NCBI RefSeq assembly: GCF_032854445.1
Contig: NC_088304.1
Coordinates: 33,038,810 to 33,102,809 of the forward strand
From: Liolophura sinensis
Taxonomy: Eukaryota; Mollusca; Polyplacophora; Chitonida; Chitonidae
Reading direction: 5' to 3'
Length of the DNA: 64,000 bases
The notes below the pieces were generated by a model. It was not told the DNA's origin and made no database searches. It was given only the letters and a program-made list of their open reading frames with translations. The position numbers and the translations under genes are program-made. This document shows positions 1 through 64,000 of this stretch, one piece after another (within the stretch, counting starts at the first letter, position 1; every line of letters begins with the position of its first letter).

Positions 1-554
1 CCAACCACTACGCTATGGAGATCCCCTACCCGGGATTGATCCCAAAGACCAGTTGTTCACAGTTAGTATAAGTCTGGTATGAAGTCTTCAGACAGTTTTA
101 AAGAAATGGGCCCCCATCTCCCAACAGTTTGCTGGTAAGATTGGCGTAAACTTACAATCCCCCATTGGGGTGACGCACAGGGACATTTTGTTTCTCCCCA
201 AAGCTAGAGTTTTACAAAAGGACTGCTTTCATTCTACATACGTATACGAATGGCTGACCATCTGCCAACTGCGACATCCCACTATAGAAAAGTCTTTGGC
301 ATTACACACAGGAGTTATCCTTACGCTCATTTCAGATATCATACCATTTACAAGACATTGCTCACCGTGCACTTATTTCACCAATCCACAAATTGTTCAG
401 TGACAAATCAGTAAAAGCTGGAAGACGAATGCACTGATGATCTCTGAATTTGGGACTACATAGACACATCAGTACTTTGGCATAAAACTTTGTCCATCAT
501 GCCCCAAACGGTCATAAAGGGCTACATGTACATGCAGTAAGATGATTTCTTTCA
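1..554. other. Window edge, no gene recognised; possible SINE-B tRNA head at 1-25
   Basis: The reverse complement of the first 25 bases resembles the A-box part of the SINE-B tRNA head (TAGCGTAGTGGTTGG), so an element may run off the left edge. Nothing else in the stretch is recognised; its short open frames have no family resemblance. Confidence 0.3.
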
Positions 555-771
555 TGTTTTACGTCGTACTTAAGAATATTTCACTTATACGACGGCGGCC
601 AGCATTATGGTGGGAGGAAACTGGACAGACCCCGGGGGAAACACGACCACTCACAGGTTGCCGGCAGACCGTCCCATGTACAGCCGGAGAGGAAGACAGC
701 GTGAGCTGAACTCACAGCGACCGCATTGGTGGGAGGATTCCCAGTCATTGCGCACAGCCACGAAGGCCCCG
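555..771 (-). mobile_element. SINE-A, near full length, diverged
   Basis: Body words ACGTCGTACTTAAGAATATT and CGACGGCGGCCAGCATTATG are followed by the tRNA-like head at the high-coordinate end (CACAGCGACCGCATTGGTG, then CACGAAGGCCCC). It shares its layout with the full-length copy at 59,744-60,012. Confidence 0.85.
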
Positions 772-775
772 ACAT

Positions 776-3700
776 GAGTAACATTTACAGTAACATTTTT
801 TAATTCCCGATGCATATGTACGATGTGCACGCACTATCTTATTCAATTTAGTTTGGCCTGTCCAAGTAAATGTATCGCCTGAAACAAAGGGGGGTCTACA
901 AAAACTTTTTCACACCACATTTCAAACATTTTGTACTATTTTTATTATTCATGTGACTATTTACAATGAATATAATACACCTGGTAGCCTATATCCCCAA
1001 ATATTCACATCCCCTCTTTAAATAGTGCTCTGATCCCACTTGAATTACACTTGGATGAAACAAATATATACAGTAAGTACATAAATTAACATTGGCATGA
1101 TGTAGACGGGTGGATAACAACTTATTACACCTTTCATACTGACATTACGGAGGTTCACCTGAACATTTTTATTACCACCTTACTAACAGACAGACAGCGC
1201 TCTGCAAAAAAGAGCTGGACATGCTCTCTCCTTCTGCAGAATCACATTCAAATACTTTTAGGGAAGGTTGTTTTGCGTGTCAGCTAAGTGGTCACTTCAG
1301 AACTGGCTGTCTAAAAGATAACTGTACATTTTCAAAGTTTGAGGCTAATATGTTAGATTTCTATTGAATTTCCTCCTTCCATACCTGTGGTAATTTTCCA
1401 GCACACATGACCAGCATTTTATAACCATGGCATGAAGAAGGACATCCTGTCATTTTATCCAAGCCCAACAAACCAACCATGAAAATCTGACAGGTCTAAT
1501 AACATATGTACAAACCAAATCACAACAAAGGAAAAGTGAGGAAATCGTGTGAGTAGCATATACATGTGTAATGTGATGAAGTTTTAATTTTGTCGTGTCT
1601 TTTTAGGGGTATTTGAGTGCAGTAGAGAGAGGGTAGTAGCCATACGCTAAGTATTTGCAAGTGATGTATTCTGAAACAATTGAATTTTGCAGTAAACTTT
1701 TTGACGGTTGTATTGCTCTACAATCATGATTATGACAACAGAGGCTTTAAACGAAAAATCAAAATTTTATCACCATGTTTGAGCTGAAATTTTCCAGCAC
1801 ATTTGCAAACTTTGATATTAAGCAAATTTTCATGTACAGTGTGATAAAAAATGATGGTAATGATTAACAAAAAACCCATGGTAATTAAATTGTGTTATTA
1901 TGGTAATTAAATTGAGTCATTATTCAAATTGTCACCAGATTTTTACATGTTTTCATTGAAACACTTCGGTGTACCCACTGAAGAAAACAAGGTACAGTTT
2001 CATGAGATATAGATATACATACATGTATGGAAGGCTATTCAGATGGGAGTTTCATTACCATAACATATGGCTTGATCATGTTACATTTAACATTAATTAA
2101 AGTTTCATTAGTTCAAATGCATCATTTCTGAAAAGAAAATGCTTTACAGTCCAACGTTCTGTGTCTATCTCAACTTTTCTCAGAATCCTTACCTACGAAA
2201 CATGGTAGTCCTACAGGTAAAAAGTCAGTGTGATCAGATGAGATAAAGGTAATGTCAGATTAATATACAGCGTGAAATACCAAATTTTCTATATACAAAC
2301 CTATCTAAAAATCCAATATTTCACCTTTATATAAATAAAATGTAAGTATAAGTTTCATGATGGAAGTTGATGGTTCTAGCGAAGACTAGAGGTCGTTTCC
2401 ACACAGCCATTCCTAATTTTAATACCCAATATCAAAGGCATGTTTTGGGTACTTGATGTTGAAATATTGATACATTAGTCTTTAGTAACGTAACATTTAT
2501 GGTGTGGTCAATGCTTTTTTTTTTCGAAGGCCCAAAAATAATGCCTGAAATCATATTTCAAGTTTTGATTCAAAGGGATACAGTACAGAATCCCTGATTA
2601 ATGTCTGCTGTAAGACTTCCCTGTGATGGTGTCTCTCCCTCACCAAATTTAGTATGAATTTTAGAAATGGCAGATTTAAGCTATAACCCAGGAAATCCCA
2701 TCTGCACTGTCAGCCAATTAGCGTTGATTCTGTATCCCATTACATGCAAGTCAGAAATGGCTTTGTGGCATCAGCCCTAGGTATCTTTTTACACACATGA
2801 CCACTGCTCACATCAGGCAACTCCTTCAACACTTTGATGAAGCCAGGAATTCAAATTGTTCTCTTTCTCTACATAGTTACTAAGAGCACAATGATGCATT
2901 GCTCTTCCAAAATAGATGGAAGTGAGCTCTTGAGTTTAGCCCACATGGTCTCTGGTCCAGTAAAAAAGTCTGCTCAATCTGGCTTTGGCCATCTTCACAA
3001 AACTGTGGACCATCACTTATTTTATATATTTTCTTTTTGATGTTAGAAAGCATTTTTTTTTTCAGACATTTCTAGAACTGATGGTGCCTAGATGTTAAGT
3101 CACAAAAAGGTGATATTTCCAAGGAAAGTTGTAGAAAGCAGATTTAGCAAATTTTTTCAGTCTTTTACTTTTGATTGTTGAGAATTGACCACAAGCATAT
3201 TTTCTCCGTCCTTACGAATGTAGGAAACCAGCGTGCCCGTAATAAACCACCAGCCTTTGGCAAGCTGTGCAGGTGAACTTGTCCATGTGTTTGACACATC
3301 AAGTGGTATGACATTCGGCCAACTTCATGCACCACTACACAAGAGCACTATTACCTTCTTCCTCCCAGGAGAAATGGAAGCAGTGGATCCTGAATGAGAA
3401 TTGTACTGTACCCACATCAACAGAATTGTGAGAATGTAGGCTGTGGTTTGTGAGAAGTGGGCTGTTTTTATGTGAGAGCTGATACTACTTCTCTGGCTTA
3501 AAATAAAAAACACAGCCCACCGCCCCCACCACAAAAAAGAAAGAAAAAAAAAATGCTGGAATTTAGGAGTTAAAGAAGAAACATTGCACTGGAATCCACG
3601 AACGAACTGACTGCTGTGGATCAAGTACTGCATGGTTTTCTGCTTAATGCAGGCAAACGTCAATTCCACATGCATGAACACCTTTGGCATTACCAGCTGA

Positions 3701-3869
3701 TCAGCCAACGGAGAGATAACTGTAACATCTGATCATCACAGCAGAACGAGAAATGACCTTCCAGCCACATGCTACAAAATGCACCATCATGTGCGTGAGT
3801 GTGTATCAGAAGAAATATCACAATGTCAAGGTCAGAATTCAGTTCTGTTGTTGTTGTTGGTATCCTCTG
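776..3869 (-). other. GOSR1: GOSR1 3' UTR and downstream DNA (extent uncertain)
   Basis: About 3.1 kb of AT-rich sequence follows the GOSR1 stop. No coding exon was recognised. Scanning in the gene sense, the first canonical AATAAA I see is at 1173-1168, with ATTAAA variants earlier (about 2417 and 1582), so the 3' end cannot be placed. A 127-codon minus-strand open stretch at 3325-3708 has T-rich, low-complexity composition and is taken as UTR. Confidence 0.4.
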
Positions 3870-6800
3870 TCAATGGAATGCATACAACAGCAGCAGGATA
3901 ATACAGCTGGCTATCACACCGCCTAAGATGATGGAGTCTCGCCGTTTTCGAATGTTGATCCTCTGCATCAGACTGTTAATCACCGGAAACCTATCTGTAT
4001 CGGGGGTTAAGGAGGACAGACTGACTGCATAGCTACCTGATTCTTTTTTGGTTATATGTATATGTATGCTTGGGGTTTTATGTTGTACTTGACAATTATT
4101 TCAGTTATATGGTTTATTAGGTGACTGTACATATACTGTGTATTCTTGTGGCAGGGTGAGTCCATGATGCCAAAGTACTGTATCCACTGAAGTATCATGC
4201 CGAAGACACCAGACATGACACCCCACTCAGTCACATTACACGGAGGCAGCAACAAGTACGATTTTGTCTTTGGTATAACCTGATGAAGTTAATGGCTATA
4301 TTTATTTATTTATTTGATTGGTGTTTTACGCCATAATCAAGAATATTTCACTTATACGACGACGGCCAGCATTATGCTTAGTCCCCTAAATCTAACCGTC
4401 TCGCAGAACACACTGAACAGGCTTGCAGCCTGCGAAAAGGTTATGGAATATGTGACTGATAATTGGCTTGTCTACATGTCTCCACTCATGCACAGCACTA
4501 ATAAAACCAAGTACTAAGACTACCAATTTTAACCAAGTTTGACTTATCACTCGATTTGGAATTAGACCCAGCTCTCATGCTAGGTATGGTGAAAGAGTTC
4601 ATAAGTAAACATTGAATGAAACTTTGTTACAAAAAGGATACTTGAGATGGCGTTCACTTTTTGAGATATCGTCCCTAAAAATCCCTTCTGGGCCTGTAGG
4701 TTTTCCTTAGTTGCCATGGCAATGCTGGAAATAAACCATGGACAAACCATAATCATGATCACTCTTCATGTGCAAACATAGCTACTATTTCCAATGAAGT
4801 TTAACATTTTTCAAATGGCATGTCTAGCTTTATTCTTTATTAGGGTAAGTTAATTGTTGGCATCGAAAGTATCATTTTAAGGTCATCGTGTGCTTTGGAA
4901 TATTTTTACAAACCTAAAGTCAATAACAGTATTCAATTTTTTATGAAACAAAATAAAATCAAATATTTATAAAAGTACATGTATGTCAGTAACTGAAATG
5001 TTAAGATTTCATCTTTCAGGTTTTACTTTTTCACATTTCAAGCTGAATAGACTTAAACAGTCATTATAAAAAGATCTGAATTACTTGGTTATTCATTCTG
5101 ACTGTGGGCATATGTTCACCATGAAATATACGTACCTAATCTGTTCATCCACTAATCTTTCTGAGCTGAAAAAGGCCAAGAGATAAAGCATTCATAATAA
5201 ACACACATTGCATTCTTCACTGCCTTTGCCAAAATTTCATATGGCAAAAATGTCTCATTGCAAGGTATGACAACTGATAGCCAGCTTTAAGGAATACATG
5301 CCTCTCATGTTTTTACATTGTACATTGTGCCTGAATTGCTAACTCCGCCAAGTCATAAAGCTATCTTCTTGCAGTGGGACAACATGTATAATGCTGCCTA
5401 AAGGGGATGTTAAGACTGAAATAGACAAGACATAACATTCCAGACTGCAAAAGGTACCAGGATGAGCAGGGCTTAATACATCATTAGCATTTGGCTCCTA
5501 CTGTGCAAGACTGCCAAGTTGAAAAATGACTCAAAAGTCAGCTGATGATACAAATGTCCCAAGAATATTTTTTATTTCGGGTGAGGTGGATTGGGTGAGG
5601 GTGGGGTGGGGGATGGGGGGTTCTGGGGGGTTGTGGGGGGTGGAAATGTATCCATTCAGATATTTTAGACGTAATGATATTTTGTTGATGTTGGAAAGCC
5701 AGGGCACCAGTTACTTACTTCCTAATATGTTCATGTTCTTTGAGATACAACTCTGTGCGTCTGTTGAGTCCAGAGGAGTTCTTGTATGCACTGAGAAAGA
5801 CAAAAGCATTAAATCCATTTTTTCATAGTTCTGAGAAATGCTTTACAAAGAGTCACACATCAAAAAAAAAATTCAGTACGTCAGGTAAATATCAATGTTC
5901 TGCTTGGGAATGAAAACATCAAGGGAGACAACTATTGCAAATGTCAATAGCATGCAGTTAACTCCCCTGACTAACAACTTGAAAACAGAAAGTTCACCTT
6001 TCAGCCCAAGGTCAACAACACTGAGCACTCCACAGGGCATTTCAACAAAGTTAAAATAATGTTTTTTCATCATACTCTTCAAAAAAATAAATACCAAGAA
6101 GAAAACAGCATCTATCCTGAACCATACACTATTCTGGTGTTATTTAAGAACACCCACCTTCTGGCACTTGCTGTTTGACTTTTGTCAACAAACTTTACTC
6201 GTGCGCACAATATTGTAACCTTAGAGATAATACCAAATACTCTGCTTCAAGGCAACAAACAATGCTTAGCTGATGTTCATAATTTAAGTACAATTTATTC
6301 TGTGCAGATCTGTTGTATCATATTGCCCAGAACACTTTATTGTTCATTTTAATACAAGTGCCCAGTCTGCAGATAAAAATATTTGCAATCTTGAATAGTC
6401 TACAGAAAAGACACTGAGCAGGGTTGCCACTGACAATTCAAAACAAAAATTCTTGACTTCTCATGACTAAATAAATCAGATCAAAATTCAAGATTTATTC
6501 CATATTGTACAGATTGTACATACACTGATTACTATTATAGTTTCAACTATATAATTCTTTTACGAGTAGAAAAGTAGTGGCAAGGCAAAAAATGACCTTC
6601 AAAGAGTTAGAATGACATGTGCCTATATCTTTAGCAAATCCTAAAACATTTAACCTTGTTGCTTAATAAATAGCACTTGACATTAAGAGACAAAAATTCA
6701 TGAATTTCCCTCAAATTTTCAAACCCCATGAAAGGGAAATTTATTTGCGATTGTTCGGGTTTTTTCATGACTGTGGCAAGCCTGCGCCAAATTTCAGGCA

Positions 6801-9800
6801 AGCAGCAGAAAGTAAAAACCAAAAATACACAAAATTCTACAGCCGTTCTGGTGGTCATGGACCTACTTGATGTCTCTCCTTACAGATCCCAGTAAGTCCT
6901 CTCTCTCTTGGAGTGCAGCGATATTCGCCTTCGTCTTCTGGAACTCATGTGAGTAGTCCTGCAAGATGTCCCTGTGTCGCTGTAGCGTATGCAGTAAGGC
7001 AGCATTTGGTGCTGTCAGACTGATGCTCTGCGAGTATTCAGCCATCTTGTCATTTGTCTCTGTCAGCTGAAATAAACACAGTATCTTCCTCAAGTGTGTT
7101 ACATAGACTTGAGAATACACAAATTATTATATGCATGTATACTGTAAATATTCTGCCACAAAAATGTGCATTTTTAGACCAAAATACATGTATATGTCAT
7201 AAAACACTGGTCCTGAAACTTACATTTTGTCAGTAAAATATCATCCTACTTCAAAAACAAACCTGAAGAAAAAAAACTATCTAACATTAATAGAGCCTGC
7301 AGAACCAGTCAAAATGTGCACATATATACAGACTGAACATACATCATGGCCATTACAACTCAATACTCAATTATAATGGTTCATATGTCACTGAGCAATG
7401 GGCTTCATCACTGAGTTATCTCCCCTTAGACAACACCCTGATAGCCTTACGCCCATTTTTGTCACGCACCATAACTGAGTATTATTTCACATTGGCTTAA
7501 CACTGTTCATTATATCAACTGACAAAAAAAGATACAGCATAAAATCCAGGTCTCGCTGACATCTATGGGTGATGGTCAGGAGGTTTGTCATGTACAATAT
7601 ATATGTCCAGGGTGGTGGTGTTTTCCAGGTAGTCCAGTTCCCCCACCGCCCCCGCTATAAACCTGAATGTACCCTTATTCTTCAACCTTTTTGCATATGA
7701 AAGAGCAATTTTCAGAGAAATTTATTCACATCTTTAATTTGATTTTGGAAACAAAGCTACATTGATTGGATTGGTCAATTTCAGAGCTTCACAACAAGTA
7801 TAACTTCATCAGTCAACTCAAAATAATGCCTTCAGAATATGCTTGAATAAACACCTTGCAAACAAGGTGTACAAATGTTGATAGTTTGTGAGTAGATGTG
7901 AAATCTTACCCGTGCCAGAAGCTGCTCTATCTCCATGCCCATGGTGTCAAACATGTGCTCGCTACTGGACTTGTTCAGGAGAGGGGAACTGTCACTGTCA
8001 ACACAACAAAGTCACACGGGGATGACAGATTTATTTATTTATTACTATACGATAACGACCAACATAATGGTGGCAAAAACCCTGGGGAATCCCATGACCA
8101 TCCACAGGTTACTGACCAGTAGACCTCCACATGTACAGCAGAAGAAGCCAGCATGAATCCCTCGGTAAAGCCTCCTAGATACGCATAATCCCAGGCCCCA
8201 GTTTTATGAAGCTCACTTAGCTAAGCAAGTCTTTAATTATAACAACAGTATATACTGTGTATGCATATTGCAGACAGGTCTGTTTCGTTCTAACTTCAAT
8301 GAAAACAGATGACCCGAGCAATTTTTTGGGAGAATAAAGCAGAGGCTGGCCTCCTACTGAGGAGGACCTGCTAAACTTTTATCACAGGACTGATGGAGCT
8401 TGGAAAAGATATGTCCTGGCAAGCAACATGTATCCAGAGAGCTACCTATTAATCCAGAGGCCATTAGACAATATTTCACAAAAATAAATTTGCTGGATTC
8501 AATTTCTGTCCTTACAATTCACTTACACCATGTATAGTACAATGTATATCATACATTATGTCAACAACTCAAGACTTTTACAAGGGTATCCATTCATTTT
8601 TCTTTATTTTTGTCATTTTCATGGTGATAACTGTACCCAGATTGCCCTGTGTTATTATTCAGATTGCGTGCAGTGCCACCACCAAGGGGAGATAACTTTA
8701 ACTTGAGGTGAGAGCAGGAGAGAGAGAGAGAAAACAACCCACCTATCTTTCCCTTTCTCCTTGGCTGAGCTGATTATGAAGCAGAAGTGAAAGCGATTAT
8801 TAGTTAAATCTCCATCCCAATGTTTTAACATGTTAGTGTTAGCACATATCACCACTGCCTCAGTTATAACAAAGGGTCTTTCCCTGGTAAAGAGTTACTG
8901 TAAGTAGACAGATGCAGGTTTAATGCCATATGTAACAGTGGTAAGAGACCAGGTTAGCATCAGGGGTGTACAGTTTTCATACAGCCTTTTTAGATCAATT
9001 CCACACAAAACAAACCAATTCTTTGAGTGTACTAAAGATTTGTTATTATCAGTACTTGTTGAGCGTGCAAACTACATGTAGTAATGCCGAATCCCTATGT
9101 ATAGATGAATGGGATTCATGGCCAACATCAAGGCCTACTTTCCTCTTAAGTACTAAATCGTCCGATATCACTGGAATGACTGTTCAGCATTACTCGAACA
9201 AAAAGCCAACAAATGTTTTCTTTTGTGCAAAATAAGATTTTGCTGCAAAATTCCTGCCTCTTCAGTACAGGTCAACAGAGTATTAAATCTGGTTAATTAC
9301 ATGTATTTCCTACATGCCCATGTTACCTGTACACCTTCCATTAAAAGGAATAACATGCCGTTGCACATTAGGAGGTAGTGAAAAAATACATCACTACTGC
9401 AGTACAGTATCGACCCTATTCACATGTGCCATGCATAATAAAATGGACTGACCTTGGGTATGATTACAACATTACAACTGGATGTAAGTATGTAGGGTTA
9501 TGGAAACAAGGGTCATAACATTTTAGCCTGCCTTTTCCTGTCTTGGGCAGCGATGACAACATATTGACTATAAATATCACAATTTTTAAAAGCATAAAGA
9601 GGACGCCATAGATGATCTAAATTGAAATACACATGTATTTAAATTGCATTTAATTTAGCAATATTGCCCACAAATGGCTTCTACACAGAGACCATGCAGA
9701 TCAATGAAGTCACGTACTTTCACTTTCACACACACACACCTTCCACTGTAACACACGCCTACAATAAGTACACATGTACTGACTCACCTTGTGAACTCCC

Positions 9801-12800
9801 GCTGTGTGTAGCTTGTGCCAAGCTTACTGAACGATACCAGTTTAAGATCCAGCTCATTTTCAAGTTGTCGGGCTTGCTTACGTAAATCTGGAAACAATTT
9901 GAATTTCAGAAATTAGGTACACAGGTATGATGATATAACCTCTGATCACTTCGAAGTTAACTTTTTCATTATCAATATTTTCATTTGAAAATCAAAAGTA
10001 TTATAAAGAGTCACATGAAATCATAATTTACTCAGGAGGGCAGTATTTCACTTTTCGTGCTCCTTTCTGACATGGTTTCTGACATTCTGACAATTTGTTG
10101 TTTGTTAACTTTCAGTGTGCTCTTCATAGGGCAAAATTTTTCAGTTTATCTTCCACATGACACTAGAATCAGAACCCTATATCATTGTCCTGTAACAGCT
10201 ACTAAGTGCATGAACTTTTACGGTTTTATATGTATTTTAAATATATAATAAATTAATTACAAAAAAAAATTAAAAAATAAAATAATTCAATTAACATGTG
10301 ACAGAAAGGTAAATTTATTACACCATAACAATCTTGTAAATAAGTATATAAATACTGCATGTGTCCTAAAAATTGCTCCACGGCTAATTTTACTCATTTT
10401 GCCCTTCCGAGAGTACTACCGAGCGTGGGAAGGTGGGATGACATCCTAAGGGGAAAAGGTAACCTTCAGCAGAAGTAATATTTTATGACTTTTTGGAGCA
10501 CAAGTTTAAGGACAAAAGACAGTCACATAAGTTATTCTATACATCTGTATTTATCTCTTTCCCCTCACTCATTTGTGATCTGGACTATTCAGACTGAAAT
10601 AAAGAATTATTATCACTGTAATTCTTCAACCTTTTCACATGTTTGTAAGATGTTTATTCACTCATAAACGGTTTCTGGGAGAGAAAATACATGTGGTAAA
10701 AATTCATTCTACAGTACATGAATGATTATCATGTTTGTTATTAATCCTGCTTGGTTCTGTTAATTATATTCATTGGTATTTTATTGCTCCTCACATTGTC
10801 GTCTTAACCCACATATCATCCTGTAAGGCAGACAGACAGACAAACAGAGCCGGCATGGCCAGTGATTGTTTCACGCGACTGATTGTGTACTGCCTACTCT
10901 CCCCTGCAGAGTGCTTTTACACCAGATTATCTCCTTTAGAACTGTTTGTGTTTCATGTATTTATCCACTGTTAATCTAACAAATCTACTCGATTAGATCA
11001 AAGATTTATAACCCCTAATTTACACTTTGGATTACACATACTTTCTCACATGTACATTTAATCCATGATCCAGAGTGGGAGATGAAGGACTTCCCAACAT
11101 TGTCATTTGTAAATCTTTCGTTGATACCATACATGTAGCTAATTCATGGGTAGGCCTACTAGATCAAGCACCTGCTCTCTTTAGCTTAGAAGCTGTGAAA
11201 CAGCATGTTCTTGTCCGCAAAACAGTTTGATACAGAACAATGAAATTCCTTCATTAAATTAATACACAAAATACATGTAAATGTTTCAATGTTCATTATG
11301 TACTCCTATGCTGGACTTGAACTCCCAGTCACAGCACTGGTGTAGGCCTCCAAAGTTATTGTGTTTCTCTATTCCAGCCTGCCAAGTGCAAAGTGCCCCA
11401 AAAGGGCAATGTCTACGAACTTGAATAACATAATCCACTGCCTATATCAAATGCAGGATTATGGATAAAAATCTACTGGACTAACATCTATATACGATTT
11501 TGTGCTATCCTGATTTGCCAAAGCCATCAAGATTGTCACGGGAAAGGACAGTATTATCTCTTTCCTGGTTTCAGGACATTTTAACAGGCCTAAATTTGTT
11601 GTACGATGCTTATCTGTGTGCCATAAAAGCGGCAAAAATATTTCAGACTACGTGTAACCAGACGGAATTATGTTAAATCAGATATCATGGTATCATGGTG
11701 CTGTCCTGTGTAACAGCTACTATGGCATTGTCACAATTGTATACAAGTATTAATATGAACAAGAAATAAAGGCTAAATTTATTACATGTCAAATAAACAT
11801 TTCAGGGACAAGTCAGAATATAAAGATCTATCTCTGTAAATGATGCTGTTCATAGCCTTGACATTATTCCTTAAAAGAAAGGGGTTACAATGTATTCTTT
11901 GATCAATTTAATGTTATTCTTCCAGACTGATTGGTTGCATTCGTTTGATATATTTGTTTCTCGTTGTCCTAATGATCATGATGCTTAACAGTCAGTTGAT
12001 CCAGATAGTATTTGTTTGGCCAGACAGATGCGTACACAGACAGACTGACAAAGCAAGGGGGAACACCAGGGTATGTGTAGACTCTCACATGCTGAACCGT
12101 CTGCCGTCAACACTCTCACTTCAGCAGTGTGCTTATATATCCCCAGATAATCTCCTTGGGAACTCTGTTTGTCTTATTTATCCATTAATCAGGTTAATCT
12201 GACAAATCTACTCACTTAGATCAAAGACTTATTCACTCTAATTTAAACTAAGAATCTTTATTTCTATTGACATTTAATTTAAGTTTCATTCTAGGTACAA
12301 AAAAATGTGTCTTATCAAAATATTAAGCTGTAAATCCCTGGCTGTGTATATATGTACATGTATATTCAGACTTCTAATTCAGTTGTATTACATGTAGATC
12401 AAGCACATGTGCTCTTCAGTCTAAAAAAATTAAGGCAAAACAGCATGTTCCTGAAAAGAATTTGACAAATAAGACATCAAAAATCTTCCAGAGGACAATA
12501 CTACACAGATAACAAGGGTCTAAAATGTCAAAAATATTCATCTCCAAAATAATGAATTACAAGAATGTTTGAAATTTTCTGTGACATGACATGTACAATA
12601 AAAATCTAATTTTTCTTTATCATAATATTTAATTATACAGTTGCCACAGACACTACATGATAAACACTCATGACTTTTCATGACCAAATCTGTAGACAAC
12701 TATTACACCATTAACCTATGTAAATCAGATGTTTTGCTGGAGGAAATTTAATACTTTTGCCAAAATTTCAAACATTCATGACTTTTTATGACAATTCATG

Positions 12801-15800
12801 ACTGAGACGGGGATATTTATTCACGACTATTCAGGTCTCTTTGTTACTGTGGCATCTGTACTTTTTCATTACCCTAACCCCTTAAAATATTCAACCGCAT
12901 CTGCATCCAATATTCTGCCACATTCTGAGAGAACTATGGGGAGTAGAGAAATAATTTGCACAGTTTTATGAAGCTTACATATTGAACGACACAAATTAAT
13001 TATTTTTAGCATTATTTTTATAATAATTATATGCATACATTCCGCTGAAAAAAGTGTTTCAGTGGTTGAAAAGGTTAAAGATTTAAGCACAGTGCTTCAA
13101 ATAAACTCATGTCTCTAAATAAATTTAATTTGACACGTAAAATGCTACACTTCCTCGCTTTTTTTTAGTGGGATATAAAAGTTAGCAGTACATGTATAAC
13201 AAAAATAAAATTACCTCTCCTAGTGGAAAGGTTTTGGTTTTATTGCTTACCCTGCTTTTCACGCATATGCTTTTGTACATTTACCTGTAGCATTTCTACT
13301 GCATACAGCAGACAGAGCTAGTTCACAACATACATGTACATAGGAAAGAGAAGGTTTTGTGTTGTACATGTATGTGTGTGCAAAGGCAATTAGAGGCCTC
13401 AGACATCTGATTGCTGTGGCTAGCCAAGGTGAAAGATAAAATTGGGAAACCAAGGTGTAGAGAAATGAAGAATATTTGGTTAGACGATATTCTGATAATA
13501 ACTGGAAATTACTGTATGTCAGACAACAGTACAATCTGCACTGCATATAAATGTAAATTGAGAATGTCAAGAAAAAATTAGTTTGGATTTACATGTATGT
13601 CTGTGTAAGGCACCTTCATTATTAATTAACTAATTAACCGTTCTTTCGAAAGTTGTTGGTATCCTTTTCCAAAGCTGTTAAATCAATTACATGCAAAATA
13701 AACAATCATACTAAAATATATCAACAAATTCAACATTTGCCATATATACCTTCAAACTTTTCCTGCGGTGGGATAAATGAGAAAACATGAGGTCTGTTTG
13801 AAAGATTAGTGGACTGAAAGGGATTAATAGCGGGGACTGAAAAAAGGTCTAGCTACATGTATGTAAATGTACATATACCTGTATGCAGGTGCTGGAGGTA
13901 GAATTGTAGAGGATAAGGGTTGGGATTGGCCAACACTGTGTCTGTAACAACAGGTCTAACAGGGTGGTGGATGAAGCGGTGAGGATAAGGTTCACTTCAG
14001 CATGTTGATGTAGGGGGCATGGGAAGAGAAATGGGGGTGGGAGGCAGGTTCCCTGAGGTTTGCCAGACAAGTAGGGCACCCACAGAAAGTAATTAACACC
14101 TATGCGTAAAGCTTTATTAATTCATGTAAATACTCATTATAGCCCTCCTGGTGTTTTTGCCACTCTGACAGAATTTAGTGCGAACTACAAGTGCACTTGA
14201 ACAGCAAGTTGATTGAGGTTACAACGGGGGAAATAAAGTCACCCTTTTTCATTCACAGCTAATTAAACAAGATAATAAGTTTAAGTGCTGCATCTGAATT
14301 ATCAAGCTCTTTTTAGCCTGGTGAAAATAAGGAGTTGAACTCTATTAAGTATCAAAACACATATAACATAGTAGTATGCCATTTGACAGTTCATGTGTGG
14401 ATAATAGGATATTGATAAATGCTTTACTTTCACTTGCCCAGATTCCTAGCTGATTAACAACATGCAAATTATGTGAAAATATTCAACTTTTATCAGGAAA
14501 GTCTTACTTAATTGTTACAGTTTCTCAAAACTCTTTAACATGTAATATGTAAGGAAAAATAATTGAACTACATGCCAAATTTGTATTTATTTGAAACATA
14601 TTTTGAGTGAAAATTTAATACTAATAATTTCTGATTACTGCACTCACCACAATCAGGCTCATGAGGAACTAATGATAAATTAACACTATCCTTATTTACA
14701 TGACATGTCCACCTCTGGCCCCACAGTCATGATCCAATCGCAGACTTCTGTCAAACTTAGTCTCAAACTTGTAAGCTGTATTCTTCCTGGGAATAGATTT
14801 GAATTTTAACTCTAAATTTTATTTGCTTATGAAGGTATAAAGGCAACACTTAGTATTAAAATAAAACTTATGAAGATCAGTCAAAATTGTAATGCAATGA
14901 AGTGTTTTGTAGTTAAGAGTAAGTCTGATTTAACTTCAAGACAGCTTCAGGCTCCTGGGTCCAGAGCTTCAAACCACAAGCTAGTCACAGCGACACATAA
15001 ACGTGTGTACTGAAATAACACAGGCTAGAGACCTTGCAAATACCAACATCAGTATGATCAAATGACAATGCTCACACTTGTAAACATCAACATACACATT
15101 GATACATATATTTAGCACGCAGGTTTAGCCAGGGGGGAGGGGGATCTGTGTCTGAGAGACACCCTATTCTAACAACCTTAACATGGAAAAGGTAGGGAAA
15201 ATTAGAGATACTTAGAAATGAGATGGCCTGATTTCAAATTCTGGCTAAATCTACGATGCAGCATATATATGTTTACCCTGTATAGTTGAATTTGGTTCAG
15301 GCTGTAAAACAGGATGACTGGTCACTCATATGGCAGTTTGCTTGGTGCTACATGTATCAGGTCAAGGGTACAATTAGATTTGTATACATGTGCACACTCT
15401 TCAAATCGAACAACATGAACCAAGGCAGGTTCAACACATGACCATTGTGAAAAGAAACAAAAAACAAAAGAATGAATGATTATGGCCAAAAGAGGGATGA
15501 GAGTAATCCTTAATTTATGTGATTAGTATGAGTTTCAATTAGGATAATCCATACTTATGCACGGCTAATCACGCCCCCCCCCCCTCCCCCTCACACCTAA
15601 CACATCTCTCAACAGCATGTGAAATTGTAAGTCTCGCACTGTGTGTGACTGTCTCTGCCCATGGGACAGAGTCAACAACCCTCCAAACTAGTCCAAGCTC
15701 ACAGGGTCAGTCAGCAGGGGACTGTACATCAGTGTTTAGGATCACTACTTCAATGTACATGTATTGCATATACTGGTACAGTACAGCATGAGCGTTGTGC

Positions 15801-18388
15801 AATATGAAGAAACATCTGCCAACAGCATTCAACAGAAAACCAAATTACAAATTATATATACTGGTACAGTATAGTGTATGTGTTGTGCAAAATGAAGAAA
15901 CATCTGCCAACAGCATTCAACAGAAAACCAAATTACCAAAAAAAAAAAATTTATGAAAAACTGTCCCAGGATACCCAACAGAATGGATGAAACGTTCATT
16001 ACAATCACTCAAAAAAGTCAGAGGAGCGAAAACAAATTTATTGGAATATTTTTACATTATGTTTGTACGTATAACCCTTGTGTTCCAAAATCATCACCAA
16101 TACTGCACTAAACAATAATGTTAACCAATTTCCTGATCTACTGAACTCATACACTGAATCCACTGAGTGTGAAGAGAAAAGAAACTGTAACAATGGTGTG
16201 ATCCTTTAGTGATTTTAGACTGAGAATTGAACCCGTCACAGAGAGTAAAACGCTAAAGCTGAGCATACTTGACTTGAAAGGTGTATAGGCAGAGGGATCT
16301 TCAACAAAACTTGGACAGATCTTTAGGTCAACGTAATGTATGTGGCAACTCAGACACCAGACAGTCTGCCGTGGGGTGGGGCCTTGTGAGTCAGTGCGTA
16401 GAGGTCAATACACCATTGTACATATAGGTGTGACTTCTTTAACTAACCAAGTTAATTAGAAAATAATGATGGCTGGAGAGAAATTATTGTTTTACGAACC
16501 CTGAAATTACCCATGAGACCGTAATTACTGATCAGAAACAAACATGGACAGATTAAAATCCATATGTCTAGACACAGAAAATACCACTGCAAACTAAACA
16601 AAATACTTTGTGCCAATGAGAACATGGACATAAAGAAAGATGCTTTCTCATCCATAAGCATCAACTTAAATCACCCTAAATTACATAACACTAAATCCTT
16701 AAATGTAATGATCTAAATTTCTATCGATGTTACATTTTATCCAGTAATTTGCATACGTTCACAAAAAAAATTATACTGCTGATTTTAATTTGAACCAATG
16801 AAATTGTTGCACTCATATGTTAACAAGAAAAGTTTGATAGTATGACATTCGCTCACTTCTTTCAATATTCACAAATCTGTTTATTCCACATGTCGACTGT
16901 TAGTATACAAATGCAAGTATCATGAACAACAGTGGAAAGTAATGAAAAGATATTTAATATTAATTTATTAGGCTTGCATGAGAACAGCCTGTAACAATAA
17001 ACACAGCATTTTGAGTAATTTTAGACCAGTGATGTCTAATTAACTGCAATTGACATCAATGAATTCTTTTTTCTCTTTAATTCTACCTAAGTCAAGGTGC
17101 TGGGAGGTTGTAACTTGTTACTATTTAAGCATTTACATGAAGAGTTAAACTAAAACATTAACTGAGGTAGCTAACAAGGGGCCATACTTCATGTGACACG
17201 TGTCCGTTTGCCAGCCATAACACTTGTGCATGGTGAATGGCTGCTCTTGTTTTACTCTCTGTGCTGAAAATCTTAACTTATATGTGTTTGTGGATGTACA
17301 ATGTATATTCAACAGTCCCATGTACAACATGTATCTGTGCATTTCTGTTAGCTATGAAAGTTCAGATATCAGATATCGACATTTACTGTTTTATTCATGA
17401 CAATAGGCATACTCACTCACAACAGTGATGAAAACGTACACTGTCTGAGTAACATAGGAGTTAATACAAAACTCTGCTTTATGGCCTCATAAGTCCAAAA
17501 CAAGGTTGTATCAACATTCAAAATTTTGATGTTGTTCACACTTTTCTCTTCTTACATACTAGAATTTCTGGTTATTATGAGCTGTACCGAATATCATCCA
17601 ATGTTTGTTCATTTCCCTACGCCATCTCGTGTTATCTTTCACCTCCTCGTGTACTTGCCCCTGCCTCACACAAAGGAAGTGCCTGGATGTCTACGATCTT
17701 GAATAATGCTTACAGCCATTCACTTCACTAAAACCATTTTCTGGCCTTAAGCATTACATGTAGAAAGTTCACATCTTAAGCAGCCAGTGTAAAGCAAATT
17801 TTACACAACAGATTGAGAGTAGTTGAAACAGCTCCTAGTCCAAGAGCAATACCAGTGAACACTTGTGTTATATGTACATGTAATTCTAGAACATGGATTT
17901 GTTTTGTAAGATAACAGGCAACATATAGATATAAGCTCCTACATATTACAATACACAACATTATGTAACTTGGTAAGTTTGTAACTTGGATTTTATGTAA
18001 TCCTATACAACTAGAGTGCATGAAAAATGTGCCATTTGTGATGGTAGACGAATGCAACTTAGGAATTACATTTCATTCAAATAAAACAACGGAATAATTG
18101 GCGCATAAATTGTATGTTTGTGTAAGCATGCCAACAGCGTGGTTGAAGTCACTGAGTAAGTCAATGACAGTCATCATTCTGACGTTTTCTACACGTCATG
18201 TTTACAAGTCTACAGGCCGAACTTGCAATATCACGACACTGTATGGTGTATATTTGTGTGAGACAGAACGAGTATCATTTATGTCTTACAGACACCGACC
18301 AGAGAATCTCTGATTACGGCTGGTGTGTTTGTAACAATCCCTCATTTCATAGCACTTTACCTTCCCAATGATTGCCCATGTCGGCCAT
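3870..18388 (-). CDS. GOSR1: GOSR1 (GS28), Golgi Qb-SNARE, eight exons, complete CDS
   Basis: Coding exons in gene order: 18388-18361, 9887-9788, 7994-7910, 7066-6867, 5790-5719, 5165-5136, 4724-4642, 3994-3870 (28, 100, 85, 200, 72, 30, 83 and 125 nt, total 723). All have AG/GT borders and keep phase, giving 240 residues against about 250 in the human protein. Visible family signatures are DLRKQARQLENELDLKLVSF near the N-terminus, HTLQRHRDILQDY in the middle (about residues 97-109), the SNARE motif from about residue 160 with SIAMATKEN and the presumed zero-layer glutamine Q184 (LQAQKG), NRFPVINSLMQRINIRKRRDS, and a C-terminal anchor IILGGVIASCIILLLLYAF (221-239) with one residue after it. 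The known family role is a tail-anchored Golgi t-SNARE in ER-Golgi and intra-Golgi fusion. The ATG at 18388 sits in a good Kozak context and matches the family start. Intron 1 is long (8.5 kb). Confidence 0.96.
4065..4288 (-). mobile_element. SINE-B fragment in GOSR1 intron 7
   Basis: It starts GCTTGGGGTTTTATGTTGTA and contains TCTTGTGGCAGGGTGAGTCC and GACACCAGACATGACACC, all shared with the array copies at 33.8 and 41.3 kb. The tRNA head is missing; it stops at TCTTTGGTATAACC. Confidence 0.8.
4301..4378 (-). mobile_element. SINE-A 3'-end fragment in GOSR1 intron 7
   Basis: A tail (TTTA)n is followed by GATTGGTGTTTTACGCC and TATACGACGACGGCCAGCAT. Only the last 80 bp of the element is present, as expected for 5' truncation. 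Confidence 0.85.
5136..5165 (-). CDS. GOSR1: GOSR1 30-nt microexon (exon 6)
   Basis: This exon links HIRN (exon 5) to SIAMATKEN (exon 7). It is preceded by TTTCAG and followed by GTACGT. It encodes the rest of N, then SERLVDEQI and two bases of the next S, matching the vertebrate NSDRLIEETIS segment at the start of the SNARE helix. It starts and ends in the same phase, so skipping would remove 10 residues without a frameshift. Confidence 0.9.
5588..5643 (+). other. G-rich tract, potential quadruplex
   Basis: The plus strand has successive runs of 3-6 G (GGGTGGGG, GGGGGATGGGGGG, TTCTGGGGGGTTGTGGGGGG). It lies about 75-130 bp past the exon 5 donor of GOSR1, so the transcript is C-rich here and the template strand is G-rich. 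Confidence 0.7.
6419..6784. mobile_element. MITE with CAGGGTTGCCAC-type ends (hAT-like?)
   Basis: The left end CAGGGTTGCCACTGACAATT is mirrored by GTGGCAAGCCTG at the right (reverse complement CAGGCTTGCCAC). Internal CATGAC and AATTCATGA words are typical of a decayed palindromic element. No 8-bp target duplication is visible. It lies in GOSR1 intron 4. The hAT assignment rests only on the CAGGG start. Confidence 0.5.
8027..8160 (-). mobile_element. SINE-A, strongly diverged fragment
   Basis: A (TTTA)n tail is followed by ATACGATAACGACCAACATA, ATGGTGG, CATGACCATCCACAGGTTAC and GAAGCCAGCATGA, colinear with the SINE-A body. It lies directly upstream (gene sense) of GOSR1 exon 3. Confidence 0.65.
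10737..11231. repeat. Local dispersed repeat, copy a
   Basis: Shares a colinear series of words with 11,940-12,470: a CAGACAGAC run, AGATAATCTCCTT-like, TTTATCCA, TCTGACAAATCTACTC-like, TTAGATCAAAGA, then TAGATCAAGCAC and AAACAGCATGTTC. No TIRs or tRNA head are apparent. Confidence 0.6.
11940..12470. repeat. Local dispersed repeat, copy b
   Basis: Second member of the pair described at 10,737, offset by about 1.2 kb in the same orientation. Divergence is high, so this is an old duplication or two insertions of one unknown element. Confidence 0.6.
12638..12859. mobile_element. MITE related to the 6.4-kb element
   Basis: The ends are CAGTTGCCACAGAC and, reverse-complemented, AGATGCCACAGTAAC. 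Repeated CATGACTTTT and AATTCATGACTG words occur inside, as in the element at 6,419-6,784. Confidence 0.5.
15769..15938. repeat. 88-bp direct tandem duplication
   Basis: TATACTGGTACAGTA begins at 15,769 and again at 15,857. Both units continue through GAAGAAACATCTGCCAACAG and TTCAACAGAAAACCAAATTA with only a few differences. The second unit ends in an A run. Confidence 0.9.
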
Positions 18389-18418
18389 GTTAGTTGTGTT
18401 GTCAACATCTCGCTGAGA

Positions 18419-18428
18419 TCTCGCGAGC
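18419..18428. promoter_or_regulatory. CGCG element (TCTCGCGAG)
   Basis: TCTCGCGAGC matches nine of ten bases of the palindromic TCTCGCGAGA motif, which in vertebrates is bound by BANP and marks CpG-type housekeeping promoters. It lies 31 bp from the GOSR1 ATG. Binding in this organism is an inference. Confidence 0.6.
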
Positions 18429-18554
18429 GCGTGGATGTTCACTGTGGGGAGTCAGAGACTATTTCACTGCTCAGTAATTAATCTTCTGTTGTGTAATCAA
18501 TGCTAATCCTCAGTTTTTGTGGTTCTCTTTGATTCCCGACAGCGACGTCTTCCT

Positions 18555-18559
18555 CCAAT
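18555..18559 (+). promoter_or_regulatory. CCAAT box (NF-Y type)
   Basis: CTCCAATCAGCG fits the NF-Y consensus on the plus strand, 185 bp before the plus-strand ATG. NF-Y sites are common in promoters of G2/M genes. Confidence 0.55.
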
Positions 18560-18610
18560 CAGCGTTGAGAAAGCAGGAAAGGCCGAGTCTCCCCGCGGCG
18601 AGAGACAGGA

Positions 18611-18616
18611 CACGTG
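18611..18616. promoter_or_regulatory. E-box CACGTG
   Basis: GGACACGTGACC is a USF/MYC/TFE-type E-box, 124 bp before the plus-strand ATG. A TTTAAAA box follows at 18,633-18,639; it could serve as a weak TATA-like or CHR-like element. Confidence 0.45.
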
Positions 18617-18739
18617 ACCAGTCGGCGGCGGATTTAAAACCCGGCAAGGCACATGGTGATTCACAGCTGAATCATCTGACCGACTTAGCTCAACCTTTTG
18701 CCTCCAATATTTGAACGACTTCTGCTTAAATCAGTTACC

Positions 18740-21700
18740 ATGAAGAGAGCAGTAACCATGGCTAACGTAAGGAAGGCGTTGCGTTTCAGTCTGAAGGGAA
18801 GAGACTACGATTTCCTGGAATCTAAAGAGAACGACTACTTCAGCACCCCGAAGTTTTTGAGAAGACAATCGGACAAATTTGAAATGCCGGAGTCTGAGAG
18901 AAAAGTGTTGCAGTCAAAAGCCGCTAACGCCATGAATTCCAGACGAAGTCTGCGCCTCACCCGTAGTACCAGCGTAACAACGTCCTTCAGAGATGCAATG
19001 GGCACTCTAAAGCAGGTCAGTTGATTCATTTCTATTTTGTTTTTTCGTGTTGATTTGTGCTATTTCAGCTGTGTATTTGAGCATTAACGTACCCATAAAT
19101 CATGGTTACTTTAACTACCATAGATAAGGAGATACCATAGGTGTAGGCTCAGAACAGCTGATTTGCTGTATATAAATGTTACTTATACTAGTAGGACAGT
19201 TGTTAACTTCACTGAAATGAAACTTGTCAGTAAAGTTTATTTTCAACGGTGTCTGACAAATGACGCAGATAGGCCTAAATGCCAGACATTTTCAGAGTCG
19301 TAGATTTTTTTTATACTGGTAGCTAAAAAGTGCTGGTAAGTTAAACTGTGTATACTTCTTTACAGTAGTGACGTTTTAATAAAGTGTTTACATGCTAAGG
19401 TTAGATGGTTAACTGTGTCTGCATATTTTGTAACGTTTAATTTAATTGAACTAGACTAATGTGTTATATGCTACGTAATACACGTATATGATTTTTAGTC
19501 ATTTGTGCCTTGGTCAAATGTCAATGTATCAAAAGTCATTGTATATCTGATAACAGTATGGTGCCCACATACGTGTACATAGCTTAGTTGTAAAACTAGC
19601 TGTTACTTTGTGTTTATGGCACTGAGTAGTTTACATTTTCACTATTATGTAATGAATGGGCCTATGAGCTCATGAATGTAAGTGTGACCATTGGCACACT
19701 GCTCATTGATACAACTGGTGTATGCTCCCCTGCTAGGTGGAATGTCTTAAACTTACATAACATCTATCCCAGGCCTAGTTTGTGGTCCTATAGCCCTGGG
19801 CACTGCACTTTTCACACCCATGATTTTATTTGTGTTCTTCATGATTTGATCATGCACCTGTTCTAACAACCTTATGGTAGTGTTCAGTGTCTAAGAACCC
19901 CTGGGTGGATGACTAGCTTAACAATAGCTTAGAAGCCTAAACCAGAGCACTGAATGTAAGCAACAGTACATGTAAATATGTAGCAGTGATACATGAATTT
20001 GATTTTGACATGTCACTTTAAATTGTCAAGTGGATTTATTGTTATTACTGTCAGGTATACTTAAGATTTACCTATTATCATGTATTAGCTCACGACTTTA
20101 TTCACTGTTGAAAATGGCACTACCTTGCGTTGAAATCTCCACCCACAAAGTAATTGTGACAATGCATAACACGTAAGCTGAGGATAGAATTAAAACCTGA
20201 TTAAGGATTGGATTTTTGCAGGCATTGTTATTCATCAGTGTTAACTGTTGATCTTTCTCAGTCATTCCACAGGAATTGGTTTGACATACTATGTCGGTGT
20301 AACTGTGGTGAGGTTCCTTGATATTCCATCAATCTGACTACAAAGAGCTTGGTATATAATTTAGTTTAATGCTTAACCCTTTCATTTTGCCTTTACAGAA
20401 AATCCGCAAGTCGACTCGCCGCAGGATGAGATTGAAGACGGTTGCAGACTCTCCCATGACCCCAGCGTCCTTGAGACGTTCCAGCCGCATCGCGGGGATG
20501 AACAGTCCCCTCCCCAAGGCCCGCAGTGAAGTTAAGCTCTACTCCCCATTTGAGATAGACACGCCTTCCCCTAAGTGCTATTCTCAGTCCGCAAGCCATC
20601 TACAGATCAGGTAGGTCTAAATACATGAATGAGGAATCACACTTCTTTTCATTTTTTCTAAATTATGGGGAACATTACCAGCATAAAATAAGTCAGTCCA
20701 AGCAATGCACTGTTGTGTTCATTTGTGTTTCTCTATAATAGTTGTTATCCTAAAGCAACTGGGTTATCCCAAGTGTTCCAGTATAGGAACCAGCTTGTCT
20801 CAGCTGAAAACATTGACCCTTAACACCGGTTATGTGGTTAACCAGTTTGATTTCTGAGAAACCTCAGAGATCTTTACAATTCTGCATTTAAACAGGAACA
20901 ATCACCAGTACTACCAATGTCATTGCCTGCACCATTACAGTGCTAAGTTCCGGAAAGCTAGCATACATGCGAGATTTAAAGCAGACAGTCTCCAGTGAAG
21001 TAAATCTCTAGCGAATGATTTGCTCGACATTCTTCAAGAAGTTTTCAGACACTCTAGACTACAGCAAAAGCTCCTGTGCCACCACCATGTACCTTTCGTG
21101 AAAAGAGAAGCTAATGCAATGGATTAAAAAGAACAGCTAGCACATATGCCCAGAAACACATCTGATTTGTACTATATACTGATTATATTAGATATTTTAT
21201 TGGATTTTCCTGTATCCAATCCACATTGTCTAATTGCCCAATGTTTTGATCTGCAACAGACAGGAGCAGTACGAGACCCCAGGAAGGATACGCCATGAGG
21301 TAGAGGCCTTGACCCAGAACATGCAGGCCTTAGCAACCTTGACCCCCCAAACTCTGAGGTCACGCTCATCGTCCCGCAACATCATTACCATGAGGACCTC
21401 CACAGCACACGTCAATGTCGCAGCCCCCACCTTGTAAGTACAGAAGCAATAGCACTTCTTCCTTTTTCTGAGGTCCTTGGTTTATGCCCAACAAAGAACT
21501 TGCGTTTTCTTTGATAAACACATACATACACATATGTCACTGCAATAATATTTAGACTGCAAATAATATCTCAAATTAATCATGTATGAATACTGAAAAT
21601 AATTTGACAAAATTTATCCATCCATTTGGAATTACTAAGATATCGGATATCTACATTTGGATGTAATGTTTTCTAATTTCTCTCATCTCTGTTTTCCTCA

Positions 21701-21807
21701 GCAGACCACACAAGAGCCCTTCCCCCGTCCTGCTGACCAATGGAAGCCTTCGGCCTGACGTGCAGGCCCGGAGAAGGCTTCAAGCGCAGACACCCATCTT
21801 TGTCTAA
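18740..21807 (+). CDS. PIMREG/FAM64A (RCS1)-like mitotic regulator, four exons
   Basis: Coding exons 18740-19015, 20399-20610, 21260-21433 and 21702-21807 (276, 212, 174, 106 nt) keep phase and give 255 residues, close to the 248 of human PIMREG. The protein is very basic. A KEN box (29-31) matches an APC/C degron, and RxL motifs (RKALRFSL, RRSLRLTR) could bind cyclins. There are at least six SP/TP sites, for example DSPMTP (109-114) and DTPSP (146-150). The strongest link to PIMREG is residues 86-97 (AMGTLKQKIRKS, against A-L-G-A-V-S-Q-R-I-x-x-S), then an RRSSR stretch, an (L/F)xSP(F/Y)-SP region and a short helix RIRHEVEALTQNMQAL. PIMREG is a nuclear regulator of metaphase-anaphase progression. 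In-frame ATGs lie at 18,698, 18,740 and 18,758; 18,758 has the best Kozak context. The gene structure is firm; the family assignment is tentative. Confidence 0.8.
19016..20398 (+). other. Intron 1 of the PIMREG-like gene
   Basis: Runs from CAG/GTCAGT to TTTACAG/AAAATC, phase 0. No repeats or nested gene recognised. The following introns are 20,611-21,259 and 21,434-21,701. Confidence 0.8.
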
Positions 21808-22104
21808 ACTCCGTCCTGTTGTTGTTTCCTTACTGAAGCCATTTGGTGCTGTGTGTGGATTTGGCAGAATGCCAACTTGTTGCGGACTAGTGACACTGGA
21901 AGGTCCAACTGTATGTAGACAGTTGAGTGGACAATAGCCCATGAATCTCTGGAGAAAACAGGCATGATCGAAAATGCAAATGTTCAGTTGGCCTTGATCA
22001 CCCTCTACATCTCAGAAATCTACCGGCCACTGCCTACCCCTTGCTTGTTTTCTTGTTGTATAGTAAGGAGGCTGGTATTGTGGTAGCAATGGGGGAAGAC
22101 CTAT

Positions 22105-22105
22105 C

Positions 22106-22146
<41 letters not shown>
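22105..22146. repeat. (AT)n microsatellite
   Basis: About 42 bp of nearly pure AT with one CAT interruption, in the putative 3' UTR. Confidence 0.95.
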
Positions 22147-22151
<5 letters not shown>

Positions 22152-22484
22152 ACGATAGTGCTATGGTGCTAAGCTCATCTTGTGTAACTGCTGTTGTTCT
22201 GTGCTCTTGTACATTTACTGTATATACTGCTCATTTGTGCATAATCTTCAGCCATTCTCATGTTTGAATACTCATTCTTCATTCTACTCCACAATACACG
22301 GTTGCATCCATCGCACATGTTTACAAGCGTATTATTTATGTTCAAAATGCAGCATTTAGAAAGTTAATTTTGCCTTGCATGATATCAGTTCTGTCTTCTG
22401 TCTTGCATGTTTAGCAATTACTCCTACAACCGTCCGTCTATCAGTATTAAATGCACTGACTAAGGCCATATCTATATGATAGTG

Positions 22485-22669
22485 AATTTTTTCTTCATAC
22501 CTCATTCACACAGTAATTCTTGCCTTATTTTATCATGTATGAAGCATGTATATAATTTTTTTGCCAGTAGGCCAAATTTTTCTTCATACCTCATTCACAC
22601 AGTAATTCTTGCCTTATTTTATCATATATGAAGCATGAATTATAATTTTTTCGCCAGTAGGCCAAATTT
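22485..22669. repeat. Roughly 90-bp tandem duplication in the 3' UTR
   Basis: TTCTTCATACCTCATTCACA occurs twice. Both units run through CTTGCCTTATTTTATCAT, GAAGCATG and GCCAGTAGGCCAAATTTTT. The second unit begins near 22,574 and differs at a handful of bases, so the duplication is fairly recent. Confidence 0.92.
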
Positions 22670-23313
22670 TTTGTTTTTGAGTATTGCATTTGGCAGCATG
22701 AATCAAGTTTCATTTTCAAGATTGTACCTGTAAATATCATGTGGTATTAAATCATCTTATCTAGTATCAATAATGGACTACTAATTCGTATTTTACTCTA
22801 GGAAGCTAGATGTAATGTACTTAAACTCTTATATTATTAAATCATTTTTTTGAATATGAATTTTTAATTTAAGTTCAAATTTAAATTGTTGCCCAAGTTG
22901 GCCAGATGTTTAAATTTTACTTTCATCTGAGTATGTCCACAGTACTGATTTTTTATATAATGTATTAAAATAGCTTAGAGAAGTACTAGCAAAAAAAGAT
23001 TTATATGTATTAGGTATTGTCTGTGTTTGACTGAAATCATGTAACAAAACTATAATTTAGAATATTTCTTCGTATATGTAAGCAAATATCAGTCTGCTCA
23101 ACTCCAGTACAGTATGATATTTATAGTTTGTTTTTTTTCGTCCAGATGAAGTAGATAGTTTTGTACTAGAAATGGATGGCTGCGTGTATTTTTTTTTTTT
23201 TTTTTTTTTATGTTTATGTCTCTGTCATTGTTTTACTCACAAAGAGTATTTTCTTAGCCAGTATTTTCCCACAGGTATACTCATTGTCCATATTCAATAT
23301 AATTATTATTAGC

Positions 23314-23319
23314 AATAAA
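23314..23319 (+). terminator. Polyadenylation signal AATAAA
   Basis: A canonical hexamer with a GT-rich downstream element within 30-50 bp, the first convincing one downstream of the PIMREG-like stop codon. Confidence 0.55.
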
Positions 23320-23340
23320 AATCCTTGACGCACTCTATGA

Positions 23341-24086
23341 AATGTTCCTTCTGTTGTTTTGTGTTATACATGTGTATATGATATTACATGGCGGCGTGAC
23401 ACAAAGGTCCTGGTTGTGAACCTGGAAAAATGTCGTTCAGCAAAAGTTTATAGCTGTTTACAAGGGCCACATTTTCCTTGCCTCTGATTTATTTATACAC
23501 CATACAGAGCAACTAAAGAGCAGATAAATCCGATGAAGTTTTGTGTTGGCATCGAAAGGCTTTAATGTACCTCTGAAGTGCATACAACTTACAAGCCAAA
23601 CTTCGGGTGAATTGAAGAACTGAAAACAACACCAGTCTTGAATAGGTATACGCACTTCAAATGTTGTTAAAAGATCATCATACGCATGTAGGGTATATTA
23701 ATATGCCGTGATGACCGATTTCTCGAAAAGAAAAGTTTACCGCGCATTTTCTGGCTTGTCCCTTCAGGATCTGTGTAAAGGTGAGGTAGGCGTAATTCCT
23801 AAACCTGAGATCTGTTTCATTACTCTCAGCTTAACTATTGGGGTTACGCATTTGAAAACAATCTGATGTCGGAGTCCCGTGTAAGTGAAAGTCTAACTGA
23901 GTCTGAATGCGAACTGAAATGTTACAAAAAAGAAAGAACTCATGTATCAGGTTAATATTGTCTATAAACTGTTACAGAAATTTATCACAAAACATGAATA
24001 ATGTAATTCTGCACTATTATAAAAGTCAAATCAATAAAGTGTTCCACATTATAAATATTAAAAATCTTCCTTATGCGTTAAAACTT

Positions 24087-24173
<87 letters not shown>

Positions 24174-25985
24174 GATCTATAAATCCTCGGGCATTTTGGA
24201 AGGCTTATAGTCAGGCTTTATCATAAAAGAAAATAATGCATATATGTATACCTTGAAACAAAAAAATTACACGTACATTTGCAATGCATACATGTTTGAA
24301 AATCCAGATAGCAGCTGGGGACAAATTTTCATGAATACTTCCATAACGTTAAGTTATCGCCCGAAGTCGACTTTGAGGCTATTCGGCCAGTGCTGATCTG
24401 TTGAAACAAAGACAGAAGCTATGTGGTAAAAGGTTTCGCGACTAGAATTCGTAACATTTGCATGGTCAACTGGGAAAGACAGTAGGGGCCGCAAGTCAGA
24501 ACAATTCCTTGCAAATTAAAAAAAATTAACGTTTTGAGTCAAAGACTGATGATAACCCTAAAACTTCATTAATACATGCCATTTATATACGCGTTATACA
24601 CGGGGTTTTACACGTGGTTTGGGAACATATGTTATTAACTACACGTGGATGTGATCTTTAGGCCCCTGTAGAATCCATTTGCTCCATCTGTAATAAGATG
24701 CAAAAGTTACATAGAAGAAAACGTGTAAAATTTTGGATTGGAGATAATGACGAAAAGGGTAATGGCTTTGGGTGCATTGCACCTTTGGTGTTACCTGCTG
24801 GAATATTCTAAATTTGTACAATCTTGGACTGAATATTTGTTGATTTTAGCTAATAATCGCTCCTTAAGGCGTCAAACACCTGTTTATATTGGCCCAAACG
24901 ACAGACACGCGTGCCAAACATAAACACAGCCATTTGGAGTGCCGAAGAAACCGTCGAGAAATTTAAGCACTATAAAACCAGCTAATTGCGACCGGCTTTT
25001 GAACTGCTTCTCTAAATAAGACCATTGGGTGAATTTTCTCAGGGTTTAGGATGCTGAAGGAACAGTTAGCACTCCCAATTCGCGGCTTCTCGTCACATCT
25101 ATCAGGCTTTATCACCAGTAATTATGACTAAATGACCACTGCTTGAGCAAATGACCGCACCAGACTGGCTTCGTCATGCAGAGCGAACGAACAGCTGTTT
25201 GGCCTTGTGAAAGAGACAAACAAGATCGCGCCGAGGCACCCACAGGCACATCTCAGCCAAACCCTTTCTTAGGAGAATAAAACACATCCAAACACCCCTT
25301 CAGACCCACCCCAGGGAGCTGTACCACTTATTTCAAATATATACACCCAAGCTATAGGCATACTTTGCGCACAAAGTATCCACAGCGGACATCCCAGACC
25401 ATTGTCTTTTCAGTGTAGGACTCTAGAGGAGACGCTAGAATTGCTCGGCTCAAATGCAATTCTACTATTCGCCCAGATAATATCTAACCAGCGTAATAAA
25501 TTAATAGCAATTACTCTTCCCGAGACAGTGCTGTCGTGAAATACTTAATCCGTCAGAACTCAATCGCTAAAGATAATTCTATGAGTCGGGCACTCAGAGC
25601 ATGAATGGGCCCACCTGAATGTATAATGATACATTAATTGCATCAATGTTACATCACCTGTGAAAATTGATTTAAAGAAATATAGCCTAAGTGTTATTAA
25701 ACTTTCACGAATTCAACTTCCAACAATTAATTGCCAGTGCATGCAACAACACTGAGGCCTGTATACAAGCCTATACGTGAGGCATTGTTCAAGATGCAAA
25801 TCTTTTCCCGTAGGACGTCTTTACGCGGACCAATGTTTTGTATACGATGACCGGACTTCGTAAGAAAAAAAAAATACAATTCAATTGTGATTACGAAAAT
25901 TCTATATAAATTGAATGTACATGTATTTGACTGACAGCTGTGGCCAACTCTTCAACAGTCTCTACTTATGGTACAGTTAATGAAA
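23341..25985. other. Intergenic, no gene recognised
   Basis: AT-rich sequence with one long (AT)n. Short open frames lack codon bias, splice partners or family resemblance. Confidence 0.6.
24090..24170. repeat. (AT)n microsatellite, about 80 bp
   Basis: Pure TA repeat. Its translation gives only alternating Tyr-Ile, so the surrounding open frame is not a gene. Confidence 0.97.
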
Positions 25986-26515
25986 TTTGATTAATTCTGT
26001 ATCAGCTAAAGCGTTCCAGCAAAACCTCCAACTGTTTGGTTACACCGTCTTGCTCTAGTGAACACTCAGTTAGCAATCTACATACTCTCTGGCGTTGCCC
26101 GTGGATTGTGCCAGTATCAGTATATGTATATAGTGTCCCTGTGTGGTCAATCACTGGTCAAGATGTCAGGCTCTGCTGATTCTCTTTGTGTGAAACCTGA
26201 CATTTTCCGGTCTAAAATGATAAATATACATTTTATTGTCTTGTAAAACATCCATTTAACGAATTTTCCATCGTTCTACAAAAACAGTTCATTCCCTTAC
26301 AGTCCCTCATCGACCGGGAAACGGCGTCTCAAACATAACCCCAAAACAGGCGTATCTAGTATAAAAATTGCTCGAATGAGCTGTTGCGAGGAACACATGA
26401 ACATTTAAAAAATCTCCATTCAGTATTCTCTGTCCCACGCTTTTTATAACCCGACCATTCGCTCAACTTTCTAGTGAACAAGTTGTATAGTATCTAACAA
26501 TGACCTCTAAATTGT
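25986..26515 (+). repeat. Decayed copy of the array unit (left part)
   Basis: Colinear with 27,720-28,170 of unit 1: CTCCAACTGTTTGGTTACAC against CACCAACTGTTTGATCACAC, then ATCACTGGTCAAGATGTCA, TCTCTTTGTGTGAAA and ATTGTCTTGTAAAACATCCA. Divergence is much greater than among the four array units. Confidence 0.75.
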
Positions 26516-27496
26516 GGGGCCGATTTCACAAAGCCCTTTTTGATTTAAGTCTAAACTTGAAATACGACTACAAACCTTGTGTTTGGGTTTTAGAAATTAA
26601 AATTGTGTACTACTCATCAATGTTATCTTGACAAAGGCGTAAAACACCAATTAAATAAATAAATATATTTTTATTGGCATGGTTATTTGGCATGGTATAT
26701 TGCGTCAGGCAGCTGGAGGTAATATCTGTTCAGTTACATCCTATACTGTCTCAAGTAGTCAGAGGTAATATCTGGTCAGTTGTACCGTATATTGCGTCAA
26801 GCAGCCGGAGGTGATATCTTCTCAGATACATCGTATACTGTCTCAAGCAGTTGGAGGTAATACCTGGTCAGTTGCATCGTGTGTTGCTTCAAGCATCTTG
26901 TATCGTATACAAATTTGCTTCAAGTCGCATATTATCTATTCAGTTGAATCTTGCCTAGGCATAGTTACTCATTCTCACGGAATCAAGATAAGGGTCATAT
27001 AACTTTTCAGTGGAATTCAAGCATTATAGAATGACACTTCAAATGATTCGACTGTGTCACTAAAGATGCAAGCTTCTTAAGACTATGCAAATTATTTCTC
27101 TACACGCCATAGTTCTCTCAGAATTTTTCAAAATATTTGTTGCAGAGGAGATTGACAAGGTTGAACAATTTAGGTAATCGTCATCTCACTGGCTCTGGTT
27201 TCTCTTCCCAAATACCAGAATGCTTTTTGTCTGTTTTAACCGCCTTGCTCCAAGGGAGCGTGCTTGGTAGCCTACATAGAATAGTCGGTTTTTCATAACT
27301 TCCTGGAGCCATTTTTGAGTTGAGCTAGGGTTTTGAATTCTATTTTACCAGTTATTTTGAACTTTGAAGTTCAAAATATTTTATCTAATGACGTACAACA
27401 TATGTAAAAATTTCATCTTCTAGGGACAAAACTAAGCATTGAGACTAAGTTTTAAATTTTGACTTAAGCCAGAAAGGGCTTTATGAAATAAGCCCC
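26516..27496. mobile_element. Long-TIR MITE (about 980 bp)
   Basis: The left end GGGGCCGATTTCACAAAGCC and the right end, reverse-complemented GGGGCTTATTTCATAAAGCC, are imperfect inverted repeats extending about 45 bp (through TTTAAGTC / CTTAAGTC). It sits where array units carry a much smaller element with the same ends (28,170-28,392). The interior holds a SINE-A tail remnant (about 26,634-26,670) and a 46-bp minisatellite. No transposase was seen. Confidence 0.75.
26702..26900. repeat. 46-bp minisatellite inside the MITE
   Basis: Four full units start at 26,702, 26,748, 26,794 and 26,840, with a partial fifth at 26,886. Units share TCAAGCAG-GGAGGTAATATCT-TCAGTT. They alternate between GCGTCA and GTCTCA starts, a 92-bp dimer pattern. 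Confidence 0.88.
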
Positions 27497-28169
27497 AGTT
27501 ACACGTGACCGAGGTGATGACTGTCAATATCTGTTTCCAGGTTGCTTATGTTCTTTTTTCTTCAGGCCTTCGTACATGTATAATTCGGTTTTTCGACGCC
27601 GTAGGGCCTACAATAAGAACTAGGGGGCTGCCGGCTTTCGTTACTGAAGTGTCCTTCAATAGGACAATGTACAAGCAGAACAGAACTATCCGAGATGTGA
27701 TTCTTTATCCCAAGGAGTCCTAGAACAACCACCAACTGTTTGATCACACCCTCGTGGTGTTTGAGGGGACAGAACGGTTTAACACAAGAGCTTGCGTTGA
27801 AGCACGTGGGCTGGGTCTGTATCATTTTAGGTACATGCTATCCGTGTGTGGCCAACCTCTGGTCAACCACTGGTCAAGCTGTCACGCTCTGTTGACCCTC
27901 TCTGTGTGAAATGGGACAGGTTCCTCATTAAACTTGTTCAGATATTGTCTTGTAAAAACATCCACTTAATCAATTCCTCATCGTTAGGTTCAGTCATTCA
28001 CATTTTCTGCCTGATTCAATTAAACACGGCTTAAAACGAGGAGCTCAGACAGATCGCTCTCACTGAGAATACAAGGAGTTGTCCGAGTGAAGTTCACTGC
28101 GGAACATTAGTCCAAGCAATTCAAACATGATTTTGTTTGATTACATTCTACTCCCCACATCCTTGTTCT

Positions 28170-28392
28170 GGGGCTGATTCGTCAAATCCATTTCTAAATT
28201 AAGTCAGAATTTGAAATGTGAGCTAAAGGTTCATTTTCTTGCTTTAGAAATTAAAATTTTGTCCACCTTATCGATATTACCCAAGACAAACGTGTCCAAA
28301 TTTCAGTTCCCGCTACCAAAAACTAAGCATTGTGAAGAGGTTTTAAATTTTGACATGGAATTGTCAAAATGACTTTATGAAATTGACCTATG
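28170..28392. mobile_element. Short MITE in unit 1
   Basis: GGGGCTGATTCGTCAAATCC at the left mirrors the right end, whose reverse complement reads GGTCAATTTCATAAAGTC. It matches the ends of the 980-bp element at 26,516 but lacks its interior. Confidence 0.65.
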
Positions 28393-28405
28393 GTTGAGGT
28401 GTAGG

Positions 28406-28640
28406 AGGTCAATCCGTCGCCGACGGGTTTAACACGCCAGCGCGGAGCAATGACTCAAGAGCCTCTTACCCATGTGGTCCCTGTGAGTTCAAGTCCAGCT
28501 GTGAGGTCTGCAAGCAACCTGCGAATGGTGCTGGTTTCCCCTGGTTTCCTCCAACCATAATGATACAGCCGCCGTTGTGTAGGCCTAAGTAAAATATTCT
28601 TGAGTACGTTGTAAAAAAACACCATCAAATAAATAAACAT
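28406..28640 (+). mobile_element. SINE-A in unit 1
   Basis: Diverged tRNA head (AACACGCCAGCGCGG), B-box-like GTGAGTTCAAGTCCAG, body CAGCCGCCGTTGTGTAGG and tail ACACCATCAAATAAATAAAC. Confidence 0.85.
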
Positions 28641-29303
28641 TAAATCAATCGCCTGAACTTTGGGGGCGTATACCATGTCCTCTTGTGATCGGACATTAGT
28701 TCAATTTTTAATATAAAAATGTGCAAACCATATGAGACAATGGGGTGGTAAACTGGACGTACCACTGACCACACTAAATAAGACATGGTGACAGTCGATT
28801 TAGTAAATAAGACAATATATATGAAGTGAAAATGTATGTTGGCCTTCATTCTTTTCACACATTTTCATCTACAGAGACAATTCTCAATACATTCTCACAT
28901 GCATACATTTGTATATGGTTAAATTCAGCTACTAATTAACTGTGATATTCAAGAGGTAGCAAAGCTTCATACCAAGGTACATGCACATTTTTAAGACAAG
29001 CAAGTTAACTCAGTAAGACAGTTACCGCTTAAGTTCTATGTCTAACTTAATTTACATATAACAACTGTCCTAAATTCAAGATATTTTAATTAAAGCGTGA
29101 CTATAGACAATATGCGATTCTTTATTCATCACACTGCGCTGAAGCGATGACACTACCGCACATTTTTCTAAACACAGTTACACATTGTATGCACCACTCA
29201 TACGTTACAGTAATGGAAACATGTAATAATTGTTACTGATTACAAATCAATGAGCGGTTTGTCGTAAAAATTGCTGAATCATACTCAACTACATGCGGAT
29301 AAA

Positions 29304-29428
29304 GTCTTGGGTTTCCTCCGGGCTCTGCCCGATTTCCACCGACCATAATGCTGGCCGCCGTCGTATTAGTGTGTACGGCGTATAACACCAGTCAAATAAA
29401 TAAATTAAAAAAAATAAATAAATAAATA
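29304..29428 (+). mobile_element. SINE-A 3' fragment in unit 1
   Basis: GGGTTTCCTCCGGGCTCTGC, GGCCGCCGTCGTATTAGTG, GTACGGCGTATAACACCAGT and an AAAT tail. It is truncated in the body. Confidence 0.85.
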
Positions 29429-29776
29429 TTGTTTGATTTCCCTCAAATATTGCCAGAATTTCAAAGTCGTGAATACATATATGGTTTTGACCGACCCACC
29501 CCCGAATTTGCTCGGTGTCCTCCAACCTTAATGCTGGTCACCGTCATATTCATAGTTTTAAGCAGTTGTGTACCTGGCAATCAACAAGATTGTGAACTGG
29601 TGATTTTTGCCCATTCCAAAAGTTCAAAGTACTAAAAGACACCAAAACTATCACATTTGAAAGCTAGACACATACTGATTACTTACAGGATTTCTTACCT
29701 AAAAGCTATGTGTTTCGTTTTTTCGTTGTCGACCTCAGTTGGGTTAAATTCGCTTTGTTTTCATCTCCAGTACCTT

Positions 29777-29820
29777 AGTCACGTGGCCAAAGGGTGGTCG
29801 GATGATTGGCTCAGCTATGA
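29777..29820. promoter_or_regulatory. E-box plus inverted CCAAT module in unit 1
   Basis: GTCACGTGGCCAAAG is followed about 15 bp on by GATGATTGGCTCAG (CCAAT on the minus strand). The same pair occurs in units 2 (about 37,450) and 4 (about 51,990); unit 3 has lost it by deletion. The E-box half survives in the diverged copy at 59.5 kb. A promoter role is only a suggestion. Confidence 0.3.
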
Positions 29821-30130
29821 CTTCAACATGAAACTATTAAGATGTGACACCTAAACATCCAAGTCTTATAAATAAATAAAATAAATCATGTGTAGCTTTA
29901 CTATTCTAAATAAATGTTAAGCTTTTTCTCTTGCCGATATACTACGTATAAACAAACGAACTACGATTCATTTTATTTTTCTTCTAATTAAAACCTATTT
30001 CCAAACATTCCAAAAGATATATCATTATTTCTTTTAAGTCTGTTCCCACTGCACGTTATCAACCTGGCACCAAGCTGTACATGTACCTATTTTCTGTCGT
30101 TACGGATGACATCCGCAACAGCAGACGGCG

Positions 30131-30215
30131 CTCGGGCGACGTCATGCATGCTCGTGTTATTTACATCACGCTTACGTAATGCTCGTCAGACATATTAGTC
30201 ACGATGACGTAACAG
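30131..30215. promoter_or_regulatory. CRE/bZIP-like motif cluster in unit 1
   Basis: GACGTCAT (30,138), TTACGTAA (30,172) and TGACGTAA (30,205) fall within 75 bp. The cluster is almost unchanged in units 2 (about 37,800-37,886), 3 (44,638-44,724) and 4 (52,341-52,425). A perfect TGACGTCA also occurs once per unit (32,037, 39,454, 46,557, 54,253). Confidence 0.35.
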
Positions 30216-30578
30216 TGGATTGTAAGAGTGTCAGTAAAACAAGTGGCTGTCTACGCAAAACACTGATGATCATGTCCGTGGGATGAAACCATCATGCACC
30301 TTGAAAAAATACAAACGTCTTTTCTTGAACGTGGAATATACTTTTAACACTGTACATAATCCTTTAGTCCCACATGGTATACCCACGTGCTTTTAATATA
30401 TGGGTTATATGAAGCAATTTATACATTTCTGAAGAATCTGTATTAATGGCACTTGTTGATGTTTTCCTTCACTCGCTGTTGGGTGTCCTGAACCGGCGTA
30501 AAGCCCTAGTACAGGGGTTAAATCAGTGGTCTTCCTACTACCAATCAATATATTCCGTCCACATTGAGTTCCACATCT

Positions 30579-30709
30579 GCAAAGTCGTCTCAGTGAAGCG
30601 GCACTGGATAAAAGAGCGGTGGAAACCCGTCCTGCAACAAGGAGGCAATTTACTCGCACTCTAAGGGCTCCTTCGACGCCATATGACTAAAAAATTGTTA
30701 AGTACGACC
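30579..30709 (+). mobile_element. SINE-B part in unit 1
   Basis: GGATAAAAGAGCGGTGGAAA, CAACAAGGAGGCA and CATATGACTAAAAAATTG...GTACGACC match the reverse complement of the SINE-B at 60,187-60,516. The tRNA head is absent. The recurrent 72-85 codon open frames here are SINE-derived. Confidence 0.8.
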
Positions 30710-32473
30710 TGAAAGTAATATAGCAAAGCCTAAGCACTCATTCACTAAACATATGCAAGTGAAATTTTGTGCGTCATATCTGATACATTTCGTCATATAT
30801 AGGCTACTTTCCAGGGGTTGTTGATTGACAACGGGATCTCCATCGACCGTCGTCGTTTCAATGAAATATTCTTGTACACATGCAAGCTTAAATTTTAAAC
30901 AATCTGGACAAACAGTGGAATACATAAACGGTCATGTCATATTTTATATACATACATATACACTATATCAAGTTTGTCCTCAAATCCACGAGTATCAAAA
31001 GAAGATAATGTCATTCTCTTGTCTACATTGATAATTAAATAAATAAAAAATAAATAAATAAATACACATGTAAAATTAAGCTATTCATGTACGGTCATGC
31101 TTGTCCAGTGCAGGTCGGAAGCTCTAGAGAGAACTCTCACCCACGTTAATACGTCATGCACGAGCGCTAATCATGTCGACAGCATGGTCGAAAATAGCTG
31201 ATTGTCTGATCGCCGGTGATGTCATTTGACAGTCACACGACGGAGATGAGAGGAAATGGAGGGCAGTCTTGGATGACTACCATGGGAGAATTATATCCTC
31301 TGTATTCCCTGGTACAGTGTACTCCTTGTCGTAAAACTCCCCAGTACACTGTCATTTCATCTGTTACAGTACTTCACGCCATGAATATACATGTGTATAG
31401 ACGTGGACATCAATGTTTACGAAGCACCTCTTTGTTTTTTTAATGATAAACGAAAGAATATTAGACATGAACAACACTTAATTTATTACTTCAAAAAAGC
31501 TTTTAAGGAAGCGCATACACTACTCCAGCCACATGTATATAGATATATGCAAATGCTCATGTATATATAAAATAAATTTCGACAACTGGAATATCAACAA
31601 TTGATTTCCCCGGACACGGCATCACTGATAACATTTCATGTTATATACATGTGAATGCCACGTGATTTTATTTTCTACACTTCTTTCCCCATGTTGTATG
31701 CTGGTGATAAAAAAAACGGCACTGAATCCCCTTTTTCAGAGGGCCCGACTTTGATTAATAGATACTCAATATCGAATATCGAATTTGACACAGATTTATC
31801 TACATGTGGTAGCCTACCTGTTTTTCATAGGGATATGTATCATAGGCAAAGGGTTTTCAAGCTATTTTGCCTGTCATACACGCGATAAAAGGTCAGAAGA
31901 AAGCATGGTCTGGTGACCTCATGATGCCGAACTGATATCATTTGCATGGGAGTTAATCCTTATAGGTTGAGAGTTTGTAATGAAACTGCAAACGAGGCTA
32001 GTGAGTCTGTAATCAGCAGCTAAACTTGCGTCTCCATGACGTCATCTAACCAAACAAACCAACATTTGTGACCACTGTATCGAGAGCTTCTAGGTCAAGT
32101 CGAGATTTATCGCGTATTTACTTCATTTTATTTCAACGCCATACGTCATCTGCCTATAAGACAGAGTAAACCGGATGGGCAGGAATAATCCCCGTAGTGC
32201 TTGTCCAAGTCACTTACACACCCGCGGACTCACAGTTGCAGCCGAACCAACAAGCCAAAGCTGGATTCGAACTTGTATATAGCTTTATGTAACTGAACCA
32301 AACGAAATATACATAAAACAGTTTATTTGTATAAGGCTGGTTTAATTTCAATAATATTAAATATTATTAAAATATATTAAGCTAACAAAGGTCAGACTGG
32401 AGTTGTACATTCTCGAAGAGTAATTTTATGGAACAGTTTTACCAGTTAATTCAAAATTTATTTGATTATTTCT

Positions 32474-32639
32474 TGATTTATTTATTTATGTAATTGAATG
32501 GGGATTTACAGCGTACTCGGAATGATTTCACTTAAGCTACGTCGGTCAACATTATGGTGGGAGAAAATCCGCCAGAGCCCAGGAGAAACCGACGACAATC
32601 TGCAGGTTGCTGGGGACCATCCCAAGTACTGGTGGAATG

Positions 32640-32670
<31 letters not shown>

Positions 32671-32680
32671 GGGGCTGCAT
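32474..32680 (-). mobile_element. SINE-A in unit 1 with (TG)n(G)n replacing its head
   Basis: (TTTA)n tail, GTCGGTCAACATTATGGTGG, CCAGAGCCCAGGAGAAACC and CTGCAGGTTGCTGGGGACC. Where the head should be there is a (TG)n followed by about 20 G. Confidence 0.85.
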
Positions 32681-33662
32681 GGGTCAAAATTTCTTATACT
32701 CTTTACAACTTTATAAACTGCTGGTTTCCAATATGAAATGACTTTAGCACTCGACCTTAATGCAGAAATAATTGTAGCGAAAAACAAATGCGTTTTTATT
32801 TTACCGAAGGGACAAAAAACGGTTATTAGTTCAAATATTTGAACAGATTTAAATATGTTCAAGTAAAGTTTAAAACAAAATGAAGAAAATTTAGATTTAG
32901 TGGTGTGTGATTGAAGATGATGGCATTTTCATTTATATTGTCGTTCCATCATCATGCATTCATGCTTCAATACACCTAATTATCCAAACAAATATGGTTT
33001 TCTTGTTTGGTTTATCTGCCTAAATTATATGTATGTATAATAATATCAAATGGTTAAGTCAAGTGTAAAGACATATCTTTGAAAGAGGTTTTTTTGTTGT
33101 TGTCATATTCTATATAACAAAGCGAGACACTGAGATTCACGAATGGGCGTAGTGATACCAGCGTGTCGGAATAAGGCAATTTATGCACGGGAATGACTGC
33201 ATGTGGCTACAGTGTTGATGTTCAGAAAAGATATTATTATAAAGTGAAATTCAATAAAATTTAAAGAACGCACGTGGACTAAATTAGAGCTCCTACTCTT
33301 GTTAAACATTAAGCTTCGGACAAAGACTTCAAAGGTAGCCCGGATTATAGCAGGTGTCATTTCAACATGATATAACGGCATGCAGATTTTAAGCGTGACA
33401 GCTGTAAAATATATATAGTACCCCAGCTGACTAATTCACTTAAAGCCTAATTGTTCTTGCTACACCCGTCCCAGCCCTCGGGCACATGTGGTCGAGTCTT
33501 GAATCCTGTACTAGCTCGTCCGATCGAGGCTTCATACAGGAGGTAAATCATGATATGGCATCACGCAAGCTCAGACTGTTTTATCATAATCACAAAATGT
33601 ACAGGAGAGTGGGACAAAGTGTAACTGCAAATATGAAGTCTGTATACACTTCGTGTATGGGT

Positions 33663-33800
33663 GCAACCTGCGGAGGTTCGCGGGTTTCCCCCAGGCTCTG
33701 CTCGGTTTCCTCCCACCATATCACTGGCCGCCGTCGCATAAGTGAAATATTCTAAGTGAGTACGGCGTAAAACACCAATCAAATAAATAATTAAATAAAT
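33663..33800 (+). mobile_element. SINE-A 3' part in unit 1
   Basis: CAACCTGCGGAGGTTCGCGG, TTTCCTCCCACCATATCACT, GGCCGCCGTCGCATAAGTG, GTACGGCGTAAAACACCAAT and an AAAT tail. Confidence 0.88.
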
Positions 33801-33836
33801 CTATGTGTGCATGTATATAAATATGAATGCATAAGT

Positions 33837-34157
33837 TTTAACGTCGTATTTAAGAAATTTTTAGTGACGACGAAAAGTGATTAGGTATGTGCACATATAT
33901 TGTGTCTTCTTGTGGCAGGGCGAGTCCATGCCGACAAAGTGCTGGCGCCATTGAAGTATCACGCCAAAGACACCAGACATGACACCCAACCACACAAATT
34001 GTACAGGCACCGGGCCAACGGGTCATGTTTCCTTGCTCTAACCTCTCAGCGCTGAGTGCCAAGCGAGGTAGCATGCAGCAGGTACCAAGTCTTTGGTATG
34101 ACCAGGCCCAGGTTTGATCCCGAGGTCTGCCAACTTCGAGGCGGACATTGTAACCAT
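33837..34157 (-). mobile_element. SINE-B in unit 1, nearly complete
   Basis: Body end AACGTCGTATTTAAG and GACGACG, centre TCTTGTGGCAGGGCGAGTCC and GACACCAGACATGACACCC, and the tRNA head at the high end (TTTGATCCCGAGGTCTGCC, GAGGCGGACATTGTAACCA). Confidence 0.85.
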
Positions 34158-35327
34158 GTATGTAGTCATTGTTTACAGCAAATTAATGACAAACATTTGT
34201 GGACATAAAATGACGTGTTACGCAGTGCTTATTTATTTATATGCAGGCTCCCGTTCGACCTTTGGCATATTGGAGAAAGTCAAGATAACACGAGAGTTCC
34301 GCTGACCACTTACTGCCACCGGCGTCCCGACAGCAATGTGAACAAAGAAAATCTAGAAAATCCGAAATTCAATGATATTGAAACTCACGTCAAGATATCT
34401 ATCGTCACTACGCCTAGCTATTGTCTATCCTCAAACATCAATGTCAAAGTGCCATTGTGCACACTTTTAATTATTTCATTTGATTCACACAACCTCGGAG
34501 GCCCAAGGGTAACAGTGAAGATTTAAGGTCTCCACATTCCTTTTCGTATACATCTTCCCGACGGAAGGTGGGGGTGGGTGGGGGGTGATGTCGGTGGATG
34601 ACATTAACAGTTCAGGCTGTTACGTAATAGAAATACCTGACCGTGTAAGACAAGTTGATGGGAGTTGTCGTCCTTTATGTTCGAAGTGGGGATTTCCCTT
34701 TCCGGGCGCATTGCGATACGCATTACACCACACAAATCCGTTCACTTAGCACGGCTAATTTGAAGTCTGAACAATACTATCGATACTACCTGATGGATGG
34801 TCCACACTTGCGTACATATAATGCTGTAGGTCTATAAACAAGGAATGTGGTCAGTATATCAAACCTTTGATGTGATCAGTATATAATCGACCTGTGCCAG
34901 CCAAGCCCACTCTTGTACCTCACTCACATGTGCATGTCGTTGTTACAAACGTAACGAAACCTGTTAAGATAACAGTTGCTGCATATGAGGAAATTCATCG
35001 TTTTATTTTAAGGGAAAATATAAGCATACTTTCAAACACCAGTGTCATGATTTAAAAATTTCATTGTCAATTGTCTTACGTCATACATTCTAAAGAGTTC
35101 ACTTATAAGTTAAACAGCGGTCAGATTTATGTACATATTAAGGAAATCGGTGTGCCCGGAGTACATTTATACCCGACTCACTCGCTGGCGTAAATTAATT
35201 TAAACGGCACAGAGAAACTGTGGGCATGGTTCACAATAGCACGATGGCGTGATCCAAAATCACCACAGATTTCTATTTGACGTAGGCAAATGCCTACACA
35301 TTTACTTTTGGAAATTCGAAATTCCTT

Positions 35328-35397
35328 TCCGGCCATACGTGGTAAAGTCTGGCAGCAACCTGCGAATGGTGCGGGATTTTCCCGCTTTCCTCTTTTC
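35328..35397 (+). mobile_element. SINE-A internal fragment at the unit 1/2 junction
   Basis: CCGGCCATACGTGGTAAAGT, GCAACCTGCGAATGGTGCGG and TTTTCCCGC match the middle of SINE-A. The same piece lies at the 2/3 and 3/4 junctions (42,794 and 49,864) but not in front of unit 1. Confidence 0.65.
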
Positions 35398-36008
35398 TTC
35401 AGGCCTTCATACATGTTTAGTTCTTTCTGGATGAACCTACTTTAAGAATTAAGGGACTGCCGGCTTTCGTACTGAAACTGTCCTTCAAGACGACAATGTA
35501 CAAGCAGAAAAGAACTATCCGAGATGTGATTATTTTATCCCAAGGAGTTCTAGGACAACCACCAACTGTTTGATCACACCCTCGTGGTGTTTGAGGGGAC
35601 AGAACGGTTTAACACAAGAGCTCGCGTTGACGCACGTGGGCTGGGTCTGTATTATTTTAGGTACATGCTATCCGTGTGTGGCCAACCTCTGGTCAACCAC
35701 TGGTCAAGATGTCACGCTCTGTTGACCCTCTCTGTGTGAAATGGGACAGGTTCCTCATTAAACATGTTCAGATATTGTCTGGTAAAAACGTCATCCTGAT
35801 GAATTCCTCATCGTTAGGTTCAGTCATTCACATTTTCTGCCTGATTCAATTAAACACGGCTTAAAAACGAGGAGCTCAGACAGACTGCTCTCACTGAGAA
35901 TACAAGGAGTTGTCCGAGTGAAGTTCACTGCGGAACATTAGTCCAAGCAATTCAAATATGATTTCGCTTGATTATCTTTTTATATGCTACTCCCCACATC
36001 CTTGTTCT

Positions 36009-36107
36009 GGGGCTGAATTCGTCAAAACCATTTCTGACTTATGTCAGAATTGAAATGCGATCTTAAGGCTAATTTTTCTGCTTAGCAATTAAAATTTTGT
36101 CCACCTT
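36009..36107. mobile_element. Truncated MITE in unit 2
   Basis: The left half only (GGGGCTGAATTCGTCAAAAC to TTTTGTCCACCTTG). It is joined directly to the SINE-A B-box region by a deletion that unit 4 shares. Confidence 0.65.
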
Positions 36108-36108
36108 G

Positions 36109-36289
36109 TGACCCATGCGGTCGCTGTGAGTTCGAGTAGTTTCAGGCCAAACGTTGTAAGACCTGTCAGCAACCTGCGAATGGTGCGGGTTTCCCTGATT
36201 TCCTCTTACCATAATGCTATAGTCGCCGTTGTATAAGTCGAATATTCTTGAGTACGTTGTATAAAAACACCATCAAAGAAATAAATATT
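36109..36289 (+). mobile_element. SINE-A in unit 2 (head partly deleted)
   Basis: Starts at CCCATGCGGTCGCTGTGAGT, then AATGGTGCGGGTTTCCC, TAGTCGCCGTTGTATAAG and ACACCATCAAAG. Confidence 0.85.
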
Positions 36290-36973
36290 AAATCAATCCC
36301 CTGAACTTTAAGAGCATATAGCATGTTGTCTTGTGATGGGACATTAGTCCAATGTTTAATATGAAAATGTGCAAACCAGATGTGCAAACCAGATGAGAAA
36401 ATGGGGTGGTAAAATGGCCGTACCACTGACCACACTAAATAAGACATGGTGACAGTCGATTTAGTAAATAAGACAATATATACGCTTAAATATTCAGTAA
36501 AAATTTATGCTGGCCTTCATTCTTTGCACACATTTTCATCTATAGAGACATTCCTCGATGCTTCTCACATGCATATATTTGTATATGGTTAAATTCAGCT
36601 ACTAATTAACTGTGATATTCAAGAGGTAGCAAAGCTTCATACCAAGGTACATGCACATTTTTAAGAGAAGCAAGTTAACTCAGTAAGACCGTTACCGCTT
36701 AAGTTCTATGTCTAACTTAATTTACATATAACGACTGTCCTAAATTCAAGATATTTTAATTAAAGCGTGACTATAGACAATATGCGATTCTTTATTCATC
36801 ACACTGCGCTGATGCGATGGCACTACCGCACATTTTTCTAAACACAATTACACATTGTATGCACCACCCATACGTTACAGTAATGGTAACACATAATAAT
36901 TGTTACTGATTACAAATCAATGAGCGGTTTGTCGTAAAAATTGCTGAATCATACTCAACTACATACGGATAAG

Positions 36974-37100
36974 GTCTTGGGTTTCCTCCGGGCCCTGCCC
37001 GATTTCCACCGACCATAATGCTGGCCGCCGTCGTATTAGTGTGTACGGCGTAAAACACCAGTCAAATAAATAAATAAAAAAAAAATAAATAAATAAATAT
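36974..37100 (+). mobile_element. SINE-A 3' fragment in unit 2
   Basis: Equivalent to the element at 29,304 in unit 1, with a longer A-rich tail. Confidence 0.85.
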
Positions 37101-38248
37101 TGTTTGGTTTGCCTCAAATATTGCCAGAATTTCAAAGTCGTGAATACATATATGGTTTTGACCGACCCACCCCCGAATTTGCTCGGTGTCCTCCAGCCTT
37201 AATGCTGGTCACCGTCATATTCATAGTTTTAAGCACCTGTGAACCTGGCAATCAACAAGATTGTGAACTGGTGATTTTTGCCCATTCCAAAAGTTCAAAG
37301 TACTAAAAGACACCAAAACTATCACATTTGAAAGCTAGACACATACTGATTACTTACAGGATTTCTTACCTAAAAGCTATGTGTTTCGTTTTTTCGTTGT
37401 CGACCTCAGTTGGGTTAAATTCGCTTTGTTTTCATCTCCAGTACCTTAGTCACGTGGCCAAAGGGTGGTCGGATGATTGGCTCAGCTATGACTTCAACAT
37501 GAAACTATTAAGATGTGACACCTAAACATCCAAGTCTTATAAATAAATAAAATAAATCATGTGTAGCTTTACTATTCTAAATAAATGTTAAGCTTTTTCT
37601 CTTGCCGATATACTACGTATAAACAAACGAACTACGATTCATTTTATTTTTCTTCTAGTTAAAACCCATCTTCAAATATTCCAAAAGATATATCATTATT
37701 TCTTTTAAGTCTGTTCCCACTGCACGTTATCAACCTGGCACCAAGCTGTACATGTACCTATTTTCTGTCGTTACGCATGACATCCACAGCAGCAGACGGC
37801 GCTTGGGCGACGTCATGCATGCTCGTGTTATTTACATCACGCTTACGTAATGCTCGTCAGACATATTAGTCACGATGACGTAACAGTGGATTGTAAGAGT
37901 GTCAGTAAAACAAGTGGCTGTCTACGCAAAACACTGATGATCATGTCCGTGGGATGAAACCATCATGCACCTTGAAAAAATACAAACGTCTTTTCTTGAA
38001 CGTGGAATATACTTTTAACACTGTACATAATCCTTTAGGCCCACATGGTATACCGTGTTTTTAATATATGGGTTATATGAAGCAATTTATACACTTCTGA
38101 AGAATCTGCATTTATGGCACTAGTTGTTGTTTTCCTTCACTCGCTGTTGGGTGTCCTGAACCGGCGTAAAGCCTTAGTACAGGGGTTAAATCAGTGGTCT
38201 TACTACTACCAATCAATATATTCCGTCCACATTGAGTTCCACATCTGC

Positions 38249-38378
38249 AAAGTCGTCTCAGTGAAGCGGCACTGGATAAAAGAGCGGTGGAAACCCGTCC
38301 AGCAACAAGGAGGCAATTTACTCGCACTCTAAGGGCTCCTTCGACGCCATATGAGTAAAAAATTGTTAAGTACGACCT
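38249..38378 (+). mobile_element. SINE-B part in unit 2
   Basis: Equivalent to 30,579-30,709; ends GTACGACCTAA. Confidence 0.8.
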
Positions 38379-39890
38379 AAAAGTAATATAGCAAAGCCTA
38401 AGCACTCATTCACTAAACATATGCAAGTGAAATTTTGTGCGTCATGTCTAATACATTTCGACATATATAGGCTACTTTCCAGGGGTTGTTGATTTACAAC
38501 GGGCTATTCATGTAGAGTCAGGCTGGTCCAGTGCAGGTCGGAAGCTCTCGAGAGTACTCTCACCCACGTTAATATGCACGAGCGCTAATTACGTCGACAG
38601 CATGGTCGAAAATAGCTGATTGTCTGATCGCCGGTGATGTCATTTGACGGTCACACGACGGAGATGAGAGGAAATGGAGGGCAGTCTTGGATGACTACCA
38701 TGGGAGAATTATATCCTCTATATTCCCTGGTACAGTGTACTCCTTGTCGGAAAGTTCCCCAGTACACTGTCATTTCATCTGTTACAGTACTTCACGCCAT
38801 GAATATACATGTGTATAGACTTGGACATCAATGTTTACGAAGCACGTCTTTGTTTTTTAATGATAAACGGAAGAATATTAGACATGAACAACACTTAATT
38901 CATCACTTTAAAAAAGCTTTTATGGAAGTGCATACACTACTCCAGCCACATGTATATAGATATATGCAAATGCTCATGTATGTATGAAATAAATTTGGAA
39001 TAGCAACAATTGATTTCCCCGGACACGGCATCGCTGATAACATTTCATGTTGTATACATGTGAATGCCACGTGATTTTATTTTCTACACTTATTTCCCCA
39101 TGTTGTATGCTGTTGATAAAAAAATCGGCACTGAATTCACTTGATCTGAGGGCCCGACTTTGTTCAACAGATACTCAATATCGAATATCGAATTTGACAC
39201 ACGGATTTATCTACATGTGATAGCCTACCTGTTTTACATAGGGATATGGATATGTATCATAGGCAAAGGGTTTTCAAGCTATTTTGCCTGTCATGCACGC
39301 GATAAAAGGTCAGAAGAAAGCATGGTCTGGTGACCTCATGATGCCGAACTGATATCATTTGCATGGGAGTTAATCCTTATAGGTTGAGAGTTTGTAACGA
39401 GACTGCAATCGAGGCTAATGAGTCTGTAATCAGCAGCTGAACTGGCGCCTCCATGACGTCATCTAACCAAACAAACCAACATTTGTGACCACTGTATCGA
39501 TAGCTTCTAGGTCAAGTCGAGATTTATCGCGTATTTACTTTGTTTTATTTCAACGCCATACGTCATCTACCTATAGGACAGAGTAAACCGGATGGGCAGG
39601 AATACTCCCCGTAGTGCTTGTCCAAGTCACTTACACACCCGCGGACTCACAGTTGCAGCCGAACAAACTAGCAAAAGCTGGATTCGAACTTGTATATAAC
39701 TTTATGTAACTGAACCAAATGAAATATACATAAAACAATTTATTTGTATGAGGCTGGCTTAATTTCAATAATATTAAATATTATTAAAATATATTAAGCT
39801 AACAAAGGTCAGACTGGAGTTGTACATTCTCGAAGAGTAATTTTATGGAACAGTTTTACCAGTCAATTCAAAATTTATTTGATTATTTCT

Positions 39891-40097
39891 TGATTTATTT
39901 ATTTATGCATTTGAATGGGGATTTACAGCGTACTCGGAAATATTTCACTTAAGCTACGTCGGTCAACATTATGGTGGGAGAAAATCCGCCAGAGCCCAGG
40001 AGAAACCGACGACAATCTGCAGGTTGCTGGGGACCATCCCAAGTACTGGTGGGATGGTCTGTGTGTGTGTGTGTGTGTGGGGGGGGGGGGGTCTGCA
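39891..40097 (-). mobile_element. SINE-A in unit 2 with (TG)n(G)n
   Basis: Equivalent to 32,474-32,680. It has the same loss of head to (TG)n(G)n, which units 3 and 4 do not share. Confidence 0.85.
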
Positions 40098-41079
40098 TGG
40101 GTCAAAATTTCTTATACTCTTTACAACTTTATAAACTGCTGGTTTCCAATATGAAATGACTTTAGCACTCGACCTTAATGCAGAAATAATTGTAGCGAAA
40201 AACAAATGCGTTTTTATTTTACCAAAGGGCCAAAACCAGCTATTAGTTCAAATATTTGAACAGATTTAAATATGTTCAAGTAAAGTTTAAAACAAAATGA
40301 AGGAAATTTAGATTTAGTGGTGTGTGATTGAAGATGATGGCATTTTCATTTATATTGTCGTTCCATCATCATGCATTCATGGTTCAATAAACCCACTTAT
40401 CCAAACAAATATGGTTTTCTTGTTTGGTTTATCTGCATAAATTATATGTATGTATAATAATATCAAATGGTTAAGTCAAGTGTAAAGACATATCTTCGAA
40501 AGAGGTTTTTTTGTTGTTGTCATATTCTATATAACAAAGCGAGACACTGAGATTCACGAATGGGCGTAGTGATACCAGCGTGTCAGAATAGGGCAATCTA
40601 TGAACGAGAATGACTGCATGTGGCTACAGTGTTGATGTTCAGAAAAGATATTATTATAAAGTGAAATTCAATAAAATTTAAAGAACGCACGTGGACTAAA
40701 TTATAGCTCCTACTCTTGTTAAACATTAAGCTTCGGACAAAGACTTCAAAGGTAGCCTGCATTATAGCAGGTGTCATTTCAACATGATATAACGGCATGC
40801 AGATTTTAAGCGTGACAGCTGTAAAATATATATAGTACCCCAGCTGACTAATTCACTTAAAGACCAATTGTTCTTGCTACACCCGTCCCATCCCTCGGGC
40901 ACATGTGGTCGAGTCTTGAATCCTGTACTAGCTCGTCCGATCGAGGCTTCATACAGGAGGTAAATCATGATATGGCACCACGGAAGCTCAGACTGTTTTA
41001 TCATAATCACAAAATGTACAGGAGAGTGTGACAAAGTGTAACTGCAAATATGAAGTCTGTATACACTTCGTCTATGGGT

Positions 41080-41220
41080 GCAACCTGCGGAGGGTCGCGG
41101 GTTTCCCCCGGGCTCTGCTCGGTTTCCTCCCACCACATCACTGGCCGCCGTCGCATAAGTGAAATATCCTATATAAGTTAGTACGGCGTAAAACACCAAT
41201 CAAATAAAAAATTAAATAAA
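41080..41220 (+). mobile_element. SINE-A 3' part in unit 2
   Basis: Equivalent to 33,663-33,800, with the CTATATAAGTTAGTACGGCG variant otherwise seen in unit 4. Confidence 0.88.
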
Positions 41221-41258
41221 TCTATGTGTGCATGTATATAAATATGAATGCATAAGTT

Positions 41259-41584
41259 TTAACGTCGTACTTAAGAAATTTTTAGTCATATGACGACGAG
41301 GAGTGATTAGGTATGTGCACATATATTGTGTCTTCTTGTGGCAGGGCGAGTCCATGCTGACAAAGTGCTGCCACCATTGAAGTATCACGCCAAAGACACC
41401 AGACATGACACCCAACCACACAAATTATACAGGCACCGGGCCAATGGTTCATGTTTCCTTGCTCTAACCTCTCAGTGCTGAGCGCCACGGGAGGTAGCAT
41501 GCAGCAGGTATCAAGTCTTTGGTATGACCCGACGAGGGTTTGATCCCGAGGTCTGCCAACTTCGAGGTGGACATAGTAACCATG
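41259..41584 (-). mobile_element. SINE-B in unit 2
   Basis: Equivalent to 33,837-34,157. It retains TCATATGACGACGAGGAG, which unit 1 lacks in part, and the tRNA head end at GAGGTGGACATAGTAACC. Confidence 0.85.
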
Positions 41585-42793
41585 TATGTAGTCATTGTTT
41601 ACAGCAAATTAATGACAAACATCTGTGGACATAAAATGACGTGTTACGCAGTGCTTATTTATTTATATGCATGCCTCCGATCGACCTTTGGCATATTGGA
41701 GAAAGTCAAGATAACACGAGAGTTCAGTTGACCACTTACTGCCACCGGCGTCCCGAGAGCAATGTGAACAAAGAGAACCTATAAAATCAGAAATTCAATG
41801 GTATTGAAACTCACGTCGAGATATGACCAAGCTATTGCCCAGTGATAAAGGTCTGTATGCAGTAAATCTGTAAGTAAACTCTCCAGACAATAATATGTCT
41901 ATCCCCAAAAATCAATGTCAAACAACCATTGTGCACACTTTTCATTATTTCATTTGATTCACACAACCTCGGAGGCCCAAGGGTAACAGTGAAGATTTAA
42001 GGTCTCCACATTCCTCTTGGTATACATCTTCCCGACGGAAAGGTGGGGGGGGGGGGGGGGAGGGGGGCAGTAACAGTTCAGGCTGTTACGTCATACAAAT
42101 ACCTGACCGTGTAAGACAAGTTGATGGGAGTCGTCATCCTTTATGTTCGAAGTGGGAATTTCCCTTTCCGGGCGCATTGCGATCCGCATTACACACACAA
42201 ATCCGTTCACTTAGCACGGCTAATTTGAAGTGTGAACAATACTATCGATACTACCTGATGGATGGCCCACACTTGCGTACATATAATGCTGTAGGTCTAT
42301 AAAAATAGAATGTGGTCAGTATATCAAACCTTTGATGTGATCAGTATATAATCGACCTGTGCCAGCCAAGCCGACTCTTGTACCTCACTCACATGTGCAT
42401 GTCGTTGTTACAAACGTAACGAAACCTGTTAAGATAACAGTTGCTGCACATGAGGAAATCCATCGTTTCATTTGAAGGGAAAATATAAGCATGCTATCAA
42501 ACACCAGTGTCATGATTTAAAAATTTCATTGTCAATTGTCTTACGTCATACATTCTAAAGAGTTCACTTATAAGTTAAACAGCGGTCAGATTTATGTACA
42601 TATTAAGGAAATCGGTGTGCCCGGAGTACATTTATACCCGACTCACTCGCTGGCGTAAATTAATTTAAGCGGCACAGAGAAACTGTGGGCATGGTTCACA
42701 ATAGCACGATGGCGTGATCCAAAATCACCGCAGATTTCTATGGGACGTAGGCAAATGCCTACACATTTACTTTTGGAAATTCGAAATTCCTTT

Positions 42794-42858
42794 CCGGCCA
42801 TACGTGGTAAAGTCTGGCAGCAACCTGCGAATGGTGCGGGTTTTCCCGCTTTTTTCTT
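42794..42858 (+). mobile_element. SINE-A internal fragment at the unit 2/3 junction
   Basis: Same fragment as at 35,328-35,397. Confidence 0.65.
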
Positions 42859-43449
42859 TTCTTCAGGCCTTCATACATGTTTAGTTCTTTCTGGATGCCG
42901 TACGGCTTTCGTACTGAACTGTCCTTCAAGACGACAATGTACAAGCAGAACAGAACTATCCGAGATGTGATTATTTTATCCCAAGGAGTTCTAGGACAAC
43001 CACCAACTGTTTGATCACAGCCTCGTGATGTTTGAAGGGACAGAACGGCCTTAGCACAAGAGCGTGCGTTGACGCACGTGGGCTGGGTCTGTATCATTTT
43101 AGGTACATGCTATCCGTGTGTGGCCAACCTCTGGTCAACCACTGGTCAAGCTGTCACGCTCTGTTGACCCTCTCTGTGTGAAATGGTACAGGTTCCTCAT
43201 TAAACATGTTCAGATATTGTCTTGTAAAACGTCATCCTAATGAATTCCTCATCGTTAGGTTCAGTCATTCACACTTTCTGCCTTATTCAATTAAACACGG
43301 CTTAAAAACGAGGAGCTCAGACAGACTGCTCTCATTGAGATTACAAGGAGTTGTCCGAGTGCAGTTCACTGCGGAACATTAGTCCAAGCAGTTCAAACAT
43401 GATTTCGGTTGATTATCTCTTTATATTCTACACCCCACATTTTTGTTCT

Positions 43450-43644
43450 GGGGCTGAATTCGTCAAAACCATTTCTGACTCATGTCAGAATTTGAAAAGC
43501 GATCTTAAGACTCATTTTTCTGCTTTAGTATTTAAAATTTTGTCCACCTTGTCAATTTCAGCTCCCGCTACCAAAAACTAAGCATTGTGAAGAGGCCTTA
43601 AATGTTGACAGAATTGTCAAGATGACTTTGTGGAGTGGACCTAT
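43450..43644. mobile_element. MITE in unit 3
   Basis: Both ends retained (GGGGCTGAATTCGTCAAAAC on the left, GATGACTTTGTGGAGTGGAC on the right), as in unit 1. Confidence 0.65.
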
Positions 43645-43663
43645 GGCTGAGGTGCAGGAGGTC

Positions 43664-43899
43664 CATCCGCTAAGGAGGCCTCTGTGGCCGATGGGAACAC
43701 GCCAGCGCGGAGCATTGACCCAGGAGCCTCTTACCCATGCGGTCGCTCTGAGTTCGAGTAGTTTCCGGCCATACGTGGTATGGCGAATGGTGCGGGTTTC
43801 CCCTGACTTCCTCTTACCATAATGCTATAGTCGCCGTTGTATAAGTCGAATATTCTTGAGTACGTTGTATAAAAACACCATCAAAGAAATAAATATTAA
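43664..43899 (+). mobile_element. SINE-A in unit 3, best-preserved head of this locus
   Basis: Head GGAGGCCTCTGTGGCCGATG and CACGCCAGCGCGGAGCATTG, then CCAGGAGCCTCTTACCCATG, CGGTCGCTCTGAGTTCGAGT, body and a TCAAAGAAATAAAT tail. Confidence 0.85.
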
Positions 43900-45089
43900 A
43901 TCATTCTCCTGAAGTTTGAGAGCATATAGCATGTCGTCTTGTGATGGGACATTAGTCCAATGTTTAATATAAAAATGTGCAAACCAGATGAGACAATGGG
44001 GTGGTAAACTGGACGTACCACTGACCACACTAAATAAGATATGGTGACAGTCGATTTAGTAAATAAGACAATATACATGCAGTGAAAATGTATGTTGTCC
44101 TTCATTCTTTTCACACATTTTCATCTATAGAGACAATTCTATAGTTACCGCACAAGTTCTATTTCTAACTTAATTTACATATAACGACTGTCCTAAATTC
44201 AAGATATTTTAATTAAAGCGTGACTACAGACAATATGCGATTCTTTATACATCACACTGCGCTGATGCGATGGCACTACCGCACATTTTTCTAAACACAG
44301 TTACACATTGTAATAAATAAATAAATAAATAAAAATATATAATAATGCCTCAAATATTGCCAGAATTTCAAAGTCGTGAATACATATATGGTTTTGATAT
44401 TTAGCTTTACTATTTGAAATAAATGTTAAGCTTTTTCTCTTGCCGATATACTACGTATAAACAAAATAACTACGATTCATTTTATTTTTCTTCTAATTAA
44501 AACCCATTTCCAAACATTGCAAAAGATATATCATTATTTCTTTTAAGTCTGTTCCCACTGCACGTTATCAACCTGGCACCAAGCTGTACATGTACCTATT
44601 TTCTGTCGTTCCGGATGACATCCACAACAGCAGACGGCGCTTGGGCGACGTCATGCATGCTCGTGTTATTTAAATCACGCTTACGTAATGCTCGTCAGAC
44701 ATATTAGTCACGATGACGTAACAGTGGATTGTAAGAGTGTCAGTAAAACAAGTGGCTGTCTACGCAAAACACTGATGATCATGTCCGTGGGATGAAACCA
44801 TCATGCACCTTGAAAAAATACAAACGTCTTTTCTTGAACGTGGAATATACTTTTAAAACTGTACATAATCCTTTAGTCCCACATGGTATACCCACGTGCT
44901 TTTAATATATGGGTTATATGAAGCAATTTATACATTTCTGAAGTATCTGCATTAATGGCACTTGTTGATGTTTTCCTTCACTCGCTGTTGGGTGTCCTGA
45001 ACCGGCGTAAAGCCCTAGTACAGGAGTTAAATCAGTGGTCTTCCTACTACCAATCAATATATTCCGTCCACATTGAGTTCCACATCTAC

Positions 45090-45219
45090 AAAGTCGTCTC
45101 AGTGAAGCAGCACTGGATAAAAGAGCGGTGGAAATCCGTCCAGCAACAAGGAGGCAATTTACTTGCACTCTAAGGGCTCCTTCGACGCCATATGACTAAA
45201 AAATTGTTAAGTACGACCT
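45090..45219 (+). mobile_element. SINE-B part in unit 3
   Basis: Equivalent to 30,579-30,709. Confidence 0.8.
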
Positions 45220-46971
45220 GAAAGTAATATAGCAAAGCCTAAGCACTCATTCACTAAACATATGCAAGTGAAATTTTGTGCGTCATATCTGATACATTTC
45301 GACATATATAGGCTACTTTCCAGGGGTTGTTGATTGACAACGGGATCTCCATCCATTATATACAGGCCGTCGTCGTTTCAATGAAATATTCTTGTACAGA
45401 TGCAAGCTTAAATTTTAAACAATCTGGACAAACAGTGGAATACATAAACGGTCATGTCATATTTTATATACATACATATACACTATATCAAGTTTGTCCT
45501 CAAATCCACGAGTATCAAAAGAAGATAATGTCATTCTCTTTTACATTGATAAATAAATAAATAAAAAATAAATAAATAAATACACATGTAAAATTAAGCT
45601 ATTCATGTACGGTCATGCTTGTCCAGTGCAGGTCGGAAGCTCTCGAGAGAACTCTCACCCACGTTAATACGTCATGCACGAGCGCTAATCATGTCGACAG
45701 CATGGTCGAAAATAGCTGATTGTCTGATCGCCGGTGATGTCATTTGACAGTCACACAACGGAGATGAGAGGAAATGGAGGGCAGTCTTGGATGACTACCA
45801 TGGGAGAATTATATCCTCTGTATTCCCTGGTACAGTGTACTCCTTGTCGTAAAACTCCCCAGTACACTGTCATTTCATCTGTTACAGTACTTCACGCCAT
45901 GAATATACATGTGTATAGACTTGGACATCAATGTTTACGAAGCACCTCTTTGTTTTTTTAATGATCAACGAAAGAATATTAGACATGAACAACACTTAAT
46001 TTATTACTTCAAAAAAGCTTTTAAGGAAGCGCATACACTACTCCAGCCACATGTATATAGATATATGCAAATGCTCATGTATGTATAAAATAAATTTCGA
46101 CAACTGGAATATCAACAATTGATTTCCCCTAACACGGCATCACTGATAACATTTCATGTTGTATACATGTGAATGGCACGTGATTTTATTTTCTACACTT
46201 CTTTCCCCATGTTGTATGCTGGTAATAAAAAAAAAACGGCACTGAATCCCCTTTTTCAAAGGGCCCTATTTTGTTTAACAGATACTCAATATCGAATATC
46301 GAATTTGACACAGATTTATCTACATGTGGTAGCCTACCTGTTTTACATAGGGATATGTATCATAGGCAAAGGGTTTTCAAGCTATTTTGCCTGTCATGCA
46401 CGCGATAAAAGGTCAGAAGAAAGCATGGTTTGGTGACCTCATGATGCCGAACTGATATCATTTGCATGGGAGTTAATCCTTATAGGTTGAGAGTTTGTAA
46501 CGAGACTGCAATCGAGGCTGATTAGTCTGTAATCAGCAGCTAAACTGGCGTCTCCATGACGTCATCTAACCAAACAAACCAACATTTGTGACCGCTGTAT
46601 CGAGAGCTTCTAGGTCAAGTCGAGATTTATCGCGTATTTACTTTGTTTTATTTCAACGCCCTACGTCATCTACCTATAGGACAGAGTAAACCGGATGGGC
46701 AGGAATACTCCCCGTAGTGCGTGTCCAAGTCACTTACACACCCGCGGACTCACAGTTGCAGCCGAACAAACTAGCAAAAGCTGGATTCGAACTTGTATAT
46801 AGCTTTATGTAACTGAACCAAACGAAATATACATAAAACAATTAATTTGTATGAGGCTGGCTTAATTTCAATAATATTAAATATTATTAAAATGTATTAA
46901 GCTAACAAATGTCAGACTGGAGTTTATTCGCGAAGAGTAATTTTATGGAACAATTTACCACTTAATTCAAA

Positions 46972-46972
46972 T

Positions 46973-47008
<36 letters not shown>

Positions 47009-47201
47009 TTAATTGAATGGGGTTTTACAGCGTACTCGGGAATATTTCACTTAAGCTTCATGATGGTTTCAGAGCCCAGGAGAAACCGACGAGAATCTGC
47101 AGGTTGCTGGGGACCATCCCAAGTACGACTGGGGGTGGGGGGGGAGCCTGCACGGGCTCCTGGGTCACTAGCGCGCTAACCAGTAGGCTCGGAGGCCTCA
47201 G
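46972..47201 (-). mobile_element. SINE-A in unit 3 with intact tRNA head
   Basis: (TTTA)n tail at the low end and head GCTCCTGGGTCACTAGCGCG, CTAACCAGTAGGCTCGGAGG at the high end. Part of the body near 47,060 is deleted. Confidence 0.88.
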
Positions 47202-48198
47202 GAGTCACAATTTCTTTTACCCTTTACAACTTTACAAACTGTTGGTTTCCAATATTAAATGACTTTAGCGCTCGACCTTAATGCAGAAATAATTGTAGCG
47301 AAGAACAAATGCGTTTTTATTTTACCAAAGGGCCAAAACCAGCTATTAGTTCAAATATTTGAACAGATTTAAATATGTTCAAGTAAAGTTTAAAACAAAA
47401 TGAAGGAAATTTAGATTTAGTGGTGTGTGATTGAAGATGATGGCATTTTCATTTATACTGTCGTTCCATCATCATGCATTCATGGTTCAATAAACCCACT
47501 TATCCAAACAAATATGGTTTTCTTGTTTGGTTTATCTGCCTAAATTATATGTATGTATAATAATATCAAATGGTTGAGTCAAGTGTAAAGACATATCTTC
47601 GAAAGAGGTGCTTTTTGTTTGTTTTTCAGTGATATTCTATATCACAAAACTGAGATTCACGAATGGGCGTAGTGATACCAGCGTGTCGCAATGGGACAGT
47701 CTAAAAGGCCCCTTTTACATACACGAGAGTGATTGCATGTGGCTACAGTGTTGATGTTCAGAAAAGATATTATTATAAAGTGAAATTCAATAAAATTAAA
47801 AGAACGCATGTGGACTAAATTAGAGCTCCTACTCTTGTTAAACATTAAGCTTCGGACAAAGACTTCAAAGGTAGCCTGCATTATAGCAGGTGTCATTTCA
47901 ACATGATTTAATGGCATGCAGATTTTAAGCGTGACAGCTGTAAAATATATATACTACTCCAGCTGACTAATTCACTTAAAGCCTAATTGTTCTTGCTACA
48001 CCCGTCCCAGCCCTCGGGCACACGTGGTCGAGTCTTGAATCCTGTACTAGCTCGTCCGATCGAGGCTTCATACAGGAGGTAAATCATGATATGGCATCAC
48101 GCAAGCTCAGACTGTTTTATCATAATCACAAAATGTACAGGAGAGTGTGACAAAGTGTAATCGCAAATATGAAGTCTGTATACACTTCGTGTATGGGT

Positions 48199-48337
48199 GC
48201 AACCTGCGGAGGTTCGCGGGTTTCACCCGGGCTTTGCTCGGTTTCCTCCCACCATATCACTGGCCGCCGTCGCATAAGTGAAATATTCTAAGTGAGTACG
48301 GCGTAAAACACCAATCAAATAAATAATTAAATAAATC
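48199..48337 (+). mobile_element. SINE-A 3' part in unit 3
   Basis: Equivalent to 33,663-33,800 and nearly identical to it. Confidence 0.88.
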
Positions 48338-48372
48338 TATGTGTGCATGTATATAAATATGAATGCGTAAGT

Positions 48373-48694
48373 TTTAACGTCGTATTTAAGAAATTTTTAG
48401 TGACGACGAGGAGTGATTAGGTATGTGTACATATATTGTGTCTTCTTGTGGCAGGGCGAGTCCATGCCGACAAAGTGCTGGCGCCACTGAAGTATCACGC
48501 CAAAGACACCAGACATGACACCCAACCACACAAATTGTACAGGCACCGGGCCAACGGGTCATGTTTCCTCGCTCTAACCTCTCAGCGCTGAGTGCCAAGC
48601 GAGCTAGCATGCAGCAGGTACCAAGTCTTTGGTATGACCAGGCCCAGGTTTGATCCCGAGGCCTGCCAACTTCGAGGCGGACATTGTAACCATG
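48373..48694 (-). mobile_element. SINE-B in unit 3
   Basis: Equivalent to 33,837-34,157, sharing the ACCAGGCCCAGGTTTGATCC variant with unit 1. Confidence 0.85.
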
Positions 48695-49863
48695 TATGTG
48701 GTCATTGTTTACAGCAAATTAATGACAAACATTTGTGGACATAAAATGACGTGTTACGCAGTGCTTATTTATTTATATGCAGACTCCCGTTCGACCTTTG
48801 GCATATTGGAGAAAGTCAAGATAACACGAGAGTTCCGCTGACCACTTACTGCCACCGGCGTCCCGACAGCAATGTGAACAAAGAAAATCTAGAAAATCCG
48901 AAATTCAATGGTATTGAAACTCACGTCAAGATATCTATTGTCACTACGCCTAGCTATTGTCTATCCTCAAACATCAATGTCAAAGTGCCATTGTGCACAC
49001 TTTTAATTATTTCATTTGATTCACACAACCATGGAGGCCCAAGGGTAACAGTGAAGATTTAAGGTCTCCGCATTCCTTTTGGTATACATCTTCCCGACGG
49101 AAGGTGGGGGTGGGTGGGGGTGGTGTCGGTGGATGACATTAACAGTTCAGGCTGTTACGTAATAGAAATACCTGACCGTGTAAGACAAGCTGATGGGAGT
49201 TGTCGTCCTTTATGTTCGAAGTGGGGATTTCCCTTTCCGGGCGCATTGCGATACGCATTACACAACGCAAATCCGTTCACTTAGCACGGCTAATTTGAAG
49301 TGTGAACAATACTATCGATACTACCTGATGGATGGTCCACACTTGCGTACATATAATGCTGTAGGTCTATAAACAACGAATGTGGTCAGTATATCAAACC
49401 TTTGATGTGATCAGTATATAATCGACCTGTGCCAGCCAAACCGACTCTTGTACCTCACTCACATGTGCATGTCGTTGTTACAAACGTAACGAAACCTGTT
49501 AAGATAACAGTTGCTGCACATGAGGAAATTCATCGTTTTATTTTAAGGGAAAATATAAGCATACTTTCAAACACCAGTGTCATGATTTAAAAATTTCATT
49601 GTCAATTGTCTGACGTCAAACATGCTAAAGAGTTCACTTATAAGTTAAACGGCGGTCAGATTTATGTACATATTAAGGAAATCGGTGTGCCCGGAGTACA
49701 TTTATACCCGACTTACTCGCTGGCATAAATTAATTTAAACGGCACAGAGGAACTGTGGGCATGGTTCACAATAGCACGATGGCGTGATCCAAAATCACCG
49801 CAGATTTCTATTTGACGTAGGCAAATGCCTACACATTTACTTTTGGAAATTCGAAATTCCTTT

Positions 49864-49929
49864 CCGGCCATACGTGGTAAAGTCTTCCCGCAACCTGCGA
49901 ATGGTGCGGGATTTTCCCGCTTTCCTCTT
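49864..49929 (+). mobile_element. SINE-A internal fragment at the unit 3/4 junction
   Basis: Same fragment as at 35,328-35,397. Confidence 0.65.
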
Positions 49930-50529
49930 TTCTTCAGGCCTTCATACATGTTTAGTTCTTTCTGGATGAACCTACTTTAAGAATTAAGGGACTGCCGGCT
50001 TTCGTACTGAACTGTCCTTCAAGACGACAATGTACAAGCAGAACAGAACTATCTGAGATGTGATTATTTTATCCCAAGGAGTCCTAGGACAACCTCCAGC
50101 TGTTTGATCACACCCTCGTGGTGTTTGAGGGGACAGAACGGTTTAACACAAGAGCATGCGTTGAATCACGTGGGCTGGGTCTTTATCATTTTAGGTACAT
50201 GCTATCCGTGTGTGGCCAACCTCTGGTCAAGCTGTCACGCTCTGTTGACCCTCTCTGTGTGAAATGGGACAGGTTCCTCATTAAACATGTTCAGATATTG
50301 TCTGGTAAAACGTCATCCTAATGAATTCCTCATCGTTAGGTTCAGTCATTCACATTTTCTGCCTGATTCAATTAAACACGGCTTAAAAACGAGGAGCTCA
50401 GACAGACTGCTCTCACTGAGAATACAAGGCGTTCTTCGAGTGAAGTTCACTGCGGAACATTAGTCCAAGCAATTCAAACATGATTTCGTTTGATTATCTT
50501 TTTTTATGCTACTCCCCACATCCTTGTTC

Positions 50530-50629
50530 TGGTGCTGAATTCGTCAAAACCATTTCTGACTTATGTCAGAATTTAAATGCGATCTTAAGACTAATTTTTC
50601 TGCTTAGCAATTAAAATTTTGTCCACCTT
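50530..50629. mobile_element. Truncated MITE in unit 4
   Basis: Same left half and same deletion junction as in unit 2 (36,009-36,107). Confidence 0.6.
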
Positions 50630-50814
50630 GCGACCCATGCGGTCGCTGTGAGTTCGAGTAGTTTCAGGCCAAACGTTGTAAGACCTGTCAGCAACCTGCG
50701 AATGGTGCGGGTTCCCCTGGTTTCCTCTTACCATAATGCTATAGTCGCCGTTGTATAAGTCGAATATTCTTGAGTACGGCGTATAAAAACACCATCAAAG
50801 AAATTAATTTTAAA
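50630..50814 (+). mobile_element. SINE-A in unit 4 (head partly deleted)
   Basis: Equivalent to 36,109-36,289. Confidence 0.85.
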
Positions 50815-51495
50815 TCAATCCCCTGAACTTTAAGAGCATATAGCATGTTGTCTTGTGATGGGACATTAGTCCAATGTTTAATATAAAAATGTGCAAACCA
50901 GATGTGCAAACCAGATGAGAAAATGGGGTGGTAAACTGGCCGTACCACTGACCACACTAAATAAGACATGGTGACAGTCGATTTAGTAAATAAGACAATA
51001 TATACGCTTAAATATTTAGTAAAAATTTATGTTGGCCTTCATTCTTTTCACACATTTTCATCTATAGAGACATTCCTCGATGCTTCTCACATGCATATAT
51101 TTGTATATGGTTAAATTCAGCTACTAATAAAGTGTGATATTCAAGAGGTAGCAAAGCTTCATACCAAGGTACATGCACATTTTTAAGAGAAGCAAGTTAA
51201 CTCAGTAAGACAGTTACCGCTTAAGTTCTATGTCTAACTTAATTTACATATAACGACTGTCCTAAATTCAAGATATTTTAATTAAAGCGTGACTATAGAC
51301 AATATGCGATTCTTTATTCATCATACTGCGCTGATGCGATGGCACTACCGCACATTTTTCTAAACACAATTACACATTGAATGTACCACCCATACGTTAC
51401 AGTAATGGTAACATGTAATAATTGTTACGGATTACAAATCAATGAGCGGTTTGTCGTAAAAATTGCTGAATCATACTCAACTACATACGGATAAG

Positions 51496-51632
51496 GTCTT
51501 GGGTTTCCTCCGGGCTCTGTCCGATTTCCACCGACCATAATGCTGGCCGCCGTCGTATTAGTGAAATATTCTTGAGTACGGCGTAAAACACCAGTCAAAT
51601 TAATAAAATAAATAAATAAATAAATAAATAAA
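51496..51632 (+). mobile_element. SINE-A 3' part in unit 4
   Basis: Equivalent to 29,304-29,428 but keeps GTGAAATATTCTTGAGTACG, which units 1 and 2 have lost. Confidence 0.85.
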
Positions 51633-52789
51633 CATTGTTTGGTTTGCCTCAAATATTGCCAGAATTTCAAAGTCGTGAATACATATATGGTTTTGACCGA
51701 CCCACCCCCACCCCGACTTTGCTCGGTGTCCTCCAACCTTAATGCTGGTCACCGTCATATTCATAGTTTTAAGCACCTGTGTACCTGGCAATCAACAAGA
51801 TTGTAAACTGGTGATTTTTGCCAATTCCAAAAGTTCAAAGTACTAGAAGACACCAAAACTGTCACATTTGAAAGCTAGACACATACTGATTACTTACAGG
51901 ATTTCTTACCTAAAAGCTATGATTTACGTTTTTTCATTGTCGACCTCAGTTGGGTTAAATACGTTTTGTTTTCATCTCCAGTACCTTAGACACGTGGCCA
52001 AAGGGTGGTCGGATGATTGGCTCAGCTATGACTTCGCCATGAAACTATGAAGATGTGACACCTAAACATCCAAGTCTTATAAATAAATAAAATAAATCAT
52101 ATGTAGCTTTACTATTCTAAATAAATGTGAAGCTTTTTCTCTTGTCGATATACTACGTATAAACAAACGAACTACGATTCATTTTATTTTTCTTCTAATT
52201 AAAACCCATTTCCAAACATTGCAAAAGATATATCATTATTTCTTTTAAGTCTGTTCCCACTGCACGTTATCAACCTGGCACCAAGCTGTACATGTACCTA
52301 TTTTCTGTCGTTACGGATGACATCCACAACAGCAGACGGCGCTCGGGCGACGTCATGCATGTTCGTGTTATTTACATCACGCTTACGTAATGCTCGTCAG
52401 ACATATTAGTCACGATGACGTAACAGTGGATTGTAAGAGTGTCAGTAAAACAAGTGGCTGTCTGTGTAAAACACTGATTATCATGTCCATGGGATGAAAC
52501 CATCATGCACCTTGAAAAAATACAAACGTCTGTTCTTGAACGTGGAATATACTTTTAACACTGTACATAATCCTTTAGGCACACATGGTATACCCGTGCT
52601 TTTAATATATGGGTTATATGAAGCAATTTTTACATTTCTGAAGAATCTGCATTAATGGCGCTTGTTGATATTTTCTTTCACTCGCTGTTGGGTGTCCTGA
52701 ACCGGCGTAAAGTCCTAGTACAGGGGTTATATCAGTGGTCTTACTACTAGCAATCAATATATTCCGTCCACGTTGAATTCCACATCTGC

Positions 52790-52919
52790 AAAGTCGTCTC
52801 AGTGAAGCAGCACTGGATAAAAGAGTGGTGGAAATCCGTCCTGCAACAAGGAGGCAATTTACTTGCACTCTACGGGCTCCTTCGACGCCATATGACTAAA
52901 AAATTGTTAAGTACGGCCT
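52790..52919 (+). mobile_element. SINE-B part in unit 4
   Basis: Equivalent to 30,579-30,709. Confidence 0.8.
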
Positions 52920-54680
52920 GAAAGTAATATAGCAAAGCCTAAGCACTCATTCACTAAACATATGCAAGTGAAATTTTGTGCGTCATATCTGATACATTTC
53001 GACATATATAGGCTACTTTCCAGGGGTTGTTGATTTACAACGGGATCTCCATCCATTATATACAGGCCGTCGTCGTTTCAATGAAATATTCTTGTACCCA
53101 TGCAGGTTTAAATTTTAAACAATCTGGACAAACAGTGGAATACATAAACGGTCATGTCATATTTTATATACATAAATATACACTATATTAAGTTTGTCCT
53201 CAAATCCGCGAGTGTCAAAAGAAGATAATGTCATTCTCTTGTCTACATGGATAAATAAATTAAAAAAAATAAATAAATAAACATGTAAAATTAAGCTATT
53301 CATGTACGGTCAGGCTTGTCCAGTGCAGGTTGGAAGCTCTCGAGAGAACTCTCACCCACGTTAATACGTCATGCACGAGCGCTAATCATGTCGACAGCAT
53401 GGTCGAAAATAGCTGATTGTCTGATCGCCGGTGATGTCATTTGACAGTCACACGACGGAGATGAGAGGAAATGGAGGGCAGTCTTGGATGACTACCATGG
53501 GATAATTATATCCTCTGTTTTCCCTGGTACAGTGTACTCCTTGTCGGAAAGTTCCCCAGTACACTGTCATTTCATCTGTTACAGTACTTCACGCCATGAA
53601 TATACATGTGTATAGACTTGGACATCAATGTTTACGAAGCAACTCTTGTTTTTTAATGATAAACGGAAGAATATTAGACATGAACAACTCTTAATTCATT
53701 ATTTTAAAGAAGCTTATATGGAAGCGCATACACTACTCCAGCCACATGTATATAGATATATGCAAATGCTCATGTATGTTTAAAATAAATTTCGACAACT
53801 GGAATATCAACAATTGATTTCCCCGGACACGGCATCACTGATAACATTTCATTTTATATACATGTGAATGGCACGTGATTTTATTTTCTACACTTCTTTC
53901 CCCATGTTGTATGCTGGTAATAAAAAAAAACGGCACTGAATCCCCTTTTTCAGAGGGCCCTATTTTGTTCAACAGATACTCAATATCGAATATCGAATTT
54001 GACACACAGATTTATCTACATGTGGTAGCCTACCTGTTTTACATAGGGATATGTATCATAGGCAAAGGGTTTTCAAGCTATTTTGCCTGTCATGCACGCG
54101 ATAAAAGGTCAGAAGAAAGCATGGTCTGGTGACCTCATGATGCCGAACTGATATCATTTGCATGGGAGTTAATCCTTATAGGTTGAGAGTTTGTAACGAG
54201 ACTGCAAACGAGGCTAATTAGTCTGTAATCAGCAGCTAAACTGGCGTCTCCATGACGTCATCTAACCAAACAAACCAACATTTGTGACCACTGTATCGAT
54301 AGCTTCTAGGTCAAGTCGAGATTTATCGCGTATTTACTTTGTTTTATTTCAACGCCCTACGTCATCTACCTATAGGACAGAGTAAACCGGACGGGCAGGA
54401 ATACTCCCCGTAGTGCGTGTCCAAGTCACTTACACACCCGCGGACTCACAGTTGCAGCCGAACAAACTAGCAAAAGCTGGATTCGAACTTGTATATAGCT
54501 TTATGTAACTGAACCAAACGAAATATACATAAAACAATTAATTTGTATAAGGCTGGCTTAATTTCAATAATATTAAATATTATTAAAATGTATTAAGCCA
54601 ACAAATGTCAGACTGGAGTTTATTCGCGAAGAGTAATTTTATGGAACAATTTACCGCTTAATTCAAAACTGATTGATTGA

Positions 54681-54960
54681 TTTATTTAATAATTTTTTTT
54701 TATTTATTTATTTATTTATTTTTTTATTTATTTATTTATTTTTTTTTTTATTGATGTAATTGAATGGGGTTTTACAGCGTACTTGGGAATATTTCACTTA
54801 AGCTACTGCGGTCAACATGATGGTTTCAGAGCCCAGGAGAAACCGACGAGAATCTGCAGGTAGCTAGGGACCATCCCAAGTACGACTGGGGGGGGGGGGG
54901 GGGGGGCTGCATGGTCTCCTGGGTCACTAGCGCTCTAACCAGTAGGCTCGGAGGCCCCAG
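54681..54960 (-). mobile_element. SINE-A in unit 4 with tRNA head
   Basis: A long (TTTA)n and T-rich tail, body, a run of about 20 G, then head CTCCTGGGTCACTAGCGCTC and TAGGCTCGGAGGCCCC. Confidence 0.88.
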
Positions 54961-55920
54961 GAGTCAAAATTTCTTATACCCTTTACAACTTTACAAACTG
55001 CTGGTTTCCAATATTAAATGACTTTAGCGCTCGACCTTAATGCAGAAATAATTGTAGCGAAGAACAAATGCGTTTTTATTTTACCAAAGGGCCAAAACCA
55101 GCTATTAGTTCAAATATTTGAACAGATTTAAATATGTTCAAGTAAAGTTTAAAACAAAATGAAGGAAATTTAGATTTAGTGGTGTGTGATTGAAGATGAT
55201 GGCATTTTCATTTATACTGTCGTTCCATCACCATGCTTTCCTGCTTCAATACACCTAATTATCCAAACAAATATGGTTTTCTTGTTTGGTTTATCTGCAT
55301 AAATTATATGTATGTATAATAATATCAAATGGTTAAGTCAAGTGTAAAGACATATCTTCGCAAGAGGTTATTTTTTTGGTGTGATATTCTATATCACAAA
55401 GCGGGACACTGAGATTCACGAATGGGCGTAGTGGTACCAACGTGTCGCAATGGGACAGTGATTGCATGTGGCTACAGTGTTGATGTTCGAAAAAGATATT
55501 ATTATAAAGTGAAATTCAATAAAATTAAAAGAACGCATGTGGACTAAATCAGAGCTCCTACTGTTGTTAAACATTAAGCTTTGGACAAAGACTTCAAAGG
55601 TAGCCCGGATTATAGCAGGTGTCATTTCAACATGATATAACGGCATGCAGATTTTAAGCGTGACAGCTGTAAAATATGTATAGTACCCCAGCTGACTAAT
55701 TCACTTAAAGCCTAATTGTTCTTGCTACACCCGTCCCAGCCCTCGGGCACATGTGGTCGAGTCTTGAATCCTGTACTAGCTAGTCCGATCGAGGCTTCAT
55801 AGGTAAATCATGATATGGCATCACGCAAGCTCAGACTGTTTTATCATAATCACAAAATGTACAGGAGAGTGAGAGAAAGTGTAACTGCAAATATGAAGCC
55901 TGTATACACTTCGTGTATGG

Positions 55921-56046
55921 GTGCAACCTGCGGAGGGCTCTGCTCGGTTTCCTCCCACCATGTCGCTGGCCACGGTCGTATAAGTATAATATTCTATATA
56001 AGTGAGTACGGCGTAAAACACCAATCAAATAAATAATTAAATAAAT
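55921..56046 (+). mobile_element. SINE-A 3' part in unit 4
   Basis: Equivalent to 33,663-33,800 with an internal loss of the CGCGGGTTTC segment. Confidence 0.85.
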
Positions 56047-56082
56047 CTACATGTACATGTATATAAGTATGAATGCATAAGT

Positions 56083-56409
56083 TTTAACGTCGTCTTTAAG
56101 AATTTTTTAGTCATATGACGACGAGGAGTGATTAGGTATGTGTACATATATTGTGTCTTTTTGTTGCAAGGCGAGTCCATGCTGACAAAGTGCTGGCGCC
56201 ATTGAAGTATCACGCCAAAGACACCAGACATGACACCCAACCGCACAAATTATACAGGCACCGGGCCAATGGTTCATGTTTCCTTGCTCTAACCTCTCAG
56301 TGCTGAGCGCCACGGGAGGTAGCATGCAGCAGGTATCAAGTCTTTGGTATGACCCGACCAGGGTTTGATCCCGAGGTCTGCCAACTTCGAGGCGGACATA
56401 GTAAGCATG
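56083..56409 (-). mobile_element. SINE-B in unit 4
   Basis: Equivalent to 41,259-41,584, with the GACCCGACCAGGGTTTGATC variant shared with unit 2. Confidence 0.85.
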
Positions 56410-57894
56410 TATGTAGTCATTGTTTACAGCAAATTAATGACAAACATCTGTGGACATAAAATGACGTGTTACGCAATGCTTATTTATTTATATGCAGGCC
56501 TCCGATCGACCTTTGGCATATTGGAGAAAGTCAAGATAACACGAGAGTTCCGTTGACCACTTACTGCCACCGGCGTCCCGAGATCAATGTGAACAAAGAG
56601 AACCTAGAAAATCAGAAATTCAATGGTATTGAAACTCACGTCGATATCTGACAAGCGATTGGCCAGTGGTAAAGGTCTGTACGCAGTAAATCTGTAAGTA
56701 AACTCTACAGACAATAATATGTCTATCTCGAAACATCAATGTCAAAGTGCCATTGTGCACATTTTCATTATTTCACTTGATTCAGACAACCTCGGAGGCC
56801 CAAGGGTAACAGTGAAGATTTAAGGTCTCGTAGACCAGGTGACACTCCACATTCCTCTTGGTATACATCTCCCAGACGGGGAGGGGGGTCCATTAACACG
56901 TTCGTAACAGTCCAGGCTGTTGCGTCATAGAAATACCTGGCCGTGTAAGACAAGTTGATGGGAGTTGTCGTCCTTCATGTTCGAAGTGGGGATTTCCCTT
57001 TCCGGGCGCATTGCGATACACCATTATATCACACGAACCGGTTCACTTAGCACGGCTTATTTGAAGGGTAAACAATACTATCAGTGACCTGATGGATGGC
57101 CCACACTTGCGTACATATAATGCTGTAGGTCTGTAAACAAGGAATGTGGTCAGTATATCAAACCTTTGATCTGATCAGTATATAATCGACCTGTGCCAGC
57201 CAAGCCGACTCTTGTACCTCACTCACATGTGCATGTCGTTGTTACAAACGTAATGAAACCTGTCAAGATAACAGTTGCAGCACATGAGGAAATCCATCGT
57301 TTCATTTTAAGAGAAAATATAAGCATACTTTCAAACACCAGTATCATGATTTAAAAATTTCATTGTCAATTGTCTGACGTCATACGTGCTAAAGAGTTCA
57401 CTTATAAGTAAAACAGCGGTCAAATTTATTCATGTACATATTAAGGAAATCGGTCTGCGCGGAGTACACTTATAACCGACTCACTCACTAGTGCAAATTA
57501 ATTTAGAGAAACTTGCAAGAGTTGGGTTCGAAGCAGTGATGTCCGATAGAGGTTAGGGGCAGATCGGCTGCCACAAGAGAAACACTTAAGCTGAAAGGGC
57601 AAATCATGGGTCACAATGGCGTGATGGTCTGATCAAAAATCACGGCAGATTTGTGTGGGGAGTACGCAAACGCTTACACATTTACTTTTGAAAATTCGAC
57701 AAATGTGTGATCCGCGTGTGGAACACTTACCTACTGATTCGTCTGAACCGTTACTGACGATAATTCCAAGCAAGACCAAGGAGTCATGTAACATATTCCA
57801 ATTCACCACTTATCCGTATGGATCGAGTGAGGCTTTCAGTCAGAAGAGTTGTGAGGTTCCTGACTAAAGCCCCGACAAGACTATCCAACATCAC

Positions 57895-58055
57895 GCAACT
57901 TTTGTTGACTCAACTTGAAGTTGAGTCAATAAGTTGAGCCGTATTGAGTAGTGTGGACGGGTTCTTCAACTTGATTAAGCAACACTCAACACTTTGTTGA
58001 ATCGGAAATGTGCACATGTGTATTTTTTGTCAATAAGTTGAGTCAAGTTGAGTGA
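57895..58055. repeat. Palindrome-rich segment built on ACTCAACTT
   Basis: 57,908-57,928 is a palindrome with two 10-bp arms (GACTCAACTT / AAGTTGAGTC) around one base. The words AAGTTGAG and CAACTT recur through to about 58,052 (AATAAGTTGAGTCAAGTTGA). It may be a MITE, but its ends were not resolved. Confidence 0.6.
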
Positions 58056-58134
58056 AAGCAGCCAATCGGCGGGTGTGTAGAAATAACGTGACCCTCTAAG
58101 GCACGTGACCTGGACAAAATGAAAATGGTAGTTT

Positions 58135-58217
58135 GCTCCGTGTAGTTGGTTTCCTCCGGCTACAGAAATGACATACACCGAACAAGCGAATGGGCTGTCA
58201 AACACCAATGAAATAAT
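58135..58217 (+). mobile_element. SINE-A 3' remnant, plus orientation
   Basis: GTTTCCTCCGGC near the start and AAACACCAATGAAATAAT at the end are decayed SINE-A. It abuts a minus-strand copy tail to tail. Confidence 0.45.
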
Positions 58218-58220
58218 TTA

Positions 58221-58366
58221 GTTATTTGTGTTTTACCCGATACTCAAGAATATTTCACTTAATTACACGACGGCGGCCAGCACTATGATGGGAAGAAACA
58301 GGACAGAGCGCAGGAGAAACCATCAATCACCCGCAGGCTCCTGACAAAAATTCCCAAGTACATACC
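58221..58366 (-). mobile_element. SINE-A, 5' truncated
   Basis: TACTCAAGAATATTTCACTT, ACACGACGGCGGCCAGCACT, GAGCGCAGGAGAAACC and CCCGCAGGCTCCTGAC follow the SINE-A order. The tRNA head is missing. Confidence 0.85.
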
Positions 58367-59404
58367 CATCTAGTTGTAAGTACATTTATGTTCACAACAT
58401 CAAGGAAACATGTAGCTCAACACATAAATGGACTATACCCATGTCCGGTTGGAAGGCTGATCAGTGTGTAGTTATATCGTGGATTATGAGCATAATATAA
58501 TATAGGATAATATAATTCAATATATACATCGCATTCGGTAGGTGGTCGACACACCCTCCAGCAACACACCCTCCGACCCGAAATGTCGCGACGCGGCGCC
58601 GTATATTAGGCAACAACCGCGGTACCGGTACTAATTTCAGACGAATTTTCCCATGTGTATTCTACTTTGAAAACCGACCATGACCATCGAGCACAGGCGT
58701 TGTAAATGTAACAAACCTTCAGACAAACCTGATACCCTCGACAGATCACATGCGAGGCCAACACTCAATGTTGAACCTGAGCAAAGTACCACATACTTAA
58801 GCCATTCATTGAACATAGGGAGTTTCGTGAAACTGTATGGGCGCAGAACCCCAGGTGTGAGTGTACACGTACATGTATCTTGCACATTTTAACGTCTCTG
58901 GCATACCAAAATCGCAACTAACCTCTGTTTCAACATGTCAACATGTCAGCACGAAGTCTTGTGGGTCTAGGCGTCGAAGAAGACATTCGTATGTCAGGCG
59001 TCAACTACAACAGACGGTCAGAGTCAATAATCGCATGAGCAATTACGACAGCAACCTGATAAAGCGTTTGGGTTTCAGTGGTCGATTCAATGGTTTTTTT
59101 TTATGACATCTCTTAATTTTATACGTGGAGAAAACCGGACTACCCGGAGAAAAACCTCAGCTTTCTTAAAATAACTGACAAACTTCCCCATGCATTAGTC
59201 ACATCATGTCACCCGCAAAGCAGCCTCAAAATATAGGCCACATGGGTGGAAGCTGGAACTAACATAATGATTCTTCTATGCCTATGCTATATTTGTCACA
59301 TTTGGGAGTACATAGTCATAGTTTCGAGAACCCGATTTCCTCGCAAGCATTGATCAAGTTTAGAGAACTGGCCTACAGGGCATTGAAACTACGATATTTG
59401 AAGT

Positions 59405-59530
59405 CTGGATACATTGTGATTACTTTCCCACAAAAACTTCTTACCAAAAAGCCCTGTCTCCCCCGGGTTAATTTCTCTTTGTTTTCACCTCCAGTTCTCT
59501 AGTCACGTGGCCAAAGAGTGTTGGGTTAGA
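59405..59530 (+). repeat. Diverged fragment of the array unit
   Basis: Colinear with 29,675-29,800 of unit 1: GTGATTACTT, CTTCTTACC, GGGTTAATTTC, CTTTGTTTTCACCTCCAGT and TAGTCACGTGGCCAAAG. It lies about 1.7 kb outside the array. Confidence 0.65.
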
Positions 59531-59743
59531 ACAGCTGCGACATCACGGCAAAAATATGAATTGTATGTTAAAGCCTTTCACAGTGGTCTCTCTTTCCGTT
59601 TAAATTATTATAATGGCGGAAAGGAAATCTTGAGAAATCTCAGAGAGAACGAGAATTTACGCGAATTTGTTGTCTATCCCTGTCACACCCTATTTCTTTT
59701 AGTTTTTATGACAGATGTAAGTCGTGCTGAAAGGAAAGAATTA

Positions 59744-60012
59744 TTTTTTATTTTTTTTTTTTATTGGTGTTTTACGCTGTACTCAAGAATATTTCACTTA
59801 TACGACGGCGGCCAGCATTATGGTGGGTGGAAACCGGGCAGAGCCCGGGGGAAACCCACGACCATCCGCAGGTTGCTGGCAGACCTTCCCACTTACGGCC
59901 GGAGAGGAAGCCAGCATGAGCTGGACTTGAACTCACAGCGACCGCATTGGTGAGCGGCTCCTGGGTCATTACGCTGCGCTAGCGCGCTAACCGACTGAGC
60001 CACGGAGGCCCC
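59744..60012 (-). mobile_element. SINE-A, full length with 12-bp target-site duplication
   Basis: The reference copy for SINE-A. In its own sense it starts GGGGCCTCCGTGGCTCAGTC (A box TGGCTCAGTCGGTTAG), has a B-box-like GTGAGTTCAAGTCCAGC, a body through GGCCGCCGTCGTATAAGTG and GTACAGCGTAAAACACC, and an A-rich tail. AGGAAAGAATTA flanks it directly at 59,732-59,743 and 60,013-60,024. Such SINEs are transcribed by RNA polymerase III and depend on a LINE for mobility. The open frames crossing it are not genes. Confidence 0.96.
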
Positions 60013-60186
60013 AGGAAAGAATTACATTTCTCTCTCAGTTTTTTGGAATGTAAAGACATGAATATATAAGTGAAAAAAAAGAGAAACCAAATATTTCTGC
60101 TCTAATTACATGTAGGCCAAGAACCAACCACGTGGCTCAAACATTGTAAGAGTTATGGTATTAGCCCCAGATGGAGTGGGTATAGG

Positions 60187-60516
60187 GTGTAACGTCGTAC
60201 TTAATAATTTTTCGATCATATGACGACGAAGTAATCCTAAGAGTGCAGGTGATGTGCCTCCTTGTTGCATGATGTATTTCCACCGCTCTTTTATCTAGTT
60301 GCTTCCCTGAGATGACTTACTGAAGGGAAATAAGGCGCCCCACCTGATCCATTATACTTATATGGGTCAACCAGTCGTTGCACTATCCCCTTAGTGCTGA
60401 ACGCCAGGCGAGCAAGCTACATCTTCCTCTTTTAAGGTCTTAGGTGTGACCCGACCCAGGATTGACCCTGGATCTACCGCCCGCGAAGTGGACGCTCAAC
60501 TGAGCCATTGGAGCCG
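60187..60516 (-). mobile_element. SINE-B, full length
   Basis: The reference copy for SINE-B. In its own sense the head reads GGCTCCAATGGCTCAGTTGA (A box) then GGGTCAATCCTGGGTCGGGT (B-box-like), followed by CAACGACTGGTTGACCC, AGATAAAAGAGCGGTGGAAA, CAACAAGGAGGC, CGTCGTCATATGATCG and TAAGTACGACGTTACACC. No clear target duplication is visible. Confidence 0.88.
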
Positions 60517-60587
60517 GTAGTTCAGAAGGCAAGTGATCTGCAATAAACTGTATGTAAGCCCACGATAGGTGAAACAAGTGAGTGAGT

Positions 60588-60841
60588 GCTTGGGGTTTAA
60601 CGTCGTACTTCACCGCGTATGTGGACGGATTTCCACTGCTCTTTTATCTAGTGCTGCTTCACCGTGACATTATGCTGATCGGGCCAACCAGTCGTTACAC
60701 TATTCCCTAAATGCTGAGCGCCTAGCGAGGAAGTCACAACTTCCTCTTTTTTTTTAAGGTCTTAGATGTGTCCCGACCCAGGATTGACCCAGGATCTACC
60801 AGCCCCAAAGCGGACGCTCTAGCAACTGTGCTATCGGGGTT
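60588..60841 (-). mobile_element. SINE-B, second copy, internally deleted
   Basis: In its own sense: head ACCCCGATAGCACAGTTGCT, AGAGCGTCCGC, GGGTCAATCCTGGGTCGGG, then TAGATAAAAGAGCAGTGGAA and GTACGACGTTAAACCCCAAG. The ATATGACGACG part is missing. It lies 70 bp from the previous copy in the same orientation. Confidence 0.88.
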
Positions 60842-62324
60842 AACTGCCGAATTATTACACTGCCACCATATCCTCTTGGACAGAAGATGCAACATTGAAA
60901 CCGGATAACCCGTTGCCTAATTAAATCTTTAGGCAATAGAATTTGGGTAAAACTTCTATGGTTACCTCCCAGTTAAAAGTATAATATAGTGAACAAGAAG
61001 AAAATCTTTTCAGAAACACATCAGAGAGAAAGGTCAGACCACTTCGTGCATAATCTTGACTTTTATTCCATATGTACAGACATGTAAAACTGAACAAAAG
61101 TGTTGTGAAAATTTTTGAGTATAGCAAGAGATGAATTCGACTAGACCATGTATCAGACTTTCCTGTTGTTTATTTCTCTTGGAGAATACAATAATGAAAA
61201 ATGAACATTTAGAAGTGCCTCATTAATGAAAACGATGAGGTACAAGCTGAATACATTTGTTGGGAAATCCGGTCAACTCACGACAAGCAAACCACTACAA
61301 AGACCTATAAATGCAATTCTTACTTATCGTCACATAAATTAAGTGAGAGTTACATTCAGAAACATAACCTACCGACAGCTGGTAGAAATGTTGACTCCCA
61401 TACTTGGTACAAATGCGTCTAAGGTACGAAACCTGGCCACAATCTTTTGGGACAGTTCTCACTTGCTGGCCCAATCTTATCAAAATCTGGCGTAACAGGC
61501 GGTTCAGTGGCTGCTATGAAGCTTCCACTTTTCCCCCATGGCTTGCCGTGAACTGGATCATGATAGATTATGATACACAATTAAACCTTAGTTTCCCTCG
61601 ATACGACCCGAGTCAAGCTTTCTTCTGCCACCATGCTTGAATTGAGATTGCCCATACTGGGCTCCACCACAACTCAATGTATATCCCAATGTTGTTTTAA
61701 ACAACTGTGGCCTGATAAACACTATTTGCTTATGCAATGGTTTTCATGAGGAAACCCAATGATGCGTTAGTTCATGCTTGCCATGAACTGGCCCAATGTT
61801 ATGTTAGTTGTCAGCTGCTGAAAACCAGTGTTGTCCCAATGGTTGCCATGAATAAACTTAATGTTGTGTTCACTGTAACCAAGCAAACAGTGTTATATCC
61901 CAATGTTTCCAAAGAAATGACCCCATTTTGTGTATTCAGTGAGCCCAATGTTTCCAATGAAATGACCCAATGTTGCGATTTCAGTAAGCTCAATGTTTCC
62001 CATGAAATGACCAAATTTTGTGTTTTCCAGAGCTTAATGTTTCCAAACAGCTCAATTTTCTTTGAACAGTGATTTGGCAAACTCTTCTTCTGTCCCAATG
62101 CCAGCCATGGAATGTTTTAACGTATTTTTTTAGTGAGGTCAATGTGTCTATTGAAACGACCCGTTGCTGTGTTAGCTGTGACTTGGTACACACCCTTCTG
62201 TCAAAGTACATGACATTAAATTATCCAGTTTTATGTGTGCACTGAAAGCAGTGTTCTCAACGCACTGGCTCTCTATGTTCTGTTAGCTGTGACTTGATGA
62301 ACGCTGCTTGGACTCCAATACCCT
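60842..62324. other. Probable 3' flank/UTR of the minus-strand gene, with a minisatellite
   Basis: AT-rich sequence left of the stop at 62,325. It includes the 45-bp repeats and an isolated 53-codon minus-strand open stretch at 61,419-61,580. No further splice-linked exon was established. Confidence 0.4.
61899..62069. repeat. 45-bp minisatellite
   Basis: Units start CCCAATGTTTCC at 61,899, CCCAATGTTTCC at 61,944, CTCAATGTTTCC at 61,989 and CTTAATGTTTCC at 62,033, with GAAATGACC and TTTCAG/TTCAG in between. Looser CCCAATG-bearing units extend left to about 61,685. Because 45 is a multiple of three, one frame stays open and translates as 15-residue repeats (NVS-EMT). Confidence 0.85.
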
Positions 62325-63162
62325 TCACGATCCCCCGATAGACCCAGATCTGTGACGCTTGGCTGGAGGCTCATCTGTCTCAGGCACTAAGACTGGTGGT
62401 TCTGAATCTACAGACATAATAGCAATGGATTATTAGAGAACTTTTCACAGAAAATTTTCAAGGTAAATTTTATCTACTTATATGATTGTTGCTTAACTCA
62501 ATACTCAAGAACTTTTCCCCCTCATACGACAGCTGTCTTTCCCTGTTAACGAGAGTTGTCTTTCCCTGATGAAGTAAACCCGAGTGGCCAATGGGAAACC
62601 ACTGAACATGTTACTGACAAAATTTCCAGCATGTGACCTGATATATTTACACATCAGGCAGAAAACAGGCAGAAAATCCATGAAAGAAATCTCAAATTTA
62701 TACAATTTGCCCATCTCAATTAATCCCCTCTTGGCATTTCCACACAACATTAGTAAATCTTGAATTTCCTGAGAAAATGGGAAGTGCTTTCTTCAGTTTG
62801 TAGACTGGCAGACCAAGATGTCTGATCCGATAAAAACCTTCAGCAAAGTCTGATAAATTATCTTCTAAATCATTCTGACAAAAGTTACACATGGAATAGT
62901 AACTTCCTGTGTGTATGAACTGTAAATAAGACAAATTTCTCCATGAGAAAGACATTCAGCACAATCTTAATTTTTGCTAATACTCAAATTTTTGCTAATA
63001 CTCGTAACATTGAAAACTATGTGAGATACACATTTCTGTACATCCTGTTGTAATTTCATCCAAGTAACCACACAAAGATACATGTAACTCTCCTCTCACC
63101 ATTTGTATCTTCTGTGTTGTCCTTCTCCAACTGTCTTCGTTCTTCTCGGACCATACTCATGG
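62325..63162 (-). CDS. Unidentified gene, last two coding exons (partial)
   Basis: Exons 63162-63100 and 62407-62325 have good borders (CATCCACAG/CCATGAG, AAATG/GTGAGA, GTCTGTAG/ATTCAG) and splice in phase. They encode MSMVREERRQLEKDNTEDTN, joined through D to SEPPVLVPETDEPPAKRHRSG and a short serine/glycine end before TGA. The first part is a charged helix; the second is acidic, then carries a basic cluster PAKRHR that resembles a nuclear localisation signal. Two bases precede the first ATG within the exon, so the reading frame probably continues from an upstream exon beyond the window. I do not recognise the family. The intron between the two holds a decayed SINE-A. Confidence 0.55.
62478..62640 (-). 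mobile_element. SINE-A, strongly decayed
   Basis: TTGCTTAACTCAATACTCAA, GAACTTTT, TCATACGACAGC and, further on, GTGGCCAATGGGAAACCACT and TTACTGACAAAATTTCC follow the SINE-A order with many changes. Confidence 0.45.
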
Positions 63163-63197
63163 CTGTGGATGATAAAACAACACCTGTGTACGTACAT

Positions 63198-63259
63198 ATG
63201 CTTGGGTTTTTCGGCACATTTAACAGTTTTTCAGTCACATGACGACAACGAGTCATTTA

Positions 63260-63263
<4 letters not shown>
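63198..63263 (-). mobile_element. SINE-B 3' part, cut by (AT)n
   Basis: ATGCTTGGGTTTTTCGGCAC, TTTAACAGTTTTTCAGTCAC and ATGACGACAACGAGTCATTT match SINE-B up to the point where a long (AT)n begins. Confidence 0.8.

Positions 63264-63305
<42 letters not shown>
63264..63305. repeat. (AT)n microsatellite within SINE-B
   Basis: Lies where intact SINE-B copies have a short ACATATATTGTG stretch. Confidence 0.93.
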
Positions 63306-63306
<1 letters not shown>

Positions 63307-63791
63307 GAGGTGGGCATAAAAAAAAATGGGCCGTATGTTGATGCTGCATTGCTCCATTATCCTTTGTTCAAACCCTGTCAAACTTTAGACATTTAAATAA
63401 CATGATTTTCTTAATGCACTGACCAATTTTCAAGGTCATAGCTTGAGTAGTCTGTACACAGGGTTAAAATGAAAACATATCCTCAAAAACGCACATTCTG
63501 GTGAACCACAATGCATCACCTGTCAGGTGTCATGAGTAGAGCGTGCGCTGCACCTGTGTGACAAGCGTCAATCAAGTGTTGTCTGGAAAAATTGTCTGGC
63601 TCTAGTGTCAGAGAAACCCTTCTGCCAGACAGGCACAAGTTTTGCTGAATCAAAATTGTTTCATCTGCGGCGGACAAGGAATTGATCATCTTTTCAAACA
63701 AAAAAAGTTAGAACATCATTTTGAAATGTCCCGAACATGAATTTTGACTCTATTTTGATTTTGGTCCGATGAACAGAAATCTTATGCCCAC

Positions 63792-63796
<5 letters not shown>
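63306..63796. mobile_element. TIR-bounded insertion (about 490 bp) in the (AT)n
   Basis: The left end GAGGTGGGCATAAAAA and the right end, reverse-complemented TGGGTGGGCATAAG, share GGTGGGCATAA as short inverted repeats. Both flanks are AT repeats, consistent with TA-target integration of a Tc1/mariner-type non-autonomous element. A 60-codon minus-strand open frame inside (63,516-63,701) may be a remnant of its source. Confidence 0.55.

Positions 63797-63851
<55 letters not shown>
63797..63851. repeat. (AT)n microsatellite within SINE-B
   Basis: Second AT block, right of the TIR-bounded insertion. Confidence 0.95.
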
Positions 63852-63853
<2 letters not shown>

Positions 63854-64000
63854 GTTTTCTTTTGACAGGGCAAGTCCCTGCTGCCAAAGTGCTGCCACCT
63901 CTAATGTACCATGTGGAAGACACCAGATATGACACCAGGTTTGATGCCAGATCTCCTGACTTCCATGAGAATGCTCTCACAGCTAGGACACTGAAGTGGC
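63852..64000 (-). mobile_element. SINE-B 5' part including tRNA head, to window edge
   Basis: TTTTGACAGGGCAAGTCCCT, CTGCCAAAGTGCTGCCACC, GACACCAGATATGACACCAG and the head side ATGAGAATGCTCTCACAGCT continue the element begun at 63,198. Confidence 0.8.

Follow-up and report, generated by a model that had tools for sequence, protein, structure and literature searches.

A four-unit tandem array in the chiton Liolophura sinensis: a composite non-coding block, probably amplified by local segmental duplication

The DNA analyzed, referred to here as the window, is a stretch of 64,000 nucleotides of the Liolophura sinensis genome. Upstream of it, on the minus strand, are located exons with a guanylate cyclase domain according to Pfam; the same exon group matches the ANF-receptor family just below the family cut-off (E 1.2e-5), a combination of domains also found in receptor guanylate cyclases. 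On the other side, downstream of the window, an exon encodes a phospholipase A2 domain (Pfam). The window itself contains an array of four head-to-tail units, which may sit within an intron, and whose pairwise differences amount to 4.8-7.2% as determined by self-BLAST and a four-way alignment (Table 1).

Table 1. Location of the array units, the repeats of unit 1 and the most conserved stretch, in window coordinates
Feature	Position	Strand	Length	Basis or remark
u0, degenerate remnant of unit head	25,981-26,275	+		65-67% identical
Unit 1	27,553-35,389	+	7,837 bp	self-BLAST and four-way alignment
Unit 2	35,390-42,853	+	7,464 bp	self-BLAST and four-way alignment
Unit 3	42,854-49,924	+	7,071 bp	self-BLAST and four-way alignment
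Unit 4	49,925 to ~57,700	+	~7,776 bp	self-BLAST and four-way alignment
Dispersed repeat D	28,167-28,388	.		numerous matches to other contigs at 615-836 of the query (best 40 of 1,115 candidates)
SINE-like piece 1	28,429-28,647	+		matches in flanks
SINE-like piece 2	29,292-29,412	+		largely deleted in unit 3
Dispersed repeat E	29,594-29,825	.		~70% to other copies (best 40 of 303 candidates)
Stretch with the two longest invariant runs (91 and 88 bp)	30,011-30,252	.		four-way alignment
Dispersed repeat C	30,582-30,712	.		
SINE-like piece 3	32,477-32,627	-		
SINE-like piece 4	33,663-33,802	+		
Dispersed repeat B	33,822-34,157	.		many contigs matched, query ~6,278-6,613 (best 40 of 20,902 candidates)
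SINE-like fragment, unit 1/unit 2 junction	35,322-35,383	+		

The initial annotation had described four head-to-tail units with continuous similarity, and the long collinear matches between units in the self-BLAST agree with this description; as an example, positions 29,893-38,511 align collinearly with 44,402-53,052 at 95% identity over 8.7 kb. The landmark TTCAGGCCTTC is located exactly where it had been placed, at 27,561, 35,398, 42,862 and 49,933, and is absent from the rest of the window, shuffling giving an expectation of 0.01. Several segments are missing from individual units: unit 2 lacks about 250 bp at 38,502, units 2 and 4 lack about 200 bp (measured in alignment columns) near the unit head, and unit 3 carries three larger deletions, all of them past 44,140. 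The left boundary, formerly set at 27,545, has to be revised, since homology begins earlier, at the degenerate fragment of a unit head designated u0, a part of which (26,144-26,275) was also recovered by the whole-genome search. Matches located near 26,512 and at 27,309-27,489 correspond to dispersed repeat D and not to u0. With respect to composition, the CpG observed/expected ratio of the array is 0.75-0.90 in 4-kb steps, and the low steps of the surrounding 124-kb region are found at about 2-22 kb, at 62-70 kb and from -26 to -22 kb; CpG retention was discarded as a special feature of the array because many other parts of the 124-kb region are alike.

Approximately one fifth of unit 1, about 1.6 kb, consists of dispersed repeats, which are present as nine pieces. 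The name SINE-like marks five of these pieces as putative SINEs, and the MITE reported earlier may be dispersed repeat D. The statement that old repeats occupy matching positions is correct for most copies, the repeats not being whole in every one of them: unit 3 has lost most of SINE-like piece 2 through its deletions, and repeat D is incomplete in units 2 and 4. The SINE-like fragment at the junction of units 1 and 2 is joined to the unit start and has equivalents at the other two internal junctions and none at the right edge of unit 4. In a hairpin scan, the strongest hairpin of unit 1 was located within dispersed repeat B.

The sequence remaining between the repeats behaves differently from them. 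Four such stretches, which together make up 4,441 of the 7,837 bp in unit 1, served as queries against the whole assembly (609,464,459 bases in 632 contigs) and matched the array units, the u0 remnant and six simple-repeat sites of about 40 bp elsewhere; two of the four gave zero matches outside the array, with the caveat that an absent match in this whole-assembly search is no proof of rarity. For the stretch 29,826-30,570, the outside-array matches among the best 40 of 303 candidates all fall within the adjoining repeat E. The locus therefore presents two features that define a segmental duplication, namely adjacent copies of a large block that is locus-specific over the part tested, and common repeats that were copied along at matching positions, with losses in units 2, 3 and 4.

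The relationship between the units is that of a mosaic. From the 6,426 gap-free columns of the four-way alignment 708 are variable, and among the sites that pair the units two by two, 75 group 1+2 against 3+4, another 75 group 1+3 against 2+4, and 14 group 1+4 against 2+3. Sites of the first two classes are arranged in blocks, forming 17 runs versus a shuffled mean of 76 and a minimum of 58 in 2,000 shuffles; when the block around a SINE-like piece was removed there were still 17 runs, versus a mean of 48 and a minimum of 34. Among the indels of 3 bp or more that two units have in common, 5 and 7 events follow the pairing 1+3/2+4, 2 and 3 events follow 1+2/3+4, and none follows 1+4/2+3; examples are the segment of about 200 columns absent from units 2 and 4, one of about 28 present only in units 2 and 4, and one of 25 present only in units 3 and 4. 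The most alike blocks differ by 1.4-2.0%, close to the heterozygosity of 1.24% given in the genome report (PMC11068029), and an exact match of 415 bp, longer than any other between units, is found between units 1 and 2, so that some of the exchange is recent. The most diverged part of the array is the last 200-300 bp of unit 4, whose tail, over 164 compared columns, is 27-29% distant from the other units, these differing there by 3.3-6.6% among themselves. Exchange that homogenises the interior of an array is expected to leave its ends diverged. At the head of unit 1, the distance to the other three units is 9.7-10.6%, and these three are 2.9-6.6% apart in that region; since some interior blocks are as diverged (10-12% for several pairs, reaching 12% at columns 4,800-5,850 and 6,600-7,500), the right edge alone can clearly be regarded as the oldest part, and the left end is distinct by its pattern and not by its level.

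The array is thus probably an old local segmental duplication of Liolophura sinensis in tandem form, its unit being a composite non-coding block of about 7.5 kb; two units would have been doubled and the copies patched by exchange. The first tandem copy would have been produced by a break inside a SINE-like element, as suggested by the one common SINE-like fragment at the three internal junctions and its absence from the right edge; a later insertion of the fragment, followed by its amplification, could look identical. Next, a two-unit block would have been doubled, units 1+2 giving rise to units 3+4, and patches would then have been exchanged between neighbours via gene conversion or unequal crossing over. 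Two-unit doubling with patchwise exchange fits both the blocked pairing sites and the indels that follow both pairings. Among the options offered by the initial annotation, the amplification of a composite non-coding block is retained and a simple segmental amplification fits best, while the non-coding RNA cluster has received no support. Recombination and drift most likely maintain the array, which would have no function of its own.

Signs of exchange between units would also be compatible with a true macrosatellite, another of the options raised earlier, in which the unit number would vary among individuals and a role in chromatin or expression would be possible. Macrosatellites are characterized by multi-kilobase units at one or two chromosomal places (PMC3018141), and the size of the chiton units and their single location in the assembly conform to this. 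However, four units are few, they are already 4.8-7.2% apart, and a CTCF-like core is not enriched (25 matches in the window versus 20.3 expected, a number reached by 20 of 100 shuffles). Moreover, the label would need copy-number variation, and the array is known here from one assembly. Hence, a true macrosatellite is considered unlikely. As a separate observation, one CTCF-like match with two mismatches recurs in the four units.

The unit had been said to hold no credible protein gene, rRNA or histone sequence, and the searches carried out revealed no known protein or RNA family. Unit 1 is overlapped by 35 stop-to-stop frames with a length of 60 aa and above; the Pfam scan took in 34 of them, the exception being 35,240-35,434 on the plus strand, and yielded no match above cut-off; the same was true of seven further frames, five of them in or across other units or borders and two shorter ones in unit 1. 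A set of seven sub-cut-off matches (DUF6680, TrwC, ASCIZ zinc finger, DUF7786, RSN1_TM, Nab2-like zinc finger and DUF6485; E 0.041-0.12) is regarded as chance, and the provisional labels GOSR1-like and C-type lectin were unsupported by the Pfam scan. Neither a family nor a tRNA was detected in the window by the Rfam search at gathering score, which covers described families, and the tRNA search; hence no sign of a cluster of known non-coding RNAs was found. Frames of at least 35 codons that are open in all four units number 47, the longest having 106 codons, and 20 column shuffles gave 28-49 frames with the longest of 67-109 codons. Consequently, no conserved frame beyond chance and no known domain, as a gene cluster would have, appeared among the frames considered, mainly those of at least 60 aa.

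The units may contain short exons or a long non-coding RNA, the Pfam scans having covered mainly frames of 60 aa and above. A cluster with one unrecognised gene in each unit, whether a short-exon gene or a non-coding RNA gene, would find some encouragement in two short frames that lean to synonymous change. In the frame 34,876-35,007 dN/dS is 0.10 and six of the eight variable sites are third positions; in the frame 30,110-30,283 the values are 0.17 and seven of ten. As evidence of coding this is weak, both frames having been picked from the 47, whose number and longest length match those of shuffled alignments. In addition, the 59-codon extension of the first frame matches the four units only and carries a stop in one of the four copies, and the frame at the unit head is disrupted in unit 3 and has undergone a shift in unit 4. 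Together with the negative Pfam, Rfam and tRNA results, these observations make such a cluster quite improbable.

A different role could be sought in the conserved spots of the unit. In shuffled columns the longest invariant run measures 48-78 bp (5-95%), which both runs listed in Table 1 surpass, and the stretch containing them has two CRE-like sites that are present in each of the four units; as a conserved spot it is a weak lead. The CRE-like motif TKACGTMA has 19 of its 20 window matches in the array (4.24 expected over the whole window), and the density of CRE-like sites is 0.63 per kb in the array versus 0.17 in the flanks. When words were ranked by enrichment per unit, the CRE-like ACGTCAT, TTACGTA and TACGTCA occupied positions 13, 17 and 27 among 8,129 seven-letter words, and TACGTC and ACGTCA only positions 57 and 86 among 2,080 six-letter words. 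The evidence for CRE-like enrichment is mixed: the conservation of the sites between units and the seven-letter ranks speak for it, and the six-letter ranks against it, the matches amounting to about five sites copied four times and the motif having been chosen post hoc. That the stretch acts as a regulatory core, so that amplification would multiply an enhancer or the promoter of a lncRNA and the number of units would tune a neighbouring gene, is very doubtful.

If the array consisted of a large transposable element or its remains in tandem, the fifth of the unit that is dispersed repeat would be accounted for, but the tested remainder has no copy elsewhere in the assembly and no transposon domain scored above the Pfam cut-off in the scanned frames; this origin is highly improbable. 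With regard to the assembly, its published description gives HiFi reads with a mean of 8,347 bp and a coverage of 14X (PMC11068029); the species, first named Liolophura japonica there, was later corrected to L. sinensis (PMC12441733). The window contains no N bases, and when up to five differences are allowed, the longest stretch shared between units extends over 577 bp, which, like the longest exact match, is short relative to the mean read, so that the four copies should be separable by single reads. An assembly artefact, which the coverage of only 14X in that description and reads of about 8.3 kb on average, shorter than the array, would favour, appears from the sequence to be an unlikely source of the array and is hardly credible for the four units, given that hundreds of differences and no more than 415 shared identical bases allow single reads to discriminate them. 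Additional near-identical copies may have collapsed during assembly.

The local tandem segmental duplication preferred here provides a compact case, in a mollusc, of a locus-specific block turned into a tandem array and patched by exchange. The old remnant and the old right edge imply that the array is older than its most alike blocks suggest. A narrow search of the open literature found no description of such an array in chitons. The macrosatellites DXZ4, D4Z4 and RS447 (PMC3018141) share with the chiton array multi-kilobase head-to-tail units at one place in the assembly, and differ from it in that the chiton array has four units only. Furthermore, the units of RS447 and D4Z4 carry reading frames (PMC3018141), whereas the chiton array has no frame with a known domain. 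The array looks like an ordinary local duplication and not like a new kind of element. The general class closest to it is that of tandem segmental duplications with concerted evolution. As in these, a composite block together with its old repeats was copied head-to-tail at one locus, and similarity is mosaic, with a diverged remnant and right edge; no essential difference from this class was seen.

Exons with Pfam matches lie outside the window on both sides of it and are listed in the table below. The two upstream exons gave matches to Guanylate_cyc (E 7.2e-36) and to ANF_receptor (E 1.2e-5, slightly below cut-off), and they probably belong to a receptor guanylate cyclase. Inside the window, a Pfam scan of the two exon-like frames on the plus strand gave no match. 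Another frame, on the minus strand at 6,866-7,123, may resemble the Golgi SNARE GOSR1, and its only Pfam match was to a coiled coil, below cut-off.

Exons and exon-like frames in the window and its flanks
Feature	Location	Strand	Basis
Two exon-like frames, lysine-/arginine-rich protein	window 18,689-19,021 and 20,360-20,611	+	reading of frames
Probable receptor guanylate cyclase exons	upstream sequences L010 2,897-3,235 and L011 7,121-7,585	-	Pfam
Phospholipase A2 domain exon	downstream sequence L013 8,697-8,945	-	Pfam, Phospholip_A2_2, E 1.5e-20

Long open frames in the upstream flank, from about -25,250 to -22,140 in window coordinates, consist of a short peptide repeated in tandem; they are a tandem repeat of coding length, and the step that holds them has a CpG observed/expected of 0.19. 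Directly upstream of the array, past the degenerate remnant of a unit head (u0), a minisatellite with a period of 46/92 bp occupies window 26,691-26,895.

In 4-kb steps the CpG observed/expected of the array is 0.75-0.90, above that of the low-CpG stretches at window 2,001-18,000 and from 62,001 to about 70,000, in the flank, where it is 0.27-0.43. In molluscs, germline gene-body methylation often leaves low CpG as its trace.
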